DNA of 64,000 nucleotides from Sinohyriopsis cumingii (taxonomy: Eukaryota; Mollusca; Bivalvia; Unionida; Unionidae): NCBI GenBank assembly GCA_028554795.2, contig CM068835.1:30444311-30508310 (forward strand), given 5' to 3'. Positions within the stretch are counted from its first letter, which is position 1. Each line of letters begins with the position of its first letter. The position numbers and the translations under genes are program-made. This document shows, in pieces, positions 1 through 64,000 of this stretch. Below the pieces are notes generated by a model. The model was not told where the DNA came from, did not search any database, and saw only the letters and a list, made by a program, of their open reading frames with translations.

Positions 1-261
1 CTAAGTATTCAGTAACTGAATTTCCACATCCACATGCATCAACTCAGAATTAAAAGTTGCAAAACATATACAGATTTGAAAATCTTGAGACATGTGTCAC
101 TTTGCATGGTGGGTGTTATGATTTAAATGCAACAAGGAAATTGAATTAGGGTTAATTTCTTTAAGCTGTATTCAATCATGGGGCCCTGGATTATAGAATG
201 GTCTAGGCATACACATCACTAATCAACTCTCTCTAGTCCAACCAATGTGTGTATATGAGAA

Positions 262-356
262 AGCTTGCCAGTAGCGTTATGTGTGTTGATTTCTTCCAAT
301 AAATATGTTGGCTGCCATGTAAAGTCTATGATGTCCTGAAAAATGGTGTTAAGCTC
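262..356 (+). repeat. Truncated SINE copy (family A)
   Basis: The stretch matches the body of a SINE that recurs at 33.1, 44.1, 46.0, 54.1 and 63.3 kb: GCCAGTAGC, then TTCTTCC, GCCATGTAAAG and CTGAAAAATGGTGTTAA in the same order. The middle of the body is missing and the (AAC)n tail is decayed. Orientation is that of the 44.1-kb copy. Confidence 0.6.
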
Positions 357-3300
357 CATACAAGCAAGCTAAACAATCAATGATATAATGGAACAGTAGA
401 CACCATTTTAGCTAAATATGCCAAGAATTGATTTAGAGACTTGGTTAGTGATGATGACTTAAAATTGGCAAGGGATTAAAAAGATAAAAGAAATGACCTT
501 TCATGGCACTGTAATATAACAAATGAGGAAAAACAAAAGTTTATTGCATTTGAACCTTTTGTTTTTTCACAGTTTCAATTTAAGTCATAAGGCCCCTTAT
601 TTTGCCTTACCAAACATATAGCAAGTTATTACCTCAAGCCCTAGCACTAATAATGCCTCACAAGTAAGCAGTCTTTTATGAAGTCTCAGGTCTGAGTATA
701 TGTCTAGCAATACTTATGTCCAGTTTGTTTATAAAATTCTTTCTCACATGGTACAGTTTTCAGAGAGACACGATAAATTCAACAAGTGTGGTAATGAAGG
801 GACAGGCATTCTTTATTTATGCACACATCCCAAAGGGACATTGCTATGTTTGAATCAACACTGAACTGAAGAATGGAGCATCAGCTGCATAAATTAAAAT
901 ATTGTGGCCCACACAAAATACTGCAAGGACTATAATCAATTTATGAGTGCAATGGGCATGAATTACTGTAGCAGACTGGAGGAAGTAATCCGAATTTATT
1001 AATATCTTGAAGCTAAATATAGTAAAGTTTTCATCTATAATCTGTGGAATCATTTTTGCACACAGTTTGCAGGATTTGTCTTTGGGTCATCGTTTTTCTT
1101 TTTCTTCATCTTTCTAGCTTATGGTATCTTGATAAGTCTTATGGTGCCGTGCAACTGCACTTGATGATTACCACAGCCAGTGACATTGTATCAAATCTTC
1201 TGGGATCAGATGATTCAATGCAAATTCCACATAACCTATCACCATCCTCATGTTTGCCATCTGACTTACTAAGTTATTTTGCCTAAATAATAATAAAAAC
1301 AATCTGGTCTGATGTATTGATAGCGTTCTGAATGACCATAATATATTCTCTGTATCTATCCTAGAAAATCCTGAGTGGATTGCTGTTTGGCTTTAATAAA
1401 CCAAAGTAATCCAATGAAAGGCATTTTACAGACACGAGTGTCTGTTTCCTGTATGCAGTGATTAAATGATAGTATTATGTCTTTATTTTTTTAAAACTGA
1501 TGATACATATGATCACCTTCAATGTGCAATATTAGTTATGTTAATTAACGAGTGGGCAATATTTGAATTTCAAAGATAAAAGTGTATGCCATGATCACTT
1601 TAGTAGGATGATTTGTCAAGTGAGGTTATCTTTTCTGTTTGAATAAATATTGTTAACTAAACTATTTTCGCAAGTTATGACATAAGAATGATTCAAAGAA
1701 AGAAAATTCATTAAATTGAACATATAAAATGTAATACTGCAACAGAGTCTAGATGAACTATTTCTTCAGAGACACAATCCAGACTCTGTGGCAGCAAAAT
1801 TATCAAATAGGACACAACTAAGAGACAATCACATTTTCAGTCACAATGGTTTGACAATTATCAATGGCTTGAATTCATTGACTGTGAAGGCAAAGTGATT
1901 TGCAGTTACTGCAAAAAAAGTTCCCAAACTGTCACAGATTTTAAATTCTACCAGTGGACTTGTAAGTGTAACTGACAAATTCAGGATTTAATCAAGCAAG
2001 TCTCATGATAGTATTATACCTAATAAAGCAAAATGTAGCACAGTATATTCATGACACTTAGGCCAGCATGTACAAAATATTCCTCAAGTTACAGTTGCTA
2101 GCACTCCACTAAGAAATGTCATTTTATAATAAATAAAAATGTAATGGAAAAAAAAATCGATAAAGTGATTGCACTCTTTAACATAGCCTACTACCTAACT
2201 CAATAATGAAAATGATTTGGTTCATTATATCTTTGTGTTTTATGGAATAAATGCATACATCTGATTGAATTTTAGGCAAGAGACTGAACTTTTGGGTTAA
2301 GTTAAAATGTATGTGGAACAAATGCATTTTCTAAAACTACTTGTATCAGTGTGCATTGTGACTTTTCTTTAAGATAACTCTAAATGGTACTGGGTATATA
2401 TCATTTTCTTCAACTGCACACTGTTGTCTTCCATTTGATTTGATGACTTACAGCTATACTGTCTACACAGTAGGCCTCAACGTCAGGAAAAATTCTGTAT
2501 ACTTCAGTTACAGCTGAAATAAGTTTTGCATTAGTACCTGAATCAGACAAAAAAGGTTGTGTTCTGGTGTGTGAATAGAAATGGCTAAAAGTAATATAGA
2601 CAAAAGCCATAAGAGTACACAAGTTACATATGAAAACCACCAATTCACTTGCATGTGTGGCATACAAGTTCAAAGATTTGCTTCATGTTTATTTCTGTAC
2701 ACACATTGTTCAACTCATAAGATATTTTAAGAGCTATTTCTCTATTGTATGCATAATTCATTTACAAATGTGATTAGTGGGCCACACCGAAGGCCATACT
2801 ATTAGTTCACTTGGCAATATGGTAACGTCAGCTGAAAAGCATAATCATCCATTAAAAGAGCATTATGATATGAACATTAGGTATTTAGGACATATAGATT
2901 TTTCTTTTCCAAATGGAGTCCAAGTAATTATTGCCCAATCCAGGTATAATTTTGTACACAAGTAAAGAACAAAATAAGATAAATCTTCATTTATTTGCAA
3001 TTGACAATACACTTCTTAATGAATATACACTTTTGCATTTATTTTGTATCACTTGAATAAACAATATTTCTTTCAGTTCATTTTAAACTTTTATTTTATA
3101 TCACTTGAGTAAACAATATCTCTTTCGTTTCATTTAACACTTAGAAACAGGTTCTTCCAGTTACAATAATCAACTCTGGAAACAATAAACAAACTGGAAC
3201 TTTTGACCTAATTATATTACATTTACTAGGGTTAAAACAATAAATTCCTTAACATAATAAATTAACAGTTCCAGTTAATCAAACACAAAATCACCTTTTA

Positions 3301-4390
3301 TACAGGGTGTGAACTGTTAATATTTACAGGATAAAGCTTATAGTTTCCAAATTGATTGAAGCTTACATGTTGCAGTTGCTGGCACATATCTATTTCCAGC
3401 ATGGTTTGCATACATTCCACCTTTAATAATTTTGTTACTTCCCTACCCCACCCCATTCAGTAACAAGTATCAAAAATCAGGCTCATTCTAAGGCAAAGTC
3501 TGTAACTTGTGTACCACAGTCATCAGAGAGACAAAGATGCAAAACTTTATGATGCCTGTCAAAGGAAGAAAACAGTTTGTTGTTTACCCAAGTTTTGAAC
3601 CAGTTAACTTGAATTCTCAGACCATCAATTGCTACATCCCCACTAATTACAATTGTTAGGGAATAATGAGAACTCACCTTCAGTTATCTGTGTATATATA
3701 TAATTTTAATAACCAAGAATACCGGATGTCTGGGAACATTATAGCATTCAATGGTAACGTCAGAACTGAGATGAGAGAATTAAACAAGCATAGTACATGA
3801 CATAATATATCCATAAACTATTGACTGGGAAAAATACTACAGAACACCATTTCTGCTGGCAGTAAGATGTTGAACCTATATGTCATAAATATCAGGTTGG
3901 ACATCTAGGACCAGTAATATTCATAATGGGCAGTACCCACCCCCCACCCCCCCAAGTGAGAAGGGCCTGATTTGTAATCTAAGCCACCCAACCTATCACA
4001 GCCTTTATAGTACTTGAAACAAATATTGAGTAATAGTAAAACAAACTCTGAAAGTTATTAAAACCAATTTGTTATATTTCCATAACTCTGCATAGTTAAC
4101 TGTGCAAGCAGACTTAAACATATAAGTGTATGACAGTTAAATTGAGCTATAGCATCGATTAACAGAAGCTACGAATTCATCAACAAGCAGTGAACAATCA
4201 TCTTCACAATAAATGTCAAACATTAGCATCCATAAGCTGTCAAGACAAGTTGTTACATTGGATATATAATCATCCATTTATTTCAAACAAGCTGTGAAAA
4301 ACGAACCTCACGTCCGCTATATGTACGCTGGCCATTGCAAAGGATGCTTTAATAGATTAATGTTTATCGTCGTGTCTTGACAACCATTTT
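357..4390. other. AT-rich intergenic DNA, no gene recognised
   Basis: No open frame here has recognisable domain content, and the longest frames are under 90 codons. I see AT-rich unique-looking sequence, a C-rich run near 3940 and AATAAA-like strings that occur by chance at this composition. I cannot exclude non-coding exons. Confidence 0.6.
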
Positions 4391-4394
4391 GCGC

Positions 4395-4540
4395 GCGCAC
4401 ACCGGAAAGTCATGCTATATATTTGTTACTTGTGAACGTATTCGTGGGCAGTACGCTATATATTGTTCCCGTGACCGTATTCACGGGCAGAATGCTATAT
4501 GTTTGTTCTTCGTGAACGTATTTTTGGGCAGTTACTTTGT
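4395..4540. repeat. Short tandem repeat, ~40-bp unit, three copies
   Basis: Three imperfect units with the pattern GCTATATNTTTGTT...GTGA(A/C)CGTATT...GGGCAG follow one another at 39-41 bp spacing; the GGGCA core is at 4446, 4485 and 4526. Related TGCCCA strings in the opposite sense lie at about 4566, 4590 and 4750. Confidence 0.6.
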
Positions 4541-4767
4541 CATCTTCAACCTAAAGGTCAAAACTGCCCATGAAATATATATATCTGCCCACGAACCGAA
4601 AACATGAATAGGACTATAACATAAGTGTATATACTTATTTTCAACATATACATAATTACTATGTAAGAAATACAACCTATGTATATGTATTTTGATTTGA
4701 AATGTAAACTATATCATGTCCTTCCCGTAAACCCACTTTCGGGATGACTGCCCACAATGCACCTAAA

Positions 4768-4769
4768 AC

Positions 4770-4807
<38 letters not shown>

Positions 4808-4824
4808 TTGTATATATGTATGTA

Positions 4825-4860
<36 letters not shown>
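4768..4860. repeat. (TA)n microsatellite
   Basis: Nearly pure TA dinucleotide repeat interrupted by a few G and T bases. Confidence 0.95.
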
Positions 4861-4862
<2 letters not shown>

Positions 4863-5139
4863 GTGGTAAAATTTGCTTCTGTTTCTGCAACCGAGACGTT
4901 TAATGATAATTTAAGTCATTTACTTTCTTTTCAATTGTATAAGAACTATACACTTATTTAGCCTGAGGATGATTCATAGGTACGAAAAAGATAGCAAGAA
5001 CTTCGTCAACATGCTGAAAGCTACTTCTTTTGTATTTCCGTCATAAAATAATTTCATTTTTTTACTGACTAGAGTGAAGATTAGTTCTTGCTACTTGACA
5101 AGCCTTTGACAAATTATATTTAAAATCGGAGACATGGTC

Positions 5140-5860
5140 ACAAAGATTAATCTTGGAATCTTTGGTTGAAAAACGTTTCTCTTTGAATAACTTCATTGTT
5201 CGACAAACAGTGTGTCCAAACACTGGTTTCGTGAACTGGTTCCCTTACAGACAATAGCAGCAAATGAACAACCTCATCCCAATCTTTTCCTGTATCAAAG
5301 CAATTTGATCGAATCATGTTCTTCAACGTTTCATGAAATCTTTCCATGCCCCGTGACTTTCACGGTGATCGTTAGAAGACTTAATTTGCTGGATGCTTAA
5401 TTCATACATTACTTGTCGGAAGATTCCAGACATAAAATGTAACCCTTGATCGGACAGATTTGGGCAGGCCAAAAAGTGTATAAAAATACATTGTCAAAGT
5501 TTGTATTATGGTTTCAGTTCAACTATTCATCCAAGGAATTTCCTCTGGAATTCTTGTGGAAGCACACATTATGGCCAACAAGTATTGGTTTCCTGACTTG
5601 ACCTTAGGTAAGGGACCGACACAGTCTTACCATTATGCTGCTAAATAGTTTGTGAAATGCAGAAATAGGCTGCAGACGAGCCTTAGATACCTCCCAATTT
5701 AGAAACTTCACTTTTAATTATCGGCCAATAAAAAATATTCCAAATCGTCTGATAAGCCTAATCGACTTTTAATTTATCAGCCGATTGAGTTTCATGAGCT
5801 CGAAAAAGAATTTCCTGTTGATATGACTTTCTAATAACAATTTGGTAGCTCCTTACCATT
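5140..5860 (-). pseudogene. Gypsy integrase fragment
   Basis: Minus-strand fragments resemble a retroelement integrase: a segment near 5700 like the region before the HHCC finger, a stretch near 5540-5600 containing YLLAIMCASTRIPEEIP, typical of Gypsy integrase around the first catalytic Asp, a segment near 5440 with SDQG (second Asp region), and ERFHETLKNMIRS at about 5347-5300 around the catalytic Glu. The pieces lie in different frames, so the gene is dead. It is the 3' part of the decayed Gypsy relic. Confidence 0.7.
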
Positions 5861-7079
5861 CCTAAAAAGTGGACACCTCATGTGGTTTCAATTTTCTCAT
5901 AAGGACTTCATCTTCACAACATAGCAAACTGGATCTATGTTTCTTCCGTTGTACTAATAGCCATCTGAAACAAACATTAGATTTCAGAATCTTGCTCCTG
6001 TTCGACATGAGTGATTTCCTTTACTCACCTTGATTAGAACTGAGAGAAAGAACAGTTAAAAGAGGATCACTGCTATCAACACCTCTTGATTGATCAATAC
6101 GAGGAGCAAACGTGGCCCCATTAAAAGGCTGTCCAATAAATTTGTCAGCCAAAAGAATACTGTCCTGATAAATTAATTTATAAGAGTTCTTTTTTGTCAT
6201 CAATCCGTGAACTGCGGGATATAAATCAGGTATTTCAATCTGAGCATGGTCAACTTTCTGGTCCAGGCAAGGCTTGTCAGCTACAAATAGATTACCCACG
6301 ACCTTACCTCAGCTAGATCATTGCGTACTATTAAATGATACCCTCGATAGGTGAAAGAGTCCCTACTTCGACAGTGACTGGTCCTGAGATTACGTCGGAT
6401 GCCAGATTGACATTGACCAAACCGCACTCAACTGCCTGAATAAGAACAATTTCACCAAAGGAAGACTCTCAGGTAAAGGTCAAATACCGGATAGAAAAAG
6501 AGAAACCATCGTGGACCTTACTATTTTAATTGGGATAGGCATGGCAGAATCACAAAGAAGTCATGTAGACCCTTTTGACACGAATAGTTTATAATTATCT
6601 ATAATAAAATGAAACCCGGGTTTGTTTGACCTAACCAATGCATTGCGTTTATTACAAGACTGTAACACTGATCTGTTTGAAATATAAGAATTTGGAATAT
6701 GTCTGTCTTTATTATGTCACTTCTCTTTCACCCTGTAGAAATCGAAAATAACGTGCCTGTTCTTTTTACAATAAGTGCACGCATGATAGGGTAAGAATGT
6801 CTGATCAGTCTGATCAGATGATTTCTAAAAGTTGTGCCAGATTTACATTATGAAGGACTCGGAGATGATTTTATTTATTTAAAAACAAAACTGCTGAGAT
6901 GAAGATTTGCTTACAAATGAAACGTTGAGTCAAGAAATTATCGTTGTCTGTACAAGCAGAATTTTCTCAAGTTTTCACATTTTGCTAATCAAAATAGGTC
7001 TTGACATATGTATGGATGCAATTGTTGAACTCGTCAGCTAATATTAGCCGTCAGAAGTTATCGTAATCTTGATCAACCT

Positions 7080-7450
7080 TCTTGGCTGAGCATCCTCCAT
7101 TAAAAACTTGTCTTTTTTCCCTTGCAAAATTGACATGGGTTTGTCCGGTTTGTCCACTTTATTTTCTTGAATTCCCAAACCTTTGTGGATATGTCTCAGG
7201 TATCAAGTCAAAGCCCTTCATAATACACTCCTTAACCATATCATAACCATCACTTTCTTGTACCGATCGTAAAGTGCAAACTTCACAAGTATTGCAAATA
7301 AGTACGCTTTGTAATAAAAAAAATGTAATGCTGTCTTGTCCATCCATTTCATGTTTTCAGCAATTTTCTCAAAGTGAGGAAAGTATTTATCTATTTTTTC
7401 TTGAAATGCTTATTTATTATCTCTGGTAAAATCAAAACTTGTATGCAAGG
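7080..7450 (-). pseudogene. Gypsy Gag capsid fragment
   Basis: The minus strand encodes a peptide with LQSVLICNTCEVCTLRSVQE and then DYDMVKE...DLIPETYPQRF, a pattern I associate with the SCAN-like Gag of animal Gypsy elements (leucine-rich helix, then YxxVKxxxLxxYxLxPExYRxxF). Changes at conserved positions and broken flanking frames indicate a relic. A pyrimidine-rich plus strand just right of it (7490-7700) corresponds to a Glu/Lys-rich coiled-coil N-terminus. Confidence 0.6.
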
Positions 7451-7703
7451 GAGGGGGTCTAATAATTAAAATCAGTATTCCATTTCCCTTTCTTCTCTCT
7501 CCATCTGCATTTGTATTTTACTTTCCTCTTTCTCTCCCTGCCTCTCACTTTCCACTCTTTCTTAATTTGTATTTCTCTCTCTTCTTCCTCTTTCTGAATT
7601 TGTATTTCTTTCTTCTTTTCTCTTCTACATTTGTATTTCCCTTTCTTCTCTCTTTCTTTGCATTTATATTTCTCTCTTTTCTTTCTGAAGCTGAAGCTTT
7701 GTT

Positions 7704-7763
7704 AATTCCTAATCCATCTGGTTTTATAACTATAATTCCTAATCCATCTGGTTTTATAACTAT
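7704..7763. repeat. 30-bp direct duplication
   Basis: A 30-bp unit beginning AATTCCTAATCC is present twice without a spacer (7704-7733 and 7734-7763). Confidence 0.9.
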
Positions 7764-8821
7764 AATTTCTTTGATTTCCTATCAAAACCAGAGGCAGACA
7801 TACTAATCATACCCGAAGTATTATCATAGAAAAGGTAATTTTCCACCAAATAATCAACTAAAATATTCTTTATTACCCGCTTGGTTAAGATGCTTTTACG
7901 TCCGAAAGATTATAACGTCTGGCAAACTAAAACATCTGACTCTAACATAGACTCTAACCCTTTCTGGGTATTACTTGAAACAATATTTTCCATGTTTGTC
8001 GACATCGTGAATGCGTGTGGGTTTCACTGAAGATTTCTTAAATATGTGACATTAAAATCTTGACCAGGGAAATTAAATTTCCGAAGCAATGACAGCTTCA
8101 ATTTTACAAACAGATTTTAATGTCACTGAATTGCTTAACAAAAATTCAGATCTCGGATGAGCTCCCAATGTCTGTTACGACTACGATTTTAAACTATGTA
8201 ACAGGGATGAATAAATTCAACAAATACATTATATCCCGAGAATACAAAGTGAAAATTGAAAATACCCTTGCAGTGTTGGGAATTAAATCCCAAAGGATCC
8301 TAAAAGTAGTCCTCACAACTCTTAGTCTCGGTCCTGAAATCTCGTCCCATACAATAATTTAAAAATATATATATAATTTGATATTTCAGACCAAAATAAT
8401 TTATCCAATAAAACCAGGCAATAAAACCAAGTTTATAATACAGTATTAATAAACATTATGTCTATAATTATTTATAGGGTTAATAAGATAATCAAACTTA
8501 TATAATTAAATGGCATGCCCAAACAAATAAAAGTTTCTAACGGATTTTATACAATGAACCTAGACCTTCGACTTCTTTTCCGAATATTATCAATCATGAA
8601 ATCAAATTAAACTTGATAAGAAGCAATTTTTAAATGATCTAAGATATCCAGAGGGCAAAAATTCGATAGTAAAACAGTTTACTTACACAATCACAAAAAA
8701 TACTCCTATCTTCCACCCCAAGAATGACACTTCCAAATAAAAATTATTATGTTAGTGACCAAGATTCTCAGCTCAAAGCAGTTGATTTACAGGCATATCA
8801 CAGATTTAATAATGTATATTA

Positions 8822-8886
<65 letters not shown>

Positions 8887-9880
8887 TTCATAAATGGTTG
8901 AAAGCCGGAAGAAAATGTTATCATTAACGAAATGGCAGTAGTGTTATACCAGAGGCGAGAAGAAAATCAAGAAAAAGCCTGCTAAGATTGGAATTGTATT
9001 AAAGACGGCTGTCATAACAAAGTAAATTTCACAATAATCATATAATCCCAAAGAGAGTTTGATTGCCAGAAAATAGTACTGTAAAAATGAAATCCCTTAG
9101 ATTTAAAAGCAGCAAAATATGAAAATAGGTTACTACAGCCTCGTCTGATTTGCCTTAAAAAGTGAAGAAACAAATTAAAAGAATTGTTAATAAAACTATT
9201 AAAAAAAACAAAGGATGTTGCACGAAAACTACCAAACTCATAACAATAATTTTAAAGGACACTAAAATAAAAATGCAAATTTTAATTTGGAGAAGAGAGA
9301 AACCAATCATTTTACATATTTTTTTACGGAAGTTGAATCGTACTAATTAAGCAGAAAAAGTAGACTGAAGGTTCAGTAAAAACCCATCTAGACGTGTGTG
9401 TTAAACTCGTGAGAAACAAAAGAGATGAAGATGGAATACTTCATCATCATTATTTAGACTGGAATCATTGAACGCTAACAAAACGAAATAGAAATGAAAT
9501 AGAAATAAAAGTTGAAGAACTCTTTGATAAACTGAATAAAAAATTTGATCAGCAAATAAGTACAGACCCACTTTTTAATACGATAATAATTCCACTTTAT
9601 ATGTTTATATAAATTAATCAACAGTATGAAAGTCAGACTATATGAAAAAGAAAGAGAACATGACTTAATGTTAGAAATAATGACAATACATTTTTATAAA
9701 TTTATTTTCAATGAACCTAAGGAGAATCCGTATCAACCACAAAACATAACTCTGATAAATATAGCTGCCTAAAAAAATAAAACAAATATTTAAAAAAAAA
9801 GAATTTAATATCTCAATCAAGGTCTAGGAAGAAGTAAAATGAGTTATAAGGTTAGTTAGAGTAACGAAAAGAGAAAGATG
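7764..9880. other. AT-rich flank without recognised gene
   Basis: Only short open frames with no family resemblance are present. It holds a long (TA)n run and poly-A-rich stretches near 9170-9350 that create a lysine-rich but meaningless frame. Confidence 0.6.
8818..8882. repeat. (TA)n microsatellite
   Basis: Uninterrupted TA dinucleotide repeat of about 60 bp. Confidence 0.95.
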
Positions 9881-9884
9881 CATT

Positions 9885-9994
9885 ATTATGACTCTAAGGT
9901 CTTATACTAAATAAGAAAAGTGAAAACCAACAAGTTTAGTAAAATTCAACAAATAATTTATTTCCACATAATACAAAGTGAAGATTTATAAAGA
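9885..9994. repeat. Left arm of a dispersed host repeat split by the Polinton
   Basis: The sequence aligns collinearly, at roughly three bases in four by eye, with 39990-40102: TTATGACTCT, then AAAAG(A)GTGA, CAACAAG, TTCAACA, TTATTTATTTCC and AATACA in the same order. The second half of the same repeat resumes right after the Polinton at 30369. The virus-like element therefore landed in an older repeat. Confidence 0.7.
9989..9994. repeat. Target-site duplication, left copy
   Basis: TAAAGA directly abuts the AG terminus of the element and is repeated exactly at 30363-30368. Six-base duplications are the hallmark of Polinton integration by a retroviral-type integrase. Confidence 0.93.
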
Positions 9995-10049
9995 AGTAGT
10001 AAAGGGGGTAGGATTAGCGACAATGGGAATTAGCATTAAAAACACCCTT

Positions 10050-10225
10050 GGGTCAGATTAGCGACAAGGGAAATTTAACATGGAGAAAAATCGTGGGTCA
10101 GATTAGCGACAAGGGAAATTTAACATGGAGAAAAAATCTTGGGTCTGATTAGCGTCAAGGGAAATTAACATGGAGAAAAAAATCTTGGGTCTGATTAGCG
10201 ACAAGGGAAATTGAACATGGGATTT
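10050..10225. repeat. Tandem 45-46-bp units inside the left TIR
   Basis: Units starting GGGTC(A/T)GATTAGCG begin at 10050, 10095, 10141 and 10187; a diverged first unit starts near 10005 (GGGTAGGATTAGCGAC). Each carries AAGGGAAATT and ACATGG. Such repeats near the tips could be protein-binding sites for integrase or replication initiation; that role is an inference. Mirror-image copies lie in the right TIR. Confidence 0.9.
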
Positions 10226-10267
10226 TTTATTTTTTTTTTAAAAAAAAGGGGTAGGCAATGGAAAGGC

Positions 10268-10312
10268 TATCTCTTTTCGAGATATATGGCTGGCCCTGAA
10301 AAGGGCCTTTGG
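10268..10312 (-). terminator. Histone-type 3' stem-loop plus downstream element (copy 1)
   Basis: On the minus strand CCAAAGGCCCTTTTCAGGGC continues to the end of a 6-bp stem (10307-10292) with loop UUUC and AAA before it, matching the replication-dependent histone mRNA stem-loop recognised by SLBP. GAAAAGAGA begins 14 nt after the stem (10278-10270) and resembles the histone downstream element that pairs with U7 snRNA. It lies 23 nt past the stop of the minus-strand gene at 10330-10560 and is inside the left TIR. Confidence 0.8.
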
Positions 10313-10329
10313 TTTATGTTAATATGCCC

Positions 10330-10560
10330 TTAACATAAAGGGCATTTGCGACATCTTCTTCTCCTCAAACTTCGTCTTACAGCAGGGCCATACATCAGAG
10401 TCCTCTTGAGGCAACCTTGTCTCTCTATATAGACTCTTCTTATCCACAGGCTGCTGCTGGTCCTGTGGACAACGGTCCACTTGGATCGGACATACATGAG
10501 CATGTCCGTCCTGAACATCATTGTTGACACCAGGGTTGAAGATTCAACGTCGGTCCACAT
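10330..10560 (-). CDS. Small Arg-rich terminal protein, unknown function
   Basis: The 76-residue frame starts with ATG at 10560, 45-50 nt after a minus-strand TATAAATA (10612-10604), so the start is well supported. The C-terminus is strongly basic and Cys-containing (RRSLRRRRCRKCPLC), suggesting nucleic-acid binding or a nuclear localisation signal. There is no TM segment and I recognise no family. It is the outermost left gene, transcribed outward into the TIR, and ends in a histone-type 3' signal. It is divergent from the gene at 10780. The small basic character recalls viral core peptides, but that is only a suggestion. Confidence 0.6.
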   Translation of the reverse strand: MWTDVESSTLVSTMMFRTDMLMYVRSKWTVVHRTSSSLWIRRVYIERQGCLKRTLMYGPAVRRSLRRRRCRKCPLC

Positions 10561-10779
10561 GTTGAGGCTCCGAGAATAGGTGAATCAATGCAGTGAACTG
10601 CGCTTATTTATAGGGACAGAAAGGATTGAAACGGATTGAGTTCATTCACCAATCCGAACACGCGTTACAGAATTCAGTCAGCCCGCATCCAATCCGAAGA
10701 GAGCAGTCTGTGACGTCACGTAGTCAATATAGATTCGCTAGCGCTTGTGTGCAGTCAATCTATGCGACAGTGATTCAAC
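10561..10779. promoter_or_regulatory. Divergent promoter with TATA, CCAAT and CRE motifs
   Basis: Between two divergent genes lie a minus-strand TATAAATA (10612-10604), two CCAATCCGAA sites (10649-10658 and 10689-10698), an opposite CGGATTG (10632-10638), a perfect palindromic CRE TGACGTCA (10711-10718) and a weak plus-strand TATAGA (10728-10733). CCAAT boxes and TATA are typical of replication-dependent histone promoters, and CRE binds CREB/ATF. The layout resembles a bidirectional H2A-H2B promoter; this analogy is inference. Confidence 0.65.
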
Positions 10780-11353
10780 ATGACGGAAACTCAGAAAACG
10801 ATCCCATGGGGTGCACCAGCAGGGGAGACCGCCCAAGGGAACCCGGACTTACTTTCAGAAGAGGTGAATTGGGATTTTGTGGATTTTCTCTCCTCGCAAG
10901 AATTTGTTCCGGAACCTGTGTTACCTTCTTCATTACCGCAAGTGGAGAATTTTAGACAGAGACAGAAAGAAGAATTGGAGAAATTTATACAACGACAAAA
11001 GGAAGCCGAACAAGTTTTTCTCCTACAGCAACAGCAGCAAGAAGAAGAGGTAAGAAAAAAAACAACAGCAACAACAGCAAGAAGAAGTAGCAGCAAAGAA
11101 ACAAGAGGGTGAAAATCAAACGGTCACGGTACTGTTGGACATTTTAGCGGAGTTAAGAAGTCTGAAACAAATGTATCAGACTTCTTTATCACGACCGAAG
11201 AGAATACGACCTTCCCGAGCTAAACACGTTAACCCTGTGACTAAGCCTACCGTACCACCCTTAGTGATTTCAACCCAATCATCAACATTACGCAGTTCAG
11301 AAGTAGGCCTTGGCCGTGGCAAAGGCATAAGGCAGTTAAAGTTGATTGGTTAA
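10780..11353 (+). CDS. Gln/Glu-rich coiled-coil protein, frameshifted
   Basis: ATG at 10780 opens a frame that is acidic at first (NWDFVDFLSS) and becomes a Gln/Glu/Lys-rich helix likely to form a coiled coil. At an A8 run (11055-11062) the reading switches by +1: the first frame ends at 11112 after a low-complexity tail, while the next frame continues the Gln/Glu pattern and then a Leu-rich helix (LLDILAELRSLKQMY) and a basic tail to 11353. I read this as one gene of about 190 codons with an extra A. A 5' splice-like GTAAGA at 11050 gives only an implausibly short intron. It ends 25 nt before a histone-type stem-loop. No known family recognised. Confidence 0.6.
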
Positions 11354-11378
11354 ACTCACCCCTGCACCGAAATAAAAA

Positions 11379-11416
11379 GGCCCTTTTCAGGGCCAGCCAC
11401 ATTTCTCGAAAAGATA
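11379..11416 (+). terminator. Histone-type 3' stem-loop plus downstream element (copy 2)
   Basis: GGCCCTTTTCAGGGCC (11379-11394) is preceded by AAAAA and followed by AGCCACA; GAAAAGATA starts 14 nt after the stem (11408). Stem, loop and spacing are as in the other four copies. Confidence 0.8.
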
Positions 11417-11557
11417 TACAATTTCAAATTGCCAATAACTCAAAAAAAATATTCAACAGCCCATTTTACCCTTATAGTACGTGTCTGTGTATGAGTGCGT
11501 GAGTGTACGTTCTTATTTTAAAATCAAAACTCAAAGACACTTACCTTATATCATTCA

Positions 11558-11563
11558 TTTATT
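11558..11563 (-). terminator. Poly(A) signal of the minus-strand zinc-knuckle gene
   Basis: AATAAA on the minus strand about 90 nt after the stop at 11650. It faces the plus-strand stem-loop at 11379, so two convergent genes use two different 3'-end signals. Confidence 0.55.
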
Positions 11564-11649
11564 CTTTTCTCCATTTTTTACAATCCAATTCACAATTCAC
11601 AACATAACACTTTAATTAAAAGTTCATTTACTTCTTCTTTTCTCCTTCT

Positions 11650-12131
11650 TTAGTTTCTCTGTTTTTTCAATTTCTTCACCGTCATTCCCTCTTCTTTCTT
11701 CTCATTTTCTTCCCTTCTTCTTTTCTTCTCGTGTTTCTTTGCCTCATTTAAATAGAATTGTCTTTTTTCTTCCTCTTCTTCCTCTGAAGAATCCCTCTCT
11801 TCCTTTGAAGAATCCTTCTCTTCTTCTGAAGAATTCCTCTTTTCTTCTGACTCCTCTTGTTTCTTTTTTGGGCAATCTGGAGACCAATGTCTTTTTTCCT
11901 TACAATAATAACAGGTATCTTGACTTTTGTCTTTTTTATCCCGTTTTTTTTTCTTTTTTGACGGTCTGGACATTCTGAAGACCAATGCCCTTTCTTCTGA
12001 CAGATATAGCAAGTATCCTGACTTTTATCTCGAAAGGAAGGAGAGTAGTCCGTAGGCTGGTCTGAAGAGAATTTTCTAATGACCCCTCGCAAAGCTCTGA
12101 CGAAACGTTCGATTTGGTTAGTCTCTTCCAT
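11650..12131 (-). CDS. Double CCHC zinc-knuckle protein, frameshifted
   Basis: Minus-strand ATG at 12131 lies about 55 nt downstream of TATATAAAAGG (12194-12184). The first frame has a charged helix, then CYICQKKGHWSSEC (C-x2-C-x4-H-x4-C), a zinc knuckle as in retroviral nucleocapsids. At a T9 run (11944-11952, A9 on the coding strand) reading shifts by -1 or +2 into a frame with a second knuckle, CYYCKEKRHWSPDC, followed by a long Glu/Ser/Lys-rich tail to 11650. Two knuckles of the same spacing in adjacent frames make one broken gene the best reading. Zinc knuckles bind single-stranded nucleic acid; the actual role here is unknown. Confidence 0.65.
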
Positions 12132-12183
12132 CGTTGTGCTCGGCTTGAGAGTGAAATGAATAGTGAAAGAACAAGACACACAC

Positions 12184-12220
12184 CCTTTTATATACGCTGG
12201 TCTGCCATGGCTATAAATTA
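12184..12220. promoter_or_regulatory. Back-to-back TATA boxes of zinc-knuckle and polymerase genes
   Basis: Minus-strand TATATAAAAGG (12194-12184) serves the leftward gene and plus-strand TATAAAT (12212-12218) lies 54 nt before the polymerase ATG. Only about 20 bp separate them. Confidence 0.75.
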
Positions 12221-12265
12221 GTCTATGGTGTTTGAACTTGAGTCATTTGACGTTTTTCACTCAAG

Positions 12266-15200
12266 ATGAAACGATCCCATTCATTTGAGAGGAAAGAAAA
12301 AGAAAGTAAGAGGCAGAAACGTGATCTATCGCCTCGTACCAAGGCTGAAATCTTGGCACAAATTCATGCCAGTGATTTTGAAGAGGACATGAGTGAACCA
12401 GAATTTGAAACCTCTAAACCAAGTTCGTCACCCTTACTCAACCCTGAAAAATACTATTCCATTCGAGAGACGGAAAAGCGCTCCTCTAGAAAATTTAGAA
12501 CCACGGCTTACACCTACACGGTGAAGTTTAAAGATTTCAAGTCCGACGTACCATTGGAGAAAGCAGAAGGGTTCATCACCGAGATGTGGGATTCTTTGCT
12601 CACTTCACTCAAGCGACAATGTCAACCCAAAGAAGACGATCGCTTGACACTATCCATAGATCACGACGGTTTGAAATCCCCTGTTTGGATCGAGTTTAGC
12701 AGACCCGCAGAACTAACCCCTTCCAAAATCATGGACAAGATTCAACACGTGCAACAATCTAATGACCAGTTTGACATCACCGATGGTAAAGCCACACTGA
12801 AAATGGCCCACGTCTCTCTTCCTCAAGGGACTGGACAACGCAATAAGGTGTTATTGGTGAACGAACTTCGCAGTACCAAAAAGAGCCTCGTCCAAATTCA
12901 CAACCCTCATGACCAGATGTGTTTAGCCCGTGCCATCGTGGTGGGACGAACCTATGCCAACAAGAACGACACGGTAGAATGGAAAAGAACCTGGAAAACT
13001 ATTCAACGATCCGATCGAGCCAAACAACGAAATGAAGCAGAACTCCTGTTACAACAAGCCGGACTGTCCAAAGACACACCCTGTGGCATTCCTGAGATGC
13101 AAAAATTGCAAGATGCCCTAGCTCCACGATACACCTTGAAAGTGCACCCTCAAGAAGTGCGCGGACCTCTGTTGTTTCGAGGCCAAGACTTTAAGGACTT
13201 AAAATACATTCACCTTTATCATCACGATGACCATTTCGATACCATTACCAGTATCACTGGATTCCTGGGATATGTTTATTATTGTGAGAAATGTGACCGT
13301 GGTTATAATAATCGAGAGCAACACAAACATTGTGGATCGAAATGCCCAGGATGTTTGGCCTCTTCACCCTGTCTGAGCGAAGAACCAGTGCCTTGTTCAA
13401 CTTGTCTGCGCACGTTTGTCAGCCCTACCTGTTACCAACAACATCTGAAAACGCAAGGTTCACAGAAGAAATGTGCTTGTCAACTCCTGAGATTGTGCCC
13501 TACGTGTGAACAAGTCATACGTACCAATAATACCAAGGCACACATATGTTCAGGAAAGAAAAAATGTCACATTTGTCACCACATCGTCGACTTGGAACAC
13601 CAATGTTACATGCAAAAATACCAACCCCCACCAGAGAAAGAGGACGGTCACAAGAATAAAAAAGGCAATTTCATCTTTTTCGATTTCGAATGCATGCAAG
13701 AGACTGGCATTCACATTCCTAATTTCTGCGTGGCTCATCGACCGTGTGAGAAGTGTATTCAAGAACCTATCTTCAGTCATTGCCCTCACTGCAGCAAGAT
13801 TCCCGGAGGGCGTGAAAAAATCTTTCGGGGACCAAACACGTTAACCGATTTTGCCCAATGGGTCTTAGACCCCGTCGACAAGACGTGGAGCCAAGAGGAC
13901 ATCGAACGTTACGGAGATTGTCATCGTCATGCCACGGTGATGGCTCACAATTTTTCCGGATACGATGGACAGTTTCTTTTGAGGTACTATATGGAACAAG
14001 GCACCGAGCGTCCTAAAGTGACTTTGAACGGAGCCAAAATCATTTTCATGCAAGTGGGACAAGTGCAGTTTAAAGATTCGATGAGTTACTTGGCCATGCC
14101 TTTGAGTCGAATGCCTAAAACGTTTGGAATGACAGAAATGGCTAAAGGGTACTTTCCACACTTTTTCAATACGGAAGCCAACCAACATGCTGTTCTACCC
14201 CATTTACCAGAGGCTCACTATTACGACCCCGACAACATGCGTACCGAACAACGAGAAGCTTTCTACGCTTGGTACCAGGCTCACGCCTCTGACCCCTTTG
14301 ACTTTCAGGAAGAAATGCTAAAGTATTGTCGTTCCGACGTGGACATTTTACGGCGTTGCTGTGGAAAATTTCGAGAACTGTTCATGGAACACGGAAGGGT
14401 CGATCCTTTGAAAGAAGCTTGCACCATTGCCAAAGCGTGTTCCTTAGTGTACCGCCAACGATTCATGCCTGAAAACACCGTGGCTGTCATCAGTCCTCAA
14501 ACGACCCACTATGTCAAACGTCAATACTCGGTCAAAGCCCTAGGTTGGTTACATTACTTGTGCGACAAGGAAGACAAGTGGATTCAGCATGCCCGCAACG
14601 GAGGGGGCGAAAAGACCATCGGAACGTATTCGGTCGATGGCTGGGACTTAGAAAACCCCAAGATCGTGTACGAGTTTAACGGTTGCTTATTTCACGGATG
14701 TCCCGTCTGTTACCCTGACCGTGACACTAAAAATCAGTTTTTACAACGGACCATGGAAGACTTGTACCAGGACAATTGTCAGCGACGCTTGAAGTTAGAA
14801 CAGCAAGGATACCAAGTGGTGGAAATGTGGGAACACGAATACGATCACCGTATAAAAACCGATCCCGAGTTTAAACGTGCCGTGGAAAGTTACAAGCTGA
14901 TGGACCCCCTAAACCCGAGGGATAGTTTGTACGGAGGAAGGACCAATGCCACCTGTTTGCTGTACCAAGCCGACGAAGAGAAAGGAGAAGAAATCAAATA
15001 CTTGGACGTGTGTTCGCTGTATCCCTACGTGTGCAAATATTGTCGCTTTCCTGTAGGGCACCCGCAATTGCTGACGGAACACATCGACCTGAAAAACATT
15101 CGACAATACGAAGGCTTGATCAAGTGTAAAGTTTTGCCTCCCACGAACCTATACCATCCCGTCTTACCTCACCATTGCCAAGGCAAACTGATGTTTCCAT

Positions 15201-16309
15201 TGTGCCGTACTTGTGCCGAAACGTGCAACCAGGACCAACCTTGCCATCACAGCCAGGAAGAACGGGCCTCGACGGGAACCTGGGTCAGCGTAGAATTGTT
15301 CAAAGCTCTGGACATGGGATACCAACTGTTAGAAGTGTACGAAATTTGCCACTTTCCCAAGACACAACAATACCACAAGGGTGACCCTACTCAGAAAGGC
15401 ATTTTCGCCGACTACGTGGATGCCTTTTTGAAACTGAAGCAAGAAGCCAGCGGCTATCCTTCCTGGTGTCACACTCCCGAAGACCAAATACAATTCAAAG
15501 AGAAATACTATGAACAAGAAGGCATCACTTTAGACCACATCGAGAAAAACGAAGGCAGGCGATCGTTTGCCAAAGTGATGTTAAATTGCTTGTGGGGTAA
15601 AATGGCACAACGACCGTGTTTACCCAAGACGGAATATTTGACAGAACCTTCCCGCTACTTCCAGATGATTCACGACAAAACCAAATACATGAAACACGTG
15701 GACGTCGTTCGAGAGAATTTGATCTTGGTCAATTACGAAGAAGATCTGGACTTTGTACAAGACGACCATTTTGGAAATGTCATCATTGTGGCTTACGTGA
15801 CAGCTCATGCTCGCTTAAAATTGTACGAAGCTTTAGAACTGTTAGGGGAACGCGTCCTGTACTTTGACACGGACAGTTGCATTTACATCCATCACCCGAT
15901 TCAACATCACCCTGACATCGAAGGAGACCGTTTAGGAGCCTGGACAGACGAGCATCCCGACGACAAGATTCTAAGTTTCGTCAGTGGCGGTCCCAAAAAT
16001 TACGGCTACGAATACCGGGACAAACAAGGAGAAGTGCACACGACGTGCAAAGTGAAAGGACTGACTCTGAATCATCGTACCAGTCGAGTAGTCAACTTTG
16101 GGGTATTGAAAGAAGCCTTGCAATCGGGAGAGGATGGAAACTTTAAAGTGACCACTCACCAACCGAACAAGATTGTACGTTTACCCACTCACCACATCGT
16201 CAGTCGACCTTTGGAAAAAGTTTATCAAATCGTGTACCAGAAGCGAGTTCGACTTCCCAATCATTTTACCTTACCGTATGGACACGTTGGTATAAAACAT
16301 TGGTTGTAA
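12266..16309 (+). CDS. POLB: Protein-primed family B DNA polymerase
   Basis: The intact 1347-residue protein replicates the element. The N-terminal ~330 residues are not recognisable and may include a terminal-protein-like part. Residues 340-450 are Cys/His-rich with several CxxC pairs (zinc-finger-like). Exonuclease motifs follow: ExoI FDFE (D473, E475), ExoII HNFSGYD (N562, D567), ExoIII YCRSD (Y687, D691). Residues ~780-860 resemble a Vsr-type nuclease fold (EFNGCLFHGCPVCYP, then RLKLEQQGYQVVEMWEHE). Polymerase motif A is DVCSLYP (914-920), motif B KVMLNCLWGK (1103-1112), motif C YFDTDS (1199-1204). All catalytic residues are present. Length and order fit the Polinton protein-primed polymerase family. 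A TATA box lies at 12212. Confidence 0.97.
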   Translation: MKRSHSFERKEKESKRQKRDLSPRTKAEILAQIHASDFEEDMSEPEFETSKPSSSPLLNPEKYYSIRETEKRSSRKFRTTAYTYTVKFKDFKSDVPLEKAEGFITEMWDSLLTSLKRQCQPKEDDRLTLSIDHDGLKSPVWIEFSRPAELTPSKIMDKIQHVQQSNDQFDITDGKATLKMAHVSLPQGTGQRNKVLLVNELRSTKKSLVQIHNPHDQMCLARAIVVGRTYANKNDTVEWKRTWKTIQRSDRAKQRNEAELLLQQAGLSKDTPCGIPEMQKLQDALAPRYTLKVHPQEVRGPLLFRGQDFKDLKYIHLYHHDDHFDTITSITGFLGYVYYCEKCDRGYNNREQHKHCGSKCPGCLASSPCLSEEPVPCSTCLRTFVSPTCYQQHLKTQGSQKKCACQLLRLCPTCEQVIRTNNTKAHICSGKKKCHICHHIVDLEHQCYMQKYQPPPEKEDGHKNKKGNFIFFDFECMQETGIHIPNFCVAHRPCEKCIQEPIFSHCPHCSKIPGGREKIFRGPNTLTDFAQWVLDPVDKTWSQEDIERYGDCHRHATVMAHNFSGYDGQFLLRYYMEQGTERPKVTLNGAKIIFMQVGQVQFKDSMSYLAMPLSRMPKTFGMTEMAKGYFPHFFNTEANQHAVLPHLPEAHYYDPDNMRTEQREAFYAWYQAHASDPFDFQEEMLKYCRSDVDILRRCCGKFRELFMEHGRVDPLKEACTIAKACSLVYRQRFMPENTVAVISPQTTHYVKRQYSVKALGWLHYLCDKEDKWIQHARNGGGEKTIGTYSVDGWDLENPKIVYEFNGCLFHGCPVCYPDRDTKNQFLQRTMEDLYQDNCQRRLKLEQQGYQVVEMWEHEYDHRIKTDPEFKRAVESYKLMDPLNPRDSLYGGRTNATCLLYQADEEKGEEIKYLDVCSLYPYVCKYCRFPVGHPQLLTEHIDLKNIRQYEGLIKCKVLPPTNLYHPVLPHHCQGKLMFPLCRTCAETCNQDQPCHHSQEERASTGTWVSVELFKALDMGYQLLEVYEICHFPKTQQYHKGDPTQKGIFADYVDAFLKLKQEASGYPSWCHTPEDQIQFKEKYYEQEGITLDHIEKNEGRRSFAKVMLNCLWGKMAQRPCLPKTEYLTEPSRYFQMIHDKTKYMKHVDVVRENLILVNYEEDLDFVQDDHFGNVIIVAYVTAHARLKLYEALELLGERVLYFDTDSCIYIHHPIQHHPDIEGDRLGAWTDEHPDDKILSFVSGGPKNYGYEYRDKQGEVHTTCKVKGLTLNHRTSRVVNFGVLKEALQSGEDGNFKVTTHQPNKIVRLPTHHIVSRPLEKVYQIVYQKRVRLPNHFTLPYGHVGIKHWL
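16291..16297 (+). promoter_or_regulatory. TATA box of first BIR gene inside the polymerase 3' end
   Basis: TATAAAA lies in the last polymerase codons, 42 nt before the ATG at 16333. Confidence 0.65.
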
Positions 16310-16332
16310 GAGGATAGTCACCCACCAGAAAG

Positions 16333-16791
16333 ATGACTTCGCCACAGCAAGAATCGAGTGAGAAACCCGATGAGAACTCCAAGTTCAAACCCTACCATTT
16401 TCCAGTCTTCTTACCTGACTATTGTGATTGTGCCCGTCGATTGGACACGTTTCAGAAATGGCCTACGGATAGGGAAGGATTACCTTCTTCGCATGTTTTA
16501 GCTAGAACAGGATTTGTCTACTTGGGACCTGAGTCAGGATTGGGATACGAGGTACAGTGTTTCGCTTGCGGACTGAAGTTACGAATGGATCTATGTATCT
16601 ATAAAGATTCAGCTATTCTGGAACATACTCGATGGTCTCCGCACTGCCCTTACCTTTCTATGGCCTTTCCACCCATCACACTACGGTACAATGTTGACGG
16701 TACCTTAGAGACGGTACCTTCCAGAACAGGACATAAAAAACGTAAAAAAGGAAAGATGTACAAGCTGGAGATTGCATTGCGACTAGTATAA
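16333..16791 (+). CDS. BIR-domain protein 1 (IAP-like)
   Basis: The 152-residue protein has one BIR domain at about residues 31-110: RRLDTFQKWP, LARTGFVYLG, QCFACG and EHTRWSPHC, with zinc ligands C76, C79, H98 and C105. The region following CFACG reads LKLRMD and lacks the tryptophan usual in the peptide groove, so ligand binding may differ. No RING is present; the C-terminus is Lys-rich. BIR proteins of the IAP family block caspases or bind IAP-antagonist peptides, and insect viruses carry them to delay apoptosis; that role here is inference. It follows the polymerase by 24 nt and precedes a second BIR gene. Confidence 0.88.
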   Translation: MTSPQQESSEKPDENSKFKPYHFPVFLPDYCDCARRLDTFQKWPTDREGLPSSHVLARTGFVYLGPESGLGYEVQCFACGLKLRMDLCIYKDSAILEHTRWSPHCPYLSMAFPPITLRYNVDGTLETVPSRTGHKKRKKGKMYKLEIALRLV

Positions 16792-16795
16792 AAAG
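16787..16795 (+). promoter_or_regulatory. TATA box overlapping the stop of BIR gene 1
   Basis: TATAAAAAG contains the TAA stop (16789-16791) and lies 65 nt before the next ATG at 16852. Confidence 0.7.
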
Positions 16796-16851
16796 GGGGG
16801 CTATGGTCAAGATCGATAGTTCATTGTGACTACCAAGACCGAACGAACAAG

Positions 16852-17490
16852 ATGAGTACTTTCAGAGAAACACAGAACAAGTTGTTTAGAAGGGCACAAT
16901 TCAAGTGTGAGGCTTCGGAAGTGGAATGCGATTGTGAGCCTTGCGATGGGTACGATGCTGTACGTTGTGATCTGAGCGATGCCGTAAAGCATCATGGGAA
17001 CTTTAGTGTCCCTACCCCTATCATGGAAAGTGATGCTGTGCGTGTCAAACCTGTGGGATGCGAAAGTGATGCCGCTCGTCCTCTTGGACATTTTACTGGG
17101 TTTCGTTTTAAAGGGGAATGTTCACCTTCACGTCTACCCCCCTACGGATGTCATCCAGCCCTGAGCAAACTCCTGCCCATGTCACTCAACCCTCATCGTA
17201 ACGAACCTGTGAAAGACGAATATTCGTTCCCTGTGCGTTTGTCGGAATACTGCGACTTTGAAAATCGTCTTCAATCGTTCAAAGGAAAATGGCCAAAGTA
17301 TCTGGGAGGACCGACCCCCGAAGAATTAGCCAGAGCCGGATTTTTCTACTTGGGCGAAGGAGATAAAGTCAAGTGCTTCAGTTGCGGTGTGTCACTTCAC
17401 CACTGGGAACCGCAAGATTCGGCCTACGTAGAACATGCTCGATGGTCACCGAATTGTCATTACTTACCCTTAGTGGGACCGAGACATTGA
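16852..17490 (+). CDS. BIR-domain protein 2 (IAP-like) with Cys-rich N-terminus
   Basis: The 212-residue protein has a canonical BIR at about residues 132-206: NRLQSFKGKWP, LARAGFFYLG, VKCFSCGVSLHHW and VEHARWSPNC, with C175, C178, H195, C202 and the groove tryptophan W185. The N-terminal 110 residues are Cys-containing and carry degenerate SDA(V/A) repeats (near 35, 42, 60, 72) that I do not recognise. No RING or CARD is seen. The two tandem BIR genes differ in groove residues, suggesting divergence after duplication or separate capture. The likely role is inhibition of host cell death, inferred from family knowledge only. Confidence 0.9.
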   Translation: MSTFRETQNKLFRRAQFKCEASEVECDCEPCDGYDAVRCDLSDAVKHHGNFSVPTPIMESDAVRVKPVGCESDAARPLGHFTGFRFKGECSPSRLPPYGCHPALSKLLPMSLNPHRNEPVKDEYSFPVRLSEYCDFENRLQSFKGKWPKYLGGPTPEELARAGFFYLGEGDKVKCFSCGVSLHHWEPQDSAYVEHARWSPNCHYLPLVGPRH

Positions 17491-17518
17491 AGTAACTTCT
17501 TACCATAATAATCTGTTC

Positions 17519-17974
17519 ATGGATACTTTACAAGAGAACATTCGTGCTTTGCCTGTGGAGTTGAGAGAACGCATTTACCGAGAGCTGGTCAAAATACAAG
17601 TGAAACGTAAAGAACAATTGCATCCGTTACGTCACCGGTGTTTGAACCACTGGTACCTGAAGGCTATACAAGGATTGATTCAATTGAAAGTGTTCCATCG
17701 GACAGACATTGATCAACGATCCTCTAGTTTTAAAAAGGATTGGTTTGGTATGGACGATTGTAGTTACCTCATTGTAAACGTACTGCATCGAATTCCAGAG
17801 GAAGAGTTAACGAATTACCAACATCTTGAACACAATGTCAACTTAGTGAAAGAGGAAACTTCTGAACGAATTGTAATGTGTAGATTAGTGACTCAACGAT
17901 TTAAATTCGACACTGAAGTGAAACCATGTTTGTGCAAAGAGTACATTTCGTGTGTCAGACCAAAGAGGATTTAG
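17519..17974 (+). CDS. F-box-like paralogue 1
   Basis: The 151-residue protein starts MDTLQENIRALPVELRERIY; the LPxELRxxIxxxL pattern at residues 11-22 resembles the first helix of an F-box or a SOCS-type box. The rest has a conserved NHWYL motif and beta-rich segments without clear family. It is a tandem paralogue of the next gene: the first ~40 residues are almost identical, then divergence is strong. No clear TATA is visible upstream. If the motif is real, the protein could recruit a host cullin ubiquitin ligase, as several poxviral proteins do; this is speculative. Confidence 0.65.
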   Translation: MDTLQENIRALPVELRERIYRELVKIQVKRKEQLHPLRHRCLNHWYLKAIQGLIQLKVFHRTDIDQRSSSFKKDWFGMDDCSYLIVNVLHRIPEEELTNYQHLEHNVNLVKEETSERIVMCRLVTQRFKFDTEVKPCLCKEYISCVRPKRI

Positions 17975-17986
17975 TATGACCTATTC

Positions 17987-18505
17987 ATGGATACTTTGCT
18001 AGAGAACATTCGTGCTTTGCCTGTGGAGTTGAGAGAACGCATTTACCGAGAGCTTGTGAAAATACAAGTGAAACGTAAAGAACAACTGCATCCGTTACGT
18101 CACCAGATCTTTAACCACTGGTACCTGAATGGTATAAGAGAACTGATTCGTCAGAAATTGTTTCAGTGGTCAGACCTTGTTCAATACTTCCAGGCCCCCG
18201 ATGATTCACGTGTTGATCATTTTGGTTACTTCGAGATTCACCTAGAGCAACCCATTGAGGAAGACAAGGTAAAGGATTACCAACATTTGTTACGTGGAAT
18301 CTACTTAGCGGAAGAGGAAACACCTAAACGAACTCTGACGTTTCGGTTACAGTATGCAAGATTTACATTCCCAACTGGAAAACGAAGATCTCTGGCTAGA
18401 AAGTACGTGTATTCTTTTCGAAACAAAGAGACTATAAAAACAGGCTGTTATGCCACGACTTATGTCGTATGTAATCCAACAGATTCCGTGGAAGGAACTC
18501 AATGA
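17987..18505 (+). CDS. F-box-like paralogue 2
   Basis: The 172-residue protein starts 12 nt after the stop of its paralogue, with the same N-terminal block (LPVELRERIYRELVKIQVKR) and the NHWYL motif. Downstream parts align only loosely (for example KDYQHLLRGIYLAEEETPKR against NYQHLEHNVNLVKEETSER). Near-identical DNA at the 5' end and divergence later suggest conserved function of the N-terminal box and rapid change of the target-binding part. The C-terminus overlaps the start of the next gene. Function unknown. Confidence 0.65.
   Translation: MDTLLENIRALPVELRERIYRELVKIQVKRKEQLHPLRHQIFNHWYLNGIRELIRQKLFQWSDLVQYFQAPDDSRVDHFGYFEIHLEQPIEEDKVKDYQHLLRGIYLAEEETPKRTLTFRLQYARFTFPTGKRRSLARKYVYSFRNKETIKTGCYATTYVVCNPTDSVEGTQ
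18433..18440 (+). promoter_or_regulatory. TATA box inside the 3' end of F-box-like gene 2
   Basis: TATAAAAA lies 17 nt before ATG 18450 and 29 nt before the in-frame ATG 18462; the latter spacing fits initiation downstream of the start site better. Confidence 0.5.
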
Positions 18506-18674
18506 CCATATTCAAACCGTGGATCATTATCATCAATTATTACAAGAATTTTATCCATTCAATTTTGGACGACAAGTGGTGTGTGTCTTAGTGACTTGTT
18601 TTTTGGGATTTCGTTTACCAGCCGATTCTTTGTGGACTCTTTACGATCAGTACTTACCACCTCAATGGCCTTAA
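18450..18674 (+). CDS. Small protein of unknown function
   Basis: A frame of 74 residues from ATG 18450 (or 70 from ATG 18462) overlaps the previous gene by about 50 nt and the next by 10 nt. It is aromatic-rich, with a mildly hydrophobic centre (VVCVLVTCFLGF) that is short for a membrane segment. No family recognised. Packing between genes and its own TATA box support it as real, but codon evidence is weak. Confidence 0.45.
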   Translation: MPRLMSYVIQQIPWKELNDHIQTVDHYHQLLQEFYPFNFGRQVVCVLVTCFLGFRLPADSLWTLYDQYLPPQWP

Positions 18675-19178
18675 ATGGTCACGAAAAACTCCTTTTGCTC
18701 AAAGCCTTGCGTTTTCATCTGGATACTTCTCGACCTCAACAGGAAAAAAAGATTCGTCAACTTTTAGCTACCCAAGACGTGTATGACGATGTGTGTGTAG
18801 CTTGTGACTTACATCCCCATTGGACAGATGTCCGTGCTTGGAAAGAATGGGGTTTTGAGGCTTGGACCCAAGAAGTGGCCCAGTATGCACGAGAGTTGTT
18901 CAAGAAAAAAAGTTACTTTTCAACCCGTGTTAGTGACGGTGCCAGAAGAACCCGTCACCCAGGACGGGACTGTCGTGGACAGGCCTGAAAGACCCTTTCG
19001 GGAGGACACTTGTGTGACCTTACCCCCTACTATAGAACTGGTTAGAACATTACCCAAAACATGTGATTGTTGTACAGACACTTGTGTTTATTCCACGTTC
19101 ATCGTTATCATGTGCCTTTTATTGTTGTACTTAAGCCTTTGGCTTTTATGTATTTTTGTCTTTCGTATTCATGTTTGA
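18665..19178 (+). CDS. C-terminally membrane-anchored small protein, frameshifted
   Basis: ATG 18665 opens a frame with a helical, Leu-rich N-terminus (LLLLKALRF) and a His/Trp/Cys segment. At an A7 run (18905-18911) the sense shifts by +1: the first frame ends in a junk-like tail at 18988, while the other continues to 19178 with a Cys-rich stretch (CDCCTDTC) and one strong membrane segment (about 20 residues, 19096-19160). One gene of about 170 codons with an extra A is the simplest reading. An AATAAA follows at 19194. Function unknown; a tail-anchored accessory protein is plausible. Confidence 0.55.
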
Positions 19179-19193
19179 AAAAAAAAAACATTC

Positions 19194-19199
19194 AATAAA
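19194..19199 (+). terminator. Poly(A) signal
   Basis: AATAAA 16 nt after the preceding stop and just before the next TATA box; likely 3' signal for the polymerase-to-membrane-protein gene block. Confidence 0.6.
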
Positions 19200-19214
19200 C
19201 GTGTTCTGAAAAAG

Positions 19215-19222
19215 TATATAAA
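19215..19222 (+). promoter_or_regulatory. TATA box of the ATPase gene
   Basis: TATATAAA, 55 nt before ATG 19270. An in-frame GTG at 19231 would fall before the expected transcription start, which decides for 19270. Confidence 0.75.
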
Positions 19223-19269
19223 CTCTTGTCTTGTTTGTTTTTCGTGTCACAAGTGACATTTCTCACACC

Positions 19270-20013
19270 ATGGCTACCTCTGCTGTCTCTGCTCCCTCTT
19301 CCTCTACTGTCAAAGTCATCGACGAACACTTAGATCGTGCCAGTTGGGAGGCTTTGTATCTTCGCCATCCCTTTAACATGCTCATTGCTGGACCTAGCGG
19401 TTCAGGCAAAACCGAATTCGTCAAACGTTTGATCGAACATAAACATCATTTGATCGATCGGCCACCTCAACGGATTGTGTGGTGTTACAAAGAGTGGCAA
19501 TCGGCGTACAGCCTCTTGCGAGAAAGTCAAGGCGATTCCATCGTGTTTGTGGAAGGCATTCCTAAAGAAGACGACGGCATCGTCTCTGACTCCCGTCAAA
19601 CCCATTTGGTCATTTTCGACGACATGTTAGGAGAAGACGAAGAAGAAATTAAATTGTGGTTCACGCGCAAAGGGCATCACCGTAATGCCAGTGTCGTTTA
19701 CATCACCCAAAATTTGTTTCAACAAAGTAAAGCCCATCGCACCATCAGTCTCAATGCGCATTACGTGGTCTTGTTTAAAAGCCCTCGAGATAAATCGCAA
19801 GTGCAAGTCTTAGCCAAACAGTTAAGAACGCCTTGGCTGACTCAGGCGTACGACGATGCCACTCAAACGCCACACGCCTATTTACTCGTCGATTTGAAAC
19901 CTACGACCCCCGAGGATTTGCGATTTCGTACCCACTTGTTTCACCACTGGTGCCAAGATGGAGGGCCTGTCCTGTACACGTCTCCGTCCTCGACTTCATT
20001 TCACTCCCCATGA
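19270..20013 (+). CDS. ATP: FtsK/HerA-type genome-packaging ATPase
   Basis: The 247-residue ATPase should pump the element's DNA into capsids. Walker A is GPSGSGKTE (41-49), Walker B is LVIFDDM (113-119), and a polar sensor Gln lies in YITQNLF (147). Size and motif order match the A32-like packaging ATPases of Polintons, virophages and poxviruses. The start is chosen at 19270 because it has a strong Kozak context (CACCATGG) and correct distance from TATATAAA. All motif residues are intact. It opens the morphogenesis block. Confidence 0.95.
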   Translation: MATSAVSAPSSSTVKVIDEHLDRASWEALYLRHPFNMLIAGPSGSGKTEFVKRLIEHKHHLIDRPPQRIVWCYKEWQSAYSLLRESQGDSIVFVEGIPKEDDGIVSDSRQTHLVIFDDMLGEDEEEIKLWFTRKGHHRNASVVYITQNLFQQSKAHRTISLNAHYVVLFKSPRDKSQVQVLAKQLRTPWLTQAYDDATQTPHAYLLVDLKPTTPEDLRFRTHLFHHWCQDGGPVLYTSPSSTSFHSP

Positions 20014-20020
20014 AAAAATC

Positions 20021-20028
20021 TATAAAAA
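20021..20028 (+). promoter_or_regulatory. TATA box of the SPKK-rich core protein gene
   Basis: TATAAAAA, 46 nt before ATG 20067, directly after the ATPase stop. Confidence 0.75.
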
Positions 20029-20066
20029 CCTCAAACCCTTTTTCGTCTGTCTCACACAGTGTGAAC

Positions 20067-20987
20067 ATGACGTCCCTTCAGTCGCATCTTCCCGTCAAAT
20101 TGATTCGTGCCTTGTATGGCATCAGTCGAGAAAAAAATCCACAAACACGAGCTCGTGTCTTAGAAGCTAGTCTCAAAGAAGTCTTACGATGGTTCACGGT
20201 GACGGCACGTCAAATACTCCAAGGAATCATTCAGATTCCTCATCAAACCCAACGCTTTTTCGATCGAAACAAAGTCGCTTTGGTCCAACTGGCCGATCCC
20301 CGCATCGACACTCAAACCAAAAAACAAATCATTTTGAAACCTGGAGGGAGCGGTACTCTAGGAGGGGTCATCATTCGCTCACTCTTAAGATGGGATCCTA
20401 ATGCCCCCAAAGTTGTCCCCAAGACAAAAGTCCAACGAAGCCCCAAGAAGAAAAAGACCAGGTCCCCAAAGAGAAGAACTTCTCCAGTGGCGGGACCCTC
20501 CTCTTACCAGACACCACCCCGGAAAAAGAAAAGAAGCCCCCAGAAAAAGAAAAGTCCACAGAAGAAAACTAGTCGCAAGAGAGGCACTTCGGCCAGGACG
20601 CAACCTTACACTCGCAAACCACGACCTGCCACAGCGGTGACTGCGTCTCCGGCAGCCTCACGTTTATCCACTTCTCCGTTGATGTCACCAGGAACTGAAG
20701 AGTACTTGGAGACGTTGATCACACCAAGAACTTCTCCGTTGATGACCCCCAAAAGAACTTCCCCAGTGGCAGGACCTTCCAATTTAGCGGCAGTGGCTGC
20801 TGCTCACAAAGTACCTTCTCCCAAAATCAAAGTCCATGAAAGATCGGGCATGTTACAAAGTTTACTGGATTTGTCCAAGCAAGAACTGGCTCGATTTAGT
20901 CCGTTACGTACCCCTGCACGACGTGTCATGCCTGTCCTCAAACTAATACGCCGTAAAGACAATCAGTGGCGACGCGTTCCAGTATAA
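20067..20987 (+). CDS. Basic SPKK-rich putative virion core protein
   Basis: The 306-residue protein has an N-terminal ~105-residue helical domain related to the next gene (ILQGIIQI..., KKQIIL, then GG and a hydrophobic end). A long Lys/Arg/Ser/Pro tail follows with SPKK and SPKR motifs (125-137) and KKKRSPQKKKSPQKK (153-167), like the minor-groove binding tails of histone H1. Two copies of RTSP(L/V) and SPVAGPS occur (138-145 and 231-238). I infer a DNA-condensing or core protein. The start at 20067 is the first ATG after the TATA box. Sequence is intact. Confidence 0.7.
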   Translation: MTSLQSHLPVKLIRALYGISREKNPQTRARVLEASLKEVLRWFTVTARQILQGIIQIPHQTQRFFDRNKVALVQLADPRIDTQTKKQIILKPGGSGTLGGVIIRSLLRWDPNAPKVVPKTKVQRSPKKKKTRSPKRRTSPVAGPSSYQTPPRKKKRSPQKKKSPQKKTSRKRGTSARTQPYTRKPRPATAVTASPAASRLSTSPLMSPGTEEYLETLITPRTSPLMTPKRTSPVAGPSNLAAVAAAHKVPSPKIKVHERSGMLQSLLDLSKQELARFSPLRTPARRVMPVLKLIRRKDNQWRRVPV

Positions 20988-20991
20988 AAAA
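20983..20991 (+). promoter_or_regulatory. TATA box overlapping the stop of the preceding gene
   Basis: TATAAAAAA includes the TAA stop (20985-20987), 63 nt before ATG 21046. Confidence 0.7.
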
Positions 20992-21045
20992 GGCCTGTGA
21001 CCGAGTAGGGTATCAGTGTTTTTAGGTGCTCCTAAAGACTCAAAG

Positions 21046-21432
21046 ATGTCACCCTCCAGAAAACCCCAAGGAAAGAAAAGGAAAGGACTGCCACCACGTT
21101 TAGCCAAACATGGGGACATGTTATCTGTCCTGTCCAAAGCTTCTCCACCCCTACGAAAAAAACTCATTCAAACGGCCTCCAAAGAGGTCATCGATACCGT
21201 GTGCGAATGTTGTTTGAACGTTTTGAAAGGCACGATCCCTTTGTCCAAACACCAGAAACAATGCTTAGGCAAACATCGTCACGTTCTTCGGAAAATGGTT
21301 CAAAAGAAAATTCCCATTCGTCAAAAAAAGAAGATGTTGGTCCAACGTGGAGGCATTTTACCTCTCTTGTTAGGCCCCATACTGAAAGGAGTCTTGGGAA
21401 CCATGTTGGGAGGACTGGTGGGAGCAAGATAA
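21046..21432 (+). CDS. Conserved small basic Polinton protein (core/pX-like)
   Basis: The 128-residue protein has a basic N-terminus, a central block CECCLNVLKGTIPLSKHQK (53-71), a basic helix with RQKKKMLVQ (92-100) and a C-terminal Gly-Gly hydrophobic segment (GGILPLLLGPILKG, 102-115). This combination recurs in metazoan Polintons and in stray genomic copies; the GG-hydrophobic end resembles adenovirus pX-type core peptides (family knowledge). It is a shorter relative of the preceding core protein. An in-frame GTG at 21016 is rejected as the start. A membrane-active or genome-binding virion role is inferred. Confidence 0.75.
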   Translation: MSPSRKPQGKKRKGLPPRLAKHGDMLSVLSKASPPLRKKLIQTASKEVIDTVCECCLNVLKGTIPLSKHQKQCLGKHRHVLRKMVQKKIPIRQKKKMLVQRGGILPLLLGPILKGVLGTMLGGLVGAR

Positions 21433-21437
21433 AAAGG
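21428..21437 (+). promoter_or_regulatory. TATA-like box overlapping a stop codon
   Basis: GATAAAAAGG contains the TAA stop (21430-21432) of the core gene and lies about 60 nt before ATG 21490. It departs from consensus at the first base. Confidence 0.5.
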
Positions 21438-21489
21438 CCCTCGGAAGTCCCAAGATCTCAGAATTCACCCCTGACAACCCCATGGAAGG

Positions 21490-22126
21490 ATGAAAACTAG
21501 CTTTAGTGCCTTACAAACGATGGATGGAATACCATCGGTGGCAAGAACAACGCACCCCGCATTTACCTCCCAATCCCCATTTGAGCGACATGTCCCAGTT
21601 ACAACACGAATTGCAGTCCTTGATGGATCGCCAAGATTTGTCCGAAACAGAAAAATCGCAAAAGTACGGTCAACTCTTGCAACGACTACAACTCTTTCAC
21701 CAGAAAGCTTTAGACGAAACAGCTCTACCCACTCTGAAAGATTTTAAGACCTTGATGAAAAGTCCAGCACCATCACCAGTACCAGTACCACTACCAGTAC
21801 CACCAGTACCCGTGACCAAGACAGAAAAAGGAGAAGAAGAGGAAGGGTTTCAAACTCCACCAGAAAAAGTACGCAAGTTAACAACACCACCTACCTCCAG
21901 AATTGGATGGACGAAAAAGATGATGGCCACCCCTTCTTCCTCACAAGAGAAAAAGAAAGTGAAGACAGAAGTGAAGACAGAAATAAAACAAGAACCGATA
22001 TCCCCTGCTCAGACATCCTCCTCCTCTTCGACACCTATTGCCGGTCGCACACGCAAAGCCTTGCAATCCAAGAAAATACCCCAAGAGAAAAAGAGTAGCC
22101 TCTTCCAAGAGTGGGTGCCTTATTAA
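21490..22126 (+). CDS. Conserved Pro/Val-rich Polinton protein, start frameshifted
   Basis: The long frame has no ATG at its beginning: upstream in frame there is only a TGA. ATG 21490 lies one base out of frame, and an A4 run (21493-21496) lies between. The frame begins VPYKRWMEYHRWQ, a start typical of a conserved Polinton protein, then a helical Gln/Leu region, a Pro/Val repeat (SPVPVPLPVPPVPV), three overlapping SUMO-type motifs (VKTE, VKTE, IKQEP; nt 21959-21997) and a conserved C-terminus ending EWVPY. An ATG further inside (21527) is the only in-frame alternative. It lies directly before the integrase. Function unknown. Confidence 0.65.
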
Positions 22127-22146
22127 GACACCAATCAACACAAAAA

Positions 22147-23259
22147 ATGGAAAAAGTCTTAGCCAGCATTTACTACGATCCCTCCCATCCTGCAGGTTAC
22201 GCAGGAGTTCAAAAATTGTATCGTGCTGCCAAAACGCGACTGAAAAGTCTCCGTTTACCTCAAGTGCAACGATGGTTACAAGAACAAGCTACCTACACTT
22301 TGCACAAACCCATTCGACGCAAGTTTGCCAGAAGTCGCACCCGAGTGGAAGGCATCGATCATCAATGGCAAGCCGATTTAGCCGATGTCTCTCATTTGGC
22401 CAGCTACAATCGTGGCTACAAATATTTGTTCTGTGTCATCGACGTCTTTTCCAAATTTGCCTGGGTCGTGCCCTTGACTTCCAAATCGAGCAGCGAGTTA
22501 GTGCGAGCCCTGCAACGGGTGTTGAAACAAAGCGGTCGTCACCCTCTTCGATGGCAAACGGACAAAGGCACCGAATTTCTGAACCAAGCTTTCCAAAAAG
22601 AATTAAAGAAACGTGACATTCATTTTTTTACCACCGAGAATCCCGAAACCAAAGCCAGCATCGTGGAACGTTTTCAACGCACTTTGAAAGAACGCATGTG
22701 GAAATATTTTACGCATCACCACACTCTGAAGTACATCGACATCTTACCGCACCTGGTGCAAGCGTACAACCAATCTTACCATCGAAGCATCGGACGTGCC
22801 CCGCAAGACGTGACTCCCGACAACGAAGTGCTGGTGTTTGAGCGCCTGTTTGGTACGTCCCCGACTAGGGCTGTCCCCAAGAAAAGTGGAGAGTTGGCCG
22901 TAGGAGATTGGGTGCGCATTGGCAAAACCAAACGCACTTTCGACAAAGGTTACTTACCTAATTGGACGACCGAATTGTTTCGCGTCACTGGACGAGTGCA
23001 TGGCCGTCATCCAACCGTCTATAAATTGGAAGACATGAACGGAGAAGTACTCAAAGGAACGTTTTATTTGCCCGAGTTACAACGTGTCACCAAAAAAGAA
23101 GACGACGTGTACGACATCGAAAGCATTCTCGAACGCAGAACCCGTAAAGTGGGCAAACGACGTGTCAAAGAAGTCAAAGTACGTTGGAAAGGATATCCAC
23201 CCAGTTTCGATTCTTGGATCGACGCTTCGCAAGTCATCGACTATAAAAAGAAGAAGTGA
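22147..23259 (+). CDS. INT: Retroviral-type integrase with C-terminal chromodomain
   Basis: The 370-residue enzyme inserts the element and makes the 6-bp duplication. The DDE core reads WQADLAD (D77), WQTDKGTEF (D139) and KASIVERFQRTLK (E174), with 34 residues between the last two by my count. An SH3-like segment follows (AVGDWVRIGKTK, 251-262) and a chromodomain at about 320-366 (DIESILERR, VKVRWKGYPPSFDSWID). Chromodomains direct some integrases to methylated histones. No complete N-terminal HHCC finger is visible. ATG 22147 is chosen over an in-frame GTG at 22111. All catalytic residues are present. Confidence 0.96.
   Translation: MEKVLASIYYDPSHPAGYAGVQKLYRAAKTRLKSLRLPQVQRWLQEQATYTLHKPIRRKFARSRTRVEGIDHQWQADLADVSHLASYNRGYKYLFCVIDVFSKFAWVVPLTSKSSSELVRALQRVLKQSGRHPLRWQTDKGTEFLNQAFQKELKKRDIHFFTTENPETKASIVERFQRTLKERMWKYFTHHHTLKYIDILPHLVQAYNQSYHRSIGRAPQDVTPDNEVLVFERLFGTSPTRAVPKKSGELAVGDWVRIGKTKRTFDKGYLPNWTTELFRVTGRVHGRHPTVYKLEDMNGEVLKGTFYLPELQRVTKKEDDVYDIESILERRTRKVGKRRVKEVKVRWKGYPPSFDSWIDASQVIDYKKKK
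23242..23250 (+). promoter_or_regulatory. TATA box in the integrase 3' end
   Basis: TATAAAAAG encodes the final YKK of integrase. It is only 23 nt before ATG 23265, so it may serve the penton gene at 23675 with a long leader, or the two-TM gene with a very short one. Confidence 0.4.
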
Positions 23260-23264
23260 CTATC

Positions 23265-23678
23265 ATGCCCTTTCACACAGCAGACGCAGCTACGTCGACC
23301 AGTCCTTCAACCCCTAGTTCTTCTGTGCAAGATTTAGAAAAACAACCCTTGTGGGTGTGGTGTGGAGAACGTGTGCCTAAAACGCAAATCGTCTTTTTCT
23401 GCCAAATCTTCGTGGTGTATTGTGTCATCGGAGCAGCCATTGCCAATTTGAGTTTGCAACAAGGAGACAAACAATTGTGGACCATTTTATTGAGCAGTTG
23501 CATCGGTTACCTGCTTCCCAATCCCTCCCTGAAATTCTCCTCGAACGGGAACGTTGTGTCCAGTGCCAGTGTCAGTGCCAGTCACCACTCCAACCACAAT
23601 CAGAACCCCATTTTGGGCGGAGACACGCCTCTGACGTCCACTAACCCCTCGGACAGCCACAGAACTCTGGAATTATGA
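23265..23678 (+). CDS. Conserved two-TM Polinton protein
   Basis: The 137-residue protein has two hydrophobic segments, about residues 46-66 (IVFFCQIFVVYCVIGAAIA) and 74-95 (TILLSSCIGYLLPNP), separated by a short polar loop, then a Ser/Asn/His-rich tail. The block from VPKTQIVFF to LLPNPSLK is of a kind I recognise from many animal Polintons. A virion or host-membrane protein is likely; its exact role is unknown. Its stop overlaps the start of the penton gene (ATGA), suggesting coupled expression from one transcript. Confidence 0.75.
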   Translation: MPFHTADAATSTSPSTPSSSVQDLEKQPLWVWCGERVPKTQIVFFCQIFVVYCVIGAAIANLSLQQGDKQLWTILLSSCIGYLLPNPSLKFSSNGNVVSSASVSASHHSNHNQNPILGGDTPLTSTNPSDSHRTLEL

Positions 23679-24532
23679 GTCACCAAAACCAATTTTACTT
23701 AACCTTACCCAGTGACAGTTCCATGGAGGTGTTTCCCAATAACACGTTGTGCTGTTACACAGCCAAATTACCTCAAGCCATCCCCTTAGATCACGAAGCC
23801 CATTGGGAAGTGGCTTTGGTAGAAATGATTCACCCGACCCAAGTCCTCAATGTCATTACCCAGCAAAATTATTTTACGGTGGAAGTTCATGACTCACATT
23901 TGCAACAAGAGTTGGATAAGACTAGTAGCACATATACCAATAAAACCTATAATGACAAAACTAAAACGTGGACCTACAACGTGCTGATTCCCGCAGGCTA
24001 TTATTTCAGCGGTCAACATTTGGTCAACACCATAGCTACCAAGTTTAATGGTGTGTTTGGGGAAGCTTTTAAGAAGGATAATATCAATATCAAGAACAAA
24101 AGTGTCACCATGGAGTACCACAAAGTAGCTCGTCGCTTCTTAATAAAATTTGAGCGAAGTAAAGTCGTCTCCATTGTATTTTGTCCTGAATTGTTTGACA
24201 TGTTGGGTGGAGACATGATCATGAGAAAGACCATGATCAATAATGGCGAATCACCCAGCGTTTACGACAACGAGACTTTTAGCAAGTTATTTCGTACCCC
24301 GGTAGAACTGAACCAAGGACTGAATTTGATGTTTGTGTATTCCGATGTGGTGGAGTACAACGTGGTGGGACACACCTCCGTGCCGTTACTGCGTGTCATT
24401 CCTTTCAAAGTGGATTCTGCCGCAAACGCTGACGAGGAAGGTGGAAAAACTTACCACGTTCACCGCGAATTTGTCCATCCTCACTATTTGCCTGTTAGCA
24501 AGTCGTATTTGGACACCGTCAACATTATATAA
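23675..24532 (+). CDS. Minor capsid (penton-type) single jelly-roll protein
   Basis: The intact 285-residue protein starts with FYLTLPSDSSMEVFPNNTL and a stretch with HWEVALVEMIHPTQ, the signature of the Polinton minor capsid protein, which forms pentons at capsid vertices. The rest alternates beta-type segments consistent with a jelly roll. The ATG overlaps the previous stop by 4 bases. The last codons carry TATATAAAAG for the following gene. It lies with the major capsid, core, protease and ATPase genes in the morphogenesis block. Confidence 0.85.
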   Translation: MSHQNQFYLTLPSDSSMEVFPNNTLCCYTAKLPQAIPLDHEAHWEVALVEMIHPTQVLNVITQQNYFTVEVHDSHLQQELDKTSSTYTNKTYNDKTKTWTYNVLIPAGYYFSGQHLVNTIATKFNGVFGEAFKKDNINIKNKSVTMEYHKVARRFLIKFERSKVVSIVFCPELFDMLGGDMIMRKTMINNGESPSVYDNETFSKLFRTPVELNQGLNLMFVYSDVVEYNVVGHTSVPLLRVIPFKVDSAANADEEGGKTYHVHREFVHPHYLPVSKSYLDTVNII

Positions 24533-24535
24533 AAG
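24526..24535 (+). promoter_or_regulatory. TATA box overlapping the penton stop codon
   Basis: TATATAAAAG includes the TAA stop (24530-24532). The ATG of the next gene is 98 nt further on, giving a leader of about 70 nt. Confidence 0.75.
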
Positions 24536-24632
24536 GAGATCTGGGACAAAATATTCCATTCACCAAAGGAAAAGTCACGGTGAAACTCCATTTTCGAAAA
24601 CGGTTCTCTCACGACTCGTAAGTAAGTAAGTC

Positions 24633-25049
24633 ATGTATCCAGTGTACCGAGGAGTTGCACGACAGCGAGGACACAGTTTAGGAGACATGTTAAAATCGGC
24701 CTTTCGTTCGGTGGCCCCGGTGTTGAAACCGATGGTGACACGCGGATTGCACGCCTTGAAAGATGCGGCACTGACGCAAGGCAAAGAATTTCTCCAAAAT
24801 GTCATCATCGACAAACAAAACCCTAAAGAAGCCTTCATGAGGGCAGGCAAAAATGTCTTGCTGCAAACGGGTAAAGACATTTTGGGCCGACGAGACACAC
24901 CTATAAATGCCCTGCATGCTACCGAGTCAGGCATTCAGCAAGGACAAGGCAGAAAGAGACGACGAAGAAAACACCCTTTCAAGAGACTTCAAGCTAGAAA
25001 GGCCAAGAAAAGAAGAACCGTTCGAGACTTAGACGTTTTCGATTATTGA
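24633..25049 (+). CDS. Basic pVI/pX-like virion protein
   Basis: The 138-residue protein begins MYPVYRGVARQRGHSLGDML, continues with an amphipathic segment (FRSVAPVLKPMVTRGLHALK), an alpha-helical middle (NPKEAFMRAGKNVL) and a strongly basic tail (GRKRRRRKHPFKRLQARKAKKRR). A small protein of this design upstream of the capsid gene is common in Polintons and compared with adenovirus pVI or pX (membrane lysis or core function). The leader just before the ATG contains a tandem GTAAGTAAGTAAG like a splice donor. The stop lies 15 nt before the capsid ATG. Confidence 0.75.
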   Translation: MYPVYRGVARQRGHSLGDMLKSAFRSVAPVLKPMVTRGLHALKDAALTQGKEFLQNVIIDKQNPKEAFMRAGKNVLLQTGKDILGRRDTPINALHATESGIQQGQGRKRRRRKHPFKRLQARKAKKRRTVRDLDVFDY

Positions 25050-25063
25050 GAAAGAGAAAAAAA

Positions 25064-26357
25064 ATGATGCACCGAGAGTCTTGCGCTTGTTCCTTGGATC
25101 TGTTTGCCATGCCCCCCACCATGATGACGATGCAAGAATCCCAATGGGTGGAATTTAACCCCATCTCCTCATTGACCGATTCCGCTCCCATTGAATTTGA
25201 AATCAAAGGACAGCCCGAAGATTACATCGATCTGAATAGCAGTTACTTGTACTTGAAAGTCCAAGTTCTAAAAAAAGATGATAAAGGAGTAGAAGAGGAT
25301 GATAATATAGCTCCCGTCAACAATTTCATGCATTCCTTGTTCAGCTCAGTGGATTTGTACTTGAATAACAAACTAGTCAGCAGCAGCATGGATACATACC
25401 CTTACCGTGCCTACTTGGAAAATCTCTTGACGTACGGAACAGATGCCAAGGATAGTCATCTCAATGCCTGTGTGCTGTGGATACCTGACACAGCGACCAA
25501 GTTCGACGAAATAGATCCAAGCAATTCCGGCTTTGAGGCAAGAGAAGACAAAATCCTAGGTAAAAAGAGTTTAGAACTGATGGATCGTTTGCATTTGGAC
25601 ATGTGGTTGCAAGAGAAATATTTGCTGAACGGGGTCAATGTTCGCTTGAGACTGAATCGCAGCAGTGCCGCTTTCCATTTGCAGGCTAATGATTTTACTA
25701 AGGGTCCTAAAAGCATAATCCATGAGGCCAAACTCTACGTACGACGCGTGGAAGTGTTACCCAAAGTGGGTAACGACATCAGTCAAACGTTGAGCAGAAC
25801 GACCGCCAAATATCCCATACGACGCGTGGAAGTGAAAACGTTCACCATTCCCGCTAGCCATCATTCCATGATCGAAGATCATCTGTTTCAAGGACAGTTA
25901 CCCAAGCGTTTAATCCTTGGTATGGTCCTGAATTCAGCCTTCAACGGAGCCATCAAAGAAAATCCTTACAACTTTCAACACTTCGACGTGAAGAAAATCG
26001 AAGTCAGTCGCGATGGCAAGACCTTGTGTACCCGACCTTTCGAACCTGACTTTGCCAACAAAAAATTACTTGAGGTCGTACTTGTCCCTGTACGAAGCCA
26101 CCGGCCAGTTAGGAACCAACACCAGTCACGGCATTGAGTACGAAGATTACGCAGGAGGCTACGCTTTGTGGGCTTTCGATTTCACTCCAGACCAAGGCAG
26201 CGACGAGGGACATTTCCACCCTATAAAATCTGGCCAGATTCGTGTGGAACTTCAGTTTGCAAATCCTCTGCCAGCGACAGTGAACGTCATCCTGTATGCA
26301 GAATTCGATAATACGATAGAAATCAACAGTTTGAGAGAAGTCATCCTAGATTATTAG
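25064..26357 (+). CDS. MCP: Major capsid protein (double jelly roll), broken by one frameshift
   Basis: From ATG 25064 (or 25067) the frame encodes a capsid N-terminus with FEIKGQPEDYIDLNSSYLYL, the conserved opening of Polinton hexon-like proteins, and runs about 330 codons through the first and most of the second jelly roll. At an A6 run (26060-26065) the reading shifts by +1: the first frame ends in an unrelated tail at 26137, while the next carries the conserved C-terminal part (LSLYEATGQLG... to EINSLREVILDY) ending at 26357. The total fits about 430 residues. As assembled, the gene cannot make a whole capsid subunit. A -1 slippery site does not explain a +1 shift, so an extra A, real or from sequencing, is the likely cause. 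Confidence 0.88.
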
Positions 26358-26362
26358 AAGCC

Positions 26363-26869
26363 ATGGAAGACTGTTATCCCTCTTTACCTAGTGGAGAAAC
26401 TTTGGACATGGAATGTGAGGAGACCGTGGAAGGAGAAGAATCTCAAGACAAAGACGAAGAAGATATCATAATGAAGTCAAGATGGCCAGAACAAGAAGCC
26501 CATTTAGTCTGCTGTTTTGCCAAACAATTGGTCGACAAAATGACGGAATTGATCAAGAAAAATTGTTATGGATGTCAAAACGATCATCCCAGTCAAATTC
26601 AACACGATAAATGCCTGATGTTAAGTCAAGAAGAAAAATTGGACGAGTATCTGGACGAAGCTTGGAGTCTCATCTCGAACAAAGACGTGTTGCATCAGTG
26701 GTATAAAGACTTGCGTGAACATTCTTGTCCACCATTAACCACTCAAGAGATCCATCGTATCGAAACTCTCCTGAATCAGAGTGAGGAAACAGAACGAATA
26801 ACCGTTTATTCGTCAGACATTTTCAAGCAAAAAGTCAGGATCGAATTGACAACGTATTATTACCTGTGA
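26363..26869 (+). CDS. Conserved Cys/His protein between capsid and protease
   Basis: The 168-residue protein has an acidic N-terminus, a helical middle and a conserved CYGCQNDHPSQIQHDKC block (68-84), whose Cys and His spacing suggests a small metal site. Polintons commonly carry such a gene between capsid and protease. It starts 5 nt after the capsid stop in good context (GCCATGG). Function unknown; an assembly or regulatory role is only guessed from position. Confidence 0.75.
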   Translation: MEDCYPSLPSGETLDMECEETVEGEESQDKDEEDIIMKSRWPEQEAHLVCCFAKQLVDKMTELIKKNCYGCQNDHPSQIQHDKCLMLSQEEKLDEYLDEAWSLISNKDVLHQWYKDLREHSCPPLTTQEIHRIETLLNQSEETERITVYSSDIFKQKVRIELTTYYYL

Positions 26870-26891
26870 AGAAAAAAAACCACACAAATCA

Positions 26892-27452
26892 ATGGATACC
26901 TGGGAACTTTATTACCTTTTGAACCACAGTTCGTATACGGCTTCTTGGAATCCTGTCGTCTGTGCTAAAGATGAACTCCCTCATCGCAAACCTAAAGACC
27001 ATCAAGCTTACGTGATCAACACGGACGACAGTCATCTCCCAGGAACCCACTGGGTAGCCGTCTACTTTCCTCAAGAAGGATGTGTGGAATATTTCGATTC
27101 GTACGGATTGCCCCCTTTGGAAGACGATATCATCGACTTTATGAGAAGAAATGCTCAAACCACCCGATTCAATAACGTGAAATTACAAGGCACAGATTCT
27201 TTGGTGTGTGGACAATACTGTGTGTATTTTCTGCATCATCGCAGCCTGGGCTATTCCTTAGAACATTTAGTGACTCATTTTGATCCTCGTTCTTCTGCTA
27301 GAAACGATGTGAAAGTAGATCGATGGTTTTGTGACCATTATGCTTATCTTTTGTCTCAAGCTAGGAAACGTAGTGTCCATCAATGGCCTAATGATTTCCA
27401 AAAGTGGAAATCACAATTTCATTCACAACGTTGTCAGCCCTGTTCAAAGTAG
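26892..27452 (+). CDS. PRO: Adenain-like maturation cysteine protease
   Basis: The 186-residue protein fits the C5/Ulp1-type cysteine protease of Polintons and adenoviruses, which cleaves capsid and core precursors. Catalytic positions: H53 in GTHWVAVYF, D69 in EYFDSYG, Q99 in KLQG and C106 in LVCGQYC. The core is intact with a basic C-terminal tail. It is the last gene of the rightward core block and is followed by A-rich DNA with an AATAAA at 27573. Confidence 0.94.
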   Translation: MDTWELYYLLNHSSYTASWNPVVCAKDELPHRKPKDHQAYVINTDDSHLPGTHWVAVYFPQEGCVEYFDSYGLPPLEDDIIDFMRRNAQTTRFNNVKLQGTDSLVCGQYCVYFLHHRSLGYSLEHLVTHFDPRSSARNDVKVDRWFCDHYAYLLSQARKRSVHQWPNDFQKWKSQFHSQRCQPCSK

Positions 27453-27707
27453 ATTGTCTATTGAGAAAAAAAAATGTTTGTGATTTGAAAAAAAAAATTG
27501 TTTGATGTTATAGTGTTGGATTATTGTTAAAAAATGTTAGAAATGTTGTTGTTTAGTGTTAAGTGATTTTTGAATAAAAAATGTTGTGTTTTGAAAAAAA
27601 AATGCCTTTGTGGTTTGTTTAGCTATAAGAATGTTGGATTGATGCTCTTTCATTTCTTACTATCCCTCTTATGACACTCACTAAACGTTGCGACTCAAAA
27701 ACCGTGT
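27453..27707 (+). other. 3' region of the core block, A-runs and poly(A) signal
   Basis: It contains several A7-A10 runs, repeated TGTT(G/A) words and AATAAA at 27573-27578, the probable 3' end of the capsid-protease transcripts. No coding content. Confidence 0.6.
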
Positions 27708-27750
27708 GGGGATGTTTTCCTTCACGTCCGCGCTTTGACTTTAAGAACCG
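27708..27750 (+). promoter_or_regulatory. Right-end promoter module, copy 1
   Basis: GGGGATGTTTTCC (27708-27720) followed by TTCACGTCCGCGCTTT (27721-27736), then a poor TATA substitute (CTTTAAG). The same two-part module recurs at 28587, 29270 and 29339, twice with a good TATA box 4 nt downstream. Confidence 0.75.
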
Positions 27751-27774
27751 GGTTGTTTCCAGTCTAACCATCCA

Positions 27775-28161
27775 TTGTCGACTCATCCTCCTAAGAAGGT
27801 GTGCTCCAAACTAGCTAAACTCAACGAAGCCTACGTGAATTTGCATAGGGTCAGACACAGTCTGATACCGAAGCCAGAAGAAATAGAGAATGTGAGAATG
27901 TTAAAAATCACTGAAGACCTGATAGAAGAGCTCTTCAGAGAAGAAATGAACAGGGAAAAAGAAGAATGGACAGAGAAGTACAGACTTCAGAGACAGCAGC
28001 AACAGCAACAGCAGCAACAACAACAGCAGCAGCAACCTGAAGCTGACAGAGGCTTTGTCGATTGTCGTATCGACACCAAAGAGTTCTTCTTCTCTTTCCG
28101 AAGAAGCAGACCTATCGCCAGAAAGTCTATCCTCAGAGGACATCGCATTCTTAGAAACTAA
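27775..28161 (+). CDS. Gln-rich coiled-coil terminal protein
   Basis: The frame of about 128 codons opens with TTG inside ATTG (27774-27777), where an ATG would be expected; the first in-frame ATG is at 27898. The protein has a helical N-terminus, a Lys/Glu-rich helix and a CAG/CAA tract of about 15 Gln (28000-28035), then a basic C-terminus (FRRSRPIARK). It follows promoter module copy 1 and ends 32 nt before a histone-type stem-loop. Either a T was gained in the start codon or translation begins inside. No family recognised. Confidence 0.55.
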   Translation: MSTHPPKKVCSKLAKLNEAYVNLHRVRHSLIPKPEEIENVRMLKITEDLIEELFREEMNREKEEWTEKYRLQRQQQQQQQQQQQQQQPEADRGFVDCRIDTKEFFFSFRRSRPIARKSILRGHRILRN

Positions 28162-28193
28162 AAAAGAATGCCATAGCAAAACAAAAAAAAAAC

Positions 28194-28232
28194 AGCCCTT
28201 TTCAGGGCTACCCAATACTCTAGAAAAGAAAT
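28194..28232 (+). terminator. Histone-type 3' stem-loop plus downstream element (copy 3)
   Basis: AGCCCTTTTCAGGGCT (28194-28209), flanked by AAC and ACCCA, keeps the invariant second G-C pair while the outer pair changes from G-C to A-U on both sides. GAAAAGAAA starts 14 nt after the stem (28223). Confidence 0.8.
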
Positions 28233-28586
28233 AACCATCAATTTGCCAATGCGTGTAGGTAGAGTAGTGTGAAAATAAACACTAACTCTTTTTTAAAAAA
28301 TTGTGAGGGTATGTGTTTGTGTGTTAGTGTTAGTAAGTGCTTAAGTAAGTTGGTATGGATAGTAGATTAAAAATGATGTTTGTTTTTTTTGGCTGTTAGA
28401 GGTGTATATTTAGGGTTAGATTGGATTGCTTTGCGTATGTGGATAGTCTATTGAAGTGATTTATAAAAAATTTTAAAATAGTGATGGGTAGCATAAAAAA
28501 AGTGAGTGAGTGTTTCTTTTAGGTCAACGCGTTGTTGTTTTTTTTTTTTGGTCATGATCTAGGTAAGATTAATTTTATGTTATTAG
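28210..28586 (+). other. Intergenic spacer of the right-end cassette array
   Basis: It shares with 29039-29269 a collinear block of about 160 bp beginning at the stem-loop and running through AATTTGCCAATG, GTAGGTAGAGTAGTG and ACACTAACTCTTT, and a later GTCATGATCTAGGTAAGAT also found at 29303. This supports duplication of a whole gene cassette. Confidence 0.7.
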
Positions 28587-28625
28587 GGGGATGTTTTCCG
28601 TCACGTCCGCGCTTTCACTATAAAT
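28587..28625 (+). promoter_or_regulatory. Right-end promoter module, copy 2, with TATA
   Basis: GGGGATGTTTTCC-GTCACGTCCGCGCTTT (28587-28615), then TATAAAT at 28619, 63 nt before ATG 28682. Confidence 0.8.
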
Positions 28626-28681
28626 TGAAACTCGCTGGGCAGTCTAGCTACCCTTGTTGATTGATCAACACAGCCAGAAGA

Positions 28682-28990
28682 ATGAATAGCAGAATAGTGA
28701 AACTGTTAGAACTCCAGATGCACCTGGAATATGCCAGGCGCATAGTAAACGAACTATCAGCGGAGGCTATAGTAGAAGAAGCAAGAGTAAAGAAGGAAGA
28801 GGAGGAGAGAAGAGAGAGGGAAGAAGAGGAAAAGAAAAGAGAAGAGAGGATGTCGTTCAATATTTCCGAGACAGAGGATTGGGGTGTTGAAGCGAATCAT
28901 CCTCCCTCTGCGCTCCCCAGAAGAAAGGTGAAAGAAGACTGGGGAAGAAGATGCGTGTGTGGCGCCAGGCCAGGAAGGTGCAACCATTAG
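28682..28990 (+). CDS. Glu/Arg-rich coiled-coil terminal protein
   Basis: The frame of 102 residues starts at ATG 28682; an in-frame TTG at 28661 is rejected. The N-terminal half is a Leu-heptad-like helix, then an EEERREREEEEKKREE stretch predicted as coiled coil, and a C-terminus with Cys (RRCVCGARPGRC). It has its own TATA and promoter module and ends before stem-loop copy 4. It may be a very diverged relative of the other right-end proteins, all small, charged and helical. Function unknown. Confidence 0.6.
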   Translation: MNSRIVKLLELQMHLEYARRIVNELSAEAIVEEARVKKEEEERREREEEEKKREERMSFNISETEDWGVEANHPPSALPRRKVKEDWGRRCVCGARPGRCNH

Positions 28991-29022
28991 ATAGGTGCAT
29001 CAGGAGTTCAAAAAAAACCAAC

Positions 29023-29062
29023 AGCCCTTTTCAGGGCTACCCCAATACTCTAGAAAAGAAAT
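29023..29062 (+). terminator. Histone-type 3' stem-loop plus downstream element (copy 4)
   Basis: AGCCCTTTTCAGGGCT (29023-29038) is preceded by AACCAAC and followed by ACCCCA; GAAAAGAAA begins 15 nt after the stem (29053), one base longer than in copy 3 because of an extra C. Confidence 0.8.
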
Positions 29063-29269
29063 AACGATCGATTTGCCAATGTGTGTAGGTAGAGTAGTGT
29101 AAATATAAACACTAACTCTTTATTAATAGTGGAAGTGAATGTGTTAGTGTGTTTGTGTTTGTAAATGCTGAAGTAGGTTGGTGTGAATAGCAGATTATGG
29201 GTTTATTTATTGATTCTTAGCGTATGTAGAGAGTATAGTTAGGGTTATATTATATGAAATGAGAAAGTA

Positions 29270-29298
29270 GGGGATGTTTTCCTTCACGTCCGCGCGTT
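29270..29298 (+). promoter_or_regulatory. Right-end promoter module, copy 3 (no TATA or gene)
   Basis: GGGGATGTTTTCC-TTCACGTCCGCGC is conserved but GCGCTTT has become GCGCGTT and no TATA box follows; copy 4 begins 40 bp further on. It is probably left over from local duplication, or a second activator site. Confidence 0.65.
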
Positions 29299-29338
29299 GT
29301 TGGGTCATGATCTAGGTAAGATCAATTTTATGTTTTAG

Positions 29339-29377
29339 GGGGATGTTTTCCTTCACGTACGCGCTTTCAGTATAAAA
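29339..29377 (+). promoter_or_regulatory. Right-end promoter module, copy 4, with TATA
   Basis: GGGGATGTTTTCC-TTCACGTACGCGCTTT (29339-29367), then TATAAAA at 29371, 58 nt before ATG 29429. Confidence 0.8.
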
Positions 29378-29428
29378 CTAACAGTGTTGGCCATTGGAAC
29401 CCATTCTACGGAATAAGCAAACAAGAAG

Positions 29429-30024
29429 ATGCCAGCAGCTTCAGCTTTATACAACGATCTTATGGGAAGTTGGTATTGGATGGTAGATGGATTGAGTGTA
29501 GTAGAAAGGGTTGAACAGGAATGGAGGTATGCAGTGACAAAAGACTTCGTCTCAAGACAAGTAACCAGCCTCCACTTATCCGTAAATATTGTAAAAGAAA
29601 TGATAGAGGATGAGGAGAAGAGAATCAGAGGTTTAATTAACCCACCGTATGTCAAAGTGGGTAAGTTAAAAGAAGCGATAGATCATGTGACGAGTGCAAG
29701 GTGCTTTCTAGAAGACATAGTAGAATGGACAGATTGGTGTTTCGCGAAGTGGGGGTTAGAAAAACTTAAGAAAGCTGAAGAACTAATGAGGAATGTGCTG
29801 ACCGAAGAGGTCAAGAAGATCAAAGAAAAGTGGTCAAAGGAAAGAAAAGAAGAAGAAAATAGAAAAAAAAGGATGAATTCGAAAAACTGAACACAAACTG
29901 GATGAAAATCCAAGAGAAGTTCCGGGCCATGGGCCACCCGGACTGGTTGCCGGAAACAGAAAAGAAAAAGAAGAAAGGAATGATGGACAAAATAAGAGGA
30001 TGGTGGAAGAAGTTAAGAAGTTAA
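29429..30024 (+). CDS. Charged helical terminal protein, frameshifted near the C-terminus
   Basis: ATG 29429 opens a frame with Trp-rich helices (GSWYWMVDG, VEWTDWCFAKWG) and a Lys/Glu coiled-coil end. At an A8 run (29863-29870) the sense shifts by -1 or +2: the first frame stops at 29890, while another continues with KIQEKFRAMGHPDW and a basic end to a stop at 30024. The second reading brings the stop to 23 nt before stem-loop copy 5, the same distance as at the left end. No family recognised. It is the outermost right gene and runs into the TIR. Confidence 0.6.
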
Positions 30025-30041
30025 AAGAAGAAGAAGAAAAA

Positions 30042-30362
30042 CCCAAAGGCCCTTTTCAGGGCCAGCCATATATCTCGAAAAGAGATAGCCTTTCCATTGC
30101 CTACCCCTTTTTTTTAAAAAAAAAAATAAAAAAAAATCCCATGTTCAATTTCCCTTGTCGCTAATCAGACCCAAGATTTTTTCTCCATATTAATTTCCCT
30201 TGACGCTAATCAGACCCAAGATTTTTTCTCCATGTTAATTTCCCTTGTCGCTAATCTGACCCACGATTTTTCTCCATGTTAAATTTCCCTTGTCGCTAAT
30301 CTGACCCAAGGGTGTTTTTAATGCTAATTCCCATTGTCGCTAATCCTACCCTCTTTACTACT
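30042..30362 (-). repeat. Right terminal inverted repeat
   Basis: Near-perfect inverse of 9995-10314, with a slightly different A/T homopolymer length near 30112-30140 and isolated substitutions. It includes stem-loop copy 5 and the 45-46-bp units (about 30132-30310). Confidence 0.95.
30048..30085 (+). terminator. Histone-type 3' stem-loop plus downstream element (copy 5)
   Basis: ACCCAAA precedes GGCCCTTTTCAGGGCC (30048-30063), followed by AGCCA; GAAAAGAGA starts 14 nt after the stem (30077). It lies inside the right TIR and is the mirror copy of copy 1. Confidence 0.82.
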
Positions 30363-30368
30363 TAAAGA
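30363..30368. repeat. Target-site duplication, right copy
   Basis: TAAAGA immediately after the terminal CT of the element, identical to 9989-9994. Confidence 0.93.
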
Positions 30369-30560
30369 ACAAATAGTATTGTGAATTAAATCCCAAATAG
30401 TCATATAGGTTCTATCACATGTCGAAAATAATAAAGTATTCCGAATGAATTCAAGTGGTATTCCGGAAGAATTCCAATCTTAAATTGCCGATTTACCAAT
30501 AGCATGGAATAGTGTTGATGTGCTAGCAGTCTTGATGGCTCACAGTCATATTATCCAAAA
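30369..30560. repeat. Right arm of the host repeat split by the Polinton
   Basis: Sequence resumes the alignment to 40108-40260: AATGAAATCCCAA against AATTAAATCCCAA, later TCCAATCTT/TCCAATGCT and TGTTGATGTGC. Together with 9885-9994 it forms one interrupted repeat. Confidence 0.65.
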
Positions 30561-31740
30561 TTTTGGTAAATGTATTCACAATAACCTGAAAACAGCGATT
30601 TGGTCCGAATGTACTGCTGAGAACTTTGTAATTAGAAGGAAAAAAAATTAATCCTCTCAAATAAAAACTGAACACAACTAAAGAACCGATTCCACTAGTT
30701 AAAGTAGGAATGTATACTGACTATAGAAAGTTAACAATGTCGCATAAACACAGATAAAACTCGATCGCAAAATAACTCCAAAGAAATAAATTAAAGTACG
30801 TTAATGCAGGACACACAATATCGCTTATGAAAACACCGAATAAACATATACTGCTAACGTATGATGAAACATAACACTGAATTTCGTTTGTGCAAAAAAG
30901 GAGCATACTTTTTCAATTATGGAGAGTAGACAAAAAGATCTGTATATAAATATGACCTCTCCCTTATGAGCAAGGTGGGTTTTTTTTTCCTATATACATA
31001 TCCACAGAAAAAAGGCGTTTGGAAATGAGGTGTGCACTTTGGCCCCTCACGCGAAACGTTTACCCCTGGTCTATTTTAAAGTATAGTGGGCAGAAATATC
31101 CCACGTATGTGGGCCTAACCGTTCCGTTTGGCATAGTGTGCGTAACAGGCCCCTTCAGAAATTTTTAGAGGCATGGGCCACTTCGAGATCATGAGGGACT
31201 TTAGCCCTATTTATATTGAAAATTAAAATTAATCAAATGCCAAAACAGGCCCATATACTTTACTATATAAAGATTTAAAGACAACTAAGTACGCAGCGAA
31301 GTATATTTATATTTTTTATTGTCAGAATTGTTTATTCAATAGACGTTTTTAGAGTTCCCTTAGGAGTTATGGCCCAGGTCATATGGATCCCTGCCCCCTC
31401 CACCCCCCAATTGTGCCTGGGGCCGCGACATCACGACCTCATCATGCAAGGACGAAATGGTTTTTGGCCGAAACGATCTGTACCTGTCCATAAACAAATT
31501 TTCCAAAATGACACCTATAGCTGCTAAAAGTGACTCAGATGGCGTACATGAAATATGTGTGTTCGATTATAAACCTTAAAACTAGGACCTTTGAAGGTGT
31601 ACATCCAGTTTATGTTAGATAAGAAAATGTTGCGGTAAAAGTATATATTCAGTAGAGAAGACAAAATTATATTCTCAGCAGAGAATATAAAATTAACATG
31701 TCAAAGTGATATTTGTTGTTATGTTCGGATAACAAGACCC
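30561..31740. other. Intergenic DNA, no gene recognised
   Basis: AT-rich; a moderately GC-richer patch with runs of GGCC words (31030-31450) has no coding sense on either strand. Confidence 0.5.
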
Positions 31741-31744
31741 AAGA

Positions 31745-31878
31745 CTCAAACGGTCCGCATTGTTGCCTTGTCGGCTATTCACATTGTTGTTTTAGTTAAT
31801 CACGTGATCGTTGTAGAGGCGGAAGTTGGAAGCTGTACGAGCAAAATACGGAAGTTTTCGAGCAGCGTTTATTCTGAG
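31745..31878 (+). promoter_or_regulatory. Possible cortactin promoter / untranslated first exon
   Basis: A locally CpG-richer stretch contains CACGTGATC (E-box), GGCGGAAGTTGG and TACGGAAGTTTT (ETS-type sites) and ends in TCTGAG|GTAATT, an acceptable splice donor at 31878. Coding exons start 15 kb downstream with an untranslated 5' part, so an upstream non-coding exon is required. This is a candidate only. Confidence 0.3.
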
Positions 31879-33121
31879 GTAATTGTTAAAATTATATTTT
31901 CACAAGAGTATCATGAATATTATATAGTTTTCTTCCAGCGAATACAAGTGACTGATATAAATTGAAATGAGTAATTTAGTCCAACGAGCAACGAAAATTT
32001 CCAGATACTATAACATAGGAAGTGATCTTGTTCAATTTCATGTTCCTGTGTTTTGAACCTGCAGTTTTTACATTTTTTAAAACTATTTTGATAAGATTTA
32101 AAATACTAAAATAATATATACGATCGGTCGATCGATATTTTACTCTTTGCGACGTGTTTTTGTTGTTATAGTTTTTTTTGTGGGTGGTGGTGTAATGGAA
32201 TATGTATATACTCAATACAGTATATTGTTATTTTTATTATCTGGAGGGGGTACTGACAGTACAGACAAACGGTATAGTTTGAAAATACTTTAATCAACAA
32301 CTTCTTTATCGTAGCAAGTTTTCTCATTTCTTTAAGAATTTTATTTCTTGGGAACTTAGCTTTTGACGTAAATACCAAAGTGACAGATGATTAATAGCAG
32401 TGATGGAAGGATAGGGGAGTTAACTGACAGAATTCAGCACTTTTCCAATGTCAGCCCTGGTGTGAATTACTTTAAATGAATGTAATTTATCAAATTATAT
32501 TAATTTTTGACAATTTTGATCACAGTTACAATTTAAGTTACATTTCAACACTTAAATTGATTGAAGTCCCAATGCTGCAGTTACATAACAAAAGTTGTAT
32601 ATGAAAAATCATCTGAATAATACTGAATCTTTGAAAGATATTGGTCCTAAACATCAATGGGTTTAATTAAAACCAGATAGTATTATAAGCCATGTAATTT
32701 CTCCCTCAGACTCAGAAACCTGGCATTTCTCTTGTGTACAAATCAATCCAGCTTGATCAGTGACATCCATGGGTGAACTGATTTAATTTCAAAGCTGGAA
32801 CACAATATTTGATGATGTCACCATTGTAAACATAAGATCATACCACACTGTGTTGGATTATCATGAGCACCACGCTATGTCAGATTGTCATGAGTCCAAG
32901 TTTGTGCTTTACTGTATATTCTAGTGTCCCAACTGGTCACCAATATTCACCTGAGCATTATTTTTATTTATTGCATGTTTCTTCTTGTCAGATCTGCTTA
33001 AAAAAAGCCAGCATGCCTCACTTTATTTGCTCTTGATTCAGCATGCAAATGATGTTGTTATTAGGTTAGTCACTAACAGAATTCATTGAATGTATCACGC
33101 CACAACTTTTGGAGCACTCTG
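31879..33121 (+). other. Probable intronic DNA
   Basis: AT-rich with no recognised coding content or repeats. Confidence 0.4.
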
Positions 33122-33392
33122 GATAAAAGTTTGGTTGTTGTTGTTGTTCTTTGGTTTAACGACATTTTTCAGCACAAGATAGGCTATACATGGCGACCAG
33201 TATAACTGTTGGAGGAAGAACCCTGGAAAACCCAGGGAAGAACCACCGACCCACGAGAAGCTACTGGCAGGCTTTCCCATGTACCCATGTTAGCCGAGTC
33301 TTGGACCCGCAGACAGAGGTGAGATGGCAGTGATCCGGAATGGTGAGTGCTTTAGACCACTTGGCCACTCTGGGCCCCTGATAAAAGTTTGG
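33122..33392 (-). repeat. Full-length tRNA-derived SINE (family A) with 13-bp target duplication
   Basis: The minus strand starts with a tRNA-like head: GTGGCCAAGTGGTCTAAAGC (A-box) and GGGTCCAAGACTC (B-box-like), then the shared body ending CTGAAAAATGTCGTTAAACC and an (AAC)n tail. GATAAAAGTTTGG flanks it at 33122-33134 and 33380-33392. Five shorter copies occur in the window. Confidence 0.85.
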
Positions 33393-36370
33393 AATTACAT
33401 GCGACTTTGATGACTGAATTATAGGGTGGTACCTTTTAATTCTAAACTGAATATTTGAACGTCGGTTAAACCTAACATCTTGAATATTTCAGAGAACGGT
33501 TCATGTGAGATAGCTTTTTTTTAAGAAATCATTTCCTTCTTTCCAAACTGTAATTACATTGGAAGAATGGTGAAATTTATTAATAAACGGCACCAGTGGG
33601 GCTTTAAGTTACATTGCATTATGTATGGCAAGATAAATTTTATAAAAGCCATTTGCCCTTAGGGCAAGTTGACAGAAATTGTATTGCCCTTTCAATAATT
33701 GAGATTTTTCACAAAATTTGACAACATAATGTCATAATTAAAGAAAAAATAAAGGTAGAACAAAATAAGGGGAGTTAGGTTGACATTGTATTATGCATCT
33801 TTTACTAATGTCCTTTTTGGTTTTTTATCTCAGTTTCTGATTGAAAAACTTGTATCAGTAATTATAGTTATATAAAAGAATATATTTAAAAGTATGTGCA
33901 AACAGATATGTTTGAGGGGCTTGGATTTAATTTTGGAAAATGTAACACATAGATAGAAGACCCAGGGTATTTTGCAGAATTGTACTGGCTATTTTTCTTT
34001 GCATCAGATTCACTGCATTTGTTTGTGGAAACTTTGTGAAGTTTCTACTTTTTACCTAGATATGCCAAGAGACTTATTATTTGCATCATCAACAATGATG
34101 ATAGCTTGACTTGAAAATGAGAGTGGTTTTGTAATGATTTATTATGCTAGACAGTTGAATGATTTTAAATTCATTCATGTAATTATTGCTAAACGGCAAG
34201 TTTACAATGGTCTTTGCACAAATAATGGCTGATAAGGACTGCTTGTGAACATTAGATTTTTGACAGCAGTTGTGCTTTTTGAAAGTCTGTGTGACTAATC
34301 ATTAGCAGTGGGTATCTTTTATATCCAAACATGATTATAACAAATCTTGTGAATTATTTCACCAAAAATATCAGTGACATGCAGTAAACATTATTGACAG
34401 TTATACTTTTGAAGGTTAAAATTTCTCAATAGATTTCAAAATTAAAGTTTTTTTTACCCTTTACCCCATAATCTCAAGAGTCAAAATGTAAATCTCATTT
34501 AGACTGAAATTTCAATAGTTATTAGTTTATGACAGTCATTAGCTCATAGCTGGGATTGTTTATTATTTATATTTAACATGTTATGTCTGATGTTGAATAA
34601 AGAGGAACAGTACAGTACAGTATTTTGCAAGAAACCGACATTCAGATACATGTAGTATGACTAACATGGTCCATACTAATTTTTGTACAAGTGTTCCTCT
34701 TTCTAATTATGTATGAATGTGTGCATGTTTATGACTTGAAAGGCCTTTTGTGGCAAGCAGTTTTAATTTTCCAGCATCCTCAAACCAAGTCACCTTTCAA
34801 TGTATTTCCATCTTTCAGAACATCTTTAACCCATGAAAAATCACTTTTCCACTCTTCCTTAAATTTTGTTACAACTTTAGGAGATTTTTTTTTGTTTCTC
34901 TTTAGAATTGTTATTAACTTCCTCTTTCTTCAGTGTCTGAGAATCAGTATGATCATCACTGGCAGGTCATTTCTGAGACTTAGGCAAAAAAGAAAATATA
35001 CTTATTTAAACCATTGTGATTCAACAGTTCACAAATTCATGCAATGCAACAAAAATCTATTCTATCTCATTGTACAGTCGTGAGTAATACCAAATTTTTT
35101 GAATGATAGATTAATTAAAAACAAGCTTTTTAATGTTTTGCTGACTGATTTTTTGCCTATAAAACACATTTATCATCTTACCTCGGACTATTGACTTTAT
35201 GAGTCACAATATTGGTGTTTTGTCTGATTGACAATTTATCCCCAAGGGGTGCAAGATTGAGAGTAAAAAGTCCCCTTGGTGTCAAAACTGGGAGTATAAA
35301 ACAAAATTTTGGAATCAAGACTGGGTCAGATTAAAAATTTGGGGGTCACTGATGCACAAAAGAGGATAAAGGGAAACACTTGATTAATTATAATTTGATT
35401 GGTAATCAAACATATTCTGATAGTTGATCAAAAGTAATTCCAATAAAGTCATAATTGATTCCCTCTACTTCTATCATAAATGTCAATGATGATACGAAAG
35501 CAATCAAATCTTGATCAAATTATACACACCCAAGCATGACATCATTGACCTGTTAGTTGTGCCCAGCTCATATAGATTTTACATTGGTGCAACATTATTG
35601 GCCAATAAAGTGTAAGTGAATGTTGATCACTTAATATAGTAAATTTCTTATGGACAGGGCATGCTTGGTAGGGAGTTTTGCCAGAGGCAAAGCATGGGTC
35701 ATTGATACTTGTGCTCAGACCCAATTCGGTATGCACAGGTTGGAATTTTCATGTGTCACTCATGGGTCACATTTGAATTCTATGTGTCAAACCTGAGGGC
35801 ACACATCTATTGAGAACCTTGTATTTGGCATTTGTTACATTTTATTTGACCATAAACTTGGTCAGTCAGTTTTGTTGGCCAGGATAAGGATTAAAGAAGG
35901 ATTAAGGAAGAGCCCACTCATTTCCTATGGCTGGGTTAGAAATGAAAAATATTCAGCAGATCATATACTTAGAAATATTATGACTAAAATGTAACTGATA
36001 AATATAAATATTGATTCATTTGCTCAAAACCTGCTTCAAGATAGCAGTCTTTATCATGTTTGTGTGAGAAAATGTGAGACTGATGGTATCAGTGACTTAA
36101 GGTGGAATTGACAGGCTTTGACAGAGTATCATGAAATACACATTGGAATGCTGAATGAAATTGTGGGCATTTATGCAAGAGAAGAGTGTTGTACATGGTA
36201 CTGAATTGAGTACCATAAAATAAACATGTCTGTAATAAATGCCAGTATTTCTCAAACAAGTCCACAAACTTAAAGCATGTGTTTATGTCATATTGATGTG
36301 TATTTATTTGGTTATTGCTGTGTTTGTGTTTCTTTAATTTTTAACAGTTTTAGTCATATTGCTGCAATGT
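33393..36370. other. Probable intronic DNA, no gene recognised
   Basis: AT-rich. Short open frames lack family resemblance. Confidence 0.4.
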
Positions 36371-36611
36371 TTGTAGTGTTGCAGTTTATGATGATTCCTA
36401 GCAATGGGGCATCATGTCGCAAACATTTAGCATTATGTTCCACCCAGTCATATTATCCTGACACCAGGTCAACCAGTCCTAACACTAACCTCTTAATACA
36501 GAGTGCCAAGTGAGGCAGCTTCTAGTAACATTGGTATGGCTTAGCCAGGGTTCATACCCACAACCTCCCAAATCTGAGGTGGATGCATTAACCACTTAGC
36601 TACCAGAGCGG
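36371..36611 (-). repeat. tRNA-derived SINE (family B)
   Basis: The minus strand begins CTCTGGTAGCTAAGTGGTTA (A-box TAGCTAAGTGG) and has GGTATGAACCC (B-box-like) about 45 nt later, followed by a non-tRNA body containing GGTGTCAGGATAATATGACT. It is distinct from family A in head and body. Confidence 0.65.
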
Positions 36612-36670
36612 TTATTACTAAAATATTCCCAAGTTTTATTGTGACAGCATTGAGCATAAGATGAATAATT

Positions 36671-36895
36671 GTCATCATAATGCCCAGCTGTTCTTTAAGT
36701 CAGCTGTAATTGGCATTCAGTTTACTGTCATAATGCCAGGCTGTAAGACCATTTTAACTGGCATTCAGTTTACTGTCATCATAATGCCCAGCTGTTCTTT
36801 AAGTCAGCTGTAATTGGCATTCAGTTTGGTGTCATAATGCCAGGCTGTAAGACCGTTTAAACTGGCATTCAGTTTACTGTCATCTTGATGCTCAG
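36671..36895. repeat. ~105-bp tandem repeat, two units with internal half-repeats
   Basis: GTCATCATAATGCCCAGCTG starts at 36671 and 36776; GTCATAATGCCAGGCTG starts at 36727 and 36831. A partial third unit follows. Confidence 0.85.
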
Positions 36896-38632
36896 CTTTT
36901 CATTAAGACAGTCATAATTGGATTCATTTTATTGAAAATATATTGCTATTCACATTTGAAACTATGCAGAGATCCTCAGAAGAAAATAAATGACAAGTGA
37001 TCAAGTTGTTTTTCACCATGTTTGGATGTAACATTTGTGTTATAAGTGTTCTGTTCCAAAATCAGATACATATTATGCCTATTTAGCCATACGTACATTC
37101 CATAATAAAGGTCATACAAAAATAGCAGATGTAGAATTTCCAACTTTTTTTTCTGAATTTTGTAAATCAGTGTGATGCCAGAATGTTGCTTTTGTATTCC
37201 TATGTAATATATTGGCAGCAGCTGGAAAAGTAGTCTTTATTAAGCATTGTATATTTTATGACATCTTTGATATCTATTTACAATAGCCTGATGCCATACA
37301 AAAGCACATGCTTTTTGCTGACTTGCGAATAAAAGAGGAAGTGTGCCAACTTTCTTGCCAAAGTTGCATGTACAGTGTATGTAAACAACCATTTGTGAAT
37401 GGAAATTTTTCTCTGTAAAGACAGGAAAATTGCATAAATAGTTATAAATTGGTGATTGAGTTCAAGTGTTGCCTCGGGGTTTTTAAGAACATTTTATTTT
37501 TTTTGTAAGAAAAGCAGTAAATGGAAAACTGGCCCATCTTTCATTAATATTATCACATAGAGTAATAAGATAAAGAGCAATTTTTAAAAGGTCCAATAGA
37601 AATGAAAAATCATATCAGTTTAAATATGCAAAGTTAATGATTATCAATTCGGTGAGCATTCACATGTGTTTCAAAATCTTTGAAAAGCACAAAATGCGAT
37701 CCTGTTATGTCTCCAATAATGGATTACATGATAGATAAACTGATCTTAAATTTAATATTCAATATACATGTAGTGTAGGATTGTTTTTTATATGATGATC
37801 AAAGTTGGATATTTTCAATATGTTGAGACAATTGTGGGACAAAGATCAAATTGGTATCCTGTTGCCATTAACACTAGTTTTGTCATTGCTATACCTCCTA
37901 AATTGCCTGAAGGATTGCAGTGAAACTTTACACTCAATTTGTCCAATGGTATACTTGGTTTTAAGTGAAAATGGTGATGCTGGGGCAGCCAGTTTGTCCG
38001 CTAGAGTGGCTATTTTAAAGATTTGATTACACGTCCTCCTGAGTGGATGGTGTTATATATATTCAGATTGTACTGGTTGGTGGCTTTTTACGAATTTTTA
38101 TATGTTATTACATTTCTCTTTTTTTTTAATTGACCTTAGTCCAAAATCAAGTTCATAGTCAATCTGACCAGTGACATTTATTTTGTAAACAACATAATAC
38201 ATTGCAAAGACTTCTCTATGATTATAGATTAAATATTTAAATGATTATGAATGTAGGCTTTTAGTTTTTCACTTGGAAATTCTTGAACTTGTTAATAACT
38301 TTGAATGTTTTAGAGAAGAGACTGACCTACATCCTCTGTTATTGTTTTATCTTTTTATGTCAATGTCGTTTACTTGAAAAATTACTCAGTCCTGCCTTAA
38401 CATCTGATGTGGAATCAGTCTTACTGTTACATTCAGTTTTTAATTTGGGTTGATTTATTTATTCAGATTATTATTCAGTGGAATTACAAAGCGCTCAATA
38501 ATATTTTCGGTCTAAACAGGGCTTTCATTAAATTTATATTTTATGGAGTCCCAAGGACCCCCACATGTGAATTTTATAGGATCCTTTCAAGATGTTAAAT
38601 GGTCCCACTTTATAGTTTCTGCAGTAAGGGGA

Positions 38633-38667
<35 letters not shown>

Positions 38668-39984
38668 CTCTCACAAGAATTTTGGTGAAAATATGAGTTC
38701 CACCAGCTCAAGTTGCAATCCCCTCTCAAAAACATGTTGGGCATACAAGAAGTGGATAAATGTCCGTTATAATGCCAGGAATAAAGAGATGCGAAACCAT
38801 ATCAGTTTTACTTATTTGTAATTCTTTCAATATTCATGTATTAAAATTGATATCCCATCAGTCAACTTGGGTAACGTTACACAAAGCCGTTTTTTAGACA
38901 TTAATACATCTTTCCCTTCAAAACAAAAATATCGGGCGAGGCGTCTTAATTACAGAACTGGATCATCACAAATTAATTTTAAATTTTGCAGTGAGCATTC
39001 ATGTGCTCAATCCTGAGTGCTGTATTACAATACTCTCATATTCTTATTTAAAGTTTGTAAAATGGTGTTGATTTGTTTTTTTCTTCTGATTTGACATGTT
39101 TGAAGTTTGCAAGATCCATCTGCTCTAACATTTGTTGTATAACATCCACAAGTCACACCGTAGAGCATCTTGCTTATAATCTGGCTCCATTTTCTATAAA
39201 ACCATAGTCTGGTCCAGAACCTAATTTTATTATGAATATAATGAATCTGTGAGGCAAAGTTCAAATTGATGAAACCCTTCTGTTTTCTTGTAAATAAAAT
39301 GGGTCATATAGTTGCTATAAATAGAAAACAAGGGAAATTCTTATGCAGTAGTGATGTTTTTAAAGCAGATTCTCAAATTTATACGAGAGAAATTGAAGAG
39401 ATGATACTAAACATGATAAACACAACTTTTTATTGATGTTTATTTATTATTTTTTTAATTTACCAAAACAGCATTATCAAAATACTGGAGAACATAAAAT
39501 GTAATTTGTTGAAAAAAAGCTAATGATTAGGACAAAAACATAATGGCGGTCATGTATGCTTTTAAACCCAAAAATACTTATCCATATTTACAAATGGCAT
39601 TTTATCCAAATCTCAATGTGAAAGCAACAAATGGTAGTAATATTTATTATCATACGGTTTATCATCTAATTTAATTTGAATTCTTTGTATGTTGTCCTTT
39701 CAAGATCACATGTACTACACTCAGAAATGAACACAATGCATAATTAACGAATATGACCTCAACAGGTGGAGTAGAAAATCCTTGGGACCTGTTTTTGAGA
39801 AATCTTGACTTTTTCTGCAGTGTGGAAATTGACTTGGTCAGCAGTTTTTATTGTGTCCTTCGGGACTCTTAGGCTGGGGTTTTAATGCAACATTTTTAAT
39901 TTTATTGTGTAAGGGATGCACATTTGTGCATTATTGGAAGCCCTGCTGAATGATTAATTTGGAATTATAGTGAATTCAGTCAGT
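36896..39984. other. Probable intronic DNA
   Basis: No recognised coding content; one short (GT)n(GA)n tract near 38634. Confidence 0.4.
38634..38667. repeat. (GT)n(GA)n microsatellite
   Basis: About ten GT units run directly into about seven GA units. Confidence 0.9.
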
Positions 39985-40260
39985 GATATTTTTTATGACT
40001 CTGTGGTCATAAAATAAGGGATAGAAAAGAGTGAGAAGCAACAAGCTTTGTAAACTTCAACAGGTTATTTATTTCCCTAGAATACAGCGTGTAAATATAA
40101 AAAAAACCCATAGTTTTGCAAATGAAATCCCAATCAATCCTAGAATTACAGACACAGCTCCTCATGAGTAATGTTCTGAATAAACTCTAATGGAAATCCA
40201 ATGCTGAAAGTGTTGATGTGCCTGTGGTGGCCTGTGCAGTGATGATGTTCCAATATTCTC
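39985..40260. repeat. Uninterrupted relative of the repeat hosting the Polinton
   Basis: The left part matches 9885-9994 and the right part matches 30369-30560 in the same order, with only a short A-run (about 40098-40106) where the Polinton sits in the other copy. It acts as a paralogous empty site. Confidence 0.7.
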
Positions 40261-42328
40261 TTGTTGTATCACAATAATACAATGCAAGAATATTTCCTTA
40301 TTTAAAATGTCAGTATAAATTCAAGTCTATGTTTCAATGAATTTTATTTTTGAAGAGTACTTTGTATTCACATAGATGAATCACTTGAATTAAAATATTT
40401 AAAATAAATGAATTACTGGATACAACAATAATACAATTTATTCTGCTAAGATCTTAGAGCATGAATGGATAATTTCTAGAAAAAGAAGATTGTAAAGTCC
40501 TCAACTTGACCTCAGGTGACTATTAGCATTTTCTAAATTAAACTTTTACCTAATGGAAAATAACCTTCTCGAAGCTTCTTAATGTTTAGTAGATACAAAA
40601 TCTCAGTTATACATGTAATTAGATTATAATATGTGATAAACACAATGACCCTGACTTAGACAAAGATAATAATCCTGATAACTAACCAATAAACGTAGAG
40701 AACATATTTAATCATGTATTATCTGTTTACAGAATTTTTAAAAATCAATGATTCAGGTGAAGCAGAAAATGAATTTGATTTTGGACAAGGTTAAGTCCAA
40801 CATACAATGATACATTATTAATGGCATATAATGAAATTTAAAAGAAACTTTAAAAAAAAAATCTAACTAACAATGCAAATTAAATATACATAACACATTT
40901 CAGATTATATTTTTATGTTGCATCAAAACACACTTAGCACATCACCACATTCCAGGCCATTGGAAGATTAGCACATTTAAGTCTATACATGCACATCATT
41001 ACATTCAGTGTTGGAATTTAGAACACCATTGGATTCAGTTGGAACTTAATAAATTTGGACTTGTGATAGAATGTTTAGGACTGTTTGGGATTTAATTCAC
41101 AATACTATAATTTCTTTTTAAATTTTCATTTTGTATTCTGGGGAAATAAACTATTCTGCTACTTAGTTTAAGACCACAGAGTTGTAACAATGGTCAGTAG
41201 TCACTTCAGCATCACATTTTGGGCAGAAACACTTGTTAATACTTCTTGTTGGTCCTAGGTAAAAATGGTGCCTGTATAATCTTTTGTGTGGCCACCATGG
41301 CAAACATTATTGCTACTCATACTGAACAGAAAGTAATAATATTGACCTTTGGTTTTCATCATAATGCTTTTTGTGATGTCTGGTTGTTAATAAGCGAAAA
41401 TGGTGACAATCAAACCTGCAAATGGTCACTAAGACAGCCATCTTGAAAACCATGTTATTGCTACTCCACCATCAATAACCATGGAGTTTCACAAAAATAC
41501 TTTTTGTGATATCTAGTTGGTCCTAAATAAAAATAGGAATAAAAAAAATGGTTCTGATCAGACATCCAGTATGGCTACCATATCAGCTATCTTGAAAATC
41601 TTGTTATTGCAATGCAACAGATATAGTAAGTCATAACAGCTTGGGGGTTACACAAGAAGACTTATGATATCTAGATGATTCTCAATTACACTGGTGCTGA
41701 TCTGACTACCATTATGGTTGCCATGGTGACCATTTGGTAAATCTTGTTCTTCCTTCTCCTAGGAGGAAGGTCAAATCATTATGGGGGTTTGTGTAAAACA
41801 ATTTCTCAAAGTTGGAATCTTGTTTTTGAAAATTAACAACCTTTTACAAAATTGGAAGAAAAAATAACTGTATTTTTATGTGTTTTATCCAACTAGATCC
41901 AGAAATTGTTCCAACAGTCGTTACAACTGTTGCAGTGATGCATGCTTTTGTAATAGCATTAACGCTATCCAATACATGCAAGTACACACATACACACAAG
42001 AAGCTGTTAATTGATTTACCTTATTGTTTTAATCACATATTAAATGAAAAATATTTGGTTTGATGAGGGTACACAAAGTGTGTAGAGGTCATCATTAGAG
42101 AGAGACCGACTCTAAGGATCACGTGAGTGCAGAGAAAATGATTTTGAGTATGAACATAAACAGTAAGTATGATGAAACTGTAACATGAGGTACAGTACAT
42201 GTCTGTGACCATGATATATTTTTGTTAAGAACTAATTTGTTACCAAGTCATCAGAATTTAGTTATTACTTGCATTCTACAGGAATTTATTGATAGGTCTT
42301 TCTGCTTTGTAAAATATTAACAATAACA
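40261..42328. other. Probable intronic DNA with weak internal repetition
   Basis: Degenerate repeats near 41240-41720 share TTTTGTGAT(A/G)TCT and CATCTTGAAAA(C/T)C at irregular spacing. No gene recognised. Confidence 0.4.
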
Positions 42329-42624
42329 GTCTGATTAAAATCAGATCTGCTCTGTCCTACATAAAGATCTGACAGCGACCGCTTCGAGTCATGTTCTGGT
42401 GACCTGTGTTATCATAATTGCTGATTTTATTAACCAGTCAGATAAAGTTTGGGAGACTGTACAGAATGGCTGAAGAACATCAATATGTGTTAAATGATTT
42501 GATTCACTTTAAAATTTCTGAATGCTGTATTTCCATTGGCTAATTCAAAGGTCACCACACATAACCCCTATGCAGTCCCTGTCAGATCTTCATTTAGGAC
42601 ATTGAAGTTCTGATTTTAATCAGA
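42329..42624. mobile_element. MITE with ~48-bp inverted termini
   Basis: The left end has TCTGATTAAAATCAGA and GTCCTACATAAAGATCTGAC; the right end is its inverse (GTCAGATCTTCATTTAGGAC then TCTGATTTTAATCAGA). The ~200-bp centre has no coding capacity. Superfamily not determined. Confidence 0.7.
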
Positions 42625-44084
42625 TTGAGAATAATAATAATAACAAAATTACTTGTTTTTGAAAATGTTTGTCAAATTGATGACATGAAATATTGCTGAT
42701 GTATGAACAAAAATGAATTAAAATCTTTTCTACACCGTAGAGCTTCACCCTCTAAGGTCCCAAACAGACCTTGTAACAGTCATGTGTTCCATTGGAAGCT
42801 CTGCTAATTAATGCATTTACAGGAATAACCCATTGCATAATGATCAATGGTTTGTTGTATGAGACAAGGATCCATGATGAGAGAGAATTTGAGATGACGA
42901 CTTACCTGTTTTATTCTAGCATTTAAAGTATTGAAATACCTGCAGGAATCTTGTCAGATATCTTGCAATATTTATTTTTTCCAGACTGCCATGAGGCATT
43001 CACCCTGAAAAACATGTCTAAAGGCCAGTCTGAAATTTGCATGTATATTCCACTTTATAAAAATTGGGTTCCAGAGCTACTTTATTACCTTTTTTTGGTG
43101 ATTTTGTACTGGACTACACCATACAGCAAACAAGTAAAGAATAAAGTTGTAAATTAACCTCTCTTCCATCAAACCAAAATAGTTAAAATTATGCATGGGC
43201 ACAGTGAGTGCACAGCATTGATTAAAAAAATACTAATTTCACATGTCTTTCACTATAATAAAAGAGTATTATAGATGCCTGTACACCAAGGACAGTGTTT
43301 ATCACAGAGTGGCATTTATAAACGGGTTTCACTGTATCCAAGTACTAAAGCCATCTTTTGAGGACATGAGCAGAGACCAAAAGGTCACACAATCCATAGC
43401 GCTAATTTTGTATGCATTTGCTGCCCTCGGCATTCTGCATATTTTTGCCTTGTAGTCTCTGATATCCTTGGTAGACAAAATTACTTAAAGAAATATGAAA
43501 AAACAAAAGATTACGAAAAATTGCAGAGTATGAGGGGAAATTATGGAAGTAATGCAAATGAACAGAAAAAGTCAGTACAAGGCAGAATGTTTAGGTACAT
43601 ACATGTATTCATACATGGTTTATCATTTGTATAAAGTAGCAAAAATGATGTAATCAGTGCTGTTGAAAAAGAAAATTGCCTTTAAATGAATGCATATCTG
43701 ACCTTTGTAGGAACTATGTTCATACAAGATGTCACAAATCAACACCACAAAAGTAGTCTAATCTTTAGTCTGAGATTCCTCTCACCTTTCCCTCCCCATT
43801 TTAGATATTTTTACATTTATGTTGGAGTGTGGTGAAATAGCCAATAGCCTGTTATTGGCTTACCAGAGGGCCTAGCAAACTGAAATGCCCTCACATTGAG
43901 CCGTACCTGCATGGAATCAAAAAGATGATCTATTTTCTCAATAATTACAGTTATAACATTTGTTGTGTATTTAATCCACTGACAAAACTACAGCGATGAT
44001 GAAATTTGACCTGGTACTTGGAATTTGCATTGCTTGTCACTGGCAAAGAGTTCACTTGTAAATAATTAAGGTTTTTACATGCAC
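42625..44084. other. Probable intronic DNA
   Basis: No recognised gene or repeat. Confidence 0.4.
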
Positions 44085-44258
44085 CACATAAAATGTTAGA
44101 GTCACAGTCTTTAACTTCATTGCCAGTAGCTTCTCTTGGGCCGGTGGTTCTTCCCTGTGTTTTCCAGGGTTCTTCCTCCACCAGTTATACTGGCCGCCAT
44201 GTAAAGCCTATCTTGTGCTGAAAAATGGTGTTAAACCCTAGAACAACAACAACAACTT
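44085..44258 (+). repeat. SINE family A copy, head truncated
   Basis: Contains the family body in plus orientation (GCCAGTAGC, GGTTCTTCCCTGTGTTTTCC, GCCGCCATGTAAAGCC, CTGAAAAATGGTGTTAAACC) and ends in (AAC)n. Confidence 0.8.
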
Positions 44259-44608
44259 TAGCTTCAGCATGACTTATAAAAAATCACAACTTGCAGACAT
44301 CCATAACCAAGCCAGTCCCTCAGCAAACAAACATGGTTGTTAATTTGTTTTTAACATGAAGCAGAAATAGGGTGTTTTATGTTTTTTTGCTTTGCACACC
44401 AATACCAGTAATTAGTCACAAACTAAACAACCAGAAGGAGTGCTGGCTTATCACATTGATGGTTTCATGCATTGTTTTGACAGCAACTACACATCATTAA
44501 ACTGACCACTAAGCTCCCTCACTTGCTAACCTGCATCTCCTATCCAGCACTATGTTTCAGTAATTTGTTAACCAGGAGAACTCTAGCCTTAACTGTAAGT
44601 TGTCTTCT

Positions 44609-45224
44609 TTAACTCATTAACCCCTTGAAGTTTTTGTCGTTTTCACCTGAAATGCGAGTAGGAAACTCATTTTGTGGGCTATTTGTGAATACATCCTTCC
44701 AAGTGATTTCCCATTAACCTAATACCTAGTTGTGTTAGAAACATCATTTTTCATTGGCTATTTAGCTCGTGCATGAGCAGAAGGGTAAAAGATGGAGTTC
44801 TTTTTTTTTCTTTCTTTTATTTTGCTTAACAGACCCATCATTTTCGTATCGAGACCACTCTTTATTCCAAATGTCCTCTTATCCTACTTTTTGCAAAGGT
44901 TCATCTATCTGTATGCAGTTCAGATTGGTCTTCCTTGGATCTGAGGCTCAAGGGTCTAAAATCTGGACACAAAATCAGATTTCGACCCTGGGCAAATTTT
45001 GGGTGGGAAAAAAATTGGGTCCAAAAAATTATGTTTTTCTCTCTGTATTGTGTAGTGTAACTAGAACATCCAGATTATTTGATATCATTGTAGAGCTACA
45101 TCTGTCTACCTTTCTATAATACTAACCACTTTTGTGTATCGTACATGATTTTGACGCTACAGAGCTCGGCAGTAGGCTACTACCTCCTGTCACATAAACG
45201 TGGCACCAGGGGTTAATGAGTTAA
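44609..45224. mobile_element. TTAA-flanked MITE, piggyBac-like
   Basis: TTAA-CTCATTAACCCC at the left (44609-44624) is mirrored by GGGGTTAATGAG-TTAA at the right (45209-45224). TTAA duplications are characteristic of piggyBac transposons. No transposase is encoded in the ~610 bp. Confidence 0.75.
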
Positions 45225-47094
45225 AAGATTAGAGAGGCAGAATTACATCATATGTATACTGTATACCATTGTGCCACCACAGTAAATCAAAGGGCTACAC
45301 TGTTCCTCTGGTGCTGTGTTGTTGTCAATCACTGATCAAAGTTGACTGCTGGGATATGGGACTACAATTGCATGAAAAGAATAGATTGGCTTCTGACACA
45401 AATTGACATTGAAACAGTGACATTTTAAGACTTAAAACATTTACTGTTTGTACACCAATACCAAGAGTCAAATATTTTCTTGGTACAGCTAGACATTTTA
45501 TCAGTAAAAACTGGCATATACCAGTGTAATGGAATCTCTGGTTGAAAGATGTAAAAATTTCAGGAAACGTCAACCTGGTACCCGTCAATCCTACTGATCA
45601 GTTACCTGGGTACCTGATTAAAGGGAAATTACATTAAATGTGAGCTGAAATGCTTTGTTGTAAGTTCATACATGTCAACCTCTTGAGAGGTATAAATGTA
45701 ATTATTACTAATATGAGTGGCAAAAAAGTGCAATCCAAGCATAAAAAGAGTAATCTGTATATTACATGGCATAATTACAGAAAACCCTATAAGAAATGTA
45801 CATTTATTTTTGCTTTTTCCTGCATCTGAAGTTTGTTGAAATTCTTGTCACAAATCGGATTAGCATGAAAATACAGGCACAAAACAAAAAGATAAATTAT
45901 TTGTACACAACATTCAACATCCATTTGAACTAGTCTACATCACATGTTTAACTGTCACTTAAAGATTGTTGTTGTTGTAGGGTTTAACACCATTTTTCAG
46001 CACGTGATAGGGTATACATGGCGACCAGTATTAATAGTGGAGGAAGAACCCGGGAAAACCCCGGAAAGAACAACCGACCCATGGGAAGCTACTGGCAAGC
46101 TTTCTCACATACCCACGTTGACTGAATTCTGAATGCTGTATTAAATCACTGTCAAATTCTTCTTCTAAAATTTGTAAAGCACCGTTGATCCTTTTTCTGA
46201 TGCAACGTGTTCTTCAGTTTAACAGAATCCCTGTCCTTTGACATTTTAGTCATATAACATCCACAAGTCACATCGATTCTCACTTAATATTTGGTGCCAT
46301 GTTGTTTTTCTTAAATGTAGACTGGTCTGCAACTTTAGTGTGCATCAGATGATAATGAATCTGTGATACATGGTTTCAAATTCAAGGAAACTGTTCAACA
46401 TACATAGCCAAATGGTCATACACATTGAAAATGTAAGATCAGTTAATGGAGGTCTATGATGAATAAATGTACAGCAGCCAATATTTACATGACGTGAACC
46501 TTGAACTGTAGTTGTTATTATGTGTCTCACTGGTTCCTGATGTTGCCAGATATAATCTTTGATCTGAACTTGGAATCATGGAATTGTTTACTATTTTTGT
46601 TGCATGAAATAAATGGGTACCCTATAGCTAATTTTATTACCCAGGTAATGATGAACATGTTGGTACCAGTGGACCTGTTGACACCTTTACTCAGGTTAAT
46701 GATGTGTAATGACTTGAGCTGAATATATCCAGAGTGGAAAATTTCATAAGGAAGCCTTTTTCTGGCACACAAGAAAATCGTAAATGTACACGTCAATACT
46801 TTTCAGGGCAGAATTTAGTGACTACTTTGAAAGTTTGTGTGTCATCCTAGACAAAAGACTGCATTATGCCAGCACCTGAGATATCAAAAGTGCTTCAGAT
46901 AGCTAGTGAAATCTTTTAAAATTGGTGCAAAACTAAACTTCAGTGTTAGTACACCAAAAGAAAAAATAGGTGCAGTATATGACAGTGTTTGATCCATAGG
47001 ATACAGATGTACTGGTAATAGTGGGATGGACTTAGCCCCCACTTCCATAACCAGTCTGAAATGTCAGCCTGTATAATTTTTGTTTTATTCTCAG
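45225..47094. other. Probable intronic DNA with one SINE copy
   Basis: No recognised gene; the SINE at 45966 is listed separately. Confidence 0.4.
45966..46130 (-). repeat. SINE family A copy, head truncated
   Basis: GTTGTTGTTGT (tail) followed by the inverse of the family body up to the GCTACTGGCAAGC region. Confidence 0.8.
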
Positions 47095-47220
47095 GTTCCT
47101 CGTTTGATTTTGTGTCTCATCTCCATTGCTATGTGGAAGGCAACTGCAGGTGCAAATGTCAAGGTGGCTGCCCCTCCCTCAGGAGGTGATGATGACTGGG
47201 AGACAGAACCTGATTTTGTG
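47095..47220 (+). CDS. CTTN: Cortactin, first coding exon
   Basis: The exon runs from acceptor ...TTCTCAG (ending 47094) to donor GTATGT (47221). It has 36 nt of untranslated leader and ATG 47131, then 30 codons: MWKATAG..., an acidic stretch and DDDWETEPDFV. This is the N-terminal acidic region of cortactin/HS1; the DDW motif binds and activates the Arp2/3 complex, promoting branched actin. The exon ends in phase 0. The next coding exon is at 51696. Confidence 0.9.
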
Positions 47221-47860
47221 GTATGTACTAAACTCTGGCCATACATGTTTCTTGACAATAATTTCTTCACAATCATGCTGTCTGATGGAAAGGTGTTATT
47301 GAATGCAAGGCTTATGCAGGAAAAGTTCCCATCTTATTGTAACATAAACTTGGCTTGCTGCTGAGTCTTTTAAATATGACATTTTTGCAGTTAGTAAACT
47401 AAATCCAGTACATAGTTCTGCATAATGAATGCAAATGACTTCCAATTCATCTGAACACGTAAAAGGTTCCTGTGATACTTGGAAATCAGGAAAAGACCAG
47501 GAAAAATATAGCTTTGTTCCTGACCTGGAAAAACCCTTTAATTTTTCAAATTGTCGCAGAATAGAAACCATGTGGGTTTTTGGACTAAATGAATAAGGCA
47601 AACACAGTGTGAGAAAGATGGAAATTTATGAATGAATTAATAAAGAAAAATATATGATGTAAAAATACAATGATTCTCTCATGCTCTCAACATACGATTT
47701 ACTCAAATCACTCTACACAACATTCACACATCGAAAATAAACCAAAAATATTAAATCAATATGAAGTACAGATCCAAGAAACCTCATGGACTGCAGTTAC
47801 GCTTCAAACAGTATTTTACACTATAAGAGAGATTCACATAATCTCGAATATGAATTCTAT

Positions 47861-47950
47861 TAAGATTCAAAATAATCTTATGAACACAACTAAGATTCAA
47901 AATAATCTTATGAACATGACGAAGATTCAAAATAATCTTATGGATATAAA
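47861..47950. repeat. 30-bp tandem repeat, three copies
   Basis: Units beginning (T/G)AAGATTCAAAATAATCTTA start at 47861, 47891 and 47921. Each is itself palindromic (AAGATTnnnnnAATCTT). Confidence 0.9.
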
Positions 47951-50339
47951 AATGCAATGGAACAACAATTGATCCATACATATGCTTCTAGACCCCTTGT
48001 ACAGTCGCACGATTCCTTGGGTTGGCCCACAATCTTATCGACTGCTCGCACCCTTTATGAATCCACCAAGAGTACAGTCATACGTTACACGTACAGACAG
48101 CATACAGCACTTTTTAAAATTTGCTACGTCTACGTCCGTGGCACAGACATATGTACATACATACATACGTATCGACAGCACGCAGCATTAAATATTCTGG
48201 AAACTCCAGACAGCTCTAAACAACTTTAGACGGCTTCGGACAGCTTCAGACAGCTCTAGTCATATTCACAGTCACCTTGACAATCACACTTCATAGCGAC
48301 AGACACAATCACAGCGACAGTCACAATCAGCTACAATAACAGTCAGCTACAATAAAACCAAATTGGTCATAATAATAGTTTCTGTATAATCCCTAGATAT
48401 ATAATAATACTTTAACCTCTAGCAGTGACTTGTAATTCAAAGTTCAAATCTGCGTTGTGATAAATGCATTATTACACGATAAGACATTACAAACCGTATA
48501 AGCTTCACATATCAAATGAAAATGTAAATTTAACACTTACCCCTATGGCTGGAGAACAATGGAGAGTGTACACTCCTTGACGTGATCCAAAAATGACCAG
48601 TGTCGGTTTTAGAAATTGATCTTACTTAAATCCATAGGAGAGTGAGTACAAGTCGGGGTAGAATACCCGTGCATATCATGTTAGTAATGTTACCTCGTCG
48701 CAAGTAATCTATGGCTAGGTACATGTTAATACAGTCTCTTACCTGGAAAAACACATTCATCCTAGATAATGTTGTACGCATGTACAACGAGAAATAGTCA
48801 AATAGTTTTAAGACAAAACCAAGTTATTTCTTTGCCTAATTCTCTGACACAAATATTGATGAAAGTCAGGGAAAAAGGTGAATTTTCAGTTGCTACATAA
48901 TCATATAACAAATACATAATTGAGTCACAACTAACAGTTAAATTTATTGAGTTCTTGTGAGTTAAATTATTTTGAGGTCTTAGTGGAATTTTTGAAGGTT
49001 GCAGAACTCTTCAGTCAGTTGAGGTACAGTTGGTGTAAAAATCATTTGGTTGCATAAAAACATATTTGTATAGTTAATCCAATTGCTCGTGTGATCTTAT
49101 TAATATTAATAATCATATTAAACAGACCCTCAGAAATAAAAAATTCTCACAACCAGTCATGGAGAGAATTGCTCAAGCAAGAAGGCCCCAGTTCTGAAAG
49201 TGTATGAAGGTAAATGGAAATTTGTTACCTGGAGGTGTACACAAGAACACTAGTAATTGTAGAAATCTATACCTGAAATAACTAACTTCCAACTCTGGCT
49301 GTTCGACAAAATGCAGTTAAGACAAGCACCATCAGAGGTTGCTGTTCCATGATCATTGACTGGTACCTTCTTTCATCATAATGGAAGATTATATTGGATA
49401 AAACAAAATGTTTACCAACTTCCTCTCCAACTTTTATATACTGCCAAAAATGTTGGCTCTGCGCCCAATGCGGAACCTATCATGGGGTACTAGCTTGTTT
49501 GAAAAAAACTCCATTTAAAAACCACTGCTTTCAGGAGCATCTTTGGCTTACCTTTCATACAAGAACTGCTTCCTTATCACATTAATAAATGGCAGGCAGA
49601 GTCAGTGAAATACATGCCCTTTCAGTGTCCCCAAATTACATGCAGTTCCAACAAGACAGGTCAGTTTTACTTATGATGGTTCCCTCTATTATTGCCAAAA
49701 ATAGACTACCGCCCATGGGTAACCAGACCTTTGTACCTAAATCATTGTCTGTTCTGAACATTTCCATTTAAGGCCACTTACAAGATCTTGTATGAACCTT
49801 GAAGTGGTATCGTAAAAAGACAGTCATTCTGTCAAAGGAGATCATGCCATCATGCCTCTTTTTTACCTATCGGACAGGGACAGGACAATATAACCACGCA
49901 GACCCTTTTGTCCTGGATTAAATGGATTAAGCGGATTATTTGCCCTGAATATCAAGAAATAACTCCAACTCAGGTGAATTTGTTATGCATTTAGACTCAC
50001 AAGGTTATAATGGTTGTTAGAAACATCACCTTTGACTGGAACTGTTCTCTAACTTATATTATCCATGCTGTGGGACAGATATCTTTCATCCCAGTTGGCT
50101 CAGCTTGAGCTGTGATGAAACAAGTCACCTTTCCAGGTTATTCGACAATTTCATACGATGTGGCTTCATGACTTCCACTGGACTTGCAGGAGGGAATATT
50201 TTCCCTTTCCACAGCTGCTCTCTGACAGATGGAGTCTTCTCCAGTGGGGTTACCTAGAAGCAGTCTCACATACCTAGGGGACTGTAGATGGGATCTCTGG
50301 GGTAAGGGGATGTACCCCCTTCCACCTCTTATGTATTCT

Positions 50340-50690
50340 TCTAAGGTATTATGATTTGTGTAATGTATTTAAAAAAGAAACTAATTTTTTCTTGTAAAAT
50401 TTGTTTCTTTGCTAATATTTACCTAATCTTATTACACATACACCCGCCCACCCTCCCCACAGTTACATCCATATAGAAAGTGTCCGTTACACTTGTGTAG
50501 TAACTGAGATATTCACTGATTTTTCTCCAATCTCTGTATTAAGGGATCACTTGGCCAGACCACTACCTTGGTAGGTAGATAACTTTTCGCTCTTTTTTAG
50601 CTAAAAGTGTTATCTGGGAAGGCTGGATTAGCGAGGTAGTAATAGTTCTTATAAGATACTATGATTGGGTAAATATTTGCAAAGAATCGT
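50340..50690. repeat. Unclassified repeat with direct and inverted arms
   Basis: GATTGGGTAAATATTTGCAA (50663-50682) is the inverse, with few changes, of 50404-50427, and a looser direct copy lies at 50348-50383. A local palindrome (TAGATAACTTTTCGC... AGCTAAAAGTGTTATC) lies between. A DNA element or a DIRS-like terminus is possible. Confidence 0.4.
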
Positions 50691-51695
50691 ATTTTACTAG
50701 AATTTTTTTTTCCAAACAGGGTGTAAAAAGGCAATATTTTTTTTGCAAATGACATTGTTACTTTAAATGGTGAGTTTTATATTCTGTTGTCCTTGTAGAA
50801 AAATTTCATATTAATACCCACATTGTTCAGGTAAATTTCATATGACACCAACATTGTTCATTTAAATGATTTCAAACCAGTTTATTAGGAGGTTATACAT
50901 TAAAAAGTCTGGAATAAAATTTGGCCTCAGTTTGATTCAACTTCCATTGAATTATTAGTGGTAAGATGTGACTAATGGAAGCAGGAACCCTGTTTGACTT
51001 AGAAATTTACCATTAACTGTAGGAGCCCTGTTTGACTTACAAATTGCCATTAACTTCAGGAATTGCAATTTCAGTTTTGCTGAGTAAAATTTTGAAAAGC
51101 TCGATTGGATTGAAAGCAAATATGGCATAATGCTTTCCATTCTAAATCAGGTTTGATTTTAACATTTCCTAGCAAAATTTAATGGAGTGTTGGCTCCTGT
51201 TTGAAATACAAATTTACCCTGAAGGTCCATTAACATTTCATTTCAGCTCAAAAACCGAATTTGGTATGAGACTTTACATTAAGATTAGTTTGTGACAGAC
51301 CTTTACAGCATCATTGCCATGGCCAATTTGACAGAGTTATGGACCCTGTCTTTGAGTGGGGTTGGTGGGGGATTATATCCTTTAATTGCATGATATTGGC
51401 AGGGGCATTCATAGTTAGTTAAAGTAAACTGAGGAGCCAGTGATAATAATAAATATGTTTTTGACCTCATATAAAAATAGTAAAATTAAATAATTGGAGT
51501 ATTATGTATTTTTTTTTTATTAAATTAATTTCTTACAAAGATAAATCTGAAATTCACCATGTATATTTGTTTTCTCAAGTGTGATTGCCCTTGGTAATAT
51601 AGAAAATACTCCTGATCATTTAAGGTACATTGCTGTCATTTGAACTTCATATGGTGGTGATGGCACATTATCCTGTCACTGTGTTTACCTTTCAG

Positions 51696-51769
51696 AATGA
51701 TGTGAGTGAGCAGGAGCAAAGATGGGGTGCAAAAACAGTGGAAGGGTCAGGCCACCAAGCTTCATTCAG
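51696..51769 (+). CDS. CTTN: Cortactin, second coding exon
   Basis: Acceptor TTTCAG ends at 51695 and donor GTATAA starts at 51770. The 74 nt encode [20 protein letters not shown] followed by QASF and two bases of the next codon (phase 2). The [14 protein letters not shown] motif is characteristic of cortactin and HS1, directly following the acidic Arp2/3-binding part. Confidence 0.9.
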
Positions 51770-52566
51770 GTATAACGGTCTCTTGCAACATTTTACCTTT
51801 AGGAAAATTGGAGAATGCTTCACCTACAAATTAGAATTTTTGTTTCTAATTGGTGTTTTGTCCTTGAAATGAAAACAATTCAGTAGCATAGGACATTTAA
51901 AAAAGTAAATTGTAATGAAAATTGAATGAGAAAAATGATCTAACTATGCAAGTATATGAATTAATGAAGATAGAAATATCCATTGACTTATGTAATTTTG
52001 ACTGATACAAATTTTGCTTTTTAATGATTTTGTATGATTTGTTTAAAATTTCATTGTTTTAATGAAGTTAAAAAATAATGATGAAATTATTTACCTAAAA
52101 CCAAAAATTAGGATACACAAATGGATAAAATGAATGGTATTAAAGATAAATGAATTACATAATTTTCAATGAAAATTAGAGGTAGTGAAACCAAAAATGT
52201 CTTGTTACACGATGTCATCTTACACAACATTACCTGCGAATGCAATTTTTGAGTAAGTCAGGGGTTAGCTGCATAAAGATTTAAAGTTGGATATGTTGTA
52301 TAATACAGACTACATGGTGACTGCATAATTGACTGAGCACATGGAAAAAAATGTGATTAAGTAGACATTCACATCTGCTAAGTGATGAGCCTAGTCATGA
52401 GTCAGTGTTGCACCGTAAACATGGGATTGTGGGTTTCCCAAATCTTTTATTTTATTATGAAGTCTTTGGATGTGCTTTTTTGCCTTTTATTGTTTTTGGA
52501 AAAAATTTGAAATTCCTTTGGTACATATTCATTATGAAAGTAAATGTAAATTATTTGTGAAACTTG

Positions 52567-54830
52567 TACATACTGAATTTTGTGTCCTACATCACTTGTC
52601 CGTGTTTACAACAGTGTGGATGACTATGAATGGTATAGTAATGGATACTGAATTCTGTGTCCTTTATCACTTGTCAGTGTTTATAACAGTGTGGATGAAT
52701 ATGAATGGTATAGTAATGGATACTGAATTCTGTGTCCTTCATTAGTTGTCAATGTTTATAACAGTGTGGATGACTATGAATGGTATAGTAATGGATAGTG
52801 AATTCAGTGTCCTTCATCATTTGTCAGTGTTTATAGAAGTGTGGATGACTATGAATGGTATAGTAATAGATATACTGAATTCTGTGTCCTTTATCACTTG
52901 TCAATGTTTATAACAGTGTGGATGACTGTGAATGGTATAGTAATGGATACTGAATTCTGTGTCCTACATCACTTGTCAGTGTTTATAACAGTGTGGATGA
53001 ATATGAATGGTATAGTAATAGATATACTGAATTCTGTGTCCTTCATTAGTTGTCAATGTTTATAACAGTGTGGATGACTATGAATGGTATAGTAATGGAT
53101 ACTGAATTCTGTGTCCTTCATCATTTGTCAGTGTTTATAGAAGTGTGGATGACTATGAATGGTATAGTAATAGATATACTGAATTCTGTGTCCTTTATCA
53201 CTTGTCAGTGTTTACAACAGTGTGGATGACTATGAATGGTATAGTAATGGATACTGAATTCTGTGTCCTTCGTAACTTGTCAGTATTTATAACAGTGTGG
53301 ATGACTATGAATGGTACAGTAATGGATACTGAATTCTGTGTCCTTTATCACTTGTCAGTGTTTACAACAGTGTGGATGACTATGAATGGTATAGTAATGG
53401 ATACTGAATTCTGTGTCCTTTATCACTTGTTAATGTTTATAACAGTGTGGATGACTATAATGGTATAGTAATGGATACTGAATTCTGTGTCCATTATCAC
53501 TTGTCAGTGTTTATAACAGTGTGGATGACTATGAATGGTATAGTAATGGATATACTGAATTCTGTGTCCTTTATCACTTGTCAATGTTTATAACAGTGTG
53601 GATGACTATGAATGGTATAGTAATGGATACTGAATTCTGTGTCCTTCATCATTTGTCAGTGTTTATAACAATGTGGATGACTATGAATGGTATAGTAATG
53701 GATACTGAATTCAGTGTCCTTCATCATTTGTCAGTGTTTATAACAATGTGGATGACTATGAATGGTGTAGTAATGGATACTGAATTCTGTGTCCTTCATC
53801 ACTTGTCAGTGTTTATAACAGTGTGGATGACTATGAATGGTATAGTAATGGATACTGATTTCTGTGTCCTTCATTATTTGTCAATGTTTATAACAGTGTG
53901 GATGACTATGAATGGTATAGTAATGGATATACTGAATTCTGTGTCCTTTATCACTTGTCAATGTTTATAACAGTGTGGATGACTATGAATGGTATAGTAA
54001 TGGATATACTGAATTCTGTGTCCTTTATCACTTGTCAGTGTTTTATAACAGTGTGGATGACTATAATGGTATAGTAATGGATACTGAATTCTGTGTCCTT
54101 TATCACTTGTCAGTGCTTCTTGTTGTTGTTGTTGTTGTTGTGGGGTTTAACGCCATTTTTCAGCATGATAGGCTATACATGGCGGCCGGTATTAATGGTG
54201 GAGGAAGAACCCGGAAAACACCGGAAAGAACCACCGACCCACGAGAAAGTCAGTGCTTATAACAGTGTGGATGACTATGAATGGTATAGTAATGGATACT
54301 GAATTCTGTGTCCTACATCACTTGTCAGTGTTTATAACAATGTGGATGACTATGAATGGTATAGTAATGGATACTGAATTGTGTGTCCTTCATCACTTGT
54401 CAGTGTTTATAACAATGTGGATGACTATGAATGGTATAGTAATGGATATACTGAATTCTGTGTCCTTTATCACTTGTCAGTGCTTATAACAGTGTGGATG
54501 ACTATGAATGGTATAGTAATGGATACTGAATTCTGTGTCCTACATCACTTGTCAGTGTTTATAACAGTGTGGATGACTATGTATGGTGTAGTAATGGATA
54601 TACTGAATTCTGTGTCCTTTATCACTTGTCAATGTTTATAACAGTGTGGATGACTATGAATGGTATAGTAATGGATATACTGAATTCTGTGTCCTACATC
54701 ACTTGTCAGTGTTTATAACAGTGTGGATGAATATGAATGGTATAGTAATGGATACTGAATTCTGTGTCCTTTATCACTTGTCAGTGTTTATAACAGTGTG
54801 GATGACTATGAATGGTATGGTAATGGCCTC
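52567..54830. repeat. 75-bp minisatellite, about 27 copies
   Basis: The unit contains TACTGAATTCTGTGTCC, ATCACTTGTCAGTGTTTATA and GTGTGGATGACTATGAATGG. Copies are spaced 75 bp (for example 52646 to 52721), with variants of 73-77 bp. Because 75 is a multiple of 3, stop-free frames run through it by construction; I see no reason to call them genes. A SINE interrupts the array at 54119. Confidence 0.95.
54119..54248 (-). repeat. SINE family A inserted in the minisatellite
   Basis: A (GTT)n tail and the inverse family body, truncated before the tRNA head, are flanked by a 10-bp duplication GTCAGTGCTT (54109-54118 and 54249-54258). The insertion postdates array expansion at this spot. Confidence 0.88.
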
Positions 54831-55394
54831 TATATGATCTTATCCTTATTCGGAGATATCATAATCAGCTGATCCAAGTATGGTTTCTGTATGTCATTAC
54901 TGCCTGGAGGTATTGCAGTAATTGATCAAAAACTGGTACCCAGACATTGTTTGGACAGTCAATATGCCTGCCTAGCAGCTGATACAAACACCCAGTCAGC
55001 AGGTAAATACTATATTAGCTTTATATGTGAAATAAATGTATACTTGCCAGCTATCTGAGCATTTGATAAGAATTCTATTGTAATAATGCAAGGTCCATAG
55101 AGCAAGGTGTTCATGCAGATGACTGAATAAAGATTGTAAAAATACCTGAATGGATGATGCTTCTAATTATTTTACTAGCACAGTAAGTGAATCAAGGGAA
55201 GATATTTTCAGTGAGCAGCCAAATGAGAAATCAGATTCAAGTTCCAAAGACAGAGTTTGTCCTAAATCAGACATTAACAAATACCATTATAAACTGCATT
55301 ACTTCCAGAGAGTAGGAGGCAACATTTCCCTGGCTTAAAACAAATGAGTCTGGTAACATGCCAAATAAGGTTTGTTTTGATTCAAAATTGAACA

Positions 55395-57045
55395 TGCTTG
55401 TCAATAATGTATCTGATTATAGAGAGGAGACCATGAGCGAGGCAATGAGTGCTTGTCAATAATGTATCTGATTTTAGAGAGGAGACCATGATCAAGGCAA
55501 TGGGTGCTTGTCAATAATTTATCTGATTATTGATTGGAGACCATGATCAAGGCAATGAGTGCTTGTCAATAATGTATCTGATTAAAGAGAGAAGACCATG
55601 ATCAAGGCAATAAGTGCTTGTCAATAATGTATGTGATTATTGATTGGAGACCATGATCAGGGCAATGAGTGCTTGTCAGTAATGTATCTGATTATTGATT
55701 GGAGACCATGATCAGGACAATGAGTGCTTGTCAATAATGTATCTGGTTATAGAGAGGAGACCATGATCGAGGCAATGAGTGCTTGTCAATAATGTATCTG
55801 ATTATAGAGAGGAGACCATGATCAAGGCAGTGAGTGCTTGTCAATAATGTATCTGATTATAGAGAGAAGACTATGATCAAGGCAATGGGTGCTTGTCAAT
55901 AATTTATCTGATTATTGATTGGAGACCATGATCAGGGCAATGAGTGCTTGTCAATAATGTATCTGATTAAAGAGAGAAGACCATGATCAAGGCAATAAGT
56001 GCTTGTCAATAATGTATCTGATTATTGATTGGAGACCATGATCAGGGCAGTGAGTGCTTGTCAATAATTTATCTGATTATAGAGAGGAGACCATGATCGA
56101 GGCAATGAGTGCTTGTCAATAATGTATCTGATTATAGAGAGAAGACCATGATCAAGGCAATGAGTGCTTGTCAATAATGTATCTGATTATAGAGAGAAGA
56201 CCATGATCAAGGCAATAAGTGCTTGTCAATAATGTATCTGATTATTGATTGGAGACCATGATCAGGGCAATGAGTGCTTGTCAATAATGTATCTGATTAT
56301 AGAGAGGAGACCATGATCGAGGCAATGAGTGCTTGTCAATAATGTATCTGATTATAGAGAGAAGACCATGATCAAGGCAATAAGTGCTTGTCAATAATGT
56401 ATCTGATTATTGATTGGAGACCATGATCAGGGCAATGAGTGCTTGTCAGTAATGTATCTGATTATAGAGAGGAGACCATGATTAAGGCAATGGGTGCTTG
56501 TCAATAATGTATCTGATTAAAGAGAGAAGACCATGATCAAGGCAATAAGTGCTTGTCAATAATGTATCTGATTATTGATTGGAGACCATGATCAGGGCAA
56601 TGAGTGCTTGTCAATAATGTATCTGATTATAGAGAGGAGACCATGATCGAGGCAATGAGTGCTTGTCAATAATGTATCTGATTATAGAGAGAAGACCATG
56701 ATCAAGGCAATGGGTGCTTGTCAATGTATCTGATTATAGAGAGGAGACCATGATCAAGGCAATGAGTACTTGTCAATAATGTATCTGATTATAGAGAGGA
56801 GACCATGATCGAGGCAATGAGTGCTTGTCAATAATGTATCTGATTATAGAGAGAAGACCATGATTAAGGCAATGGGTGCTTGTCAATAATGTATCTGATT
56901 AAAGAGAGAAGACCATGATCAAGGCAATGAGTACTTGTCAATAATTTATCTAATTATTAATTGGAGACCATGATCAGGGCAATGAGTGCTTGTCAATAAT
57001 GTATCTGATTATAGAGAGGAGACCATGATCAAGGCAATGAGAATT
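55395..57045. repeat. 55-bp minisatellite with unit variants, about 30 copies
   Basis: The unit begins TGCTTGTCAATAATGTATCT and ends GACCATGATCAAGGCAATGA plus G. The middle alternates between ATTATAGAGAGG, ATTATTGATTGG and ATTAAAGAGAGAA, and the GATCAAG/GATCGAG/GATCAGG variants are linked to them, giving higher-order blocks. Confidence 0.95.
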
Positions 57046-58676
57046 GCAGAGGAGGATGTACCTATTGGAAAAATAAGTCTGTTATCAGTTTGATAGAACT
57101 TAATGGTTGTGATTTACAAGTTTGAACTACGTCAGCACAGGCTTAATACGGATCATGTAGGACAGCTGCCAAGGTTTTTATTGTTTATAGCCAAGCTATT
57201 GATAATGAAGTTGAATAATAGTTTCTGAAAGTAATTTCTTTTGTCTGTCATGAGGGGCTCAGAAAATCATTTTCTAAGCATTTGTCCCTGGACTAGTGAG
57301 TTGCAACATATAGTAATACTTGTCCGTTTATATCACTTTAGTCAAATCAGTACACTTGTCCATTACACAACTTCAAAATCCGCAAGTACCCAATGCAACC
57401 TTGATACTAAAATGGGTCCAGACCATGAATACATTGTGTTCTGGTTGAAGATACAGGGTTTACAGCCCTTATCATACATGGATGATTTGACATATATAAC
57501 AAGAGACTAGGTTTGTAATTTGAGAAATTGTAGTTTTCAGCCAAAACACCATTTCTTAATGGTTTTTGAAACTTAAAAAAAAAATCTTGGTGTCTTTTTT
57601 TTTAAATGTTGAAAACTTTTGTAAATTTTGTTATTCAGTGAGCTCTCACTCATCTTATAATATTTGTGTTATAATGAGGGGGTACATCTGTTAGAAGTTA
57701 AAAATCATACATTTTTCAAAATAGTATGAATTTTTTTTTTGACTGATCAAATGATGTTACATTAAATGGAAGATATCACTAACTTAAATTTGCAAAAAGA
57801 ATTTCATATGTCACTACAGTTTTCACCAACTTTTGGCTTCAGTAATCAACTTCAATCAAACTCCATTACTCAAGGGTACATGTCAAACTCTTGATTCATG
57901 ATAAGCTGAAAGTGTTGGAAAGCCATTACATCATGGTCCCATTTAAATGAATACCAAGCAAGCTGCTGTCTCAACATTATGTGCTTTCTATATATATTTA
58001 GGTTACAATGGACCACATTGAGTGAAACTTGGTGGAAATTGGCAGAAACACCAAAAATGCTTCTTTCAAATATTATCTTGACTATTTTTCTTTTGAAAAG
58101 TAATTGCTGGTGTCTTCAAATTGCTGTGACAATATATAAGTGTTATCTTGAACACCTTATGACTATGGCAAGTGTAACACTGTCAGACGAGACGAAATAT
58201 CACAGAATTTTGACATTCTCTGGCTCTTAGCTTGTCACAGGTTCAATTCATGAAGATGAGTGGTAGATTGTTGAAAAGGAAAACTTCTCCACCTTAAAAT
58301 AATTAGATACTAAAATTGCCACTGAAAACGCCAATAGAATTAAGTAATCAAGGCATGGTGTGAAACTGAGATTTTGCTGATAAATAAAAATTTTGTTGCA
58401 GAGAATTAATCTAGAAATCCCATACTACTTTCATGCCAATGAGCGACACAAATGATGGGTGAGTTCCATTGGCTGCATTGCTCTGTGATTCACCCTGAAG
58501 ATCCTAATTATATCTTTTTCTTTCTTCAGGAATGTGTTCCTGTCTCACTGAATATTTCCCATTTCTGCCTCTACATTTATCTGGTTTTTCTGCAGATAAC
58601 AAATATGATTATCTTACTTTGCATTGTATATCTTTTGATTTTATATTGATTATCTCCGTTTTGTCTGGTCTTTTAG
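57046..58676. other. Intronic DNA
   Basis: AT-rich with no recognised feature up to the exon acceptor. Confidence 0.5.
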
Positions 58677-58806
58677 TCTTGACAAATTAAGGAGTGAGGT
58701 GCAACACGATGATAAAAAGAAGAAGCAGGAGGAGTTTGAGGAAGGACCCAAGGCTTCCTATGGATATGGAGGGAAATTTGGAGTACAGAAAGATAGAATG
58801 GATAAA
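58677..58806 (+). CDS. CTTN: Cortactin, third coding exon
   Basis: Acceptor TTTTAG ends at 58676 and donor GTATGT starts at 58807. The 130 nt complete the split codon and encode 43 more residues: LDKLRSEVQHDDKKKKQEEF, then EGPKASYGYGGKFGVQKDRM and DK. This is the linker and the start of the cortactin F-actin-binding repeat region (GPKAS.GYGGKFGV..DRMDK). It ends in phase 0. Confidence 0.92.
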
Positions 58807-61329
58807 GTATGTCTTTCCCGGAGGGAGATTTGATTTGGGTTTGGTAGAGAGTGTGAGAGAGAGATGATGATGTGGATGATGATGTTGTATTTAACTATTA
58901 TCAAGTAAAGTTAAGATAAAAAGTAAATTTACATTGTAGTCATGCCTTATTATTGAATGGACTGGTTTCAACATCATTTGTCACTGATTTTCAGTCTGTA
59001 ACAAAGGACCTGTTTAGGTGAAAGTAATCTTGGGTTAAGTGTCTCAGACTTTAAGGATGTATTGTGAAATTCATCTAATTCAGACGTAACTGCCTCAGAA
59101 AATCCATTTTATATATTGATTTGGGGTCAGATGGGACTTTATTTGCTAACTTTATCAGCTGATTTGGGGTATAAAGAACTTTATTAACTTTCTAGGTCGA
59201 TTTTGGGTAGAATGGTCTTTAGTTGGTTACTTCAGCTACATGAGCAAAACTTGTGAATAAAATTGACAGAATATTTTGGTATCAATGGTTAAGTTATCAC
59301 AAGTAATATTCACCTCTGATTTGATAACTAACACCAAATAACTCAGTAATATTCACCTCTGATTTGATAACTAACACCAGATAACTCAGTAATATTCGCC
59401 TCTCATTTGATAACTAACACCAGATAACTCAGTAATATTCGCCTCTCATTTGATAACTCACACCAAATAACTCAGTAATATTCGCCTCTCATTTAATAAC
59501 TCACACCAGATAACTCATGAGCCAGATAACTCATCAACCAAGTAACTCATGAACCAGCATATAACATCAGATCAGGCATGGTTCCCATTTTTTTTCTAGA
59601 AAACACATACAGAATTGGCCCCCATTTGTTGAACATGAAGAAAAGTGCAATCAAACTTTGACATGTTGCTAGTTTTATCATCAAAAATGGCATTTCAGAA
59701 ATCTGATATTGTATGAGGAAATTGCAACTTTTAATGAGAACTTGTACATTTTTTAAAGTTTTCTCGACAGAAAAAATCTTTGTACACTGTAAATAACAAT
59801 ATTTGTCACTGTTTGTGACCATGAAAATATCAGTGATACCTACTGGTGTCAGCAGTTTAAGAAATAAATGCCAATTAAATTACTGAAGTCAAGTGAAATT
59901 TGTTGATATTTTTTATTGTTTAATTCAGTTTCAGTGTAATAATCATGAATGCTGTATGCATTCTTGTATTGAAATGTGCAGAGTGCGAGTCTGTTGTCAT
60001 AGCTATGTCCATAAGTATTTTTGAGAGGTGAAGTATGTAAGGACTTGTGTTTTGATATCAGATTTGTGAAAATGTTTGTGGCAATTAATTAAAACTAGAC
60101 ATGCTTAGGCTTATCACATTAATGACATCTTTTGTATCAAAGCTAAAATAGGAAGTAGAATAACAAAACAAGAATGATGAAAGGTATCCAGATCCTACTA
60201 TAGTAATGGCTAATGGTGATGATGATGTGTCAAGTCAACTCATTTCAATTTACCAGTCATACACTGTTTTGAATATTGTTATTTTGGTAACATATCCAGC
60301 ATTAATTTGTGGTTTATTCTACTAATTTGCAAATGTGGTCAGTAATAGCAAGAGAAATAAGCAAAAGTGGTATTTGTGGATGAAAAGCTTTGTTTCACAG
60401 ATATGGTTTATTGTGGAATAGTGAGTTGAAAAATTTGTAGTGGACTTCAAATTCTTGAATTGACACTCATAGGTTTGTTCAGGGATGAGCAGAAATTTCA
60501 CTATTTCCTGCAATGAAGTCATCAACATCAGTATTTTACTAATATAATAATATTTTTTTAAAAATTGATTTTCAACATTGTGTCCCTAGTTTATGAATAA
60601 AGGAAATTTTATTTTGTTGTGAATCAACAGTAACAGTCTTCATTCACATGCAAACAGGAGTTTTTTTGGAGGTACACATGTCATGTGTTTTGAATCCTGT
60701 TGATGTTATGTTTTTAACGATCTTTCAGAGGTTGGCTGTCTTGAAAATAAAGGCAATTTATGCACAGAAAAGTGAACAAGTTCATTTGAAAAAGTATCTT
60801 ATTGACAGCTATTTCCAAGATGAGTATTAAAAAGAGCATTAAACCATTTAACATCACTGGCCCTCATCATCTTCTCATTGTCAGTGTCCAGCCAGGATGG
60901 CATCCCCTGCTTAAATTTGCAGCATTTCCTGTGTAATTCATTCCCTTCATTATATTGTGGTCTGTGTTTTTTGGACCCTGTTGTGCATGGGTTATTCAGG
61001 AAGAGGTATATCCTATTATATCTCTGCATATTGCAAAAAAAAATTATTGTGATTTTAAGAAATTATAGTTTTAGCAGCTGTTAAATTTATGTATTTGTCT
61101 GTGATAAAAAGGCATGTTTGAGAATTATATTTCATGATAGGGCTTGTTGTAACCACCACATCCCAAAACAGTTGCTGTCATGACTAAAAACCCATCCATG
61201 GTATTTTAAGACTGACACAGAATACAATAAGCAAATAGTCTAATGGTTTGTTTGTTTGTTTGTCCATTTATTTACAGAAAAACCTCAATACAACGTTGTA
61301 AAAACTAAATGACTTGTTTTGATTATCAG
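58807..61329 (+). other. Cortactin intron
   Basis: It contains a 43-bp tandem repeat at 59302-59520; otherwise AT-rich and without recognised genes. Confidence 0.8.
59302..59520. repeat. 43-bp tandem repeat, about five copies
   Basis: AGTAATATTC(A/G)CCTCT(G/C)ATTT recurs at 59302, 59345 and 59388 and beyond, with TAACT(A/C)ACACCA(A/G)ATAACTC completing each unit. Confidence 0.9.
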
Positions 61330-61440
61330 AGTGCAGTGGGACATGAATACCAGGCTGAGTTAGGGAAGCACAGTAGTCAGACAGATGTGGCGAAGGGATT
61401 TGGAGGAAAATATGGTGTCCAGACAGACCGCGTTGACAAG
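61330..61440 (+). CDS. CTTN: Cortactin, fourth coding exon (one complete repeat)
   Basis: Acceptor TTATCAG ends at 61329 and donor GTCAGT starts at 61441. The 111 nt encode exactly one 37-residue cortactin repeat: [20 protein letters not shown], then [17 protein letters not shown]. The exon is symmetric (phase 0-0), so it equals one repeat unit, the usual design of this gene. Remaining repeats, the Pro-rich region and the SH3 domain lie beyond the window. Confidence 0.93.
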
Positions 61441-61689
61441 GTCAGTCCAAGTTAATTATGGTGCAGATATACTGTTTATTATCCCCAAGTATATGTGCAG
61501 ATATAGCTATCATTATGTCCAACAGCCTGTCTGTAAGCATTTTCCTTACTGTGATATAGCTTACAACCCTTCAGTGAATTTCATCAGACTTGATATTCAT
61601 GTCCAGCAAGTTCTGTAGAGGTGTCATTTCATACTTAGAATTCTTTAGGTTCATTATAAATGTTACCAGAGAAATAAAGTGATGCATAA

Positions 61690-63320
61690 GTATTTTATAC
61701 AATGACAGTAATGGACCATAGAGTACTAGCATAAATATTATATACATTGACAGTAATAGACCATAGAGTACTAGCATACGTATTATATACACTGACAGTA
61801 ATAGACCATAGAGTACTAGCATAAGTATTTTACACCTTGACAGTAATAGACCATAGAGTACTAGCATAAGTATCATATACATTGACAGTAATAGACCATA
61901 GAGGTATTGTATACATTGACAGTAATAGACCATAGAGTACTAGCATAAGTATTTTACACCTTGACAGTAATAGACCATAGAGTACAAGCATAAGTATTAT
62001 ATACATTGACAGTAATAGACCATAGAGGTATTGTATACATTGACAGTAATAGACCATAGAATGCTAACATAAGTACTATATACATTGACAGTAATAGACC
62101 ATAGAGACCTAGGATAAGTATTTTATACAATGACAGTAATAGGCCATAGAGTAATAGGATAAGTATGATATACACTGACAGTAATAGACCATATAGTACT
62201 AGCATTAGTATTATATACATTGACAGTAATGGACCATAGAGTACTAGCACAAGTATTGTATACATTGACGGTAATGGACCATAGAGTACTAGCATAAGTG
62301 TTATATACATTGACAGTAATAGACCTTAGAGCACTAGCACAAATATTGTATACATTGACAGTAATAGACCATAGAGTGCTAGCATAAGTACTATATACAT
62401 TGACAGTAATAAACGTTAGAGTACTAGTGTAAGCATTTGATACATTGACAGTTACAGAACATAGTGTGTTAGCATACATATTATATACATTGACAGTAAT
62501 AGAGCATAGAGTACTAGCATAAGTATTATATACATTGACAGTTACGGAACATAGAGTACTAGCATAAATATTATATGTATTGACAGTATTACATCATAGA
62601 GAAATAGTGTAAGCATTTTATACATTGATGGTTACAGAACATAGAGTACTAGCATAAGCATTTATGCATTGACAGTTATAGAACATAGAGTATTAGCATA
62701 AGCATTTTATACATTGACAGTTACAGAACATAGAGTACTAGCATTAAGTACTATATACAGTGACAATAATAGACCATAGAGTACAAGCATAAGTACTACA
62801 TACATTGTCAGTAATAGACCATTGAGTACTAGTGTAAGCATTTTATACATTGACAGTTACATAACACAGAGTACTTGCATAAATATTATATGTATTGACA
62901 GTAATAGGTCATAGTGTACTAGCATAAGTACTGTATACATTGACAGTAATAAATCATAGAATACTAGTGTAAGCATTTTATACATTGACAGTTAAAGAAC
63001 ATAGAGTACTAGCATAAATATTATATACATTGACAGTTATAGAAAATAAAGTGCTAGGATAAATAGTATATACATTGACAGTTATAGAACATAGAGTACT
63101 TGCATAAATATTATATTATTGACAGTAATAGGTCATAGTGTACTAGCATAAATACTGTATACATTGACAGTAATAAACCATAGATTACTAGTGAAAGCAT
63201 TTTATGCATTGACAGCTACAGAACATAGAGTACTAGCATAAGTATGAAATACATTGTCATTATAGAGTACTGGTATAAAGATTATACATTGGCAGTCATA
63301 GACCATAGAGTACAAGCGTA
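61690..63320. repeat. 45-bp minisatellite, about 36 copies
   Basis: The unit contains AGTACTAGCATAAGTATTA, TATACATTGACAGTAATAGA and CCATAG with many substitutions. Minus-strand open frames through it arise because 45 is a multiple of 3. Confidence 0.93.
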
Positions 63321-63321
63321 A

Positions 63322-63432
63322 GTTGTTTTGGGGTTTAATGCCATTTCTCAGTGTAAGGTAGGCTACACAGTTTGCCAGTTTAAATGGTAAAGGAAGAACC
63401 CAGGAAAACCCAAGTAAGAACCATCAACCCAA
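63322..63432 (-). repeat. SINE family A copy, head truncated
   Basis: GTTGTTTTGGGGTTTAATGCC, AGGTAGGCTACAC and GGAAGAACCCAGGAAAACCC match the inverse of the family body. Confidence 0.75.
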
Positions 63433-64000
63433 AGCAACTTTTAGAAAATTGCTTAATAGAAACAACAACCAAAACAGAAAGCATTATGGCATAAAGCTCT
63501 TGCAAGTTCACACAAATTAGGTCAAACTCTCAGCTAGTATGACTGTCATTAATAAAAATAGAAAAACCCTAAAACTACATCTTTTAAATTAGTGACAGAA
63601 AATAATCGTGTATATATAAAGGTCTTAAGATTTAAACAAAGACCATTGATCTGCTGTTAAATAAGACTGTTGTTTCTAAAATATAAAAAAAACTTGAAAC
63701 AGACTTTCAAAAACTGACTAACAGAATTTTACCAAATTTGGCCATTATCATCCTGGAATAAAGGCCTTTAGGTTAGTATAAACAATACAGAGCTGCCATA
63801 AAATTTGCCAACTTCACTGTAAAAAAAGACAAAATTTCTAAAAATCAGTTAAACAGAATCTGACCATATTAGACTAGAAACACTTTTGTATGAAGTCCTT
63901 TCACAAATGATGCTGATCTGGCATCCAATATGGCTGCTGTTACTAACAAATATAAAGCTTTTAAATGTCAGAAGTATGTTGCTATTAAACTCAGAATTCT

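Follow-up and report, generated by a model that had tools for sequence, protein, structure and literature searches.

Polintons (or Mavericks) are related to virophages, and the element described here resembles them in possessing PolB, an integrase, an A32-like ATPase, a weak match to the adenovirus protease, putative capsid genes, terminal inverted repeats (TIRs) and a 6-bp target-site duplication, but differs from them in that its accessory genes end like histone genes and have a histone promoter element. Among the papers searched, none joins "Polinton" with "histone stem-loop". Replication-dependent histone mRNAs are described in PMC6303110 as the only known protein-coding mRNAs of animals in which a 3' stem-loop replaces the poly(A) tail. 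The 3' ends of the accessory genes share with those of histone genes (RF00032 plus the histone downstream element) a position just past the stop codon, the 6-bp stem, the 4-nt loop, the A-rich 5' flank and a GAAAAG core, 13–14 nt downstream as in the host, although the genes in question are non-histone and part of a mobile virus-like element. The Mimivirus transcripts described in PMC4402537 likewise come from a virus genome and end at a hairpin; there, however, viral enzymes cut and polyadenylate the transcript, whereas in the present element the stem is fixed, of the host histone type, and followed by a downstream element.

The element occupies positions 9995–30362 of the window (the whole 64,000-nucleotide stretch of DNA that was analysed) and is a Polinton with TIRs and 6-bp target-site duplications (Table 1). 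The Polinton hallmarks exceeded the Pfam cut-offs (DNA_pol_B_2, 2.9e-41; rve, 2.1e-14; Pox_A32, 6.9e-8), the putative protease frame matched Peptidase_C5 at 0.0084, under the cut-off of that family, and the frames that we take to be capsid genes matched no Pfam family. The element family is very abundant, probably with copies of the order of ten thousand, in a genome that appears to be that of a bivalve. Judging from the sequence comparisons, the accessory genes on its left and right sides very probably use the 3'-end signal of the replication-dependent histone genes of the host, in which an SLBP-type stem-loop precedes a U7-type downstream element by 13–14 nt, and the right-hand ones also carry an H2B/H1-type promoter element. 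The signals match those of the host histone genes in sequence, hold a fixed position behind accessory genes that are subject to purifying selection, and are conserved between copies. The hairpin is absent from the core block, and the last core gene, the protease gene, is followed instead by AATAAA, 121 nt downstream.

Table 1. Features of the Polinton and its flanks, in window coordinates
Feature	Position	Strand	Remarks
Target-site duplication TAAAGA, left copy	9989..9994	.	Pairs with copy at 30363-30368
Left terminal inverted repeat	9995..10315	.	Histone-type hairpin at inner end
GAAAAGA histone downstream element of stem-loop 1	10272..10278	-	Pattern match
Stem-loop 1 (left TIR)	10292..10307	-	RF00032 35.6 bits
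Left minus-strand accessory gene	10330..10584	-	84-codon open frame; stop 22 nt before stem; dN/dS 0.19
Left plus-strand accessory gene	10780..11353	+	Two frames in window copy; stop 25 nt before stem; dN/dS 0.59
Stem-loop 2	11379..11394	+	RF00032 34.8 bits
GAAAAGA downstream element of stem-loop 2	11408..11414	+	Pattern match
Core genes, lacking histone-type 3' ends	12266..27452	+	PolB, BIR x2, ATPase, integrase, putative capsid genes, putative protease
Histone-promoter element copy 1	27711..27733	+	22/23 identical to host H2B element
Accessory gene "pair 1"	27745..28161	+	138-codon open frame; stop 32 nt before stem; dN/dS 0.23
Stem-loop 3	28194..28209	+	RF00032 31.0 bits, E 6.4e-5, under gathering score
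GAAAAGA downstream element of stem-loop 3	28223..28229	+	Pattern match
Histone-promoter element copy 2	28590..28612	+	TATAAA 6 nt downstream
Accessory gene "pair 2"	28682..28990	+	102 aa; stop 32 nt before stem; dN/dS 0.22
Stem-loop 4	29023..29038	+	RF00032 30.1 bits, E 1.4e-4, under gathering score
GAAAAGA downstream element of stem-loop 4	29053..29059	+	Pattern match
Histone-promoter element copy 3	29273..29295	+	Sequence match
Histone-promoter element copy 4	29342..29364	+	TATAAA 6 nt downstream
Right accessory gene	29429..30024	+	Two frames in window copy; stop 23 nt before stem; dN/dS 0.15
Right terminal inverted repeat	30040..30362	.	Contains stem-loop 5
Stem-loop 5 (right TIR)	30048..30063	+	RF00032 35.6 bits
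GAAAAGA downstream element of stem-loop 5	30077..30083	+	Pattern match
Target-site duplication TAAAGA, right copy	30363..30368	.	Pairs with 9989-9994

The original prediction had placed five histone-type hairpins in this element, and all five were located where it put them. Each matches the Rfam Histone3 covariance model (RF00032; gathering score, 34 bits), the check that the prediction had proposed, three of them at or above the gathering score and two at 30–31 bits. The combined pattern of stem and GAAAAGA occurs five times in the window, versus none in 100 shuffles. GAAAAGA does follow every stem and the hairpins do lie shortly after stop codons, as had been claimed, but the distances given were slightly off: the spacer is 13 nt in four cases and 14 nt in one (not 14–15 nt), and the hairpins begin 22, 25, 32, 32 and 23 nt past the stop (not 23–33 nt). 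The five hairpins represent three lineages, namely the identical TIR pair at 10307 (minus) and 30048 (plus), those at 28194 and 29023 in duplicates that are 82% identical, and that at 11379. The compensatory G-C to A-U change, which had been read as showing selection on structure, is present but is weak evidence alone, because it is a single event within the 28194/29023 duplicate pair. Two of the five hairpins stand in the TIRs, as might be expected if they acted at the DNA level, for example in replication or transposition. Such a role has hardly any probability, since the other three are internal, all five are gene-oriented and 22–32 nt past a stop, and neither the downstream element nor the histone promoter element would be expected of it.

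The five accessory gene families are under purifying selection (dN/dS 0.15–0.59; the value for the left minus-strand gene is based on seven copies, the window copy among them). Of the two frameshifted genes, the right one is rightly counted as far as its extended stop: two longer relatives share 71% and 60% identity with its second frame in their C-termini, and relatives of 184–195 aa align to this frame within about one residue of its stop. The C-terminal frame of the left plus-strand gene is conserved in other copies, within longer frames that stay open for up to 210 codons. For the left minus-strand gene, an alternative frame that the codon score favoured was rejected, as it has no relatives and the other frame is conserved (dN/dS 0.19). 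With the left minus-strand protein as a query, 150 copies were among the matches listed. No histone family matched the accessory frames that were scanned against Pfam, and the fold model of the accessory protein P0122, made from three sequences, is all-helical (mean pLDDT 77.5).

The host histone genes (35.0–39.4 bits with RF00032) have the same stem, and in five of them the GAAAAG core lies 13–14 nt behind it, as at all five sites of the window. A virus-type signal, like the palindromic hairpins at which viral enzymes of Mimiviridae cut and polyadenylate transcripts, might be thought of here in view of the kinship between Polintons and virophages. According to PMC4402537, hairpin-terminated transcripts are also known in giant viruses. 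However, the histone stem, the UUUC loop and the GAAAAG core are common to the host histone genes at equal spacing, and Pfam scans of 17 element frames, several of which match nothing, revealed no RNA-processing enzyme, so that this explanation is extremely improbable. The likeness to host genes may extend further: in the 24 nt past the downstream core, the 28194/29023 pair agrees with the flank of the host H2A gene at 16 and 14 of 24 positions, and none of 1000 shuffles was as good, although among all 20 host-element pairs compared in this way, nine were under 0.05 and 11 were not.

The host genome (2.9 Gb) contains 55,346 exact sites of hairpin plus downstream element, and the reversed pattern has none. 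The five-site layout of the window was seen 11 times among the first 100 sites listed. Of 30 distinct sites, 27 lie behind frames that match accessory proteins of the window or its relatives, and the other three share one further C-terminus. Of 30 sampled loci, 20 were scanned with RF00032, which gave 23 matches above the gathering score, at 21 distinct sites in 15 loci (maximum, 42.5 bits), and five of the 20 loci were without one. In a sample chosen independently of the hairpin, the hairpin lies behind all 40 copies of the right-hand accessory gene, versus none of 20 copies of the protease gene, all 20 of which have a poly(A) hexamer, though such counts do not represent independent events because many copies are young and alike. 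In a gapped comparison of the 40 copies, the pairwise difference was 0.04 in the stem and 0.028 in GAAAAGA versus 0.20–0.49 in most flanking stretches, and 0.257 in the five bases after the stem; seven stems are incompletely paired, and the spacer is 11–12 nt in eight copies.

These data bear on passive hitch-hiking, by which an ancestor would have captured host histone gene ends that were then duplicated together with the genes and have no function in the element. The five cassettes are indeed alike beyond the hairpin, and the H2A-like flank of the 28194/29023 pair fits capture as the origin. Nevertheless, hitch-hiking is very unlikely to account for stems and downstream elements that differ so much less between copies than most of their flanks do, next to genes whose dS between copies reaches 1.2–1.8 in three of the five families, or for a cassette found behind each accessory family sampled and not behind the sampled core gene. 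Outside the host assembly, Histone3 was detected at E 0.1 in none of three distant capsid relatives from other hosts (39–44% identity), a weak negative, as each of them is a fragment of a contig and one seems to have decayed. They occur in MAGs of bacteria, two of which are animal symbionts by title, and presumably represent host DNA. Two exact hairpin patterns had no matches in viral contigs, and capsid, accessory and PolB queries against these contigs gave no confirmed relatives.

The original prediction concerned 3' ends, and to these an apparent promoter element shared with histone genes, absent from it, can now be added. A 23-nt element found upstream of the host H2B and H1 genes also precedes the right-hand accessory genes (15 of 16 sites), and is absent from the left-hand ones (0 of 14). 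When up to five mismatches were allowed, 200 Markov copies contained no chance match. One of the three host histone units examined has no such element upstream of its H2B, and the left promoter region, compared with a host histone unit, had no match at E ≤1. The right-hand genes, though they encode no histones, resemble histone genes in sequence both upstream and at the 3' end.

A poly(A) alternative to the hairpin exists, because AATAAA occurs downstream of it in three of the five accessory genes, 99–113 nt past the stop (76–80 nt past the start of the stem). These hexamers of the window copy would fit a dual use that is compatible with histone-type 3' ends, in which dividing cells process the hairpin and other cells polyadenylate the transcripts by way of AATAAA. 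We consider this unlikely on balance, as in the other two genes no AATAAA follows the hairpin in the first 250 nt past the stop, and a chance hexamer is likely in so A-rich a context. Searches of the host with the Rfam family for U7 and with the SLBP family gave no match, and are little informative, since the control genomes gave none either. A Sm-site pattern for U7 had 21 matches versus 38 for the reversed control, and the 20 examined showed no U7-like 3' hairpin on inspection; the predicted pairing of the five sites with the human U7 5' end was no better than that of shuffles (121 to 344 of 500 as good).

In short, the match to host histone genes, the presence of the hairpin in 40 of 40 versus 0 of 20 copies and its conservation support the original reading of histone-type 3' ends on non-histone Polinton genes, and suggest that the element has tapped the S-phase histone programme of its host. 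SLBP would bind the accessory pre-mRNAs at the stem-loop, U7 snRNP would cleave them 4–5 nt past the stem, and the resulting mRNAs would lack poly(A), with their stability and translation confined mainly to S phase. Synthesis of the accessory proteins would then coincide with replication of the cellular DNA, the time at which copying might go best for an element that has its own DNA polymerase, and the core genes would form a separately controlled class. Probably, a family of some ten thousand copies presents its accessory genes in the guise of histone genes, by the 3' ends on both sides and by the promoter on the right. This would bring the accessory proteins into the S-phase programme of the host, perhaps within the histone locus body, and their transcripts would be the first mRNAs in animals to encode non-histone proteins and have such a 3' end.

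If this is true, a large non-histone gene family with the full signal, and partly with the promoter, would break the histone-only rule, and would offer natural non-histone substrates for studies of SLBP and U7. Such genes would escape RNA-seq of poly(A)-selected RNA, perhaps the reason that they were not noticed before. A virus-like element would also borrow the S-phase histone programme, which hints at how Polintons may time their expression to the DNA replication of the host.

Based on the Rfam covariance model Histone3 (RF00032), all five hairpins in the window were matched as histone stem-loops, as the original prediction expected. With a gathering score of 34 bits, three of the matches pass (35.6, 35.6 and 34.8 bits) and two fall short (31.0 and 30.1 bits; E = 6.4e-5 and 1.4e-4). 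The pattern of stem plus GAAAAGA, the U7-type histone downstream element, was counted five times in the window; 100 shuffles yielded no instance of it. Both terminal hairpins are one sequence present in each terminal inverted repeat (TIR), and those of pair 1 and pair 2 lie inside duplicates of 82% identity, so that the five predicted stem-loops stand as sites but represent only three lineages. The stems begin 22, 25, 32, 32 and 23 nt past a stop codon; thus the predicted close placement holds, but not the exact range of 23-33 nt. The right gene and the left plus gene are each in two frames in this copy. Counting the right gene to its extended stop proved justified: it has three longer relatives (184-195 aa), two of which align at their C-termini with its second frame (71% and 60% identity), and the match, with the frames read separately, reaches within about one residue of the stop preceding the hairpin.

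Features of the Polinton in window coordinates
Feature	Position	Strand or remark
Polinton	9995-30362	
Left TIR	9995-10315	
Hairpin, minus gene	10307-10292	minus
Left divergent promoter	10561-10779	between the two left accessory genes
Hairpin, left plus gene	11379	
Core block	12266-27452	
BIR-domain genes	16333-16791, 16852-17490	adjoining
Tandem duplicate genes	17519-17974, 17987-18505	
Putative capsid gene	25064-26357	
Promoter elements	27711, 28590, 29273, 29342	
Hairpin, pair 1	28194	
Hairpin, pair 2	29023	
Right TIR	30040-30362	
Hairpin, right gene	30048	
45-base tandem units	30102-30317	in the right TIR

The element is delimited by its TIRs and by a TAAAGA target-site duplication on each side. 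Pfam matches were found for a B-family DNA polymerase, two BIR-domain (inhibitor-of-apoptosis) proteins, an A32-like ATPase and an integrase with a chromodomain, together with an adenovirus-protease match below its cut-off. The tandem duplicate genes, 86% identical over 209 nt, have no Pfam match. Neither has the protein that we take to be the capsid, for which 861 relatives were found at E 0.001; among the 120 of these that were listed, the few with animal names are from the clam Mercenaria and oysters, and one bears the name of a bacterial MAG. A bivalve is thus the probable host. Its gene seems to be in two frames here, giving 357 aa against about 430-440 aa in most close relatives.

The relation of the hairpin to gene ends was examined in copies chosen without reference to the hairpin itself, namely the first 20 and last 20 of 150 listed genomic matches to the accessory protein P0122, with 140 bases taken around and past each C-terminus (no two stretches are identical, and three from one contig look alike). 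The stem was recognized at 13 or more of its 16 bases in all 40 copies, exactly in 26 and fully paired in 33; the opposite strand, a partial mirror image of the stem, reaches 13 bases in one of the 40. Downstream, 37 copies have GAAAAGA or a close form, at a spacing of 13 nt in 24, 14 in five, 12 in four and 11 in four, and AAAAGA or AAAAGG lies somewhere in every stretch. Protease-gene copies (matches 2-21 of 150 listed), whose 99-100% identical proteins make them one young lineage of one core gene, served as the control: stem and GAAAAGA were both absent after the gene in all 20 (no more than 6-7 of the 16 stem bases matched), and a poly(A) hexamer followed it in every one. In the window, no hairpin was found after the 19 plus-strand core stops examined; a poly(A) hexamer lies no more than 250 nt past three of these stops. 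When the 40 accessory ends were aligned with gaps, pairs of copies differed on average by 0.04 over the stem, 0.028 over the GAAAAGA stretch and 0.111 over the ten A-rich bases that precede the stem. The figure is 0.224 further upstream, 0.197-0.282 between the conserved stretches and 0.32-0.49 past +57. A further conserved stretch (difference 0.11) lies past the downstream element at about +43 to +56 from the stem start; it resembles CAATTTGCCAA, and host H2A and H2B have part of it too.

Matches to the exact hairpin-plus-downstream pattern number 55,346 in the 2.9-Gb genome, and the reversed control gave no match. Among the first 100 sites listed, the layout of the window recurs in 11 groups of five: a repeat-end site and a pair of sites, then, after roughly 13-18 kb, a single site and the repeat-end site of the other side. 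At five sites each, there would be some 11,000 elements, as an order of magnitude. This genome also holds at least 150 protease-gene matches, 99-100% identical and without inner stops, drawn from 33,523 first-look candidates; the Polinton copy number is very high and recent. All of 30 distinct sites drawn from the first 30 loci of the pattern listing have an open frame upstream whose stop precedes the stem by 19-38 nt. A nearby stop easily arises by chance, and the weight is carried by the C-termini, 27 of which match accessory proteins of the window or their relatives, the other three having one different C-terminus in common. The predicted tie of hairpins to gene ends in related copies is supported by these C-termini and by the P0122 sample (40/40). 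Because the pattern chose these sites, identity of their stems is not evidence alone; what counts is conservation outside the pattern, of the A-rich 5' flank and other bases (28 sites). Across the five window genes and 22 of the 30 sites (eight were omitted as redundant copies or for frames that were short or had no match), dN/dS is 0.19 for the minus gene, 0.59 for left plus, 0.23 for pair 1, 0.22 for pair 2 and 0.15 for the right gene, which marks the accessory frames as selected genes, with left plus as the weakest case. Values of dS stay at about 0.3 or less in left plus and pair 1, and rise as high as 1.2-1.8 in the three other families (minus, pair 2 and right).

For the host histone genes, at least 150 Pfam matches were obtained, and tandem units of about 8.3 kb hold many of them. 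In three of these histone stretches, Rfam gave 16 matches at E ≤ 0.01, every one of them Histone3 (35.0-39.4 bits). Five gene types, named from their protein ends (the H1-like also from its lysine-rich make-up), have the stem in common with the Polinton, with a GAAAAG core 13-14 nt past the stem in both; the stem of the H1-like gene has a compensated third pair. Over the 24 nt past the core, 16 and 14 positions are like those of host H2A in the hairpins of pair 1 and pair 2, and host-element flank comparisons by shuffling gave values under 0.05 in nine of 20 cases and not in 11. Because U7 itself was not found by a search in which the controls were unmatched too, the label histone-type rests most strongly on this comparison with host genes.

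A promoter element is shared as well. GATGTTTTCCATCACGTCCGCGC lies upstream of host H2B in two of the three histone stretches, and a copy with one further change lies upstream of the H1-like gene. In the third stretch (L086), nothing better than 10 mismatches was seen over the 2,600 bases that precede H2B, and an H4 hairpin was not found either, so that this histone unit seems rearranged. The four Polinton copies, all upstream of the three right-hand accessory genes, are identical to the H2B copy at 21 or 22 of 23 bases, and TATAAA lies 6 nt past two of them; in 200 Markov copies of the histone unit, chance matches at five or fewer mismatches were absent, and two arose at six. Counted at up to four mismatches within 1,100 nt upstream, the element precedes 15 of 16 right-side sites but none of 14 left-side sites, and two of its copies are identical to the H2B element over all 23 bases. 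The host H2A promoter (position 3453 of histone stretch L084) has a weaker inverted copy, with five mismatches to the Polinton form. The left divergent promoter has a TGACGTCA site without mismatch and, for the minus gene, a TATA box; no histone promoter element was found there.

No report of a Polinton together with the histone stem-loop was found in the literature searched (best-ranked listings, with subscription papers mostly outside). A different link between SLBP and a virus, in coronavirus frameshifting, has been described (PMC12166091), and in a bivalve the palindrome is described in all histone mRNAs and purine-rich elements in some (PMC6210712). The U7 snRNP cuts 4-5 nt past the stem, guided by pairing of the U7 CUCUUU with what in mouse is an AAAGAG core (PMC7026596); AAAGAG is exact in the repeat-end Polinton copies and one base off in the others. 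The data show the sequence and position of these signals, selection on the accessory genes, and identity of the signals with the host's own. From them we infer that the accessory mRNAs would be made via the stem-loop/U7 cleavage route of histone mRNAs, and would hence be tied to S phase, while transcripts of the core block would be polyadenylated.
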